Positions 1-42,704 of a stretch of 42,704 nucleotides of DNA are shown here, piece after piece; position 1 is the first letter of the stretch; each line of letters starts with the position of its first letter. The position numbers and the translations under genes were made by a program. The notes beneath the pieces were generated by a model. The model did not search any database and was not told the DNA's origin. It worked only from the letters and a program-made list of their open reading frames with translations. Source of the DNA: Comamonadaceae bacterium (GTDB lineage Bacteria > Pseudomonadota > Gammaproteobacteria > Burkholderiales > Burkholderiaceae_C); the NCBI GenBank assembly GCA_007280205.1, contig QYPX01000128.1, positions 1-42,704 of the forward strand, given 5' to 3'.

Positions 1-22
1 CACTATTAAGGGATAATCAGGC

Positions 23-334
23 ATGCACACGCTCTACGACTCGGACACCTATTCGGTGACACATATGCTGGCCAATGCCGTGGCAGCCGATGCGCCCTGC
101 GAGATTGATGGTGACCAGGTCACGCAGGTGCTGCTGGTGCCCACGCTGGCGCGGCACGGCTTTGAGATCGTCGACAAGCGCGCGGGCAAAGAAGTTTACC
201 TGGACGGCTCCTGGGCTGAATTGTTTCAGCAGCGTATTTCTGCCTGGCAGCAAAAAACCCCTACCCAGGAAGAAGTTGAAGACACGCTGGAGCAATACGC
301 TGAACTGGCACAAAATCCGGTCGTCGTGCACTGA
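23..334 (+). CDS. DUF3567 family protein
   Basis: A 103-residue soluble protein with no signal peptide or membrane segment. It matches my recollection of the betaproteobacterial DUF3567 family: an N-terminal 'LYDSD/LYNSD' start, a central 'GFEIVDKRAGKEVYLDG' block (about residues 46-62) and an acidic helical tail ending in 'LAQNPVVVH'. Function is unknown for the family, so none is proposed. The ATG at 23 has an AAGGGA ribosome-binding site about 8 bases upstream. The ChaN-like lipoprotein gene follows in the same direction after 33 bases and may be co-transcribed. Family assignment is from memory of the conserved blocks. Confidence 0.8.
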   Translation: MHTLYDSDTYSVTHMLANAVAADAPCEIDGDQVTQVLLVPTLARHGFEIVDKRAGKEVYLDGSWAELFQQRISAWQQKTPTQEEVEDTLEQYAELAQNPVVVH

Positions 335-367
335 GCCGCGACCCATCCCCCGAAGACAGGTTTCTTG

Positions 368-1198
368 ATGAGCGGCAGACGACTCTGGACAGTCGCCCTG
401 GCTGTCAGTCTGGCGGCTTGTGCCTTTACCCCTTTAGTACCCCCTTACTCTGACGCAAGTCGGGCCGAGCGACTGCAAGAACTGCTACCCGCCGACATCA
501 TCCTGCTCGGCGAGCAACACGACGCAGCGGATCACCAGCAGGTTCATCGCATTGTTGTTGAAACATTGGCCGCAAAGAATTCGCTGGCCGCGCTGGCACT
601 GGAGATGGCCAGCCAGGGGCAATCGACCGTCGCTCTGGCGAGCAACGCCAGTGAAGACGCGGTGCGCCAGGCCTTGCAATGGAACAACGCGGGCTGGCCC
701 TGGAGCGCCTACGGTCCGGCGGTGATGGCAGCCGTGCGCGCCGGTGTGCCGGTGATCGGTGCCAATCTGCCGCCAGCTCAACTGCGCCAAGCGATGGCCA
801 GGACGGAGCTTGACGCAGTGCTGGCAGCTCCGGCGCTCAAAGCCCAGCAGCAAAACATCCGCACCGGGCACTGCGACCTGCTGCCCGAAAGCCAGATTGC
901 ACCCATGACGCGGGTCCAGATTGCCCGCGATCTCGCGATGGCCGATACGCTGGCCAAGGCCGTGCAGGCTGGCAAGACCGTCGTCCTGCTGGCTGGCGGT
1001 GGGCACGTTGATCGTAGCCTCGGAGTGCCTTTGCATCTGGCACCAGGCCTGAAAGTCAAAGCAGTCCTGATCCGGCCCGAAATACAGACGGACCTCTCGG
1101 AAAGCGTCTCGAATTTCGATGCCATCTGGCCGGCGCAGGCAGCACCCGTTGTGGACTATTGCGCAAAGTTTGGCGCCAGTCGGCGCCCACCCACTTGA
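368..1198 (+). CDS. ChaN-family lipoprotein (haem/iron-regulation-like, DUF399)
   Basis: A 276-residue lipoprotein. The N-terminus has two Arg, a hydrophobic stretch and a lipobox ending LAAC with the lipidated Cys at residue 18. The mature part carries the family motif 'ILLGEQHDAADHQ' (about 45-57) and, near the end, 'LLAGGGHVDR', both typical of the ChaN/Cofac_haem_bdg fold. Campylobacter ChaN binds haem as a dimer; whether this one does cannot be seen. A TTG sits immediately before the ATG at 368, but ATG is preferred. The stop overlaps the start of purU (TGATG), so the two are probably translationally coupled although unrelated in function. Confidence 0.82.
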   Translation: MSGRRLWTVALAVSLAACAFTPLVPPYSDASRAERLQELLPADIILLGEQHDAADHQQVHRIVVETLAAKNSLAALALEMASQGQSTVALASNASEDAVRQALQWNNAGWPWSAYGPAVMAAVRAGVPVIGANLPPAQLRQAMARTELDAVLAAPALKAQQQNIRTGHCDLLPESQIAPMTRVQIARDLAMADTLAKAVQAGKTVVLLAGGGHVDRSLGVPLHLAPGLKVKAVLIRPEIQTDLSESVSNFDAIWPAQAAPVVDYCAKFGASRRPPT

Positions 1199-2055
1199 TG
1201 AACCTTATGAACCCTGCCTACATTTTGACCCTGTCCTGCCCGGACCGCATCGGATTGGTCCACGCGGTTTCGGGTTTTCTGGCCGAGCGCGGCGGCAACA
1301 TTGAAGAAGCTGCGCAGTACAACGATGCGGCCACCGGACTTTTCTTCATGCGCGTGCAGTTTGCCTGTGCGCAGCTGAGCCATGACGAACTGAAGGCGCA
1401 GCTTGCCAGCTTTGCCGAGCCCTACCAGATGAACTGGCGCCTGCACGCCAGAGCGGAGCCGATGCGCACGGTGATCATGGTGAGCAAGGAGGGACATTGC
1501 CTGAATGACCTGCTGTTTCGCTGGAAGAGCGGCCTGCTGGCGCTGGACATTCGAGCCATCATTTCGAACCACCGGGAGTTCTACCAGCTTGCGGCCAGCT
1601 ACAACGTTCCGTTTCACCACTTTGCTGTCAGCGCGGCCAGCAAGAGCCAGGTCGAAGCCAAGCAGTTTGAGATCATCCAGAGCGAGGGTGCTGAGTTGGT
1701 GGTGCTGGCGCGCTACATGCAGGTCTTGAGCGACGATCTGTGCCGCAAACTCGCAGGATCCGCCATCAACATCCATCACTCTTTCCTGCCCAGTTTCAAG
1801 GGTGCCAAACCGTACTATCAAGCGCATGAGCGGGGCGTGAAACTGATTGGTGCTACCGCCCACTACGTGACCGCCGAGTTGGACGAAGGCCCGATCATCG
1901 AGCAGGACGTGGCGCGCGTGGACCACAGCAAAACGGTGGAAGACCTCACCACGCTGGGCCGCGACACCGAGAGCCAGGTGCTGGCGCGCGCCGTCAAGTG
2001 GCATAGCGAGCACCGGGTGCTGCTGAACGGCCACAAGACCGTGATTTTCAAGTAG
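1198..2055 (+). CDS. purU: formyltetrahydrofolate deformylase
   Basis: Hydrolyses 10-formyl-THF to formate and THF in the cytoplasm, balancing one-carbon pools and supplying formate for PurT. The 285-residue protein has an N-terminal ACT domain (about residues 5-80, starting 'YILTLSCPDRIGLV') and a C-terminal formyltransferase-fold domain. That second domain has the N-x-H motif 'INIHHSFLPSF' and the catalytic Asp in 'AELDEGPII'. The start is the ATG at 1198, overlapping the previous stop; an in-frame TTG at 1159 would add 13 unlikely residues. Length fits the family (280-290). Its 3' end overlaps the 3' end of the convergent crotonase gene by 8 bases. Confidence 0.95.
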   Translation: MNLMNPAYILTLSCPDRIGLVHAVSGFLAERGGNIEEAAQYNDAATGLFFMRVQFACAQLSHDELKAQLASFAEPYQMNWRLHARAEPMRTVIMVSKEGHCLNDLLFRWKSGLLALDIRAIISNHREFYQLAASYNVPFHHFAVSAASKSQVEAKQFEIIQSEGAELVVLARYMQVLSDDLCRKLAGSAINIHHSFLPSFKGAKPYYQAHERGVKLIGATAHYVTAELDEGPIIEQDVARVDHSKTVEDLTTLGRDTESQVLARAVKWHSEHRVLLNGHKTVIFK

Positions 2056-2833
2056 GGTCGGGGCGCTGCGTGTAATGCGCGTGGCGTTTCTCGAGGAAGG
2101 CCCGCATGCCTTCCTGGGCGTCCGGTGTCATGGCCGCTGAAGCCATCAACTCAACCGCCAGTTGGTAGGCCTGATCCTGTGGCAAACCGGCCTGCTGGTA
2201 GAAGCCCTGCTTGCCCAATGCCTTGGACAGTGCGCTGCCGCGGCTGGCGCGACCAATCAAATCCAGCGTCGCAGCGTCCAACTGGTCGGCCGGCACGCAG
2301 CGGTTGATGAGTCCCCACTCGGCCGCCGTTCTGGCATCGATCGCATCGCCTGTCAGTGCCATCTCCAGCGCCCGTTTGCGTCCGACGCTGCGTGCGATCG
2401 CCACCAGTGGCGTATGGCAAAACAGACCGCCCTTGCCGCCGGGAATGGCGAACGACGCGGTGTCGGCGGCAATCGCCAGATCGCAACTCGCCACCAACTG
2501 GCAGCCAGCGGCCGTGGCCAGTGCATGCACCTTGGCAATCACCGGCTGCGGCATGGCCTGGATTGCGTCCATCATGGTGGTGCAAACGGCAAACAGCTCG
2601 CGCGCCTGCTCCAGGCTCGCACCCGCCATGTCGCCAAAGTTATGGCCGGCACTGAACACGGGGCCATTGGCCGCCAGAATCACGCCCAGTGCATCACTCT
2701 TCGCAACATCGTGCAGGGCCTGCGTCAATTCCAGCATGACGTTCATGGCCAACGCGTTGCGCTTCTCTGGGCGGTTCAGGGTTAGCGTCGTGATAGCGCC
2801 GTCGTGTGAGATCAGCAGGTGTTCGTACTTCAT
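2048..2833 (-). CDS. enoyl-CoA hydratase/isomerase family protein, ECHDC3-like
   Basis: A 262-residue crotonase-fold protein. The oxyanion-hole segments are present: 'FSAGHNFGDM' (about 60-69) and 'ATAAGCQL' (106-113). The two Glu residues used by true hydratases are missing: the first falls at Gln112 ('AAGCQL' instead of 'GGCEL') and the second at Gly132 ('IPGGKGG' instead of 'PEINLG'). The 'GLFCHTP' block is what I remember from the mitochondrial ECHDC3 group. It is therefore unlikely to be a classical enoyl-CoA hydratase; the true substrate is unknown. ATG at 2833 (MKYEH) is chosen over an upstream in-frame start that would add eight residues. It stands alone, convergent with purU. Confidence 0.85.
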   Translation of the reverse strand: MKYEHLLISHDGAITTLTLNRPEKRNALAMNVMLELTQALHDVAKSDALGVILAANGPVFSAGHNFGDMAGASLEQARELFAVCTTMMDAIQAMPQPVIAKVHALATAAGCQLVASCDLAIAADTASFAIPGGKGGLFCHTPLVAIARSVGRKRALEMALTGDAIDARTAAEWGLINRCVPADQLDAATLDLIGRASRGSALSKALGKQGFYQQAGLPQDQAYQLAVELMASAAMTPDAQEGMRAFLEKRHAHYTQRPDPT

Positions 2834-2873
2834 GGTGGCATTTTGGCAGATCAGCACACGAACATGTTGGGTG

Positions 2874-3110
2874 GATCAGGCCGCCGGGGCACTCAGCTCC
2901 GCGGCTGTCCCCCGGCCTGCGGCCTCCGCCTTTATGCCGCTGCGCTGAGTGCCCCAGCAACCTGATCTTGCACGCACCGTTGGTATTCGACGTACGAAAA
3001 CCACCAACGCTCGTTGCCGCGGGTGATGCGGTGGGTGGCGCAGCGAAATAAAGGGGGAGGCCGCAGGCCGGCGGACATTCGCGAAGTCACCCACTGCGTT
3101 ACCCGCGGCC
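2874..3110. repeat. nested inverted repeats in an intergenic region (dispersed-repeat-like)
   Basis: The 333-base gap between the crotonase gene and psd contains no convincing gene but three interlocking inverted repeats. (1) GATCAGG and GGGGCACTCAG at 2874-2896 are mirrored by CTGAGTGCCCC and CCTGATC at 2945-2967. (2) A 37-base arm at 2909-2945 is mirrored at 3038-3074 with about three mismatches; its core is GGCCTGCGGCCTCC / GGAGGCCGCAGGCC. (3) GCCGCGGGT..GTGGGTG at about 3016-3038 is mirrored at about 3088-3110. The GC-rich arms give spurious open frames on both strands. It resembles palindromic repeats scattered in Comamonadaceae genomes; copy number cannot be judged here. Confidence 0.7.
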
Positions 3111-3166
3111 CACACAAGCGACGCCAACACGCTGGCGGGAATTACGGAACTCTCAATAGGAGGACT

Positions 3167-4012
3167 TCAGGACCTCTGCCCCATCACCTCACCCATGCGG
3201 ATAGCGCGGCCCGGTGCCCACGCCGGGTTGAATCGCAACAGGCCTTTGGGAAACAGCATCACAACGGTCGAGCCCAACAAAAAGCGACCCATCTCGGCGC
3301 CCTGCTGCAGGGTGACGGATTGATCGTCATAGGGCCACTCACGCAATTCGCCTTCGCGCTTGGAATTCACCACCCCATGCCAGACGGTGGCCATGCTGCC
3401 GACAATGGTCGCACCCACCAGAACCAGCGCAAACGGACCGGTTGCAGATTCAAAAACACAGACCACACGCTCGTTGCGCGCGAACAGACCCGGCACGCCG
3501 CGGGCCGTTGTCGGATTCACCGAGAACAACTCGCCCGGCACATAAATCATGCGCTGCAAGCGTCCGCTGCAGGGCATGTGAATACGGTGGTAATCCTTGG
3601 GACTCAGGTACAGCGTGGCAAAGCTGCCGTTATCAAAACGTTCGGCCAGAGCTGCGTCGCCGCCCAGCAGCGCCGTGCTCGAATAGTCGTGCCCCTTGGC
3701 CTGGAAAATCTGCTTGCCCTTGATGGCGCCAAACTGGCTGATGGCGCCATCGACCGGGCAAATCAGTTCGGCGCTGGCAAGTGGTCGCGCTCCGTCTTTC
3801 AGGGCCCGCGTGAAAAAATCGTTGAAGCTGGCATAGCTGGCGATGTTGGAATCGGCCGCTTCGCTCATGTCGACCCGATAGCGCTGCACAAACCACTTGA
3901 TCAACTGCGTCGTCAGGCGGCCAGCCTGGGCGCCAGCGATGCGTCCGGCCAGGGCTGTCAGGGCCTGCTTGGGAAGCAGGTACTGCGGCAGCACAGCAAG
4001 GCGGTCAGACAT
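3167..4012 (-). CDS. psd: phosphatidylserine decarboxylase proenzyme
   Basis: Makes phosphatidylethanolamine from phosphatidylserine at the inner membrane. The 281-residue proenzyme has the self-cleavage motif LGST at 246-249; cleavage before Ser248 would give a 34-residue alpha chain with an N-terminal pyruvoyl group. The autoproteolysis triad is visible: Asp88 ('CPVDGAIS'), His145 ('YHRIHMP') and Ser248. The family block 'FNDFFTR' is at 63-69. ATG at 4012 starts 'MSDRLAVLPQYLLPK', the usual bacterial beginning. It is a single gene, divergent from the M32 peptidase, with the repeat-rich gap downstream. Confidence 0.96.
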   Translation of the reverse strand: MSDRLAVLPQYLLPKQALTALAGRIAGAQAGRLTTQLIKWFVQRYRVDMSEAADSNIASYASFNDFFTRALKDGARPLASAELICPVDGAISQFGAIKGKQIFQAKGHDYSSTALLGGDAALAERFDNGSFATLYLSPKDYHRIHMPCSGRLQRMIYVPGELFSVNPTTARGVPGLFARNERVVCVFESATGPFALVLVGATIVGSMATVWHGVVNSKREGELREWPYDDQSVTLQQGAEMGRFLLGSTVVMLFPKGLLRFNPAWAPGRAIRMGEVMGQRS

Positions 4013-4126
4013 CAGGGGCTACCAGAGTGAAGAATGGCCGGAATTGTAGCGAGAGCGCCATTGCATCCGAAGTGTGACAATGCGCGCACCGGGCGACCGC
4101 CCATTTTCCGGATTCAATTCTTGCGT

Positions 4127-5617
4127 ATGAATCTACCTGCTTACCAGGCCTTGACCGCCACCTTCACGCGCCTTTATCGCTACCAGCATCTGGGGGCCAT
4201 TGCCAGTTGGGACCAGGCCGCCAAGATGCCCCCCGGTGGCAACTCGGCGCGCGGCGCCGCCCTGGCAGAACTCGATGTGCTCATGCATCAGACATTGACT
4301 GACAAGTCCCTGCGCCCCCTGATGCAGGCAGCCCGGAGCGAAGCGCTCGATGCGATGCAAGGCGCCAACCTCAGGGAGATGCGCCGCGAGTGGGAGCAGG
4401 CCAATTTGCTGCCGGAGCGATTGATCGAAGCCAAGAGCCTGGCCGGCTCGCGCTGCGAGCACGCCTGGCGCACGCAGCGCAAGGAGAATGACTGGAAGGG
4501 TTTTCTGGAAAATTTCTCCGAGGTGGTCGAACTGTCGCGCGAAGAGGCTCAGACGCTCTCGCAGGCCCGCGGTGTCAGCCCCTATGACGCGCTGATGGAT
4601 AAATACGAGCCCGGTACCCGCAGTGCCGACATCGATGTCCTGTTTGGCGAACTCAAGACCTGGCTGCCCGATCTGATTGGCAAGGTCAGCGCAAAGCAGG
4701 GTGGCGACGGTCTTGTTCAGGCGCGCGGGCCGTTCCCGGTGGCGAGTCAGCGTGCGCTGGGGCTGGAGATCATGACCATCCTGGGATTTGATTTCTCTGC
4801 CGGTCGTCTGGATATTTCAACGCATCCCTTCTGCGGCGGTGTGGCGCAGGATGTGCGCATTACCACGCGCTACGCCGAGGACGACTTCATGCGCAGCATG
4901 ATGGGCATCATCCACGAAACCGGCCACGCACGCTATGAGCAGGGCCTGCCGCGCGACTCCGTTGCGCTGCCGCTGGGGCGCGCACGTTCCATGGGTATCC
5001 ATGAGAGTCAGAGCCTGTCGTTTGAAATGCAGATTGGACGCAATCCGGCGTTTCTGGGGCTGCTTTCGCCGTTGGTGAAAAAGCACCTCGGTGAGCAAGC
5101 GGCGTTCGAGGCAGCGAACCTGGCACGCTTGTTCACGCGGGTTGCACCAGGGTTCATCCGCGTTGACGCCGACGAGTTGACCTATCCGGCGCACATCATT
5201 CTTCGCTACGAAATCGAAAGCGCCCTGATCAATGGCGAGATCGAAGCCCGCGACATCCCGGCGCTGTGGGATGAGAAGATGCTGGCCTACCTTGGGCTTG
5301 ACAGCCGGGGGAACTACGCGCAAGGCTGCCTGCAGGACATTCACTGGACCGGCGGCAGTTTTGGCTACTTCCCAAGTTACACCCTGGGCGCCATGTACGC
5401 GGCCCAGTATTTCACGACGATTCGCCGTCTGTACCCGGCGCTCGACGCCAGCCTGGCTGCGGGCGACTTGAAACCGATCTTCGACTGGTTGTCCAGCCAC
5501 ATCTGGAGTCAGGCCAGCCGCTGGGAAACCGGCGAACTGGTGCGGCGCGCCACCGGAGAAACGCTCAACCCGGTTCATTTCAGGCGCCATCTGGAGCAGC
5601 GCTATCTGAACGCCTGA
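4127..5617 (+). CDS. M32 family metallocarboxypeptidase (carboxypeptidase Taq type)
   Basis: A cytoplasmic zinc carboxypeptidase of 496 residues, the standard length for M32 enzymes. The zinc motif HETGH is at residues 263-267 and the downstream 'GIHESQS' (about 290-296) supplies the third ligand Glu. The family blocks 'HPFC' (about 233-236) and 'DVRITTRY' (about 242-249) precede them. The C-terminal 'IHWTGGSFGYFPSYTLG' block is also characteristic. The ATG at 4127 is chosen because an earlier in-frame start at 4034 would add 31 low-complexity residues and exceed family length. The 3' end overlaps the convergent MFS gene by 16 bases. Role is general peptide turnover. Confidence 0.93.
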   Translation: MNLPAYQALTATFTRLYRYQHLGAIASWDQAAKMPPGGNSARGAALAELDVLMHQTLTDKSLRPLMQAARSEALDAMQGANLREMRREWEQANLLPERLIEAKSLAGSRCEHAWRTQRKENDWKGFLENFSEVVELSREEAQTLSQARGVSPYDALMDKYEPGTRSADIDVLFGELKTWLPDLIGKVSAKQGGDGLVQARGPFPVASQRALGLEIMTILGFDFSAGRLDISTHPFCGGVAQDVRITTRYAEDDFMRSMMGIIHETGHARYEQGLPRDSVALPLGRARSMGIHESQSLSFEMQIGRNPAFLGLLSPLVKKHLGEQAAFEAANLARLFTRVAPGFIRVDADELTYPAHIILRYEIESALINGEIEARDIPALWDEKMLAYLGLDSRGNYAQGCLQDIHWTGGSFGYFPSYTLGAMYAAQYFTTIRRLYPALDASLAAGDLKPIFDWLSSHIWSQASRWETGELVRRATGETLNPVHFRRHLEQRYLNA

Positions 5618-6912
5618 GAAGTAGGCAAGGTTCGAATATTGCGTAGCACCGGATGCCGCCAGGCCCAGAGCGCCAGTGCGATCGAACCGACGCCCCCGAG
5701 CGCCAGCGCGTAGCGCAGCCCCAGATGCTCGCCCAGGTAGCCGCCCAGCAGCGCCCCCGGACCGGCCGGCAGCAAAATCAGCCAGCGCATGGTGCTGGTC
5801 ATGCGCCCCAGCAGCGGTTCGGGCGTGACAGCCTGGCGCAGGGCCAGAAAGTTGATGAAGATGAGCACGGCACCGGCACTGAAACAAAGCAGCATGACAA
5901 CGAATGAAGTGACGCCCCAGACGCCCACCGGCGCCAGCGCCAGTTGCAGCCAGCCGATGCCGCAAATCGCAAAACCAAGAATCAGGCAGGGACCCGGCCC
6001 GACGTGGCGCGAAATCCGGTTGCCCAGGGTGCTGGCCACGATCGTACCCAGACCCAGGCCCATGTAGCACAGACCGACCTGGTGTTCGTTCAGACCCAGG
6101 GTCCGGGTGGCGATCAGAATCTGCACCACCATGGCACATTGATGGCACATCTGCCACACGCCGACAGCGGTTGCCAGCGACACCAGCAAACGCTGGCCGG
6201 CGACGAAGCGCATGCCTTCCTTTAAATCGCGCCAGAAGTGGGTCGTGCCGGTCGAAACCCGGTTTTCATGCACATTCAAGCCACGCAGAATCCAGACGCT
6301 GGCCAGCAGCAGCACGGCGTCGGCCAGCAGGGCCAGCGGCGCCCCCACCAACTTGATCAGGGCACCCGCCACGCCGGGACCCGCCACTTCAGCGCCGGAA
6401 GACGCGAGCGCGTTCTTGGCGTGTGCCTCCACCAGCCGCTCGCGCGGCACGACCTGCGTCAGGACAATCTGGGCCGCGGTGCCGGCAGTCACAAAAACAC
6501 AGCCGATGGCAAAGGCGACGCCATACATGAAGGGCATGCTGAGCCAGCCCAGATACCAGACCAGCGGCACGCTGGCCAGAATCAGGGCGATCAGGCCTTC
6601 ACCGATGACATAGACCGGCAGCTTGCGCACCCGGTCCAGCCAGACGCCGGCGGGCAGCGACAGCAGCACGAAGGGCGCCAGTTCCATGGCGGTCAGGATG
6701 CCCATTTGGGAGGGCGTCGCGTGCAGCAGGACGGCCGCCGTCAGCGGCAGCGCCAGCATGGTGATCTGGCCACCAAAGGAACTGATCAGAATCGAGGTCC
6801 ACAGGCGCCGGTAAGTGGCGTCGCGCAGCAAGTCATGGGCCGCAAGCGTGGGCCAAAAAGGCCGCCACTTTGACCAGGCGCGACCCCAGATATTGCTGGT
6901 TTTGGGGGGCAT
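5602..6912 (-). CDS. MFS transporter, EntS/MFS_3-like
   Basis: A 436-residue membrane protein with about twelve hydrophobic segments and a soluble N-terminal tail of about 40 residues. The loop 'GVWLDRVRKLPVYV' after TM2 is the MFS motif A region, and 'AGPGVAGALIKLVGAPLALLAD' is typical of the MFS_3 (enterobactin exporter-like) group. Members are mostly exporters of siderophores, drugs or amphiphiles; substrate is not deducible here. The ATG at 6912 is the first good start. No siderophore or resistance genes are adjacent. The GDPD gene lies upstream on the same strand, separated by 78 bases that contain a small hairpin. Confidence 0.85.
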   Translation of the reverse strand: MPPKTSNIWGRAWSKWRPFWPTLAAHDLLRDATYRRLWTSILISSFGGQITMLALPLTAAVLLHATPSQMGILTAMELAPFVLLSLPAGVWLDRVRKLPVYVIGEGLIALILASVPLVWYLGWLSMPFMYGVAFAIGCVFVTAGTAAQIVLTQVVPRERLVEAHAKNALASSGAEVAGPGVAGALIKLVGAPLALLADAVLLLASVWILRGLNVHENRVSTGTTHFWRDLKEGMRFVAGQRLLVSLATAVGVWQMCHQCAMVVQILIATRTLGLNEHQVGLCYMGLGLGTIVASTLGNRISRHVGPGPCLILGFAICGIGWLQLALAPVGVWGVTSFVVMLLCFSAGAVLIFINFLALRQAVTPEPLLGRMTSTMRWLILLPAGPGALLGGYLGEHLGLRYALALGGVGSIALALWAWRHPVLRNIRTLPTSQAFR

Positions 6913-6950
6913 GGGGTCTTCTTGTCAATCGCCTCCCCTGAAGTGGGACA

Positions 6951-6982
6951 GGACGGGGTCACATTCTAGTCAAGCCCCGTCC
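6951..6982. other. 8-bp inverted repeat between two leftward genes
   Basis: GGACGGGG at 6951-6958 is repeated inverted as CCCCGTCC at 6975-6982 with a 16-base loop. It lies just after the leftward GDPD stop. There is no T-run on the minus-strand side, so it is not a standard intrinsic terminator; it could stabilise a 3' end or be a weak attenuator. Confidence 0.35.
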
Positions 6983-6990
6983 CCAACGCT

Positions 6991-8202
6991 TTAGCGCCCG
7001 AGTTCTTTCAGGTAGCTGGCGCGTGCGGCAACCGCTGTGTCGCTAAAGTCGGAGAACAGGCCATCGATGCCCAGGCGATAGAACTGCAGGTATTCGTTCT
7101 TCGGGTCACCCTTGTAGTCTGCGGTGAGACGTTTGGACTCGTTGCGGAAAGTCCAGGTGTGGATCATCAAACCCGCTTTGTGGGCATCTGCTATCAGCGT
7201 GGTGGCTGGCTGCGATGTTCCATCGGCGTAGTTCACGGCACCGTCACCGTTGACGTCGATCATCTTTCCGGCAGCATCGAAAGTTCCTTTCACCGGGACG
7301 ATATAGGGCTTCCAGGGACCCACGCCGTCAGCGTATTTCTTGATTTCAGCCAGGCCGGCAGGCGTCAGCATGGTGTCAAACATTTCTTTCTTGCCTGCGC
7401 GTGTCCAGTCGTAGGGACGATCAAAGGGCGCGGCGAAAGTGACTTTGCCGGTTTTGAAGTCGTAGTCGTCGCCGTCAACCAGCTGGACGATGCGAAGCTG
7501 GGTCTTGCCGCGCAAGTACTGCAGGTTGGACACTTCGAACGACTGCAGGATGACAGGAGAATCCTTCTTGGTGTAGCCATACTCGCTCAGGATGGCCAGC
7601 AAGCGATCTTCCAGTTTCAGGTTGGCATCGACGTGGTAAGTGGGGTGCTTGGTCTCTGGATAAACACCAATCGTGCGGCCGACCTTGGTGCCTTCGGTTT
7701 TGGCCAGATCCAGAACTTCACGCAGGGTCGGGATCTGGTACTTGCCGTTGTGGGACTGGTCACGGTCTGCGAAGGGTTGCACGGCGCGCAGGGTCTTGAG
7801 TTCGGCGAGCGTGAAGTCAGTGGTAAACCAACCGGTCTCGGAGGCGCCATCGACCAGACGCGTGGTCTTGCGGCTGGCAAACTCGGAGTGGCTCGCCACA
7901 TCGGTCGTGGCAGTGATGTTGGGCTCATGACGTGCCACCAGCTCACCGTCCTTGGTGGCCACCAGATCGGGCTCGACGAAGTCGGCACCATTCTGGATCG
8001 CAAGCTTGTAGCCCTCCAGCGTGTGATCTGGCAGGTAACCTGCAGAACCACGGTGTCCAATGACCAGCGGCCGGCTACCGTCGAGCGTCAGGAAGGGGGC
8101 CTCGGAACTACCGCCACACGCAGCCAGGGTGGCCAGGCTGATGGCACTGATGGCCAGCTTCAAGCTGAGGGGTAGGCGAAAATGACGGTTCGATGACTTC
8201 AT
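6991..8202 (-). CDS. glycerophosphodiester phosphodiesterase lipoprotein
   Basis: Hydrolyses glycerophosphodiesters to glycerol-3-phosphate and an alcohol outside the cytoplasm. The 403-residue protein starts with a signal and lipobox 'LATLAAC' (Cys29). The GDPD TIM-barrel begins with '[15 protein letters not shown]' (His50, Arg51), followed by Glu77 and Asp79 ('FVEPDL') and His92 ('ARHEP'), the expected acid-base and metal residues. An insertion at about 316-327 ('[12 protein letters not shown]') looks like an EF-hand or dockerin calcium loop. Length and layout resemble periplasmic GlpQ-type enzymes. It is divergent from glcD with 157 bases between the chosen starts. It may belong to phosphate or glycerol scavenging; no Pho box could be firmly identified. 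Confidence 0.92.
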
Positions 8203-8359
8203 GCAATAGCTTCCAAGTGGTGAAAAACACCATGCTATTCACGCCAGATGACTGTGCAATGTCGGTATCAAGTCATTACGATGACCTTGGCACATGTCAT
8301 TCCCGGGTTCACTTCGCGTTACAGTTGAAGCACATTGGAATTGCCGAGCGAGATTCACC

Positions 8360-9862
8360 ATGCCCTCACCCCTGCCTGCTGATCAATCAGATTTGCGACA
8401 AAGAGCGAAGCGCCAGTCGCAAGTTGTTGACGCGCTGTCGGCCTTGTTGCCAGCGCATGCCTTGCTCTGGCAAAACGAAGACACCACGCCCTACGAGTGC
8501 GATGGCCTGAGCGCCTACCGCCAGCGCCCGCTGGTGGTGGCCTTGCCGGAAACCCAGGAGCAGGTGCAAGCCGTGCTGCGCTGCTGTCATGCGCTGGATG
8601 TGCCGGTGGTGGCGCGCGGTGCCGGCACGGGTTTGTCCGGCGGCGCCATGCCACATCGCATGGGCGTCACACTGTCGCTGGCCAAGTTCAACAGAATTCT
8701 GCGTGTCGATCCCGTCAGCCGTAGCGCGGTGGTGCAATGCGGCGTGCGCAACCTGGCCATCAGCGAGGCCGCAGCGCCGCATGGCTTGTATTACGCGCCG
8801 GACCCGTCGAGTCAGATCGCCTGCACCATTGGTGGCAACGTGGCAGAGAACGCCGGTGGCGTGCATTGTCTGAAATACGGCTTGACGCTGCACAACATCG
8901 TCAAGGTTCGCGGCTTCACCATGGACGGCGCGGCGGTGGAATTTGGCGCCGACGCGCTGGATGCGGCCGGTTATGACTTGCTGAGCGTGGTGATCGGCTC
9001 CGAGGGCATGCTGACGGTAGCCACCGAGATCACGGTCAAGCTGGTACCCAAACCGCAACTGGCGCGGGCAATCATGGCCAGTTTTGACGATATCCGCAAG
9101 GCCGGCGATGCGGTAGCCGCCGTGATTGCCGCCGGCATCATCCCGGCCGGTCTGGAGATGATGGACAAGCCGATGACCGCCGCGGTGGAAGATTACGTGC
9201 ATGCCGGCTACGACCTGAGCGCCGAAGCTATTTTGCTGTGCGAAAGTGACGGCACACCAGAAGAAGTTGAAGAAGAGATTGGGCGCATGAGCGCCGTGCT
9301 GCGCCAGCATGGCGCCACCGCCATCGCCGTCAGCCGGGACGAAGCGGAGCGGCTCAAGTTCTGGAGCGGCAGAAAAAATGCCTTCCCGGCCAGCGGTCGC
9401 ATCAGCCCGGATTACATGTGCATGGACTCGACCATTCCGCGCAAGCGCCTGGCCGACATGTTGCTGGCGATCCAGCAGATGGAGAAGAAATACGGCCTGC
9501 GCTGCGCCAACGTCTTTCACGCTGGCGATGGCAACCTGCATCCGCTGATTTTGTTTGATGCCAGTGACGCTGACCAACTGCGCCGCTGCGAACTGTTTGG
9601 TGCCGACATTCTGGAAACCAGCGTTGCCATGGGTGGCACCGTGACTGGCGAGCACGGTGTGGGCATTGAAAAACTCAACTCCATGTGTGTGCAGTTCTCC
9701 GGTGAAGAAAACGAGCAGATGTTTGGCGTTAAACGTGCCTTCGATGGCAAGGGTCTGCTCAATCCCGGCAAGGTGATACCGACGCCGCAGCGCTGCGCCG
9801 AGTACGGCAAGATGCTGGTGCGTGGCGGCAAGCTCAGCTTCCCGGAGCTCGAGCGCTTCTAA
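8360..9862 (+). CDS. glcD: FAD-linked oxidase, glycolate oxidase subunit GlcD-like
   Basis: A 500-residue flavoprotein that would oxidise glycolate or a related 2-hydroxy acid. The N-terminal FAD_binding_4 domain includes 'VVARGAGTGLSGGAMP' (about 80-95), and the C-terminal FAD-oxidase domain has 'FHAGDGNLHP' and 'GEHGVGIEK', which hold the substrate and metal ligands of the D-lactate/glycolate group. The ATG at 8360 gives the GlcD length; an in-frame start at 8294 would add 22 residues unlike the family. GlcE and GlcF partners are not adjacent, so it may be a stand-alone D-2-hydroxyacid dehydrogenase rather than the GlcDEF subunit. It ends 22 bases from a convergent ligase gene. Confidence 0.88.
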   Translation: MPSPLPADQSDLRQRAKRQSQVVDALSALLPAHALLWQNEDTTPYECDGLSAYRQRPLVVALPETQEQVQAVLRCCHALDVPVVARGAGTGLSGGAMPHRMGVTLSLAKFNRILRVDPVSRSAVVQCGVRNLAISEAAAPHGLYYAPDPSSQIACTIGGNVAENAGGVHCLKYGLTLHNIVKVRGFTMDGAAVEFGADALDAAGYDLLSVVIGSEGMLTVATEITVKLVPKPQLARAIMASFDDIRKAGDAVAAVIAAGIIPAGLEMMDKPMTAAVEDYVHAGYDLSAEAILLCESDGTPEEVEEEIGRMSAVLRQHGATAIAVSRDEAERLKFWSGRKNAFPASGRISPDYMCMDSTIPRKRLADMLLAIQQMEKKYGLRCANVFHAGDGNLHPLILFDASDADQLRRCELFGADILETSVAMGGTVTGEHGVGIEKLNSMCVQFSGEENEQMFGVKRAFDGKGLLNPGKVIPTPQRCAEYGKMLVRGGKLSFPELERF

Positions 9863-9884
9863 AGCCCTGTGACTCCAGCTCGGC

Positions 9885-11423
9885 TTACCCGGGCAGCCGA
9901 GCGGCTAGCTCGGCGCGTATGCGGTTCTTGTCGATTTTTCCGACACCAGTTTTCGGCAGTTCTGACACCAGATCCACGGTCGCTGGCACCTTGTACTTCG
10001 CCAGGTTGGCGCGACAGTGTTCGGTGAGTTGCCCGACAGTGACGTCACCGGTACGCGGCACGACCAACGCTTTCACGACTTCACCACGATAGCTGTCCGG
10101 CACCGCCACGACTGCCGCTTCCTGCACTCCGGGGTGCAGATACAGCACTTCTTCAATTTCACGCGGAAACACACTGAAGCCTGAGACCTTGGCCATCTCC
10201 TTCTTGCGGTCCCGAATGTAGAGGTAACCATCGCTGTCAAACTCGCCGATGTCCCCTGTATAGAGCCAGCCCTCGCGCAGGGTGGTCAAGGTCTCGCCAG
10301 GGAGGTTGCGGTAGCTGGCCATGACCTGCGGTCCGCGCACACGGATTTCGCCCTTCTCTCCAACCGGCAGCACCCGCGCGCCCTCATCGGTGTCAACGAT
10401 TTCGACCAGTGTGTCCGGTACCGGCACGCCAACGGAGCCGGGTTTTCGCAGTCCATTTTGGGGATTGAACGAGATGACGGGCCCGGCCTCCGACTGGCCG
10501 TAGCCCTCTATCACCGGCGCACCGGTAGCCGCTTCCCAGCGTCGGAGCAGTTCTTCCGGCAATGCTGCCGAACCGGAGTACGAGAGATGGATGCGGGAGA
10601 AATCGGTTCGAGAGAATTGGGCCTGGCTCATCAGTCCGACGAACAGCGTGGGACTTCCGGCGAAGATGGTGATGCGCTCGCTCGCCAGAAGCTCAAAGAC
10701 CGCCTCAGGCGTGTAGCGTGGCAACACAATCATGGTGCCGCGCGCGTAGACCATGTTGTGCAGACACATGGCTGTGGCATAAACATGGAACAGGGGCATG
10801 ACGCAGAGCAGGCGCTCGCAGTCTGTGCGCGTCGGTACCAGTGCTTCGCGCTGGCTGATGTTCGTGGCAACCGAAGAATGGCTCAGGTTGACGCCCTTCG
10901 GGCGGCCGGTTGTTCCTCCGGTGTACTGGAGCGTGGCCAAATCCGCAGGGGAGGGCATCGGCTGCGGCAATTCTTTGTCCGCAGCCTCGCGCCACGCGAC
11001 CAGCCGCCTGTCTTTGGGCCCGATGCGAATGCGGTTTGGAATCGCGAACTCATCGGCAAGAAGCGAGACCACATCATGCTTTTCATCGGCATAGATGATG
11101 GCGTGCAGATCGGCATCTTCGAAAATGGTTCGCAACTCCCGCTCGGTGTACATCGGGTTGCAGGGCACGACCTGGCTTGATGCCGCATGCGCAGCGAACA
11201 TCGCCACACAGATGTCGAGCGAATTGCCCAGAACGATGCCGACGCGCTTGCCGCTGGCCCCCAGATTGACCAGTTCGTGGGAGAACCAGGCAACACAACG
11301 AAAGTACTGCGCATAGCTCAATCGTTCATCCTGGCAGACGAGCGCCTCGTGGTCTGGCGAGCGCTCAGCCGCCGCCGCAAGCATGTGCACGGCCGTCGGG
11401 TAGATATCCGGTATCTTGTTCAT
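9885..11423 (-). CDS. AMP-dependent acyl-CoA synthetase (fatty-acid ligase type)
   Basis: A 512-residue adenylate-forming ligase that would activate a carboxylic acid as its CoA thioester. The AMP-binding P-loop 'YTGGTTGRPKG' is at 167-177, the A5 motif is 'EGYGQSEAGP', A7 is 'YTGDIGEFD', A8 is 'DRKKEMAKVSGFSVFPREIEE', and the catalytic A10 lysine is Lys496 in 'TGVGKID'. It belongs with long-chain or medium-chain fatty acyl-CoA ligases, but the substrate cannot be read. The A8 loop is slightly atypical ('RDRKKEMAK' where 'GRKKDMI' is common). ATG at 11423. The MurA paralogue lies upstream on the same strand, 68 bases away. Confidence 0.9.
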   Translation of the reverse strand: MNKIPDIYPTAVHMLAAAAERSPDHEALVCQDERLSYAQYFRCVAWFSHELVNLGASGKRVGIVLGNSLDICVAMFAAHAASSQVVPCNPMYTERELRTIFEDADLHAIIYADEKHDVVSLLADEFAIPNRIRIGPKDRRLVAWREAADKELPQPMPSPADLATLQYTGGTTGRPKGVNLSHSSVATNISQREALVPTRTDCERLLCVMPLFHVYATAMCLHNMVYARGTMIVLPRYTPEAVFELLASERITIFAGSPTLFVGLMSQAQFSRTDFSRIHLSYSGSAALPEELLRRWEAATGAPVIEGYGQSEAGPVISFNPQNGLRKPGSVGVPVPDTLVEIVDTDEGARVLPVGEKGEIRVRGPQVMASYRNLPGETLTTLREGWLYTGDIGEFDSDGYLYIRDRKKEMAKVSGFSVFPREIEEVLYLHPGVQEAAVVAVPDSYRGEVVKALVVPRTGDVTVGQLTEHCRANLAKYKVPATVDLVSELPKTGVGKIDKNRIRAELAARLPG

Positions 11424-11491
11424 TGGTTCACCACTTAGAGTCCTATCTGGCGCGCCACCACAAGACGCATGATGTCACCGGTCCCGCGGCC

Positions 11492-12769
11492 TTACATCCG
11501 CCGCGTGATGCGCGCGCCCAGGCCCAGCAGCTTTTCCTCAACGCGCTCATAGCCGCGCTCGATCATGTTGGCGTTTTGCACGGTGGACTTGCCAGTGGCG
11601 CACAGCGCGGCGCCAAGCAAAGCCATGCCGGCGCGGATGTCGGGTGAGCTCAAGGTGGTGGCGCGCAGCTTGGCGCGGCCACTGATCACAACCCGGTGCG
11701 GGTCGCAGACCACGGCGCGTGCGCCCATGGCGATCAGCCGGTCCACGAAGTACAGGCGCGACTCGAACATCTTTTCGAAAAACAGCACATTTCCTTCGAC
11801 CTGGGTTGCCAGCGTGATCATGCAACTCATCTGGTCGGTGGCGAACTGCGGCCAGGGGCCGTCGTCAATCACCGGCATGGAGCCGTCGTAATCGGGTGTG
11901 ATGCGCATTTCCTGCTGGCCCGGCAGAAAAATGTGATCCTTGTAGAGTTCGATTTTCACGCCCAGCGTGGCAAAAACACGCCGGCACATCCAGTAGGAAT
12001 GCAGGTCGGTTCCTTGCACCCTGATTTCGCCTCCGGTGGCAGCTGCCAGCGCCAGATAGGACGCCGCCTCGATGTGATCGTGGCAAACCTGGTGCGTGGT
12101 GCCGCTGAGCGACGAGACACCTTCAATGCTGAGCTGATTGGTGCCGATGCCGCTGATTTTGGCGCCCATGGCATTGAGCATGTGCGCCAGATCCTGCACG
12201 TGCGGTTCGCTGGCGGCGTTGCGGATCAGGGTCTGGCCGGCGCTCACCACAGCGGCCATCAGGATGTGTTCGGTGCCGGTCACCGACGGTTCGTCGAAGA
12301 ACATCTCGGCGCCGGCAAAGGGGTGTGGCAACCAGAAATCGTAAGCGTCATCCAGAGTCATGCTGGCGCCGAGCTTTTGCAGACCGTAAAAATGGGTGTC
12401 GAGCCGGCGCCGGCCAATCACGTCACCGCCCGGCGGAAACAAGCGTGCCTTGCCGCAGCGATGCAGCAAAGGTGCAACGCACAAAATGGACGTGCGCACC
12501 TTGTTGCAAAGTTCGCGCCCGATCTCGCTGGTCTTGAGTTGCGCTACATGGATGCTGACGCGCTCGCCGCTGCGCTCCACCTTGCCCCCGAGTTCCGTGA
12601 TGACTTCGAGCATGTGGCGCACGTCGACGATGTCGGGCACGTTGTCCAGAATCACTTCCTGATCGGTCAGGATGCAGGCGGCAATCATGGGCAGAATGGC
12701 GTTCTTGTTGCCCGACGCGCGGACGGTGCCACGCAACGGTACACCGCCTTCAATTTCAAATATGGACAT
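11492..12769 (-). CDS. UDP-GlcNAc 1-carboxyvinyltransferase paralogue with Cys-to-Asp active site
   Basis: A 425-residue EPSP-synthase-fold protein of MurA type, transferring enolpyruvate from PEP to UDP-GlcNAc. MurA active-site residues are kept: Lys22-Asn23 ('GNKNAILP'), Arg121/Arg122 region ('IGRRRLDTH'), Asp312 ('FATDQM'), Arg379 ('SSPDIRA') and Arg405 ('ERGYERVEEKL'). At the catalytic Cys position ('PGGCAIG' in E. coli MurA) this protein has Asp116 ('PPGGDVIG', codon GAC at 12422-12424). Cys-to-Asp occurs naturally in mycobacterial and chlamydial MurA and gives fosfomycin insensitivity. Comamonadaceae usually carry their main murA beside the his genes, so this is probably a second copy; that is inference. 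No clear Shine-Dalgarno precedes the ATG. Confidence 0.88.
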   Translation of the reverse strand: MSIFEIEGGVPLRGTVRASGNKNAILPMIAACILTDQEVILDNVPDIVDVRHMLEVITELGGKVERSGERVSIHVAQLKTSEIGRELCNKVRTSILCVAPLLHRCGKARLFPPGGDVIGRRRLDTHFYGLQKLGASMTLDDAYDFWLPHPFAGAEMFFDEPSVTGTEHILMAAVVSAGQTLIRNAASEPHVQDLAHMLNAMGAKISGIGTNQLSIEGVSSLSGTTHQVCHDHIEAASYLALAAATGGEIRVQGTDLHSYWMCRRVFATLGVKIELYKDHIFLPGQQEMRITPDYDGSMPVIDDGPWPQFATDQMSCMITLATQVEGNVLFFEKMFESRLYFVDRLIAMGARAVVCDPHRVVISGRAKLRATTLSSPDIRAGMALLGAALCATGKSTVQNANMIERGYERVEEKLLGLGARITRRM

Positions 12770-12871
12770 AGAGGGGCCAGGTGGTCAGGGATGGGCCGAT
12801 TTTGCCACGTCACCCCAGCTTGCTGAGAGCAAGCTGTAGCTGTTTCAAAAGCTATTAAAAGTATCTCATTA

Positions 12872-12899
12872 TTGACATTGTATAAACAATGAATAAAAT
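12872..12899 (+). promoter_or_regulatory. promoter with overlapping palindromic operator for the XRE/AbiEii pair
   Basis: TTGACA (12872-12877) and TAAAAT (12894-12899) are separated by 16 bases, a near-consensus sigma-70 promoter. The palindrome CATTGT-ATAA-ACAATG (12876-12891) overlaps the -35 end and fills most of the spacer. That is the position expected for an operator bound by the XRE protein encoded just downstream, giving autorepression. Transcription would start near 12906. It lies in an AT-rich patch that contrasts with the surrounding GC-rich DNA. Confidence 0.65.
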
Positions 12900-12909
12900 G
12901 AGAATCACT

Positions 12910-13401
12910 ATGCCGGCTAAATCACCCATGACTCCAAGTGTCACCGCTGACCAGCTGACGGCGATGGGACAGCAGATTCGCGCCCACCGCAAGGCGCTGA
13001 GCATCAGCGCCACCACGGTTGCGCAGGCTGCCGGGATGTCGCGGGTAACACTGCACCGTATCGAGGGCGGGGCGCCTGCAGTCACCATGGGTGCCTACCT
13101 CAACGCGATAGCCGCCTTGGGTCTCCAATTTGCGCTGGTCAATCCGGCTGAGACGGCCGTCAAGCCGGCAGACCCAGATCGGGATGGCTGGATTCCGGCG
13201 CGCATCGAACTGGCCAACTACCCCCAACTCAAGCAACTTGCCTGGCAAGTGCAGGGCAGCGGCGAGCTGACGCCGCTAGAGGCGCTGGATATTTACCAGC
13301 GTAACTGGCGCCATGTGGATGAGCCAGCGCTGCAGCCCCATGAGCGTCAGTTGATCCATGCGCTGCGCCTGGGTTTTGGGGAGCGTGCCGAGCGTGTTTG
13401 A
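12910..13401 (+). CDS. XRE-family HTH regulator, putative antitoxin partner of AbiEii
   Basis: A small DNA-binding protein of 163 residues from the ATG at 12910. A Cro/C1-type helix-turn-helix covers about residues 18-70, with 'VAQAAGMSRVTLHRIEGG' as the helix-turn-helix core. The C-terminal half ('RIELANYPQLKQLAWQV ... ALRLGFGE') is shared, as I recall, with regulators placed before AbiEii-like genes. Earlier in-frame ATGs at 12889 and 12898 lie inside the predicted promoter and upstream of its start point, so 12910 is preferred; 12928 is another option. Its stop overlaps the start of the toxin-like gene. Likely role: autorepressor and antitoxin of a type IV-like pair. Confidence 0.8.
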   Translation: MPAKSPMTPSVTADQLTAMGQQIRAHRKALSISATTVAQAAGMSRVTLHRIEGGAPAVTMGAYLNAIAALGLQFALVNPAETAVKPADPDRDGWIPARIELANYPQLKQLAWQVQGSGELTPLEALDIYQRNWRHVDEPALQPHERQLIHALRLGFGERAERV

Positions 13402-14098
13402 GCGACCTCATCATCAGCGCATTGCGCATGTTCTGGGAGCGCTGAACGCTCCCCTGTTGAGGCAGAGCAACTGCCTGTTTGGCGGGGGCACTGCCATTGC
13501 CTTGAAGTATGGTGAGTATCGCGAGTCGGTCGATATCGACTTCCTGGTTTCCGATGTGAGCAGCTATCGCGCGCTGCGCCAACTGCTGACGGGTCCGCTG
13601 GGCATCGGTGCCCTGGTGCGCGAGGGTGCGACCGCGTTGACGCAGACGCGCGAATTTCGGGCAGACCAGTATGGCATCCGCACCATGCTTCTGGTGGCGG
13701 AGCAGAAAATCAAGTTCGAGATCATTCTGGAAGCTCGCATTGCACTGGCGACCCCAAGCGCTAAAGACGAAGTCTGCGGCGTTGCAACGCTCACGCCCCT
13801 GGACCTGGCAACAAGCAAACTGCTGGCCAATTCGGATCGATGGGCTGATGACGGTGTTTTCAACCGGGATGTGATTGACCTCGCCATGATGAAGCCGCCG
13901 CTGCTGCTGCTGCGCCAGGCCGTTGCGAAGGCGCAGGGCGCTTATGGCCAAGCTATATTGCAGGACCTTGATAAAGCACTGCAAAGACTTCAAACACGCC
14001 ACGATTGGCTGGAGCGATGCATGCAGGCGACGGCCATCCATTTGCCCAAGGCAGTTATTTGGCAGCGGCTTCGCGCGTTGCGCAGGATTTTGGTCTGA
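13394..14098 (+). CDS. AbiEii/AbiGii-type nucleotidyltransferase (putative toxin)
   Basis: A 234-residue nucleotidyltransferase-fold protein. The sequence 'FGGGTAIALKYG' (29-40) followed by 'ESVDIDFLV' (Asp47, Asp49) is the GG...DxD signature of the AbiEii family; 'IKFEI' and 'RDVIDLAMM' fit the later family motifs. AbiEii proteins are toxins of bicistronic AbiE abortive-infection and toxin-antitoxin systems, modifying RNA targets. The GTG at 13394 is chosen because GGGGAG lies 10 bases upstream and the protein then begins 'FERPHHQRI', which I believe is the usual beginning; an ATG at 13358 would overlap the regulator by 44 bases. Overlap with the XRE gene suggests translational coupling. Confidence 0.82.
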   Translation: MFERPHHQRIAHVLGALNAPLLRQSNCLFGGGTAIALKYGEYRESVDIDFLVSDVSSYRALRQLLTGPLGIGALVREGATALTQTREFRADQYGIRTMLLVAEQKIKFEIILEARIALATPSAKDEVCGVATLTPLDLATSKLLANSDRWADDGVFNRDVIDLAMMKPPLLLLRQAVAKAQGAYGQAILQDLDKALQRLQTRHDWLERCMQATAIHLPKAVIWQRLRALRRILV

Positions 14099-14116
14099 CA
14101 CGAGCACGAACACTTT

Positions 14117-15358
14117 ATGGTACTCAACTACATCTGGACCGGTTTCTTTTTGATTGGCTTTGTCGCCGCGCTGGCGCAATGGCTTTTTCTGGGTGACACC
14201 GAAGTCTTCAAACGCGTGGTGGACGGCACTTTCGAGTCGGCCAAAGTGGCGGTGATGGATATTGCCTTGCCGCTGGCGGGTGTGATGACGCTCTGGCTGG
14301 GCATCATGAAAATCGGTGAGAAGGCGGGCGCGATTGACTTCATTGCCAGGATCATTGCGCCGTTTTTTCAGCGCATCTTTCCCGGCGTGCCAAAGAACCA
14401 TCCGGCCAACGGCCACATGGTGATGAACTTCTCGGCCAATCTGCTGGGGCTGGACAACGCCGCCACCCCCTTTGGCCTGAAGGCAATGGAAAGTCTGCAG
14501 ACGCTCAACCCGAATCCGGATGAAGCCACCGACGCGCAGATCATGTTCCTGGTCCTGCACACCTCGGGGTTGACCCTGATTCCGCTGGCCATCATGGCGC
14601 AACGCGCCGTGTTGGGGGCGAAAGACCCTTCCGATATTTTCATCCCCTGCATGATTGCGACCTATGTGGCGACCGTGGTGGGCCTGATCGGTGTCGCCAT
14701 CCGCCAGCGCATCAACCTGCTGCAGCCGGTGGTGCTGGGCTGGCTGGGTGGTATCAGCGCCTTCATCATCGCCCTGGTCTGGACCATGAGCCAGCACATG
14801 AGCCGTTCTGAAATCGAGGTGTTCTCCAAGCTCAGCAGCAACATCCTGCTGTTCTCCATCATTGTGGCTTTCATGGTGGGCGCCATGCGCCGGCGCGTCA
14901 ACGTTTACGAGGCCTTCATCGAAGGCGCCAAGGGCGGTATCCAGACTTCGCTGACCATCATTCCCTACCTGGTGGGGATGCTGGTGGCCATTGGTGTCAT
15001 GCGCAATTCAGGTGTGCTGAACCTGATCGTCTCCGCCTTTGGCTGGGTCTTCACGCAACTCGGAGTCAATACCGACTTTGTTCCGGCCCTGCCGACCGCC
15101 CTGATGAAGCCCTTGAGTGGCAGTGGTTCGCGCGCCATGATGGTGGATGCGATGAAAACCTACGGCGTGGATTCCTTTGTGGGGCGCCTGGCCTGCATTT
15201 TCCAGGGCTCGGCCGATACGACTTTCTACATTGTTGCCCTGTATTTCGGCTCGGTTGGCATACGCAAAACCCGCTATTCGATACCGATGGGGCTGCTGGC
15301 CGATCTGGCCGGTGTGGTAGCCGCCATCTTTGTCGCCTACCTGTTTTTTCATGTTTGA
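14117..15358 (+). CDS. fused SpmA-SpmB-like nucleoside-recognition (Gate) domain membrane protein
   Basis: A 413-residue membrane protein made of two Gate (nucleoside recognition) domains. The first half (to about 200) resembles Bacillus SpmA, with 'NFSANLLGLDNAATPFGLKAME'-type sequence around 115-136; the second half resembles SpmB, with 'LPTALMKPLSGSGSRAMM' and 'CIFQGSADTTFY' near 330-375. In Bacillus these proteins affect spore-core dehydration, but fused versions occur in many non-sporulating Gram-negatives with unknown substrate. ATG at 14117 ('MVLNYIWTGFFLIGF') begins directly with TM1. It follows the toxin-like gene by 18 bases and precedes the peptide transporter, without an evident functional link. 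Confidence 0.87.
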   Translation: MVLNYIWTGFFLIGFVAALAQWLFLGDTEVFKRVVDGTFESAKVAVMDIALPLAGVMTLWLGIMKIGEKAGAIDFIARIIAPFFQRIFPGVPKNHPANGHMVMNFSANLLGLDNAATPFGLKAMESLQTLNPNPDEATDAQIMFLVLHTSGLTLIPLAIMAQRAVLGAKDPSDIFIPCMIATYVATVVGLIGVAIRQRINLLQPVVLGWLGGISAFIIALVWTMSQHMSRSEIEVFSKLSSNILLFSIIVAFMVGAMRRRVNVYEAFIEGAKGGIQTSLTIIPYLVGMLVAIGVMRNSGVLNLIVSAFGWVFTQLGVNTDFVPALPTALMKPLSGSGSRAMMVDAMKTYGVDSFVGRLACIFQGSADTTFYIVALYFGSVGIRKTRYSIPMGLLADLAGVVAAIFVAYLFFHV

Positions 15359-15380
15359 GGGAGGGGGTCGCTGATGCGGT

Positions 15381-15452
15381 TGTCATGCCGGACTCGATCC
15401 GGCATCCAGCGCCGCGCCACCACTGGATTGCGGGTCAAGCCCGCAATGACAA
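15381..15452. repeat. dispersed palindromic repeat (TGTCATGCCGGA...CCCGCAATGACA type)
   Basis: Two short palindromes face each other: ATGCCGGA-ctcga-TCCGGCAT (about 15384-15405) and ATTGCGGG-tcaag-CCCGCAAT (about 15427-15448). They are bordered by TGTCAT and ATGACA and by CCAG and CTGG, so the whole unit is itself an inverted repeat. This sequence pattern is a widespread intergenic repeat in Proteobacteria. It lies in the 217-base gap before the peptide-binding protein gene; no gene is seen in that gap. It could fold in RNA as a read-through barrier after the SpmAB-like gene. Confidence 0.75.
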
Positions 15453-15575
15453 ACTCTTGGCCGCAACGACAAACAGGAGGAAAACCGACGACTTTGTAAT
15501 TTCGATCTCCCAAAGTACTTGTCTTCAGATATTATTGCCGGCCAAACTGTCTAAATAAATGTGAGGAGAATCGTC

Positions 15576-17366
15576 ATGCAAGAGCGCGAGATACGTGATT
15601 TGATTGAAGAGGTACGCGTCGGCAAGTTGCCGCGGCGGCAATTTATCGGGCAACTGGTTGCACTTGGTCTGACGGCGCCGATGGCGTCCATGTTGCTGAT
15701 GCATGAAGGTATCGCGCAGACCCAGGCATCGATTCCCTACAAGCCGACCAAACGTGGTGGTGGTGGCCCGCTGAAGATCATCTACTGGCAAGCCGCTGTG
15801 CACTTGAACCCGCATTACGCGGGCGGCACCAAGGATCAGGACGCCAGCCGCATCTTCTACGAGCCGCTCGCTGGATGGGACTCCGAAGGCAACCTGGTGC
15901 CCGCACTGGCAACCGAGATCCCGAGTCGTCAAAACGGCGGCGTGGCGGCCGATGGCAAGTCCGTGACCTGGAAGTTGAAACGCGGTGTCACCTGGCACGA
16001 TGGCAAGCCCTTTACCGCCGACGACGTGGTGTTCACGGCCGCTTACGCCGCCGACCCCGCCGCCGCCATGATCACAGTGAGCATCTACAAAGACATCAAG
16101 GTTGAGAAGATCGATTCCCATACGGTGAAGGTCAGTTATCCCAAAGCCGTGCCGTTCTGGGCCGAAGCGCTGGTGGGCAGCACCGGCGCCATCCTGCCCA
16201 AGCATGTGTTCGAGCCCTTCATGGGAGCCAAGTCGCGTGAGAACCCGGCCAACACCAAGCCGGTGGGCACCGGCCCTTACAAGGTCGTTGACTTCAAGCC
16301 GGGCGACACCCTGCGCGCCGAAGCCTACGCCGGCTACCACGTGCCCAACCAGCCCTTCTTTGATACGCTGGAAATCAAGGGCGGCGGCGATGCCACCAGT
16401 GCAGCTCGCGCCGTGCTGCAAACGGGTGAGTACGACCTGGCGTGGAACCTGGCCGTGGAGGACGACATCCTCAAGCGCCTGGAGGCCGCGGGCAAGGGCA
16501 AGATGTCCTTTTATACGGGCAGCGACATCGAGTTTGTTGCTCTCAACGTCACCGACCCGTGGAACGAGGTCGACGGCGAGCGTGCCAGCGTCAAGTCCAA
16601 GCACCCGGCGTTCACCGACAAGGCGGTGCGCAATGCGATGTCGCTGCTGATCGACCGCAAGGGCATCCAGGAGGTGATCTACGGCCGCGGTGCCGTTGCC
16701 ACAGCCAACTTCCTGAACAACCCGCCACGCTTTCGCAGTCCGAATAACAAGTTCGAATTCAATATCGACAAAGCCATCCAGGTGCTTGAGGCGGCTGGCT
16801 GGAAGAAGGGTGCCGACGGTATCCGCGCCAAGGGCAATGTCAAGCTGAAGTTCGTCTTCCAGACCTCGGTCAGCGGCCCGCGGCAAAAGTGCCAGACCAT
16901 CATCAAGGACGCCTGCACCAAGGCCGGTATCGAGCTTGAGCTCAAGAGCGTGGTGGCGGCAGTGTTCTTTGGCGGCGATGCGGCCAACCCGGATACTTAC
17001 CAGAAGTTCTGGGCTGACATCGAGATGTTCACCACGACGATGACGCAGCCCGACCCGCAGACCTTCATGGAGCAGTTCACCACCGACCAGCTGGCACAAA
17101 AGGCCAACAAGTGGGCCAGCCGCAATCTGGTGCGCTGGACCAGCGCTGAGTACGACGCCACGTTCAAAGCGGCACAAGAGGAGTTTGATCCGGTCAAGCG
17201 GGCCGCCCTGTTCATCAAGATGAACGACATGGTTGTCAATGACGGCCATGTGATTCCGCTGTTTGCGCGCCCGCGCCCCTATGGCATTGTGAACAAGCTG
17301 GTGCCTGTCCTGTCTGCTTGGGACAGCGCCACCTGGTCGGTGGGTTACTGGTACCGCGAGGCTTGA
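15576..17366 (+). CDS. peptide ABC transporter substrate-binding protein (SBP_bac_5), Tat-type signal
   Basis: A 596-residue periplasmic solute-binding protein of cluster C (DppA/DdpA/OppA). Before the export signal is a basic 'KLPRRQFIGQLVALGL' segment: an RR pair at 20-21 suggests Tat export. The mature part has the family blocks 'LVPALATEIP', 'VTWHDGKPFTADDVVFT', 'PVGTGPYKV' and 'VRNAMSLLIDRKGI'. The ATG at 15576 has a GAGGAGA site 7 bases upstream, so the earlier in-frame GTG at 15561 is rejected. It starts a five-gene importer operon that ends beside dacB and a D-Ala-D-Ala dipeptidase gene. By analogy with E. coli ddpXABCDF, its ligand may be D-Ala-D-Ala or another cell-wall peptide; this is inference. 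Confidence 0.9.
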   Translation: MQEREIRDLIEEVRVGKLPRRQFIGQLVALGLTAPMASMLLMHEGIAQTQASIPYKPTKRGGGGPLKIIYWQAAVHLNPHYAGGTKDQDASRIFYEPLAGWDSEGNLVPALATEIPSRQNGGVAADGKSVTWKLKRGVTWHDGKPFTADDVVFTAAYAADPAAAMITVSIYKDIKVEKIDSHTVKVSYPKAVPFWAEALVGSTGAILPKHVFEPFMGAKSRENPANTKPVGTGPYKVVDFKPGDTLRAEAYAGYHVPNQPFFDTLEIKGGGDATSAARAVLQTGEYDLAWNLAVEDDILKRLEAAGKGKMSFYTGSDIEFVALNVTDPWNEVDGERASVKSKHPAFTDKAVRNAMSLLIDRKGIQEVIYGRGAVATANFLNNPPRFRSPNNKFEFNIDKAIQVLEAAGWKKGADGIRAKGNVKLKFVFQTSVSGPRQKCQTIIKDACTKAGIELELKSVVAAVFFGGDAANPDTYQKFWADIEMFTTTMTQPDPQTFMEQFTTDQLAQKANKWASRNLVRWTSAEYDATFKAAQEEFDPVKRAALFIKMNDMVVNDGHVIPLFARPRPYGIVNKLVPVLSAWDSATWSVGYWYREA

Positions 17367-17405
17367 GGCGGGTGCCTGTGCGAGCGCACTGGCGAAGAGG
17401 CCCAG

Positions 17406-18365
17406 GTGTTTAACTACATCCTGCGCCGGCTGCTGATCGCGCTGCCCAGCTTGCTGGGCATCAGCGTCATCCTGTTCACCGTGCTGGCGCTGGCGCCAGG
17501 CGACCCCTTCGAAGATCTGGCCAACAACCCCAGCGTGCCGCCCGAAGTGCGCATGGCGTTGCGCGTGCAATTCGGCCTGGATGACCCGATCTGGCAGCGG
17601 TACGTGCTCTGGTTGACGAATATGCTGCGTGGTGATTGGGGCTTTTCTTTCGTCAGCCGCATCGATGTGGACAAGCTCATCCTGCAGCGCATGCCGGTAA
17701 CGCTTGCCGTGATCGGCATGTCGCAGTTGCTGGCCTTGCTGGTGGCCGTGCCGGTGGGTGTGCTGGCCGCCGTCAAGCCCTATTCGTGGTTCGATCGCAT
17801 TGCCAGCACCATCGCCTTTGTCGGCTTCTCGCTGCCGACGTTTTTCACCGGGGTGTTGTTCATCCTGTTCTTTAGCATCTACCTGGGCTGGTTCCCCTTT
17901 GTTTACCGCGCCGACCTCACCGAGGTGGGCTGGCACTGGTGGTGGGCGCAGTTCAAGCAGAGCATCATGCCGGTGACGGTGCTGGGGCTGTTCCAGGCCG
18001 CCAGCTGGATGCGTTACGTGCGCTCATCGGTGCTTGATGTCGTGCGGCTGGACTACGTCACCACGGCGCGCAGCAAGGGTCTGGCGGAAAGCGTGGTGAT
18101 CAACAAGCACGTGGTGCGCAATGCGCTGATCCCGGTGGTCACGCTGGTGGCGCTACAGATGCCGGCGGTATTCGGTGGCGCCATCGTCACCGAGCAGATC
18201 TTTCGCATTCCCGGTATCGGCAGCCTGCTGATCGACGCCATCCTGCGTAACGACACACCGGTCGTCATGGCCGTGACCTTTGTCTTTAGTTGCCTCGTCA
18301 TCTTTTTCAACCTGGTAGCAGACTTGCTCTATGGCTGGCTCGACCCGCGAATTTCCTACCGATAG
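17406..18365 (+). CDS. peptide ABC transporter permease, DppB/DdpB-like
   Basis: A 319-residue inner-membrane permease with six hydrophobic segments. The N-terminal 'ILRRLLIALPSLLGISVILF' and the 'PGDPF' loop are typical of DppB-type subunits, and the cytoplasmic EAA loop 'ARSKGLAESVVINKHVVRNALIP' (about 219-241) couples to the ATPases. It starts with GTG at 17406, with GAAGAGG about 10 bases upstream, 39 bases after the binding-protein stop. It overlaps the start of the next permease by 35 bases. It would form the translocation channel with the neighbouring C-type permease. Confidence 0.92.
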   Translation: MFNYILRRLLIALPSLLGISVILFTVLALAPGDPFEDLANNPSVPPEVRMALRVQFGLDDPIWQRYVLWLTNMLRGDWGFSFVSRIDVDKLILQRMPVTLAVIGMSQLLALLVAVPVGVLAAVKPYSWFDRIASTIAFVGFSLPTFFTGVLFILFFSIYLGWFPFVYRADLTEVGWHWWWAQFKQSIMPVTVLGLFQAASWMRYVRSSVLDVVRLDYVTTARSKGLAESVVINKHVVRNALIPVVTLVALQMPAVFGGAIVTEQIFRIPGIGSLLIDAILRNDTPVVMAVTFVFSCLVIFFNLVADLLYGWLDPRISYR

Positions 18366-19322
18366 GCCGCATGAGCTGCCGCCGGTCATGCCGACCCCCG
18401 GGAGCGAGGCGCCCCCGGGCCGGCCGGACGACCGCGCCCGCAGCTTGAGCGTCTCTCCCTGGGCTGAGGCCTGGCGGCGCTTCAAGCGCCATCGCATGGC
18501 GTATTTCAGCCTGTGGCTGCTCGGCGCGCTGGTGCTGGCGTGCTGCTGGGGCCGCTGTTCTACAAGGTCGGCATCAACGATATCGACTTCAAGGCGCGGC
18601 TGGTCGATCCGTCGGCCGCCCACCTGATGGGCACCGATGACCTGGGCCGTGACCTGCTGGCCCGCGTGCTGTACGGCGGGCGCATCTCGCTGGCCGTGGG
18701 CGTGGCAGCCATGTTCATGGCGATCTCGGTGGGGGTCCTGGTTGGCGCCGTCGCTGGCATCTCGCGCGGTTGGGTCGACAACGTGCTGATGTGGATCACC
18801 GACCTCTTTCTGAGCCTGCCGCAGCTGCCGCTGTTGCTGCTGTTGATTTTCCTGTTCCGCGAGCCGCTGAAGGCGCTGCTCGGACTGGAGGCGGGCATCT
18901 TCATCCTGATTGTGGTGGTCATCGGTGGCTTTCGCTGGATGCCCGTGGCGCGCCTGGTGCGGGCCCAGTTCTTCAGCTTGCGCGAGAAGGAATTTGTCGA
19001 GGCCGCGCGCGCGCTCGGCGCCTCCACCACGCGCCAGGTCGTGCGCCACATCCTGCCCAACAGCCTGGGCCCGGTGATTGTGGCGGCCACCATCGACGTG
19101 GCCGCAGCCATCATCGCCGAGAGCACCCTGTCCTTCCTGGGTCTGGGTTTCCCGCCGGACATCCCGACCTGGGGCCGCATCCTCTACGACAGCCGTGACT
19201 ACATGGACGTTGCCATGCACTGGGCGCTGTTCCCGGGGCTGGCCATCTTCATGGTGGTGCTCACCATCAACTTCATTGGCGACGGCCTGCGCGACGCGCT
19301 GGACCCGAGGCGGGTGCTCTGA
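18331..19322 (+). pseudogene. peptide ABC transporter permease, DppC/DdpC-like, with a one-base frameshift
   Basis: The second permease of the importer. The reading frame from ATG 18331 covers a cytoplasmic N-terminus and TM1 ('FKRHRMAYFSLWLLGALVLA'), then runs into foreign sequence after 18540. The family sequence continues one frame away as 'LLGPLFYKVGINDIDF', through the EAA loop ('ARALGASTTRQVVRHILPN') to the stop at 19322. Adding one G between 18540 and 18541 ('GCG|[G]TGCTGCTGG') restores a protein of about 330 residues, reading A-V-L-L-G-P-L. Either a real inactivating deletion or a sequencing or assembly error. The second piece alone lacks TM1, so an internal GTG at 18513 is a poor start. 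The first frame starts inside the preceding permease gene. Confidence 0.85.
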
Positions 19323-19328
19323 TGCGCG

Positions 19329-19360
19329 CGCCGGGCCGCCCCAAGCAAGCGTCCAGGGGG
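19329..19360. repeat. short copy of a GGGCCGCCCCAAGC repeat
   Basis: GGGCCGCCCCAAGCA followed by CAGGGGGCA in the 47-base gap between permease C and the ATPase gene. The same GGGCCGCCCCAAGCA opens the longer repeat at 39648-39729, and the GGGGGCA part matches its closing arm. It is probably a shortened member of the same dispersed family. Confidence 0.5.
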
Positions 19361-19369
19361 CACTAGGAC

Positions 19370-20346
19370 ATGGCCTTGCTGGAAATCAAAGGGCTAAAAA
19401 CCCACTTCAAGACCGACGACGGTTGGCTGCACGCTGTGGACGGCGTAGACATGTCGATTGAAGCCGGCGAGACGCTGGGTGTGGTGGGCGAGTCGGGCTG
19501 CGGCAAGAGCGTCACGGCGAAGACGGTGATGAAGCTCATCGACATGCCGCCAGGCAAAATCGTCGCCGGGCAGGTACTGTGGCAGGGGCGCGATCTGGTG
19601 CCGCTAGGCGCCGAGGACATGCGCCGCATCCGCGCCAAGGAAATCGCCATCATCTTCCAGGAGCCGATGACGAGCCTGAATCCGGTCTATACCGTCGGCG
19701 AGCAGATCGCCGAGAGCATCCGCCTGCACGAGGGCCTGTCCCGCAAGGACGCCATCGCCCGCGCGGTGGAGATGCTCAAGCTGGTGCGCATTCCGACACC
19801 GGAGCGCCGCGTGCACGACTATCCGCACCAGTTCTCGGGGGGCATGCGCCAGCGCGTGATGATTGCCATGGCGCTCTCATGCAAGCCTCAACTACTGATT
19901 GCCGACGAGCCGACGACCGCGCTCGATGTCACGATCCAGGCACAGATTCTGGACCTGCTGGCTGAGCTCAAGTCCGAGATGGGCATGGCCATCATGCTGA
20001 TCACCCATGCCATGGGCGTGGTGGCCGAAGTGGCACAGCGGGTGGTCGTGATGTACGCTGGCCAGGTGGTTGAGGAGGCGCTGGTGGGCGAACTGTTTGC
20101 ACATCCGCGGCACCCGTATACGCAGGGCTTGATCCGCTCGATTCCGCGCATCGACAGTGCGCTGACAAAGAAGGGCCGGCTTGAAACCATCCCGGGTACG
20201 GTGCCCAAGCTGATCGCGCCGCCCGAGGGCTGCCGCTTTGCGCCACGCTGCAAATTCGCCATGCCGGCCTGTACCCAGGCTACACCCCCATTGCGGCAGG
20301 TGGCACCTGGGCACAAGGTGGCCTGCATTCTTGACACAGGCTCGCC

Positions 20347-20350
<4 letters not shown>
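19370..20350 (+). CDS. peptide ABC transporter ATP-binding protein, DppD/DdpD-like
   Basis: A 326-residue ATPase energising peptide import. Walker A GESGCGKS is at 40-47, the signature is 'FSGGMRQR', Walker B is '[12 protein letters not shown]', followed by the H-loop 'LITHAMGVV'. The C-terminal oligopeptide domain has the four-Cys pattern 'GCRFAPRC...AC...AC', which in DppD-type proteins can hold an Fe-S cluster. The stop overlaps the ATG of the second ATPase (ATGA at 20347-20350). The Walker B-following switch reads 'THAMG' where 'THDLG' is usual: the Asp next to the H-loop His is Ala here, a minor oddity. Confidence 0.94.
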
Positions 20351-21318
<968 letters not shown>

Positions 21319-21325
21319 CCGGGAC

Positions 21326-22759
21326 TTAACTGCCGCTGGCGACCCAGTCGATCAGGGCGTCCAGCGCTGGCCGTCCTTTTCTGGCCTCGGGGTCGTTGAT
21401 GAAAGCGACCACCACCCAGTCCTGATTGCGCACATCGCGCACGTAGCCGGCGACCGCCACTGCGTCCCTCAAAGTGCCGGTCTTGATTCTGGCGCGACCA
21501 GCCGCTGGCGACTCACGCAGGCGCCTGCGCATCGCGCCGTCGATGGCAACGATGGGCAAGCTGCTGGTAAATTCCGCAAACCAGTTGCTGCGTGCTCCGA
21601 TTTGCAACAAGCTGGCAAGTTGGCGGGCACTGATGCGCTCGAGCCGGGACAGGCCGGAGCCGTTCTCGAAGACCAGCCCCTGCGTCGCAATGCCACTCTT
21701 GTCGAACCATCTGAGCATGGTGGCATCGGCGTTGCCAAAGCTGTTGTCGCTGCGTCCCTCTTTGGGCAGTTGGGTGCCCAGGGTCAGGTAGAGCGTGCGC
21801 GCCATCAGGTTGTCGGAAGCCTTGTTGATGGGTTTGACCAGATCAGCCAGCGTCTCGGAATGGCGCTCCACCAGCAGCACTGCGTCCGGCGGCGTCAGGC
21901 CGTCCTTGACACGACCCTTCCATGTGCCGCCCAGCTCCTGCCAGAAGGACTGCAGAAAGCGTTCGATATAGAGGTTGCGATCGAGCAGGCTGAGTCTGGT
22001 TTTCGTTTTGCAGTTGCGGGGAAAGGCGCCACGCAGCATGACAGTGATGTTGCCATCGCTGGATGCTTGCACCAGCGGCGGGTCCCAGTCGTCGTCCCAG
22101 GCGTTGCAGGGCATATCCTTCAGCGAAAGGTCGGCGTCGATGAGAACACCGGCCAGCGGCGGTTGCGTGCGAACCAAGGTTTTCTGGCCGTTCGATTCGA
22201 GACTGAACTCGATCACGTTGCCGCTGAGCACCAGGGCATCCGGGATGACGTTGTAGTAGGCCTTGGGCGATTCATCAAAGTCTGGCACCCCGAGGTCGGG
22301 GCGCACCGGCTGGAAAAGACTCCGGTCCAATACCAGGTCTGCTTCCAGGTGCGCTACGCCCTGGGCGTGCAGGGAGCGGAACATGGCACGCAGGCCGTCC
22401 CAGTTCAGATTGGGTTCGCCGCCGCCGCGCAGGTACAGCGTGCCGCGCAAGGTCGCAGCTTCGATGCTGCCCTGGCTTAGCAACTCGGTGCGCCAGCGAA
22501 AGGTGGGGCCGAGTTCTTCCAGCGCCACCAGAGTGGTCGCCAGCTTCATGGTCGAGGCTGGCGCCATCGCACGCTCTTCCAGAACTGCGAGGCGCGGCGC
22601 GCCCCCCTGAAGCGGCAACACCAGCGCACTCAGGGAGGTCTCGGCAAGACCGGCATTGCGCAGGATGGCCGATACGTTTTCCGGCAAAATGGTCTGCGCG
22701 CAGACGGCGCTCGTGGCCAGCAGAAGCAGCGGAAGCCAGAAGAATTTTTGTTTCATCAT
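21326..22759 (-). CDS. dacB: D-alanyl-D-alanine carboxypeptidase/endopeptidase, PBP4 type
   Basis: A periplasmic S13 peptidase trimming the terminal D-Ala or cutting peptide cross-links in peptidoglycan. From ATG 22759 the protein has 477 residues, like E. coli PBP4. A signal peptide ('[17 protein letters not shown]') leads; then SxxK as 'PASTMK' (Ser69, Lys72), SxN as 'SDN' in 'NKASDNLMA', and KTG as 'RIKTGTL' near the C-terminus. A second ATG follows at once (22756), and a GTG at 22777 is possible but less attractive. It lies divergent from the D-Ala-D-Ala dipeptidase gene with 20 bases between starts, so the two promoters must lie in each other's coding sequence. Confidence 0.93.
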
Positions 22760-22779
22760 GTCTTGTTTATAGGACACCC

Positions 22780-23379
22780 ATGCTTTGTGAATTGATGGCG
22801 GGTCACGCCGATTTTCGGTCGCTCGCCACGATAGCGGGGATCAGTGTAGACCTGCGCTATGCCACTGCCAACAATTTTGTCGGACGCGATCTGTACGGTC
22901 AACTCGACTGCGCCTGGCTGCACCGGCAGGCAGCTGCTGGAATCGAAGCCGCGGTTGCTCACCTGCAGCGGCAACCTGGCGGTTATCGACTGCTGCTGCT
23001 CGACGCCTTGCGGCCGCACCGGGTGCAGGAAACGCTGTGGCAGTGCCTGGTGGGGACGCCCTTGCAACAGTATCTGGCGGATCCGGCCAAGGGGTCTATC
23101 CATTCCTTTGGCATGGCAGTCGATGTGACGCTGGTCGATAGCGCCGGGATGGAACTCGACATGGGAACCGGATTTGACGACTTGTCCGACTTGTCGCACC
23201 CAAAATACGAGCAAAAGCATCTGGCCCAGGGGTTGCTCAGCCAAACCCAGATCCACAACCGGCAGATGCTGCGTGAAGCGATGCTCGGCGCCGGCTTCTC
23301 GGGCATTTCGACCGAATGGTGGCATTTTGATTTTGGTGACAGGACGGTGGTCCGGCGCGACTATCTTCGCATCGCGTAG
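22780..23379 (+). CDS. ddpX: D-alanyl-D-alanine dipeptidase, VanX/DdpX family
   Basis: An M15D zinc dipeptidase splitting D-Ala-D-Ala. The 199-residue protein has the zinc motif SxHxxGxAxD as 'SIHSFGMAVD' (His108, Asp115), catalytic Glu179 and ligand His182 in 'EWWHFDF', and Arg78 in 'DALRP' where VanX has its substrate Arg. No signal peptide, so it acts in the cytoplasm, on dipeptides brought in by the nearby ABC importer or leaking from recycling. ATG at 22780 has AGGA five bases upstream. No vanH, vanA or vanRS genes are near, so vancomycin resistance is not implied; a catabolic DdpX role fits better. Confidence 0.92.
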   Translation: MLCELMAGHADFRSLATIAGISVDLRYATANNFVGRDLYGQLDCAWLHRQAAAGIEAAVAHLQRQPGGYRLLLLDALRPHRVQETLWQCLVGTPLQQYLADPAKGSIHSFGMAVDVTLVDSAGMELDMGTGFDDLSDLSHPKYEQKHLAQGLLSQTQIHNRQMLREAMLGAGFSGISTEWWHFDFGDRTVVRRDYLRIA

Positions 23380-23455
23380 CATCCGTGATTCCCCTATGTG
23401 TAGCACAGGCAATATTGTGTAAAGTAGCCCCCTACCCTCGAATGGAGCATCCAAA

Positions 23456-26299
23456 GTGAAATTGAAGAAAATTACGCAATGTCTGGCCTTGGCTGGACTG
23501 GCTAGCTGCGCCGCTGCGCAAACCTCCGCAGTCTCGCTGCAGCGGGTGGAAATCACCGGCAGTAGTATCAAGCGCATTGCGTCCGAGGGTTCGCTGCCGG
23601 TGCAGATCATTACCGTCGAAGACCTGAAGCGCCAGGGCATCACGACGGCGGAGCAGTTGATCAGCACGCTCAGCGGCAACGGCAGCGGGTTGGACAACCT
23701 GGCCAGCAATGCTGACGTTGTGGCTGGCGCCCAGCGCGGAAACAATGGTGCTTCATCGGCGAATTTGCGCGGCCAGGGTGCTGCCAGCACGCTGGTGTTG
23801 CTCAATGGCCGGCGCGTCGCTGCCCATGGCCTTAACGGCGGCGTGGTCGATCTGAGCTCGATCCCGATGGCCGCTATCCAGCGCATCGAAATCCTGAAAG
23901 ACGGCGCTTCCGCCATCTACGGCACGGACGCCATTGGCGGCGTGATCAATTTCATCCTGAAGAAGGATTACCAGGGCATGGAAGTGCAGGCGTTCAAGGA
24001 CGTCACACAACAGGGTGGCGGCAACATTGGCCGCGTCAACCTGACGGGCGGTACCGGCAATCTTGAAAAAGACAAATACAACGTGCTGTTTTCATTGGGC
24101 CGCACCGAAAATCAGGCGCTGCGCGGCGACCAGCGCGATTTTGTCAACACCTTTCAGCCGAACCGTGGTTTGTCGGTGGACACACGCGGCACGCCGTTTG
24201 CTACCGTGTTTCCGCTCAGCAGCCTGTGGACGGGTTTGAGCAACAAGAGCGGCGTGGGTCCGATTCAGCCGGGCACCACCACCGCTATGTCGGGCGGTAT
24301 CAATGTGCTGAATCTGCCAGGCGGCGCCGGCTGTAACACGGTTGACGGGCAAGCCGCCTACGACTCGGTGTTGTGGGCCGTGCCCAACGCCAGATGGTCA
24401 TGCGCCTGGGACACGGGTCGTGCGGCTGTGTTGCAGCAACCGGTCAGCAATACCAACCTGGTAGCTCGCGGTGCGGTGATGCTTGGCGAGAATCAGCTGT
24501 ACGCCGAGTTCACAGGGGCCAAAGTCGAGTCGGCGAAGTCCTTCTCGGCTAACCAGATTTCAAGCAGCGCATCTACAACCAGCATGTTCTACAACCTGGC
24601 TTATCCGAGCGCGGGTTCGTCTTACAACTCGGTGTTCAACCAGTTGGTTGCCGTGTTCCCGACACTGGAAGCCAATCGCGGTCAGCCGCTGGCTTTCCGC
24701 TGGCGCTGTCTGCCCTGCGGTTCGCGCGAACTTGATACCAGCAGCGAGACAGCACGTCTCTTGCTCGGTGCCGAAGGTCCTCTGCCGTGGTTTGCCGGCT
24801 GGGATTACCGTGCTGGCATCTCCAAGGCGACCAGTTCTGCCACCTCCGTTCTGGGTAATGGTTACTTCTACGGCAAGGAGTTCGCCGCCACCATCAACAG
24901 CGGTCTGCTCAATCCTTTCCTGCTACCCGGCCAGTCCCAAACGCCAGCAGCACTGGCCGCTCTGGCCGCAACATCGGCCAATGGCGTGACGCTGTACGGT
25001 GGCAAGTTCACCCTGCAACAGGCTGACGCAACAGCCAGTGGCCCGCTGTTCAAGTTGCCAGCCGGCGACGTGATGGCAGCCGTTGGTATCGATCTGCGTA
25101 CCGAAGAGTACCGTTTCAATGGCAAAGAAACCGACCTGGCCACTCAAGCTCGGATTTTCAACGCGCCATTTGACAGTATCAACACGCTGGACGTCGTCAA
25201 ACGCGATATCAAGGCGGTCTTTGCCGAAGTGCTGGTGCCTATCACCAAGCAACTGGAGGCAACGGTGGCGGCGCGACGCGACGACTACACCGGCTTTGGC
25301 AGCACCACCAACCCCAAGATCTCCTTGCGTTTCACGCCGGTCGAGCAGTTCCTGGTCCGCGGCTCCTACAACACGGGTTTCAGGGTGCCGACTTTCAACC
25401 AGTTGTTCAATGGTGTGACCGAGTCGCCCTATAGCGGCAAGGACCTGGTGGATCCGGCCAAATGCGCCACCGGTAAGGTGGACGCCACGCCAGCGTGTCA
25501 GATCATTACGCCTAACACGCTGACCGGTGGCAAGGCGGATCTGGGCCCCGAGCAGAGCAAGCAGGGAACCGTCGGTTTCGTCTGGGCACCAAGCAGCAGT
25601 TTCAGTTTGGGTGCTGACTGGTGGAGTATCAACAAGACCGGAACCATTCAGATTCTGAGTCTGACCGATCTGGTCAAGAACTATGCCTTGTTCCCGCAGA
25701 ATTTCATCCGTGATGCTGCCGGCAACGTGGTGCAGATCGATCAACGCTGGGTGAACGCCGGTGAGTCGGTGACCCGGGGCATGGACATCAATGCCAGTGC
25801 CAACGGCAAGTTGGGTGATGCCCGCTGGGGTGTCAATCTGGATGGAAGCTACCTGATCGAGAAGAAGTCACGTCTGATCGCGAGCGCTCCTTTTGGCGCC
25901 AGCGAGGTCGCCACCTTCACTCGTGCGGGTGATCTGGGCGTGCGCTGGAAGCATGCAGTCACTGGTACTTACACCCGTGGCCCCTGGGTCGGGACCCTGA
26001 CGCAACTCTACCGTAGTGGCTATACCGATTACGTGCTGCCCGGTGTTGCCAATGGCAGTATCGTGCCGCCGGACTGGAACGCCAACGTGGCAGCCTATGC
26101 CTTGTATAACCTGAGCGTTGGCTACACCGGGATCAAGGACGTGAATTTGACTTTCGGTATCAAGAATCTGTTCAACACCGATCCACCGTTCTCGGCGGCG
26201 TATGACGGCAATACGGGCGCTGGCAGTTCCTGGGAGCCCCGGATTGCAGACCCACGTGGTCGTGCGTTCACCTTCCTGGCCACTTACAAGTTCTTCTGA
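23456..26299 (+). CDS. TonB-dependent outer-membrane receptor
   Basis: A 947-residue outer-membrane receptor. Signal peptide '[13 protein letters not shown]' (about 9-21), then a plug domain (about 30-170) with '[10 protein letters not shown]', '[20 protein letters not shown]' and '[25 protein letters not shown]'-like sequence, and a beta-barrel ending in Phe ('TYKFF'), the usual assembly signal. The plug type is that of receptors for sugars and peptides in Xanthomonas and Caulobacter rather than siderophore receptors. It lies between ddpX and the murQ operon, so a peptidoglycan fragment is a reasonable ligand; this is context inference only. It begins with GTG (23456), with a weak GGAG upstream, and ends before a strong terminator. 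Confidence 0.93.
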   Translation: [947 protein letters not shown]

Positions 26300-26328
26300 T
26301 CCGGGTTTTATCCGATAGCTTGAACTCC

Positions 26329-26368
26329 TGCCCTCTGCCAGCCAACGCTGGCAGAGGGCATTTTCTTT
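26329..26368 (+). terminator. rho-independent terminator after the TonB receptor gene
   Basis: TGCCCTCTGCCAGC (26329-26342), loop CAAC, then the exact complement GCTGGCAGAGGGCA (26347-26360) followed by TTTTCTTT. A perfect 14-bp stem with a four-base loop and a T-rich tail, placed 30 bases after the receptor stop. On the opposite strand the tail is less T-rich, so it mainly serves the rightward transcript. Confidence 0.9.
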
Positions 26369-26370
26369 GT

Positions 26371-26413
26371 GCGTCATTGCGAGGACCGCAGCGACGCGGC
26401 AGTCGCGATGACG
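26371..26413. repeat. dispersed repeat of the CGTCATTGCGAGG...CGATGACG type
   Basis: GCGTCATTGCGAGGACCGCA..CGACGCGGCAGTCGCGATGACG, bounded by CGTCAT and ATGACG. It is the familiar proteobacterial intergenic repeat with imperfect inverted ends. It fills the gap between the receptor terminator and the stop of the leftward digH-like gene. Confidence 0.7.
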
Positions 26414-26434
26414 AAAGAAATGTCACGATGACGA

Positions 26435-27961
26435 TCAAGGCAACAACTGCAGGGTCGTGCGAGCACTTTCCATACCCAGGCGATTGACGCAGCTCACGAC
26501 GACGGCGTCGGGCTTGCCGAGTGTCGGATCGGCTTCCAGGGTTAGTTCGGTCTGACTTGCCGCCTGCACGGCAAAAACCCATTTCGAACCATACCTTTTC
26601 CAGATCGAAAACCGGTTGATGGAGGGGTCATCCGCCGTCCGGATGAGCACGCGCTCCGCTGCGTTCGAGTTGTCTGCCGGTTGCAGCGAAAGCTCGGGAG
26701 CATCAGGAACCCGTGCTCCAAGCCAAGGGGTGGCGGGTACCAGAGCGGCATTGGCGTACGGGCCGGCTTTCAACAGCGTGGCGATGCCGCGCCTGTCCTG
26801 CAGCAGGGCGATCATGCTGAAATGAATATGGCCGCCGGCACCGGCGTGCTGGCGGGTCAAGGCGATCTGGCGGGCAATTTCTTCTGCTTGCCATGATTTC
26901 GGCGAACTGTCGATGCGGCTGGTGAAGAGTCCGGGCCAGAGGTGGCGCGACTGCGTGTTCTCCCGTGCCCAGGTCTCCAGCAGGACCGGAAAGGCCTGTG
27001 GCTCCTGATCAATTGGCCAATACAGTTGCGGTGCCAGATAGTCGAGCCAGCCTTTGCTCAGCCAAAGTTCGGCGTCGGCATAGAGCTTGTCGTACTGGCT
27101 GAAGCCTGTAATGCCGGCCGAACGACGTTCCGCTCGACCCAGACCAAAGGGGCTGATACCCAGACGGACCCAGGCTTTTTCCTGGTGAATCGCGCTGTAC
27201 ATCTGCTCGATCAGGCGGTTGACCTGCTCGCGCCGCCAATCGGCACGCGCTGACTGGCCCTTGGCGGACAGGTAGCGTTGCCAGGCCGGTTGGTCCGGAA
27301 ATTCCAGTTCAGTTCCGTTTCCTGCAGGCACCGGATAGGGATAGAAATAGTCGTCAATGTGGATGCCGTCGACGTCATAACGGCGCACCAGGTCAGTGAC
27401 GACGTCCAGCGTCCGTTTTACCGCAGCCGGCTCTGCCGGGTCCATCCACAACATATCGCCATAGCGCTTGACCACCGACGGATCGGTATTGGCAATGTGA
27501 TTGACTGCCAAAGCCGACCTGGCGCTGGGATGCCGGGCGCGGTACGGGTTGAGCCATGCATGCAGTTCGATGCCGCGAAGGTGCGCCTGCTCGATCCACA
27601 TCTTCAGCGGGTCATAAAAAGGCTCAGGCGCCTTTCCTTGGCGCCCCGTCAAGTACTCCGACCACGGCTCCAGGGTAGAAGGGTAGAGCGCGTCGGCGGC
27701 CGGGCGCACCTGCAGCACGATGGCGTTGAGATTCAAGGCTTTAGCCTGATCGAGCATGAGCACGATCTCGGCCTGCTGCTGCTCAACCGTCAGGTTGGAG
27801 CGGCTCGGCCAGTCGATGTTGGCCACACTGGCCACCCAGGCGGCGCGAAACTCGCGTGGCGCAGCCGGCGGATCCTCTGCTGCTGGTTCATTGGCTGGCA
27901 GGTTGACAGCGCAGCTCGCCAGCAGCGAAAGGGACGACAGCAGGGCGAACCGTCTGAGCAT
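26435..27961 (-). CDS. GHL10/DUF187 glycosyl-hydrolase-like lipoprotein, DigH (YddW)-like
   Basis: A 508-residue lipoprotein: 'FALLSSLSLLASC' gives a lipobox with Cys17. The catalytic (beta-alpha)8 domain starts 'REFRAAWVASVANIDWPS' (about 35-52) and contains 'LHAWLNPYRARH' and 'DVDGIHIDDYFYPYP', the conserved acid-rich block of the GHL10 family; a small C-terminal beta domain follows (about 415-508). E. coli DigH, an outer-membrane lipoprotein of this family, cleaves glycan strands stripped of stem peptides. The start is ATG 27961, two bases after the stop of the nagX-like gene, so the two are coupled. It is the third gene of murQ-nagX-digH. It would cut denuded glycan released by the amidase encoded nearby. 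Confidence 0.88.
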   Translation of the reverse strand: MLRRFALLSSLSLLASCAVNLPANEPAAEDPPAAPREFRAAWVASVANIDWPSRSNLTVEQQQAEIVLMLDQAKALNLNAIVLQVRPAADALYPSTLEPWSEYLTGRQGKAPEPFYDPLKMWIEQAHLRGIELHAWLNPYRARHPSARSALAVNHIANTDPSVVKRYGDMLWMDPAEPAAVKRTLDVVTDLVRRYDVDGIHIDDYFYPYPVPAGNGTELEFPDQPAWQRYLSAKGQSARADWRREQVNRLIEQMYSAIHQEKAWVRLGISPFGLGRAERRSAGITGFSQYDKLYADAELWLSKGWLDYLAPQLYWPIDQEPQAFPVLLETWARENTQSRHLWPGLFTSRIDSSPKSWQAEEIARQIALTRQHAGAGGHIHFSMIALLQDRRGIATLLKAGPYANAALVPATPWLGARVPDAPELSLQPADNSNAAERVLIRTADDPSINRFSIWKRYGSKWVFAVQAASQTELTLEADPTLGKPDAVVVSCVNRLGMESARTTLQLLP

Positions 27962-27963
27962 GG

Positions 27964-29112
27964 TCAGACCTTGACGAACCAGCGCTGATGCCACATCAAC
28001 CAGGCGATGCCCAACATGAACAGGTTAAACAGGACCGCAAACAAGAACGACGCGTTGACAGCGTCCATTGGCAGGGTTTGAATGGATGCGTACAGGACGG
28101 CCTTGAGCGACAGCAGGCTGCCGTCAGCTTGAGTGATCTTGATGAGAAGCAGGGTCTTGGCGATGACACCGGAGAGGGCAAAGATGAACAGGGAATTCAT
28201 GCCAAAGATGACACCGGGATGAAGCAGGCGGGCGCTGCACTGTTGCAACTTGAGCGACGGTGTTGCGTCGAGCAGCCAGTAGAAAACGCCAAACACAACG
28301 AGCGCCCAGCCGTTCATGAAGATGGCATACGACACAGTCCACAGGCTCTTGTTGATCGGCATGAAGGTCACGTCGAGTACCGCACCAAGCCATAGGCATG
28401 CCAGACCGGCGATAAAGAGCCACACGGTTTTATCCGCCTTTGCCAAAGGCTGCTCAATCCAGCGCCCAGCCAGAACACCCAGCAACAGATTGGCAAGCGC
28501 GGGCAAGGTGCTGACCAGTCCTTCGGGGTCCCAACTGCGAGATGCGCTCCATAGATGGCCACTGAGCAGCCAGCGATCGACGAACGCGCCGAAGTCGCGC
28601 CCAGGCTCCAGCACCCCAACTCCGACAATGCCTGCAGCGTCAGGCACGGGCACCAGCAGCATCAGCACGCTGTACAGGGCAAACAGGCTTGCGATCCAGC
28701 CGCATTGCTGGCGCCAGTTGAACCACAGGACGATGGGAGCAGCCAGCAGCGTGCACAAGGCAATGCGCTGCAACACGCCCGGAATCCGCACCGTACTGAA
28801 ATCAAAGATTGGATAAAGGTTCAGCGCCAATCCGATCAGGAAAACCACGATGGCACGCTTGCTGAGCTTTCTCAGCAAGGCGCTTGGCTCGGCGCCGGCT
28901 TGGCTTTGACGGCTCAGCGACAGTGTCAGAGAGACGCCACTGATGAACAGGAAGAAGGGAAAGATCCAGTCGGTGAAGGTCCAGCCGTTCCACTTGGCAT
29001 GCGCCAGTTGCGAATACAGGTGAGCCCAATCACCCGGGTTGTTCACCAGCAGCATGGCTGCGATCGTGAAGCCGCGAAAGGCATCGAGCGAAAGCAGTCG
29101 GTTCGAAGTCAT
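27964..29112 (-). CDS. nagX: DUF5009/HGSNAT-like membrane acyltransferase, NagX type
   Basis: A 382-residue polytopic membrane protein with about ten hydrophobic segments. The N-terminal 'LLSLDAFRGFTIAAMLLVNNPG' (5-26) is the hallmark of the DUF1624/DUF5009 group related to heparan-alpha-glucosaminide N-acetyltransferase. In Shewanella and Xanthomonas, NagX is linked to GlcNAc use, proposed as a transporter or transmembrane acetyltransferase. Here it sits between murQ (ATGA overlap at 29109-29112) and the digH-like gene, so an amino sugar of peptidoglycan is a natural substrate. It might re-acetylate glucosamine or muramic acid residues of de-N-acetylated glycan; this is a proposal. Symbol is by family and context. 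Confidence 0.82.
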   Translation of the reverse strand: MTSNRLLSLDAFRGFTIAAMLLVNNPGDWAHLYSQLAHAKWNGWTFTDWIFPFFLFISGVSLTLSLSRQSQAGAEPSALLRKLSKRAIVVFLIGLALNLYPIFDFSTVRIPGVLQRIALCTLLAAPIVLWFNWRQQCGWIASLFALYSVLMLLVPVPDAAGIVGVGVLEPGRDFGAFVDRWLLSGHLWSASRSWDPEGLVSTLPALANLLLGVLAGRWIEQPLAKADKTVWLFIAGLACLWLGAVLDVTFMPINKSLWTVSYAIFMNGWALVVFGVFYWLLDATPSLKLQQCSARLLHPGVIFGMNSLFIFALSGVIAKTLLLIKITQADGSLLSLKAVLYASIQTLPMDAVNASFLFAVLFNLFMLGIAWLMWHQRWFVKV

Positions 29113-29993
29113 GGCTCCCCGATGGCCAGTCTCAGGTTGTCACGCGCCTCGGCCAAAAGTTGCGTGGCCTGTGCGGCGCTGACCTTGTTCTTCAGCGCCA
29201 CGATCGCCACCTTGACCTGAAAGGCGCAATCCTTCAGTGTCTGGCTCGCCAATTCCTCGCTGGCGCCGCTGACCAGGGCGGTCAAGGCGACGGCGCGTCG
29301 AAGCAGCTTGGCATTGGTTGGTTTCAGGTCCACCATCAAGTTGCCGTAGACCTTGTGCAGGCGCACCATCACGGCGCTGGAAAAAGTGTTCAGGGCGATC
29401 TTTTGTGCAGTGCCGGCTTTCAGGCGGGTGCTACCGGAGATGAGTTCGGCCCCGGTGTCCAGCGTGATGCCAATATCGGCCTGCGTCGCCAGTGGCGCCA
29501 GCGCGTTGTTGGCGATGCCAATGCTCAGGGCGCCGACCGAGCGAGAGGCAGCAAGAGCCCCCATCGCGTAAGGCGTGTTGCCCGATGCGGCCAGCAGCAG
29601 CAGCACGTCCATTGCCTTGAGGCCGACGGCCATGATGTCCGTTGAGCCTTGCTCGAAGTTGTCCTCGGCGCCTTCAACGGCTTGATAAACCGCTGACGGG
29701 CCACCCGCCAGCAGCGCCACGGCACGTTCCCTGGGCCAGGAGAACGTGGGGTACAACTCAACGCTGTCGAGCAGACCCAGGCGGCCTGATGTACCGGCAC
29801 CGACATAAATCAGGCGCCCACCTTCGATCAGGCGCGCCGCGGCAGCGTCAACGGCCCTGGCTAGCTGGGCGCTGGCCGCGCGCACCGCGTGGACGGCGTT
29901 GAACTGATCGTCCACCAGGGCATGGATCAATTGATCGGTTGGATATTGGTCCAGCGTGGTGTGCGCAGTGCTGGGAGTTTCCGTCTTCAACAT
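29109..29993 (-). CDS. murQ: N-acetylmuramic acid 6-phosphate etherase
   Basis: Cleaves the lactyl ether of MurNAc-6-phosphate to GlcNAc-6-phosphate and D-lactate in the cytoplasm, the committed step of MurNAc recovery. From ATG 29993 the protein has 294 residues, the usual length. The SIS-fold substrate loop 'YVGAGTSGRLGLLDSVELYPTFSW' region (63-86) includes Glu79, and 'EGAEDN' holds Glu110, matching the two catalytic acids of E. coli MurQ (Glu83, Glu114). The C-terminal UBA-like helix is present. A frame start at 30050 would add 19 residues and enter the divergent promoter region. First gene of the leftward operon, facing ampG1 across 89 bases. The MurNAc-6-P source is discussed with the kinase at 35029. 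Confidence 0.95.
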   Translation of the reverse strand: MLKTETPSTAHTTLDQYPTDQLIHALVDDQFNAVHAVRAASAQLARAVDAAAARLIEGGRLIYVGAGTSGRLGLLDSVELYPTFSWPRERAVALLAGGPSAVYQAVEGAEDNFEQGSTDIMAVGLKAMDVLLLLAASGNTPYAMGALAASRSVGALSIGIANNALAPLATQADIGITLDTGAELISGSTRLKAGTAQKIALNTFSSAVMVRLHKVYGNLMVDLKPTNAKLLRRAVALTALVSGASEELASQTLKDCAFQVKVAIVALKNKVSAAQATQLLAEARDNLRLAIGEP

Positions 29994-30082
29994 GGGTGTT
30001 TGTGCCTGCTCTTTGGGATGCGCTGCACAGCTTACTTTATTCCGGCGCAAATTTTCGACCTGATTTCAACTATAAACGTTGG
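29994..30082. promoter_or_regulatory. divergent promoter region between murQ and ampG1
   Basis: The 89 bases between the two starts must drive both operons. On the plus strand TATAAA (30071-30076) could serve as a -10 box, which would place the transcript start on or next to the ampG1 ATG at 30083 and make that mRNA leaderless; no good -35 box is seen. On the minus strand TTGAAA is a possible -35 box without a good partner. No palindrome that would suggest a MurR- or NagC-type operator stands out. Confidence 0.4.
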
Positions 30083-31360
30083 ATGCAACAAGTCGACAAA
30101 GCAGCAAGAGGAGTCTGGTGGTGGGTGCCATCGCTCTATTTTGCGCAGGGCCTGCCCTACGTTGCGGTGATGACGATGTCGGTCGTCTTCTACAAGAACA
30201 TGGGCATTTCCAACACCGACATTGCCCTGTACACGAGTTGGCTGTATCTGCCGTTTGTCATCAAACCCCTTTGGTCGCCCTTTGTCGACATGTTCAGGAC
30301 CAAGCGCTGGTGGATCATCACCATGCAGTTGCTGGTGGGTTCGATCTTTGCGCTGGTTGCGCTGGTCATTCCCATGGCCAGCTATTTCCAGTTGACGCTG
30401 GCATTTTTCTGGTTACTGGCCTTCAGTGCCGCAACCCACGATATTGCTTCTGACGGCTTTTACATGCTGTCGCTCAAGCAGCATCAGCAGGCGGCTTATG
30501 TCGGAGCACGCAGCATGTTCTTTCGCCTGTCGATGCTGACCGGGCAGGGCGCCCTGGTTTTTCTGGCCGGAAAATTGACGGAACTGACTGGCAACACCGG
30601 CTTCGCCTGGTCGGTCGTGTTCTTTGTTCTGGCGGCGATGTTTCTGTCGCTGTTTGTTTACCACCGCCTGGTGTTGCCGGTCCCCGCGGCAGACCGGGCT
30701 GTGGTCAGTGAGCAAAGCATGGGTGCGGAATTCCTGTCGGTCTTCCGGAAGTTCGTGGCCAAGAAGGACATCTCCCGGGTGCTCTTGTTCCTGCTCCTGT
30801 ACCGGTTTGGTGAGTCCCAACTGGTCAAGTTGGCGCCGCCCTTCCTGCTTGATTCCAACGCCAAGGGGGGACTGGGGCTTTCTACCGCTCATGTCGGCAT
30901 CGTCTATGGCAGCATCGGCATGGTGGCTCTGACGGTGGGCGGCCTGCTGGGCAGTTACCTCATTGCGCGCGATGGGCTCAAGCGCTGGCTCTGGCCGATG
31001 GCCATGGCCATCAATGTTCCGCACCTGGTTTACGTTTATCTGGCAATGGCTTTACCCGCCAACCTGTATCTGATTGGTGTGGCCGTGGCCTTTGAGCAAT
31101 TGGGCTACGGCTTTGGCTTTACCGCCTACATTCTGTTCATGATCATGACGGCAGACGGCGAACACAAGACCGCGCACTACGCCATCTGCGCCGGCTTCAT
31201 GGCCATGGGCATGATGCTGCCCGGCATGTTCAGCGGCTGGATTCAGGCCAGCGTCGGTTACGCCAATTTCTTCATCTGGGTTTGCGCTGCCGCCATCCCT
31301 TGTTTCATCGCGACCGCCTTGATCAAGGTGGACCCTGCTTTTGGCAGGGAGCAGCGATGA
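30083..31360 (+). CDS. ampG: AmpG-like muropeptide permease, first copy
   Basis: An MFS inner-membrane permease of 425 residues with about twelve hydrophobic segments. AmpG-type blocks include 'WVPSLYFAQGLPYV', 'ISNTDIALYTSWLYLPFVIKPLWSPFVD' as adjoining segments at about 34-61, 'ATHDIASDGFYM' and 'AHYAICAGFMAMGMMLPG'. AmpG imports GlcNAc-anhMurNAc-peptides by proton symport. ATG 30083 has no clear Shine-Dalgarno; a possible -10 box ends seven bases before it. The stop overlaps the ATG of the serine hydrolase (ATGA at 31357). Compared with the second copy over 75 aligned residues near the N-terminus, 59 are identical, so the pair is a fairly close duplication. Fewer TM segments than E. coli AmpG (14). 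Confidence 0.9.
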   Translation: MQQVDKAARGVWWWVPSLYFAQGLPYVAVMTMSVVFYKNMGISNTDIALYTSWLYLPFVIKPLWSPFVDMFRTKRWWIITMQLLVGSIFALVALVIPMASYFQLTLAFFWLLAFSAATHDIASDGFYMLSLKQHQQAAYVGARSMFFRLSMLTGQGALVFLAGKLTELTGNTGFAWSVVFFVLAAMFLSLFVYHRLVLPVPAADRAVVSEQSMGAEFLSVFRKFVAKKDISRVLLFLLLYRFGESQLVKLAPPFLLDSNAKGGLGLSTAHVGIVYGSIGMVALTVGGLLGSYLIARDGLKRWLWPMAMAINVPHLVYVYLAMALPANLYLIGVAVAFEQLGYGFGFTAYILFMIMTADGEHKTAHYAICAGFMAMGMMLPGMFSGWIQASVGYANFFIWVCAAAIPCFIATALIKVDPAFGREQR

Positions 31361-32736
31361 AGTTCTTTAGAACTGCACTGACCACCGGAACGCTTACCAT
31401 GCGAAGTCATGGGGTCGCCTGTATTTTCCTGCTTGCTGCGTTGATGAGCGACTGTTGCGCCGCCCAGAGCTCCGCCCTGCAAAGCAGACTGCAGGCCGTC
31501 ATGAACGATCCGGCGAAGCCGCTGGCGAGCTTGTCGGTGGTGGCGATCCGCGATGGGAAGATGGTCTATCAGGGCTATTTTGGCAAGCGCTCCATCGATG
31601 CATTGAGTCCTGCGAAAGGCGTAGCGGTGGACAGCAAGACGCTGTTCCGGGTCGCTTCCATTTCGAAACTCGTCACAACCCTTGGCGTGATGCAACTGGT
31701 GGAGCAGCGCAAGCTCGACCTGGATGCGGATGTCAGCACCTATCTGGGGTTCAGACTGCGCAACCCGAATTTTCCTGAGGCACGAATCAGCACGCGCATG
31801 CTGCTCAATCACACTTCATCGCTGCGCGATGAGGGTGGCTATTCATTTCCGATAGGGCAAAGCCTGCAAAGCGTGCTTGATCCGCAGGGTGAGAACGATG
31901 GCATGGGCGGACATTGGGCGCTTTCGAGCAGCAGCGCTGACCGCAGCCCGGGTCGTTATTTTGAGTACGTGAATCTGAACTGGGGCGTGCTGGGTACCGT
32001 CATCGAAGCGGTCAGTGGGCAACGCTTTGACCGCTACATGAAACAGGCCGTGCTGGCTCCGCTGCGGATCGCGGGTGGTTTCAATGCGGAGGAGTTGTCG
32101 GAAGACGAGATCGGCAATCTTGCAGTCTTGTACCGCAAGCGAAGCGGCGAGGTTTGGGATGCAAACGGCCCCTGGGTGGCGCAAGTGGACGACTATCAGG
32201 GCAAAGTACCAGCCGTTCGCGCTGGACTGGAGCGCTACCGGCTCGGGAGCAATGCCACGCCCTTCAGTCCGCAAGGGGGCTTGCGCATCCGTGCCGGCGA
32301 TCTTGCCAGGTTGATGCTGCTGCTTATCAACGGGGGTGAACTCGACGGCGTTCGCCTGCTAAGCACGGCATCGGTTCAGACCATGCTGAGTGAAACCTGG
32401 CGTTATGACGAGAATGCACGAAACGGCGACAACTACAAAGGCTTGTTCAACGCCTGGGGCCTGGGTGTGCAGAAGTTCCTCGATCTCAGCGCGCCGGGGC
32501 GGGGCGATCGCCTGGTGGCGCGTGGCGGCTTGACCGGCTACGGCCACCTTGGATTTGCTTACGGTCTGCAGAGCGCCTTCTTCTTCGATCCGGTCAAGCG
32601 TCTGGGCATGATCTACATTGTCAGCGGGGTCGGCTTCGATCCGGAGCTCGACGCCGGACAATATTCGAGTCTGAACTCTTGGGAAGAAAAAATACTTGAC
32701 ACTCTTTACCGCCACGCCATTCTGGAAGTGCCATGA
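31357..32736 (+). CDS. beta-lactamase-fold serine hydrolase (class C/AmpH-like), exported
   Basis: A 459-residue PF00144 protein with an N-terminal signal ('ACIFLLAALMSDCCAAQ', about 21-37). Active-site motifs are SxxK as 'SISK' (Ser101, Lys104), YxN as 'YVN' (Tyr202, Asn204) and a HxG block 'GYGHLGF' near the end in place of KTG. Family members include AmpC, AmpH DD-peptidases, D-aminopeptidases and esterases. Wedged between two ampG genes with ATGA overlaps at both ends, it is more likely a periplasmic peptidase that trims muropeptides before import than a resistance enzyme. The precise bond cut cannot be read from sequence. Confidence 0.86.
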   Translation: MKFFRTALTTGTLTMRSHGVACIFLLAALMSDCCAAQSSALQSRLQAVMNDPAKPLASLSVVAIRDGKMVYQGYFGKRSIDALSPAKGVAVDSKTLFRVASISKLVTTLGVMQLVEQRKLDLDADVSTYLGFRLRNPNFPEARISTRMLLNHTSSLRDEGGYSFPIGQSLQSVLDPQGENDGMGGHWALSSSSADRSPGRYFEYVNLNWGVLGTVIEAVSGQRFDRYMKQAVLAPLRIAGGFNAEELSEDEIGNLAVLYRKRSGEVWDANGPWVAQVDDYQGKVPAVRAGLERYRLGSNATPFSPQGGLRIRAGDLARLMLLLINGGELDGVRLLSTASVQTMLSETWRYDENARNGDNYKGLFNAWGLGVQKFLDLSAPGRGDRLVARGGLTGYGHLGFAYGLQSAFFFDPVKRLGMIYIVSGVGFDPELDAGQYSSLNSWEEKILDTLYRHAILEVP

Positions 32737-34019
32737 ACCCAGCTGATATGACCACGGCAGTGAGACCGAGGAGTTTGTGGTGGTGGATACCCTCGCTCTA
32801 TTTTGGCCAGGGTATTCCGTACGTGGTGGTCATGACCCTGTCGGTCATCATGTACAAGAAGCTGGGAATCTCCAACACGGATATTGCCCTGTACACCAGC
32901 TGGTTGTATTTGCCCTGGGTCATCAAGCCTTTGTGGGCGCCCTTTGTTGACATGTTTCGCACCAAGCGTTTCTGGATCGTCAGCATGCAACTGCTCATCG
33001 GCGCGCTGTTGGCCGGAGTTGCCTTGACGATCCCGATGCCACACTTCTTTCAGCTCACGCTGGCCGTGTTCTGGCTGATGGCGTTCAGTTCGGCCACGCA
33101 TGACATTGCCGCAGACGGCTTCTATATGCTGGCCCTGAAGGAGCACGAGCAGGCAGCGTTTGTGGGTGTTCGCAGCACCTTCTACCGGATTTCCATGCTG
33201 GCGAGCCAAGGGGGCTTGGTCTTTCTGGCGGGCCGGGTTGAAGAAGCGACCGGTAATGTGGCACTGGCCTGGACCGTCGTCTTCTTTGTCTTGGCGGCCA
33301 TGTTCCTGTCGCTTGGCGCGTATCACAAATGGGTCTTGCCCCAACCGACGAGTGACGTCGAGCGCGTTCGTGTGACAGCGCCGATGCGCGAGTTCTTCGC
33401 GGTCTTTGCCGCCTTCCTGAAGAAGAAGGAAATTGCCGCCATCCTCGCTTTCCTGCTGCTGTACCGTTTCGGTGAGGCTCAACTGCTGAAACTCGCAGCC
33501 CCTTTTCTTCTGGACAGCGCAGCCAACGGCGGTCTGGCGCTGTCAACGCAGCAGGTTGGCATTGTTTACGGCACGATCGGGATTCTGTGTTTGACCCTGG
33601 GCGGGCTGCTGGGCGGCTACGTTATTTCCCGCCATGGCTTGAAGCGCTGGCTTTGGCCCATGGTGCTGTCAGTGAATGTGCCACACCTGGTCTACGTTTA
33701 CCTGTCGATGGCCATGCCAAGCAATATCTGGCAGATCGGTGCCGCTGTTGCGATCGAGCAGTTTGGTTATGGCTTTGGTTTTGCCGCTTATCTGCTTTAT
33801 ATGATCATGATTTCAGACGGCCGGAACAAGACGGCGCATTACGCGATCTGTACCGGCTTCATGGCCTTGGGCATGATGCTGCCGGGCATGATGAGTGGCT
33901 GGGTTCAGAGCCAGCTTGGCTATGCCAACTTCTTTGTCTGGGTTTGTCTTTCGGCCGTTCCTGCCTTCACCGCGACTGCCTTGATTCGGGTCGATCCGGG
34001 ATTTGGCAAGAAGGAATAA
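32733..34019 (+). CDS. ampG: AmpG-like muropeptide permease, second copy
   Basis: A 428-residue paralogue of the permease at 30083, with the same segment order and the same blocks ('WIPSLYFGQGIPYV', 'ATHDIAADGFYM', 'AHYAICTGFMALGMMLPG'). Differences concentrate in the cytoplasmic loop around residues 205-225 and in the termini, which could reflect different ligand ranges. Starts with ATG overlapping the previous TGA at 32733-32736. Two adjacent AmpG-type permeases might divide muropeptides from bare disaccharides, or peptide-rich from peptide-poor ones; Pseudomonas also carries two, though unlinked. The next gene follows after 30 bases. Confidence 0.9.
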   Translation: MNPADMTTAVRPRSLWWWIPSLYFGQGIPYVVVMTLSVIMYKKLGISNTDIALYTSWLYLPWVIKPLWAPFVDMFRTKRFWIVSMQLLIGALLAGVALTIPMPHFFQLTLAVFWLMAFSSATHDIAADGFYMLALKEHEQAAFVGVRSTFYRISMLASQGGLVFLAGRVEEATGNVALAWTVVFFVLAAMFLSLGAYHKWVLPQPTSDVERVRVTAPMREFFAVFAAFLKKKEIAAILAFLLLYRFGEAQLLKLAAPFLLDSAANGGLALSTQQVGIVYGTIGILCLTLGGLLGGYVISRHGLKRWLWPMVLSVNVPHLVYVYLSMAMPSNIWQIGAAVAIEQFGYGFGFAAYLLYMIMISDGRNKTAHYAICTGFMALGMMLPGMMSGWVQSQLGYANFFVWVCLSAVPAFTATALIRVDPGFGKKE

Positions 34020-34049
34020 TGAGGGCTCCATTTTCGAGCGATCTATTTC

Positions 34050-35024
34050 ATGCAAACACACCATTTCAAAGCGGTTTCGTATCAAAGTCTGCGCCCGGGC
34101 CCGCGCCTGCTGGTGCTCGGCGCTGTGCATGGCAATGAGACCAGTGGCACCAAAGGTATTCTGCGTGTGCTGGGCGAAATTGAGAGCAAGGCACTCAGTC
34201 TGGTTGCGGGCAGTGTGACTTTTGTCCCGATTACCAATCCGCTGGCGTACGAGCGCGGTCAAAGGGCGGGTGAGCGCAATCTGAATCGCAATCTGGCTCC
34301 AGCCGCAGAGCCCAAGGAATTTGAAGATCACATAGCGAACTGGCTGTGTCCCTTGATGGCCCGGCATGATGTGTTGCTCGACCTGCACTCTTTTCAGGCC
34401 GTGGGGCGCGCCTTCGTGATGGTCGGCCCGGAAAACAATGCAAACGAGTTGGAGTCTTTCACCCACGCTGAAGCGGAGGTGGCTCTGGCCTTGCGTCTCG
34501 GCGTGAATCGTTTTGTCGATGGCTGGCTGAGTACCTACGCGCGCGGCGTGGCGCGCAGGCGAGCCGCCCTTGGCGTGATTTCCAGTCGCGAGCAGCAACT
34601 CGATACCGACCCGCGCTACGGCGTGGGAACCACCGAGTACATGCGATCGGTCGGTGGCTATGCGCTGACACTGGAATGCGGTCAGCACAATGATCCTGAA
34701 TCACCCGAAGTGGCTTACCGGGCCATCATGAACACGCTGGCGCATCTGGGGCACATCGACGCACCCAAGCCGCAAGCCGTGGCAGCCATTGAAGCCCTGC
34801 GCATTTACGACGTGATCGACAAGGCCCATGAAGAGGACAGCTTCAGTCGGCCCTGGTCCAGTTTTGATCCGCTTCAAGCTGGCGACCTGATTGGTACCCG
34901 GCATGACGGAACCCTGGTGCGCGCCGAAACGTCGGGCTATATTCTTTTCCCGAACGCCAAAGCCGGTGTTGGCCATGAGTGGTTTTATCTGGCCAAGGCG
35001 AATTCACGATTGAGTACTGTCTAG
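34050..35024 (+). CDS. AspA/AstE-like zinc carboxypeptidase-fold deacylase
   Basis: A 324-residue cytoplasmic protein of the succinylglutamate desuccinylase/aspartoacylase group of the M14 fold. Zinc ligands are His27 and Glu30 ('AVHGNETSG') and His113 ('LLDLHSF'); 'RNLNRNL' (76-82) is the substrate-binding Asn-Arg motif and Glu209 ('LTLECGQHN') the catalytic acid. A C-terminal beta domain (about 235-324) closes the fold. No arginine- or aspartate-catabolism genes adjoin, whereas all neighbours act on peptidoglycan. It may therefore hydrolyse a muropeptide bond, for example as a counterpart of the M14 amidase MpaA that frees diaminopimelate, or deacylate an amino sugar. Substrate unproven. 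Confidence 0.83.
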   Translation: MQTHHFKAVSYQSLRPGPRLLVLGAVHGNETSGTKGILRVLGEIESKALSLVAGSVTFVPITNPLAYERGQRAGERNLNRNLAPAAEPKEFEDHIANWLCPLMARHDVLLDLHSFQAVGRAFVMVGPENNANELESFTHAEAEVALALRLGVNRFVDGWLSTYARGVARRRAALGVISSREQQLDTDPRYGVGTTEYMRSVGGYALTLECGQHNDPESPEVAYRAIMNTLAHLGHIDAPKPQAVAAIEALRIYDVIDKAHEEDSFSRPWSSFDPLQAGDLIGTRHDGTLVRAETSGYILFPNAKAGVGHEWFYLAKANSRLSTV

Positions 35025-35028
35025 CAAA

Positions 35029-35934
35029 ATGAGCACAGGCCTTGGAATCGACGCCGGTGGCAGCCAGACCCGTTGGGCCTTGGTGGGGTCGGACCAGAGC
35101 GTGCTTGCCGAAGGCAGTGTTGCGGGTTTTAGCGCCCTCCAACTGGGTGGCGAAGCGGGTCATCGCAAGGTCAGCGAAATTCTGAAGAGTCTGGCTGATC
35201 AGGCGCTGGGCTGGGGCGCTGTGTCTGGCGTGCATGCCGGCGTGACCGGCTTTGGCGGACTGCAGGAGCGCTCAGGACAGATTCTTCACACCTTGCTGGC
35301 CCGGCAATTCGAGTTGCCCATCGACGCTGTTGTTCTGAGCAACGATATTGAACTGGCCTGTCTTGCGGCATTTGAGCCGGGCATGGGCTATCTGGTCTAT
35401 GCTGGCACCGGATCGATCGCCGGATTTATGGATGCGCAGCGGGAGTTTCACCGTGCCGGGGGACGAGGCGGCATTCTGGACGATGGTGGTAGTGGCTACT
35501 GGATCACGGTTGAGGCCTTGCGCAAGATCTGGCGTGCAGAGGATGAGAGACCTGGCTGCTGGGCTGAATCACCGATGGCGGTGTCCCTGTTCAAGGCCAT
35601 TGGCGGTCACGACTGGTCCTGTTCGCGCAAACTGATTTATGGAGCCAGCCGCGGACAGATCGGGCAACTGGCAATAGCCGTTGCGGCCGAGGCCGACAGC
35701 GATCCTCAGGCGCGGGACATCTTGCAGCGAGCCGGCCATGAACTGGCTCGTCTGGGTGCTGCCATGGTGGCAAGGTTTGGTGTTCGTCCCATCGTTCTGG
35801 CTGGGCGGGTGCCTCAGCTTCATTCGTTGATCGAGCAGTCGATGAGGGAGCGCTTGCCCCCAGAATGCGACTTGCGGTTAGTGAATCTTCAAGCTCATAT
35901 TGCGGCGGCGCGCCTGGCGCTGAAAAAGGTCTGA
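35029..35934 (+). CDS. BadF/BadG-type ATPase, putative amino-sugar kinase (NagK/MurK-like)
   Basis: A 301-residue member of the BadF/BadG/BcrA/BcrD ATPase family that includes eukaryotic GlcNAc kinase and clostridial MurK. Phosphate-1 is 'GIDAGGSQTRWAL' (6-18), the probable catalytic Asp is Asp106 ('SNDIELA'), phosphate-2 is 'YAGTGSIAG' (124-132), and 'LAGRVPQL' near 264-271 is at the adenosine-site position. MurK phosphorylates both MurNAc and GlcNAc at O6. With murQ divergent nearby and neither AnmK nor a MurP-type PTS permease in the window, this kinase is the natural candidate to make MurNAc-6-P for MurQ. Starts ATG 35029, four bases after the previous stop. Confidence 0.85.
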   Translation: MSTGLGIDAGGSQTRWALVGSDQSVLAEGSVAGFSALQLGGEAGHRKVSEILKSLADQALGWGAVSGVHAGVTGFGGLQERSGQILHTLLARQFELPIDAVVLSNDIELACLAAFEPGMGYLVYAGTGSIAGFMDAQREFHRAGGRGGILDDGGSGYWITVEALRKIWRAEDERPGCWAESPMAVSLFKAIGGHDWSCSRKLIYGASRGQIGQLAIAVAAEADSDPQARDILQRAGHELARLGAAMVARFGVRPIVLAGRVPQLHSLIEQSMRERLPPECDLRLVNLQAHIAAARLALKKV

Positions 35935-35935
35935 C

Positions 35936-36724
35936 ATGAAAATATTTTGGCTGATGTTTCTTGCTGCATTGCTGAGCGGTTGTGCAAGTGGCCCGCGCAT
36001 CGATACCAGTTTTTCTGCCGTCAGCCAGGATAGCCGGGTGCGCTTTCTGATTCTCCATTACACGTTTCTTGACTCTCCCACGTCGCTGAAGGTCTTGACG
36101 CAGCAGCAGGTGAGTTCGCATTACCTGCTCGATGATGGCGAAGATTTCAAGGTCTACCGACTGGTCGACGAGGATAGACGCGCCTACCACGCGGGACTGA
36201 GCTCGTGGAAGGACAACACCAGGTTGAATGCCAGTTCGATTGGCATTGAGATTGTGAATCTGGCTTGGCGTGATTCGGCCGAGGGGCGTGTCTGGCTGCC
36301 TTATCCCCAGGGTCAGATTGACCGCTTGATCTCTCTGGTGAAAGATATCGTGAAGCGCCATGACATCAGCCCGGATCGGGTGCTCGGACACAGCGACATT
36401 GCGCCCCAGCGCAAGCAGGATCCAGGCCCGATGTTTCCCTGGAAGCAGTTGGCCGACGCTGGCCTGGTGCTGTGGCCCGATGAGAAACAAGTGGCAGAGC
36501 GCCAGGCGGCGTTTGAAGCTCAGCTGCCGAGCGTGGCATGGTTTCAAAAGAAACTGGCGGAGCATGGTTTTGCCATCACGCAAAGTGGTGAACTCGATGC
36601 CGCTTCACGCAATGTGCTGATCGCATTTCAGATGAAATACCGTCCGGCAAGATTTGATGGAATACCTGACGCGCAAACGGCGGCAATTCTTGACGTGCTG
36701 ACGATGCCTGCTGGGAAGCGCTGA
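35936..36724 (+). CDS. amiD: N-acetylmuramoyl-L-alanine amidase lipoprotein, AmiD-like
   Basis: Removes the stem peptide from MurNAc or anhydro-MurNAc, on the outer-membrane inner face. The 262-residue lipoprotein has the lipobox 'ALLSGC' (Cys16), an Amidase_2 domain with zinc ligands His41 ('ILHYTF'), His152 and Asp162 ('GHSDIAPQRKQDPG'), catalytic Glu105 ('GIEIVN') and Lys160, and a C-terminal PG-binding-1 domain (about 193-255). The lipobox and extra domain separate it from cytoplasmic AmpD and match E. coli AmiD. Starts one base after the kinase stop, closing the rightward operon. Its product, peptide-free glycan, is the substrate of DigH-type enzymes. Confidence 0.92.
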   Translation: MKIFWLMFLAALLSGCASGPRIDTSFSAVSQDSRVRFLILHYTFLDSPTSLKVLTQQQVSSHYLLDDGEDFKVYRLVDEDRRAYHAGLSSWKDNTRLNASSIGIEIVNLAWRDSAEGRVWLPYPQGQIDRLISLVKDIVKRHDISPDRVLGHSDIAPQRKQDPGPMFPWKQLADAGLVLWPDEKQVAERQAAFEAQLPSVAWFQKKLAEHGFAITQSGELDAASRNVLIAFQMKYRPARFDGIPDAQTAAILDVLTMPAGKR

Positions 36725-36745
36725 GGGGCTTGCCCTTGGGCGGCG

Positions 36746-37825
36746 CTACAGGACGGCGTTTTCCAACAGGGTCAAGGTCTGGGAGAAGGTGTCCAGGCGC
36801 GCATTGACGCCCAGCGGCAGCGTCATCTGGTTGGCGATATGGCCAATCGAGTAGCCGCTTACTGCAGGGATGCGCAACAGATCGAGATGACTGTCCAAGG
36901 TTTCGTTCAGGCTCAGCGACGACTCGCTTTCGGGCGCTTCGCACTTCTCGAAAACACCCAGCAGCAAGGCCGACGCCGTCCTGAGACCCTGACTCAAGTC
37001 GAGTTGGGTCAGCATGCGATCGATCCGGTAAGGCGCTTCGCTGATATCCTCCAGGAACAAAATGCGGCGCCGCAGTTCGGCTGCATACGGTGTGCCCGAC
37101 AAAGCCGCCACCAGACTCAAATTGCCGCCGGTCAGGCGTCCGGTCGCCGTTCCGTGGCGCAGGGTCCTGACTTGAAACTGGCTTGCTGTTTCAGCCTTGA
37201 CCCGGTTTTCTTCCGCCATCAGCATCGAGTACTCTTTTTGCGGCTGCATCAATATCGCCTTCAGATGCTGCTTCGAGTAATCTGAAAAAGTCGAAATTCC
37301 CACCGGGCCGTGAAAAGTCACCAAGTGTGTCTGGCGATGGATCGCCAGATGCAGGCAAGTGACATCAGAGTAGCCAACAAAGATCTTCGGATGTTTCCGA
37401 ATCAATTTGTAATCGATATGAGGTAGCAGCGAAATGCCGCCGGAGCCTCCGGTGGCAGCCCACACCGCATGGACTTGCGGGTCGGCAAACATCGAGTGCA
37501 GATCCTCCAGGCGCTGTGCAACCGTGCCGGCATAACGGCCGCGGCGTGCCAGCACATGCTTGCCAAGCTTGACTTTCACGCCCAGATCTTCAAGGTTGCG
37601 CACCGATTTGTCGATGCCGTCCTGCTCCAGATAGCCGCAAGGCGTGATCAAGCCCACGACATCGCCTTCCTTCAGGCGGGGCGGTTTGATGAGGGCGCTT
37701 CTCTTGACCGGATCCTTGACGGGGGCAGCGCTGGCCGGGAACAGCGATGCAGCCAGAGACAGGGCAGCACCCTTGGCCAAATTGCGCCGGCTCAGCGGAT
37801 TGAAGTTGTCAGGTGGAGCTTCCAA
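36746..37825 (-). CDS. ldcA: L,D-carboxypeptidase (LdcA, S66) with a twin-arginine signal
   Basis: Removes the terminal D-Ala from tetrapeptide stems (mDAP-D-Ala bond). The 359-residue protein has the S66 nucleophile Ser153 in 'GYSDVT', the oxyanion loop 'ATGGSGG' (124-130), the Glu of 'FLEDISEAPYRIDRML' and the His of 'SIGHI'. E. coli LdcA is cytoplasmic and about 300 residues; this one has an extra N-terminal segment with 'SRRNLAKGAALSLAASLFPASAA' spanning 12-34, a Tat-type signal (Arg13-Arg14). An in-frame TGA lies three codons upstream, so the first usable start is TTG at 37825. It follows ptsI by 34 bases on the same strand and converges with amiD, 21 bases away. Confidence 0.9.
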   Translation of the reverse strand: MEAPPDNFNPLSRRNLAKGAALSLAASLFPASAAPVKDPVKRSALIKPPRLKEGDVVGLITPCGYLEQDGIDKSVRNLEDLGVKVKLGKHVLARRGRYAGTVAQRLEDLHSMFADPQVHAVWAATGGSGGISLLPHIDYKLIRKHPKIFVGYSDVTCLHLAIHRQTHLVTFHGPVGISTFSDYSKQHLKAILMQPQKEYSMLMAEENRVKAETASQFQVRTLRHGTATGRLTGGNLSLVAALSGTPYAAELRRRILFLEDISEAPYRIDRMLTQLDLSQGLRTASALLLGVFEKCEAPESESSLSLNETLDSHLDLLRIPAVSGYSIGHIANQMTLPLGVNARLDTFSQTLTLLENAVL

Positions 37826-37859
37826 TGGTTTTCAGTCCCGTCAGCATCGGTGCCTGGCA

Positions 37860-39638
37860 TCAGGCGTGTTGTTTCATCAGCAGACCGGGTTCGTCTGCTG
37901 CCATCACCTGGGCTGCCCAAGCGACCAGTTTGCTCGTGTCTGCCCGCAGCACCTCCTGCTTGACCGCGAGAATTTGCGCCGGGTGCATGGAGAAACTGCG
38001 CAGGCCCATACCCAGCAGCAAGCGGGTCAGGCTGATATCACCCGCCATTTCACCGCAGACACTCACATCCTTGCCTTGGGCATGGCATTCGGCAATCGTG
38101 AGTGCAACCAGTTGCAGCACGGCCGGGTGCAAGGGGTCGTAGAGGTGAGCCACCGATTCATCGGCCCGATCAATCGCCAGCGTGTACTGAATCAGGTCAT
38201 TGGTGCCGATCGACAGGAAATCGAAATACTTCAGGAACACCTTGAGCGTCAAGGCTGCTGCGGGAATCTCGATCATGGCGCCAATCTTGACCGGTCCGTA
38301 GGGAACCCCGCGGTTGTCGAGTTCGGCGCGGGCACGGTCAATGAGGGCAAAGGTATGCCGAATTTCGCTGGCGTGAACCAGCATCGGTATCAGCATCTTG
38401 GTTTGACCGTGAGCAGCAGCGCGCAGAATTGCCCGTAACTGCGTCAGGAACATGGCCGGGTCGGCCAGACTCCAGCGAATGGCCCGCAAGCCCAAGGCCG
38501 GGTTCAAATGAGCAGAGTCCTGCAAGGATTCGTCCAGCGGTTTGTCTGCGCCAACATCAACTGTCCGAATCGTCACTGGCAAGCCGCGCATACCTTCCAC
38601 AGCACGCCGGTAGGCCTGGTACTGTTCTTCTTCGTTGGGCAGTCTGCTTTGACGGCCCATGAAAAGAAATTCACTGCGGAACAAACCAACTCCCATTGCA
38701 CCAGCCTGGATGGCGCCAGGTGCGTCTTCGGGCATTTCGATATTTGCCAGCAATTCAATGTTTTTGCCGTCCAGCGTCACTGCCGGGGTGTGCAAGAGGC
38801 GTGACAGCCGGCCGCGATTGAGTTCGTTCTGGCGCTGTTTGAAGCCGTACTCCGCCAGGATGATGGAAGAAGGATCTACCACCACCACGCCGGCATCGCC
38901 ATCGATGATCACCCAGTCGTCCTGGCGCACCAGTTGACTCGATAAGCGGGCGCCGACGACGGCCGGGATGTCCAGACTGCGCGCCACGATGGCGGTGTGC
39001 GAGGTCTTGCCGCCGACATCCGTGATGAAGCCGGCAAATACGCTTTGCTTGAACTGCAGCATGTCAGCCGGTGACAGGTCGTGCGCAATCAGGATCAGGG
39101 GGACGTCGACCGTGTCGTCGAGCAGGAGGTCCTGTTGTGACTTCTTGCGTGCTGCGCGGTTGGGCGGCTGGGCGATCGGAGACGCCGCGCCCTTCATGGC
39201 GCGCAGTACCTTTTCTGCGATCTGCTCCAGATCGGCCTTGCGCTCGCGCAGGTACGCGTCCTCCATCTCGTCGAACTGTCTTGCGATCACCTCGAGCTGC
39301 GTCGTCAGTGCCCACTCTGCGTTGTAGAGTCGATCGGTGATCCAGTGTTTGACGCCGCCTATCAGCTCGTTGTCCTGCAGCAGCATCAGATGCACGTCGA
39401 GCAGCGCTGTCAACTCGTGCGGCGCCTCTTTTGGACCCATATGCACAATGCTGGCTTGCAGGCGATGAATTTCATCCACCACCGCATTGCGCCCGTCGCG
39501 AACGCGGTCAATTTCGGCGCTGACCTCTGATGCATCGATGAAGTAGTGCGCAACGTCGACCCGGCTTGACGCCACCAGTACCGCGCGCCCGATGGCGATA
39601 CCGCGGGCAACTGCCAGACCGTGGATGGAGAAGGTCAT
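37860..39638 (-). CDS. ptsI: PTS enzyme I (PEP-protein phosphotransferase)
   Basis: Takes phosphate from PEP and passes it to HPr. From ATG 39638 the protein has 592 residues. The phosphorylated His is His214 in 'GGKTSHTAIVAR'; the C-terminal PEP-binding barrel has 'IKIGAMIEIPAAAL'-like sequence, 'FLSIGTNDLIQYTLA' and the active-site Cys in 'SVCGEMAGD'. A linker insertion at about 150-178 ('SPIAQPPNRAARKKSQQD') is longer than in E. coli. A start at 39761 would run through a repeat and is rejected. No Shine-Dalgarno is obvious, perhaps because that repeat has entered the ptsH-ptsI gap. It belongs to a PTS without a sugar-specific EIIBC in the window. Confidence 0.94.
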   Translation of the reverse strand: MTFSIHGLAVARGIAIGRAVLVASSRVDVAHYFIDASEVSAEIDRVRDGRNAVVDEIHRLQASIVHMGPKEAPHELTALLDVHLMLLQDNELIGGVKHWITDRLYNAEWALTTQLEVIARQFDEMEDAYLRERKADLEQIAEKVLRAMKGAASPIAQPPNRAARKKSQQDLLLDDTVDVPLILIAHDLSPADMLQFKQSVFAGFITDVGGKTSHTAIVARSLDIPAVVGARLSSQLVRQDDWVIIDGDAGVVVVDPSSIILAEYGFKQRQNELNRGRLSRLLHTPAVTLDGKNIELLANIEMPEDAPGAIQAGAMGVGLFRSEFLFMGRQSRLPNEEEQYQAYRRAVEGMRGLPVTIRTVDVGADKPLDESLQDSAHLNPALGLRAIRWSLADPAMFLTQLRAILRAAAHGQTKMLIPMLVHASEIRHTFALIDRARAELDNRGVPYGPVKIGAMIEIPAAALTLKVFLKYFDFLSIGTNDLIQYTLAIDRADESVAHLYDPLHPAVLQLVALTIAECHAQGKDVSVCGEMAGDISLTRLLLGMGLRSFSMHPAQILAVKQEVLRADTSKLVAWAAQVMAADEPGLLMKQHA

Positions 39639-39647
39639 GGCAGCCGC

Positions 39648-39729
39648 AGCGCTGGGCCGCCCCAAGCATGTCGCACAGTCTCTGCGAGACTCGCGCGAGG
39701 GCTGGCCCCCACGGGGGGCAGCGCAGTAC
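39648..39729. repeat. GC-rich palindromic repeat between ptsH and ptsI
   Basis: The unit opens GCGCTGGGCCGCCCCAAGCA (from 39650) and closes CCCCCACGGGGGGCAGCGC (to about 39725), so its ends are imperfect inverted repeats. Inside is a small hairpin AGTCTC-TGC-GAGACT (about 39677-39691). The opening 15 bases are shared with 19329-19360. It occupies most of the 115-base gap between ptsH and ptsI and could fold as an mRNA hairpin that adjusts the EI to HPr ratio. Confidence 0.65.
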
Positions 39730-39753
39730 ACGATGTGACAAGCGTGGGGGTCA

Positions 39754-40023
39754 TCATTCACCCTCCCCGAACTTGTCCTCTATCAGTGCCAACAGGGCGT
39801 CCTGCGCTTCCTGCTCGCGCTCGCCACTGGTCTCAAGTTCCACTGTGCTGCCGATGCCAGCGGCCAGCATCATGACGCCCATGATGCTCTTGGCGTTGAC
39901 GCGTCGCTCGCCCTTGGCAAGCCAGATTTCACAGGGGAAACTACCGGCCAACTTGGTCAGTTTGGCCGAAGCGCGCGCATGCAGCCCCAACTTATTGCTG
40001 ATGGTGGTCGTTGTCTTGATCAT
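39754..40023 (-). CDS. ptsH: phosphocarrier protein HPr
   Basis: Carries phosphate from EI to EIIA. The 89-residue protein has the phosphorylated His15 in 'LGLHARAS' and the regulatory Ser46 in 'NAKSIMGVMML', the site used by HPr kinase HprK in betaproteobacteria. The start overlaps the end of the EIIA gene by 32 bases, indicating translational coupling. Located between EIIA and EI in the order typical of the betaproteobacterial regulatory PTS. Confidence 0.97.
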   Translation of the reverse strand: MIKTTTTISNKLGLHARASAKLTKLAGSFPCEIWLAKGERRVNAKSIMGVMMLAAGIGSTVELETSGEREQEAQDALLALIEDKFGEGE

Positions 40024-40435
40024 TTTTCTTCTTCATCTGATTCTGGGGCGCTGTCGTCGCTACTTGCATGATGCCCTGTGTACCACCGGCAAGGGCACGT
40101 GCCACCAATGCATCGAGTGATTCGTTTCGATACGTTACTGTGCGCAGCAACATGGGCAGGTTCACTCCGGTAATCAGCTTTGCATTGACACCATCGACCA
40201 GCTTTTGAGCAACGTTGCAGGGAGTGGCGCCAAATACGTCTGTCAGCACCAGAATCTGCGGCGTATTGAGAAGGTTTATCGCTTGCCTTGCGCCAATCAA
40301 CGTTTCTTCCGGTGAAACGTTGGGCTGCACATCAAACGCTGCGATTCCCTTCACGCCGTCGGGAAATACATGCAACACGCACTGGCGCAAGGCATTGGCC
40401 AGGGGTGCGTGGGCGATGATGAGAATGCCGTTCAT
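39992..40435 (-). CDS. PTS EIIA, mannose type
   Basis: A 147-residue EIIA-Man fold protein with the phosphorylated His9 in 'IIAHAPLA' and the conserved 'ILVLTDVFGATPCNVA' strand-loop (about 61-76). The C-terminal tail (about 130-147) is rich in Lys, Asn, His and Gln and overlaps the ptsH start. No EIIB, EIIC or EIID follows, so the protein is probably a regulatory output rather than part of a sugar importer. In Ralstonia this type of PTS cluster has been linked to carbon-storage control. First gene of EIIA-ptsH-ptsI, possibly continuing into ldcA. Confidence 0.93.
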   Translation of the reverse strand: MNGILIIAHAPLANALRQCVLHVFPDGVKGIAAFDVQPNVSPEETLIGARQAINLLNTPQILVLTDVFGATPCNVAQKLVDGVNAKLITGVNLPMLLRTVTYRNESLDALVARALAGGTQGIMQVATTAPQNQMKKKNDQDNDHHQQ

Positions 40436-40490
40436 GTATTGGGTTGGTGCTCAATTTCCGGTGTTTGCAGTCAGCCCTGTCTCCAGTGCC

Positions 40491-41744
40491 TCAGATACGC
40501 TGATTATGGCTTTTTGTGGTCAGAAAATGGATATAGGAAGCAACAGTACCCAGCAAAAAGACACTCATGGCCGCCTGGAACGCCCATATTTCGGGCAAGC
40601 CCAAGGCTTGAAAGCCGTCTATGGCCAAGCCGATTCCCCATTGCACGGCAAAGATGCCTGCAAATACCACCAGGTTGTAGGCCGAAAGCGCTCGTCCGGC
40701 CAGGGCTGGTGTAAAGGACATGCTGACGGCCGGCAGTGCCAGCGCGATGACGGTGCAACTCATGCAGTAGAGGGCCCAAAGCGCACCAGAACTGTTCGAC
40801 AGGGTAGAGCCGGCGCCGACGATGAAAGTCAAAAGAATAAAGCTCAAAGGCAGGCCGTAAGTTATCAATTGATCGGCATCGAGGCCGCGTTTGAGCAACC
40901 ATGGGTTGATGATGCCCCAGATCCAAAACGTGCATAACATGGCGACGTTGATCCAGAACATTCCCGTGGCGGCCTGAACGGAACTGTAACCGGCCACCTT
41001 GATCATCCAGGGGGCGGCCCATAGCGTTTGTATGGCAACCAAGCCGCCGTAGCAAAAAAACCCGATAGGCGCCATCTTGCGGAAATACGGGTGCTTCCAA
41101 ACTTCGGCGTAGGTTCCTTGCGTTTGCGTCGGAGTGCTTGCACTTCTCGTGCCGCAGTTCCATCGTGGAACTTGCCAGGCGATCAGTGCCATCGCTAGCA
41201 GCAACAGGGCGGCCAGTCCCGCAAACAGGGCTCGCCAACCTGTTACTGGCATTAACCACTGGACCGGTAGAGTGGAGGCGACCATTCCCAAGGAGCCGGT
41301 CATCATCATCCAGGAGGTGGCCCGCATCAGGGTGGAGGCATCAAACCAGCGGCGATAGCCGGTCAGCGGCGCCATCAAACAAGCGCTAACGCCAGCGCCG
41401 CAAAGTATCCTGGCCGCCAGGAGGCCGGGGAAATTGGTGGAAAAAGAGGAAGCCAGACTTCCCAGCACGGCGATCCCGAGGAAATAGAGAATCACCTTTC
41501 TCGGGCCGTGCCGGTCAAGCCAGGTCCCCAGGGGCAACTGAGTGACTGAAAAGCCGAGGAAGTAGCCTCCCGCCAGCAAGCCCAGATCGCTTGCACTGAG
41601 GCCAAACTCCTGACTGAGCGTTGGAGCCAGGGTGGCAGTGATGGCGCGGATCAGGGCCGAAAGAAAGTACGCAAAGGCAAAAACCAGAAAGACAATGACG
41701 GCTTCACGTCTGGGCAGGATTGTCAAAGTCTGAGAATGACGCAT
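40491..41744 (-). CDS. MFS transporter, unknown substrate
   Basis: A 417-residue permease with about twelve hydrophobic segments. Motif A reads 'GTWLDRHGPRKVILY' after TM2 and 'GAGVSACLMAPLTGYRRWF' fits TM4, as in the phthalate/nitrate-type MFS_1 group. The middle loop (about 195-215) is Thr- and Ser-rich. ATG 41744 ('MRHSQTLTI') is taken; a GTG at 41765 would add seven residues, and neither has a strong ribosome site. Upstream of EIIA on the same strand (55 bases from its stop to the EIIA start is to the left), it could be co-transcribed with the cytochrome gene further upstream or stand alone. Substrate cannot be inferred. Confidence 0.82.
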   Translation of the reverse strand: MRHSQTLTILPRREAVIVFLVFAFAYFLSALIRAITATLAPTLSQEFGLSASDLGLLAGGYFLGFSVTQLPLGTWLDRHGPRKVILYFLGIAVLGSLASSFSTNFPGLLAARILCGAGVSACLMAPLTGYRRWFDASTLMRATSWMMMTGSLGMVASTLPVQWLMPVTGWRALFAGLAALLLLAMALIAWQVPRWNCGTRSASTPTQTQGTYAEVWKHPYFRKMAPIGFFCYGGLVAIQTLWAAPWMIKVAGYSSVQAATGMFWINVAMLCTFWIWGIINPWLLKRGLDADQLITYGLPLSFILLTFIVGAGSTLSNSSGALWALYCMSCTVIALALPAVSMSFTPALAGRALSAYNLVVFAGIFAVQWGIGLAIDGFQALGLPEIWAFQAAMSVFLLGTVASYIHFLTTKSHNQRI

Positions 41745-41839
41745 CCGAGCATTATCTGTTTTCACTCGGCCGCTACAAGCGGGCTACCCAGAGCCCGGAC
41801 GTCCACAGAACCGTCCGAGTCCCGGGTGTGGGAAAAGAC

Positions 41840-42292
41840 TTACTCTTTGCGATAGGCGTCGTGGCATGTCTTGCATGTGCCGCCAGTCGCATTGACTGCC
41901 GTTTTGATGCTGTCGAGGTTGCCGGTCTTTGCGGCCGCCGCGAGCTTTGACATTTCTGCTTGCATCTTATCGGCGTACTCCTTGAACTTGGCTGATTCCT
42001 TCCAGATTTCCGCCTTGGCCCGAGTGTCACCCTTGTCGGTTCCATCTCCGAAAGCAGCCCACGGGAGTTTGCTCATGTAGTCGGCTATAGCGGCGCTTTC
42101 GGCAGCGACCTTGGCGTCAAAAGGAGCCTTGCCCGATGCCATGGCGGCAACGCGTCCGAAATTCTGCTGCATCACAAAAAGTGCGTTCTTGCGGTACTTG
42201 ATGGCGTCGTCTGGCTTGGCAAACTGGGCTGATGCTGTGGTGGTGAAGGCCAATACGGTGGCGATCAATGCGATGGAGGCTGATGTCTTCAT
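41840..42292 (-). CDS. periplasmic cytochrome c' (c-556 type)
   Basis: A 150-residue c-type cytochrome with a clear signal peptide ('IALIATVLAFTTTASAQ', cleaved near residue 23) and a single C-terminal haem motif CKTCH (Cys140, Cys143, His144) followed by 'DAYRKE', the standard ending of the four-helix cytochrome c' family. An N-terminal 'DDAIKYRKNALFVMQQNFGRV' helix carries a Met typical of the sixth-ligand position in c-556 proteins. Such proteins bind NO or shuttle electrons. ATG at 42292. Downstream, CGGACG/CGTCCG (41796-41817) is a weak hairpin without a T-run. Confidence 0.93.
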   Translation of the reverse strand: MKTSASIALIATVLAFTTTASAQFAKPDDAIKYRKNALFVMQQNFGRVAAMASGKAPFDAKVAAESAAIADYMSKLPWAAFGDGTDKGDTRAKAEIWKESAKFKEYADKMQAEMSKLAAAAKTGNLDSIKTAVNATGGTCKTCHDAYRKE

Positions 42293-42556
42293 GAAATTCC
42301 TGTCTTGTATGTGATGGTTGCGAAAACTGAAAGTAATTGTGGCGCCGGTTCAATAGCTGGCGCCTACCGGGGCATCATAGAGAAACCAGCATTTCGCGTA
42401 GGGGCGCAATGAATCGACCCGCTTTCCAGGGGTGAATGCCCCGGGCGCATCAAACGGTGCTACACTGTAAGGCTTCCCTGTTGAAGGGCAGTGCGTTTTA
42501 TTGGCCCATCGGGTGTCGAGTTGGTTTGCTTCTGACAAATTTTTTTGTCGAAGGTG

Positions 42557-42586
42557 TTGACTGAAAACGCAAAACCGTGTCATAAT
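42557..42586 (+). promoter_or_regulatory. rRNA operon promoter
   Basis: TTGACT (42557-42562) and CATAAT (42581-42586) with an 18-base spacer, giving a start near 42593. Just upstream, the palindrome GACAAA-TTTT-TTTGTC (42534-42549) includes a run of seven T, suitable as an UP element or factor site. The rest of the 412-base gap after the cytochrome start (42293-42533) shows no credible gene; the open frame on the minus strand at 42350-42583 crosses this promoter and is dismissed. Confidence 0.8.
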
Positions 42587-42704
42587 ACAAGGCTTCGCTG
42601 ATCACAGTGAATGCTAAGCGGTTTGAGCTGACGAGAGTCAAGTTCAAGCGGATGGATCTTTAACAACATACAGCCGATAAGTGTGGGCGTTTGAGGCGAG
42701 AAGC
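42587..42704 (+). ncRNA. rRNA operon leader with boxA and boxC-like antitermination elements (partial)
   Basis: Downstream of the promoter, GGATCTTTAACAA (42654-42666) matches the boxA consensus TGCTCTTTAACAA, and GTGTGGGC (42681-42688) resembles the boxC element of E. coli rrn leaders. The sequence CAGCCGATAAGTGTGGGCGTTTGAGG is of the kind that stands before 16S rRNA genes in Comamonadaceae, as I recall. No 16S sequence is reached before the window ends, so the rRNA gene should begin shortly beyond it. Confidence 0.8.

What the first reader, a model, noticed from the sequence alone, without database searches (positions are those of the whole stretch)
15576..37825. A large peptidoglycan scavenging and recycling locus in one place
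Within 22 kb lie a Ddp-like peptide importer, PBP4, a VanX-type dipeptidase, a TonB receptor, MurQ, a NagX-like acyltransferase, a DigH-like glycosidase, two AmpG permeases, an exported serine hydrolase, an AspA-like zinc enzyme, a BadF-type kinase, an AmiD-like amidase and an exported LdcA. In E. coli the equivalents are scattered. The three dense gene groups are linked by ATGA or few-base junctions. The set suggests a dedicated pathway for eating external or shed cell wall, comparable to a polysaccharide utilisation locus. Family roles are established; the pathway as a unit is my inference.
Basis: partly seen in the sequence, partly recalled or inferred. Interest (0 to 1): 0.85.

Follow-up and report, generated by a model that had tools for sequence, protein, structure and literature searches.

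The report
Cell-wall-eating island with swapped MurA
A Rhodoferax-like bacterium carries a block of about 20 genes that look built to take up and digest bacterial cell wall, a set that recurs in rearranged order in other betaproteobacteria, and the block also holds the only copy found of MurA, the enzyme that starts cell-wall synthesis, while the usual copy is missing from its normal place.

Summary
The gene list is real, but the importer is Opp-like rather than specifically Ddp-like, and the two AmpGs are a divergent subfamily. The grouping is not chance: of 79 loci found with the serine hydrolase, 49 carry at least 3 of 11 other locus genes, 24 none; four carry all 11, two of them in another order. 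Relatives add NagA, NagB-II-like and epimerase-like genes, fitting muropeptide catabolism. Closest known: the Tannerella forsythia muropeptide operon; this is a larger betaproteobacterial variant.

Two parts lie left of the given span. A SpmA-SpmB fusion (14117-15358) recurs at the locus in several lineages. MurA (11492-12769) is Bacteroidota-like with Asp for the catalytic Cys; in five carriers it is the only strong MurA match, and native murA is missing between bolA and hisG. Against strict coupling, G299 and G304, without a hydrolase match, also lack native murA there.

External feeding, substrates and MurA's role are inferred, not shown.

The parts
11492..12769 (-). Divergent, Bacteroidota-like MurA with Asp at the catalytic Cys position; only strong MurA match in the five carriers
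   Evidence: TIGR01072 450 bits, cut-off 393 (the G330 copy is cut by its contig end); loop GGDVIGRRRLDTH; native murA missing at bolA-hisG
14117..15358 (+). SpmA-SpmB fusion, two Gate domains, predicted inner-membrane transporter
   Evidence: PF07670 two stretches; homologues annotated spore maturation protein, split into two genes in Legionella and Vescimonas; 5/5 carriers, 0/7 same-genus non-carriers
15576..17366 (+). Solute-binding protein, Opp/App-like, Tat-like leader
   Evidence: SBP_bac_5, best PDB AppA 1xoc
17406..18365 (+). ABC permease, best model Opp4B (below cut-off)
18513..19322 (+). ABC permease
   Evidence: start not certain
19370..20350 (+). Oligopeptide ABC ATPase
20347..21318 (+). 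Oligopeptide ABC ATPase
21326..22759 (-). PBP4 (DacB) DD-peptidase, exported
   Evidence: PF02113, TIGR00666 above cut-off
22780..23379 (+). D-Ala-D-Ala dipeptidase, DdpX-like, no export signal seen
   Evidence: PF01427; PRK10178 151.6 bits, cut-off 176
23456..26299 (+). TonB-dependent receptor
   Evidence: PF00593, PF07715
26329..26360 (+). Terminator-like hairpin between the convergent receptor and GHL10 genes
   Evidence: consensus match only
26435..27961 (-). GHL10 lipoprotein, Cwp19/DigH-like, likely lytic transglycosylase
   Evidence: PF02638; Cwp19 5oq2 254 bits; lipobox LASC
27964..29112 (-). NagX-like transmembrane acetyltransferase
   Evidence: PF07786; NagX model 163 bits, cut-off 480
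29109..29993 (-). MurQ, MurNAc-6-phosphate etherase
29994..30082 (.). 89-base divergent region between murQ and ampG1
30083..31360 (+). AmpG-like MFS permease 1 (divergent subfamily)
   Evidence: TIGR00901 171 bits, cut-off 350
31357..32736 (+). Exported PF00144 serine hydrolase with SxxK and YxN conserved in 7 aligned homologues
32733..34019 (+). AmpG-like MFS permease 2
   Evidence: TIGR00901 182 bits
34050..35024 (+). AstE/AspA-type zinc hydrolase, no export signal seen
   Evidence: PF24827; predicted fold matches AstE/EutE
35029..35934 (+). BadF-type amino-sugar kinase, weakly MurNAc/GlcNAc kinase-like
   Evidence: PF01869, PDB 8zo3 46 bits
35936..36724 (+). AmpDh2-type lipoprotein amidase
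   Evidence: 4bpa AmpDh2 344 bits, lipobox LSGC
36746..37825 (-). LdcA-type LD-carboxypeptidase with Tat-like leader
   Evidence: PF02016, PF17676

Best explanation
It is an accessory peptidoglycan scavenging and catabolism island lying between the glcD-like gene (ends 9862) and ptsI (37860). Inferred route: the TonB receptor brings wall fragments into the periplasm; the AmpDh2-like amidase strips stem peptides and the GHL10 enzyme cuts the glycan to (anhydro)disaccharides; PBP4, exported LdcA and the serine hydrolase trim and un-crosslink peptides; NagX may re-acetylate glucosamine units; the AmpG-like permeases import sugars and the Opp-type importer imports peptides; GH3 (NagZ candidate) and AnmK elsewhere in the genome plus the BadF kinase give MurNAc-6-phosphate; MurQ turns it into GlcNAc-6-phosphate and D-lactate; DdpX and the AspA-like enzyme finish peptides. 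The SpmAB fusion is probably a further transporter of wall-derived solutes. Shown: gene content, conservation of the set, presence/absence at one site, MurA replacement at sequence level. Inferred: substrates, direction of flow, external origin of the food.
For: Families. Recurrence: of 79 serH loci, 49 have at least 3 of 11 core genes, 6 have one or two, 24 none; L171 (UKL13-2, complete genome) and L167 (Rhodocyclaceae MAG) have 11/11 in another order. Four of the 79 (L137, L138, L139, L144) are the same contigs as G330, G334, G308, G323. Complementing genes: NagA (TIGR00221 258 bits, above cut-off) and a NagB-II-like gene beside murQ in L152, epimerase-like in L142; NagA matches inside or beside the locus in G404, G334 and G027. 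Co-occurrence in the family: 47 of 50 murQ genomes have the AspA-like gene against 40 of 249 others (not corrected for relatedness). Canonical AmpG over cut-off in 9 of 10 genomes, AnmK in 9 of 10, GH3 in 10 of 10, away from the locus. Empty site in 8 of 8 same-genus genomes read.
Against: No functional data. Of 20 family genomes read around aspA, 15 show no core partner and 3 only ddpX; only 9 of the 47 genomes with both genes have murQ and aspA within about 12 kb of each other (read by eye). NagA was not found in the window's own 84%-complete MAG. 24 of 79 serH loci have none of the core genes. serH was found in only 7 of 120 relatives. No sugar-type regulator was seen in the window locus. 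Clustered own-wall recycling would look similar.
Confidence: 0.72

Rival explanations
1. The locus serves recycling of the cell's own wall turnover (or division-related remodelling), not feeding on foreign wall; the extra AmpGs and amidase simply raise capacity.
For: The enzyme families act on fragments of any origin; PBP4, LdcA and AmpDh2-type amidase have own-wall roles in other bacteria (recalled).
Against: Canonical AmpG (9/10), AnmK (9/10) and GH3 (10/10) are kept elsewhere; the locus has its own TonB receptor and is absent at the same site in 8 same-genus genomes.
Confidence: 0.2
2. It is mainly a GlcNAc/chitin-type amino-sugar locus with wall enzymes attached.
For: NagX and the BadF kinase score best to the Shewanella GlcNAc models NagX_SO_3504 and NagK_SO3507; NagA and NagB-II-like genes are neighbours in L152.
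Against: Both scores are far below cut-off (163/480 and 73/370); MurQ, amidase, LdcA, PBP4 and DdpX are wall enzymes by family; no chitinase hit among the window genes scanned.
Confidence: 0.06
3. The MurA replacement is incidental: an old xenologous displacement in a Rhodoferax subclade, merely located beside the scavenging genes. (Competes with the novel case, not with the main explanation.)
For: G299 and G304 lack native murA at bolA-hisG yet gave no serH match; trees allow a single event in one subclade.
Against: The same MurA type also lies at or near the scavenging locus in G027 (another genus), L142 and L151 (not placed to genus), and inside the inserted block in the carriers.
Confidence: 0.5

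Closest known systems
Tannerella forsythia muropeptide/MurNAc genes Tanf_08345-08385 (ampG, ybbC, murT, murK, murQ, lytB; passages of PMC5388701, PMC7670621, PMC5790795)
   Same: AmpG-type permease, sugar kinase and MurQ in one cluster, there shown to serve environmental muropeptides and MurNAc
   Different: Here a TonB receptor, peptide importer, PBP4, LdcA, DdpX, AmpDh2-like amidase, GHL10, NagX, SpmAB and MurA are included; no MurT- or ybbC-type hit among the window genes scanned; Tannerella is stated to lack MurA/MurB (abstract start of PMC7670621), here MurA is exchanged
E. coli peptidoglycan recycling (AmpG, AmpD, NagZ, AnmK, MurQ, LdcA, DdpX; recalled)
   Same: Same chemistry and several families
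   Different: E. coli genes are scattered (recalled); here they are clustered, several carry export signals, and AmpG-type genes are additional copies
Pseudomonas aeruginosa AmpDh2 (PDB 4bpa, 4bol; organism recalled)
   Same: Amidase matches over nearly full length, 344 bits
   Different: Genomic setting
Clostridioides difficile Cwp19 (PMC6016235, passages) and E. coli DigH (recalled)
   Same: GHL10 catalytic domain; Cwp19 reported as a lytic transglycosylase
   Different: Lipoprotein here; no CWB2 hit
Bacteroidota MurA (Parabacteroides, Phocaeicola, Prevotella records)
   Same: Asp loop PGGDxIGRRRLDTHF; 45-47% identity
   Different: Lies in a scavenging island of a betaproteobacterium; 34-37% identity to native Rhodoferax-type MurA

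Membership tests
Tannerella-type muropeptide scavenging operon | AmpG-like permease + MurNAc kinase-like + MurQ linked | tested here: met
   (kinase by weak similarity only)
Tannerella-type muropeptide scavenging operon | MurT symporter and ybbC in the cluster | tested here: not met
   no such hit among the window genes scanned; so it works like it but is not the same operon
Tannerella-type muropeptide scavenging operon | Growth on or uptake of external muropeptides | not testable with these tools
   needs experiment
Polysaccharide utilisation locus (SusC/SusD) | SusC-type receptor with SusD partner | tested here: not met
   TIGR04056 27.5 bits vs cut-off 368; no SusD hit in genes scanned
E. 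coli ddp operon (D,D-dipeptide import) | DdpX plus DdpABCDF-type importer | tested here: inconclusive
   DdpX model 151.6/176; binding protein and first permease fit Opp4 models best and are below all cut-offs; ATPases and second permease not run against NCBIfam
AmpG (TIGR00901) | Score above family cut-off | tested here: not met
   171 and 182 bits vs 350; canonical copy at G000:C63 521 bits
MurQ etherase | NCBIfam subfamily cut-off | tested here: met
   PRK05441 342/168, PRK12570 287/255; TIGR00274 279/302 just below
MurA | TIGR01072 cut-off and active-site loop | tested here: met
   450/393 bits; loop aligned, Cys replaced by Asp; activity not tested
SpmA/SpmB | Two Gate domains; homologues annotated as spore maturation proteins side by side | tested here: met
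   not compared with the Bacillus proteins themselves
MurK-type kinase | Phosphorylation of MurNAc | not testable with these tools
   weak match to MurNAc/GlcNAc kinase 8zo3, 46 bits; hexokinase 2e2n scores higher, 54 bits

The most novel reading that the evidence does not exclude
Wall-eating and wall-making are coupled on one variable genome block: the island brings a Bacteroidota-type Asp MurA that (by recalled biochemistry of Cys115) should escape the Cys-dependent shut-down by UDP-MurNAc, letting the cell keep making wall while flooded with imported wall fragments; the native Cys MurA is then lost, which locks the island in as essential. The SpmAB fusion is a new transporter of wall-derived solutes, which would give the sporulation proteins SpmA/SpmB a biochemical role.
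Probability: 0.2. Interest if true: 0.82.

Novelty: new variant of a known kind. Interest (0 to 1): 0.6.

Why it matters
Bacterial wall is an abundant food, but the best documented gene set for eating it that I found is from an oral bacterium (Tannerella). A conserved set in named cultured genera (Massilia, Undibacterium) makes such a pathway testable elsewhere. The swapped MurA shows an enzyme that is normally essential exchanged for a divergent one that sits inside a scavenging island, and the recurring SpmAB neighbour gives a concrete lead for proteins for which a 2012 survey (PMC3533761, passages) found no known activity.

Tried and rejected
Considered and dropped or left open: that the set is a chance cluster (recurrence in other families); that the importer is specifically Ddp; that carriers acquired the island independently (the hisD tree puts G334 with G311, but the concatenated tree supports that pair at only 0.507 and the PTS tree groups all five carriers at 1.000: inconclusive); that the AspA-like enzyme is an MpaA-type peptidase (fold best matches AstE/AspA/EutE deacylases, Csd4 first at rank 36: open). 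Plasmid searches gave only weak relatives of the hydrolase (2 records) and of the MurA type (13 records), all below 60% identity. Foldseek for SpmAB gave only weak matches to DASS/TRAP-type transporters (best E 2.3e-3, none under 0.001, TM about 0.43). Literature searches that might have named such a betaproteobacterial locus showed none in their listings: (open-access library only; one search was too broad to be informative; other locus names may have been missed).
Full report
What was checked. The window is contig C152 of a 4.19 Mb metagenome-assembled genome, 84.2% complete. A genome placed in the same genus, G334, has its locus on the same contig as L138, a record titled Rhodoferax sp.. 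The genes in the finding were tested with Pfam and most also with NCBIfam. All are present. PBP4 is on the minus strand (21326-22759). The junctions are tight as described: four 4-base overlaps and several gaps of 1-4 bases. Leader patterns mark the GHL10 protein and the amidase as lipoproteins and LdcA and the solute-binding protein as Tat-like; PBP4, the serine hydrolase and the receptor look exported by eye.

Is the grouping more than chance? In 299 family genomes the AspA-like gene is found in 87 and MurQ in 50; 47 of the 50 murQ genomes also have the AspA-like gene, against 40 of the 249 others (Fisher p 6e-27, not corrected for relatedness). Linkage is much rarer: by eye, 9 of those 47 (window included) have the two genes within about 12 kb. 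Around aspA in 20 family genomes, chosen for long contigs, G061 and G173 show a partial locus, G197, G066 and G046 show only a ddpX-aspA pair, and the other 15 show no core partner. serH was found in 7 of 120 relatives: the window, four others of its genus and two of other families. The four (G330, G323, G334, G308) carry the locus in nearly the same order (G323 shows no ampG2, G334 and G308 no nagX); of the two others, G404 carries 9 of 11 core genes and G388 6 of 11, rearranged. A scan of named genomes with the serine hydrolase alignment gave 79 loci, the best 80 matches of 219 kept. Of the 79, 49 carry at least 3 of 11 other locus genes within the fetched flanks, 6 carry one or two and 24 none. 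Four of the 79 are the same contigs as the four same-genus genomes above. L171 (UKL13-2, complete genome) and L167 (a Rhodocyclaceae MAG) carry all 11 in a different order. The commonest form, in Massilia and relatives, is murQ-ampG-nagX-ghl10-badF-amiD, an ORF of about 300 aa (LysR-type in L161), ddpX, with the hydrolase divergent. G037 has a serH-like gene (44%), badF, nagX, ampG, a NagA-like gene (by eye), SpmAB and receptor near murQ, ghl10, amiD, PBP4, ldcA and ddpX.

What relatives add. Beside murQ in L152 lie NagA (258 bits, above cut-off) and a NagB-II-like gene (271 bits, below its 430 cut-off); L142 has an L-Ala-D/L-Glu epimerase-like gene (213 bits, cut-off 500); L147 has a peptide-binding protein; regulators are LysR-type in L161 and L143 and GntR-UTRA in L181. 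NagA matches fall inside or beside the locus in G404, G334 and G027. NagA was found in 9 of 10 genomes but not in the window genome itself. In G281 permease and ATPase genes of an Opp-type importer lie between murQ and ampG, which supports the importer as a working part.

Accessory, not housekeeping. Canonical AmpG above cut-off is found in 9 of 10 genomes searched (not G308), AnmK in 9 of 10 (not G323), and a GH3 gene (NagZ candidate) in 10 of 10, away from the locus. AmpG-type matches inside the loci score 136-182 bits against a 350 cut-off; G404 has one such gene outside its locus. At the same site eight same-genus genomes read glcD-like gene, zero to two short ORFs, ptsI (9 of 10 genomes searched had a ptsI match, and 8 of these 9 were fetched). 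So the stretch between 9862 and 37860 is an insertion relative to them, or a loss in them.

How it probably works. The amidase is AmpDh2-like (344 bits). The GHL10 protein matches Cwp19 (254 bits), reported to have lytic transglycosylase activity (PMC6016235, passages). Together they would give free stem peptides and anhydro-disaccharides. These fit NagZ, AnmK, kinase and MurQ, yielding GlcNAc-6-phosphate and D-lactate. The kinase match to a MurNAc/GlcNAc kinase is weak (46 bits; a hexokinase scores 54). The AspA-like enzyme is predicted to fold like AstE/EutE deacylases; its substrate is open. All flow and substrate statements are inference.

(a) SpmAB: 14117-15358 has two Gate domains and homologues annotated as spore maturation or nucleoside recognition proteins, split in two adjacent genes in Vescimonas and Legionella. 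It is in 5 of 5 carriers and 0 of 7 same-genus non-carriers, and lies at the locus in G404, G388, G027, G037, L142, L151, L152, L154 and L159 (5 of 79 in all, partly because flanks end at 10 kb). It is away from the locus in G258, G075 and G173 and not found in G021, G061, G252, G197 and G066. In Legionella adelaidensis the pair lies between an amidase-like and a DD-metalloendopeptidase gene. A model (pLDDT 84) matches ion-transporter folds only weakly. PMC3533761 (passages) states in 2012 that there were no data on enzymatic activity or structure of SpmA and SpmB.

(b) MurA: 11492-12769 is 34-37% identical to native Rhodoferax-type MurA and 45-47% to three Bacteroidota MurAs, and shares with the latter the loop PGGDxIGRRRLDTHF, with Asp at the catalytic Cys. 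All 7 island-type proteins read have Asp, all 5 native ones read have Cys. In the five carriers the only MurA match above 26 bits is of this type (G330's copy, 329 bits, is cut by its contig end); 6 of 7 same-genus non-carriers have a match of native score (559-567 bits), G302 also one of 298 bits, and G303 had none full-length. At the native site the five carriers have bolA followed directly by hisG, gap -9 to 35 bases, against about 1300 bases with murA in G284, G311 and G317. Against a strict coupling: G299 and G304, with no hydrolase match, also lack native murA there; G309, G300 and G312 were uninformative. G027 has both types, the island type about 12 kb from its murQ. L142 and L151 have the island type next to and about 9 kb from the hydrolase. 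G404 and G388 have the native-score type only. Asp-type MurA is naturally fosfomycin-insensitive in Mycobacterium tuberculosis and Borrelia (PMC5652432, passages). MurA is inhibited by UDP-MurNAc (PMC5062083, passage); that this depends on the Cys is recalled, not from a call.

Comparison with the known. The Tannerella forsythia operon (PMC5388701, PMC7670621, PMC5790795: passages) is the closest documented system found: AmpG, MurK and MurQ in one cluster for environmental muropeptides and MurNAc. The present locus shares that core but no MurT- or ybbC-type hit was seen, and it adds many parts. It is not a SusC/SusD PUL. Searches that might have shown a published betaproteobacterial equivalent listed none (open-access library only).

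Verdict. Feeding on external wall is the best reading, not proven. The MurA exchange and the SpmAB link are the surprising parts; whether they are functionally tied to scavenging is open.

Noticed in passing
window 15576-26299 vs G308, G330, G334, G323: Mosaic conservation: in G308 the binding protein, permeases and receptor are 92-96% identical to the window while PBP4, ddpX, ghl10, murQ and the hydrolase are 66-75%; in G330 and G323 the receptor is only 67% while its neighbours PBP4, ddpX, ghl10 are 82-88%. Looks like swapping of substrate-recognition genes by recombination.
   Followed up: no
window 12889-14098: HTH (HipB/Y4mF-like antitoxin) and AbiEii nucleotidyltransferase pair between murA and SpmAB; present in G330, not matched at this place in G308 or G334.
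   Followed up: partly
window 9885-11423: Acyl-CoA ligase-like gene between the glcD-like gene and murA; not matched between fad and murA in G308 or G334.
   Followed up: partly
window 37860-40435: PTS enzyme I and EIIA-Man next to the locus; present at the empty site in 8 of 8 genomes read, so a fixed neighbour.
   Followed up: yes
G197, G066, G046 (regions): A ddpX-aspA gene pair without the rest of the locus, suggesting these two enzymes act together.
   Followed up: no
L143:6658-7578: Ornithine-cyclodeaminase/mu-crystallin family gene inside the Undibacterium locus, possibly for DAP or D-amino acid products.
   Followed up: no
G303: No full-length MurA match in a 99% complete same-genus genome; assembly gap or another cause not resolved.
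   Followed up: no
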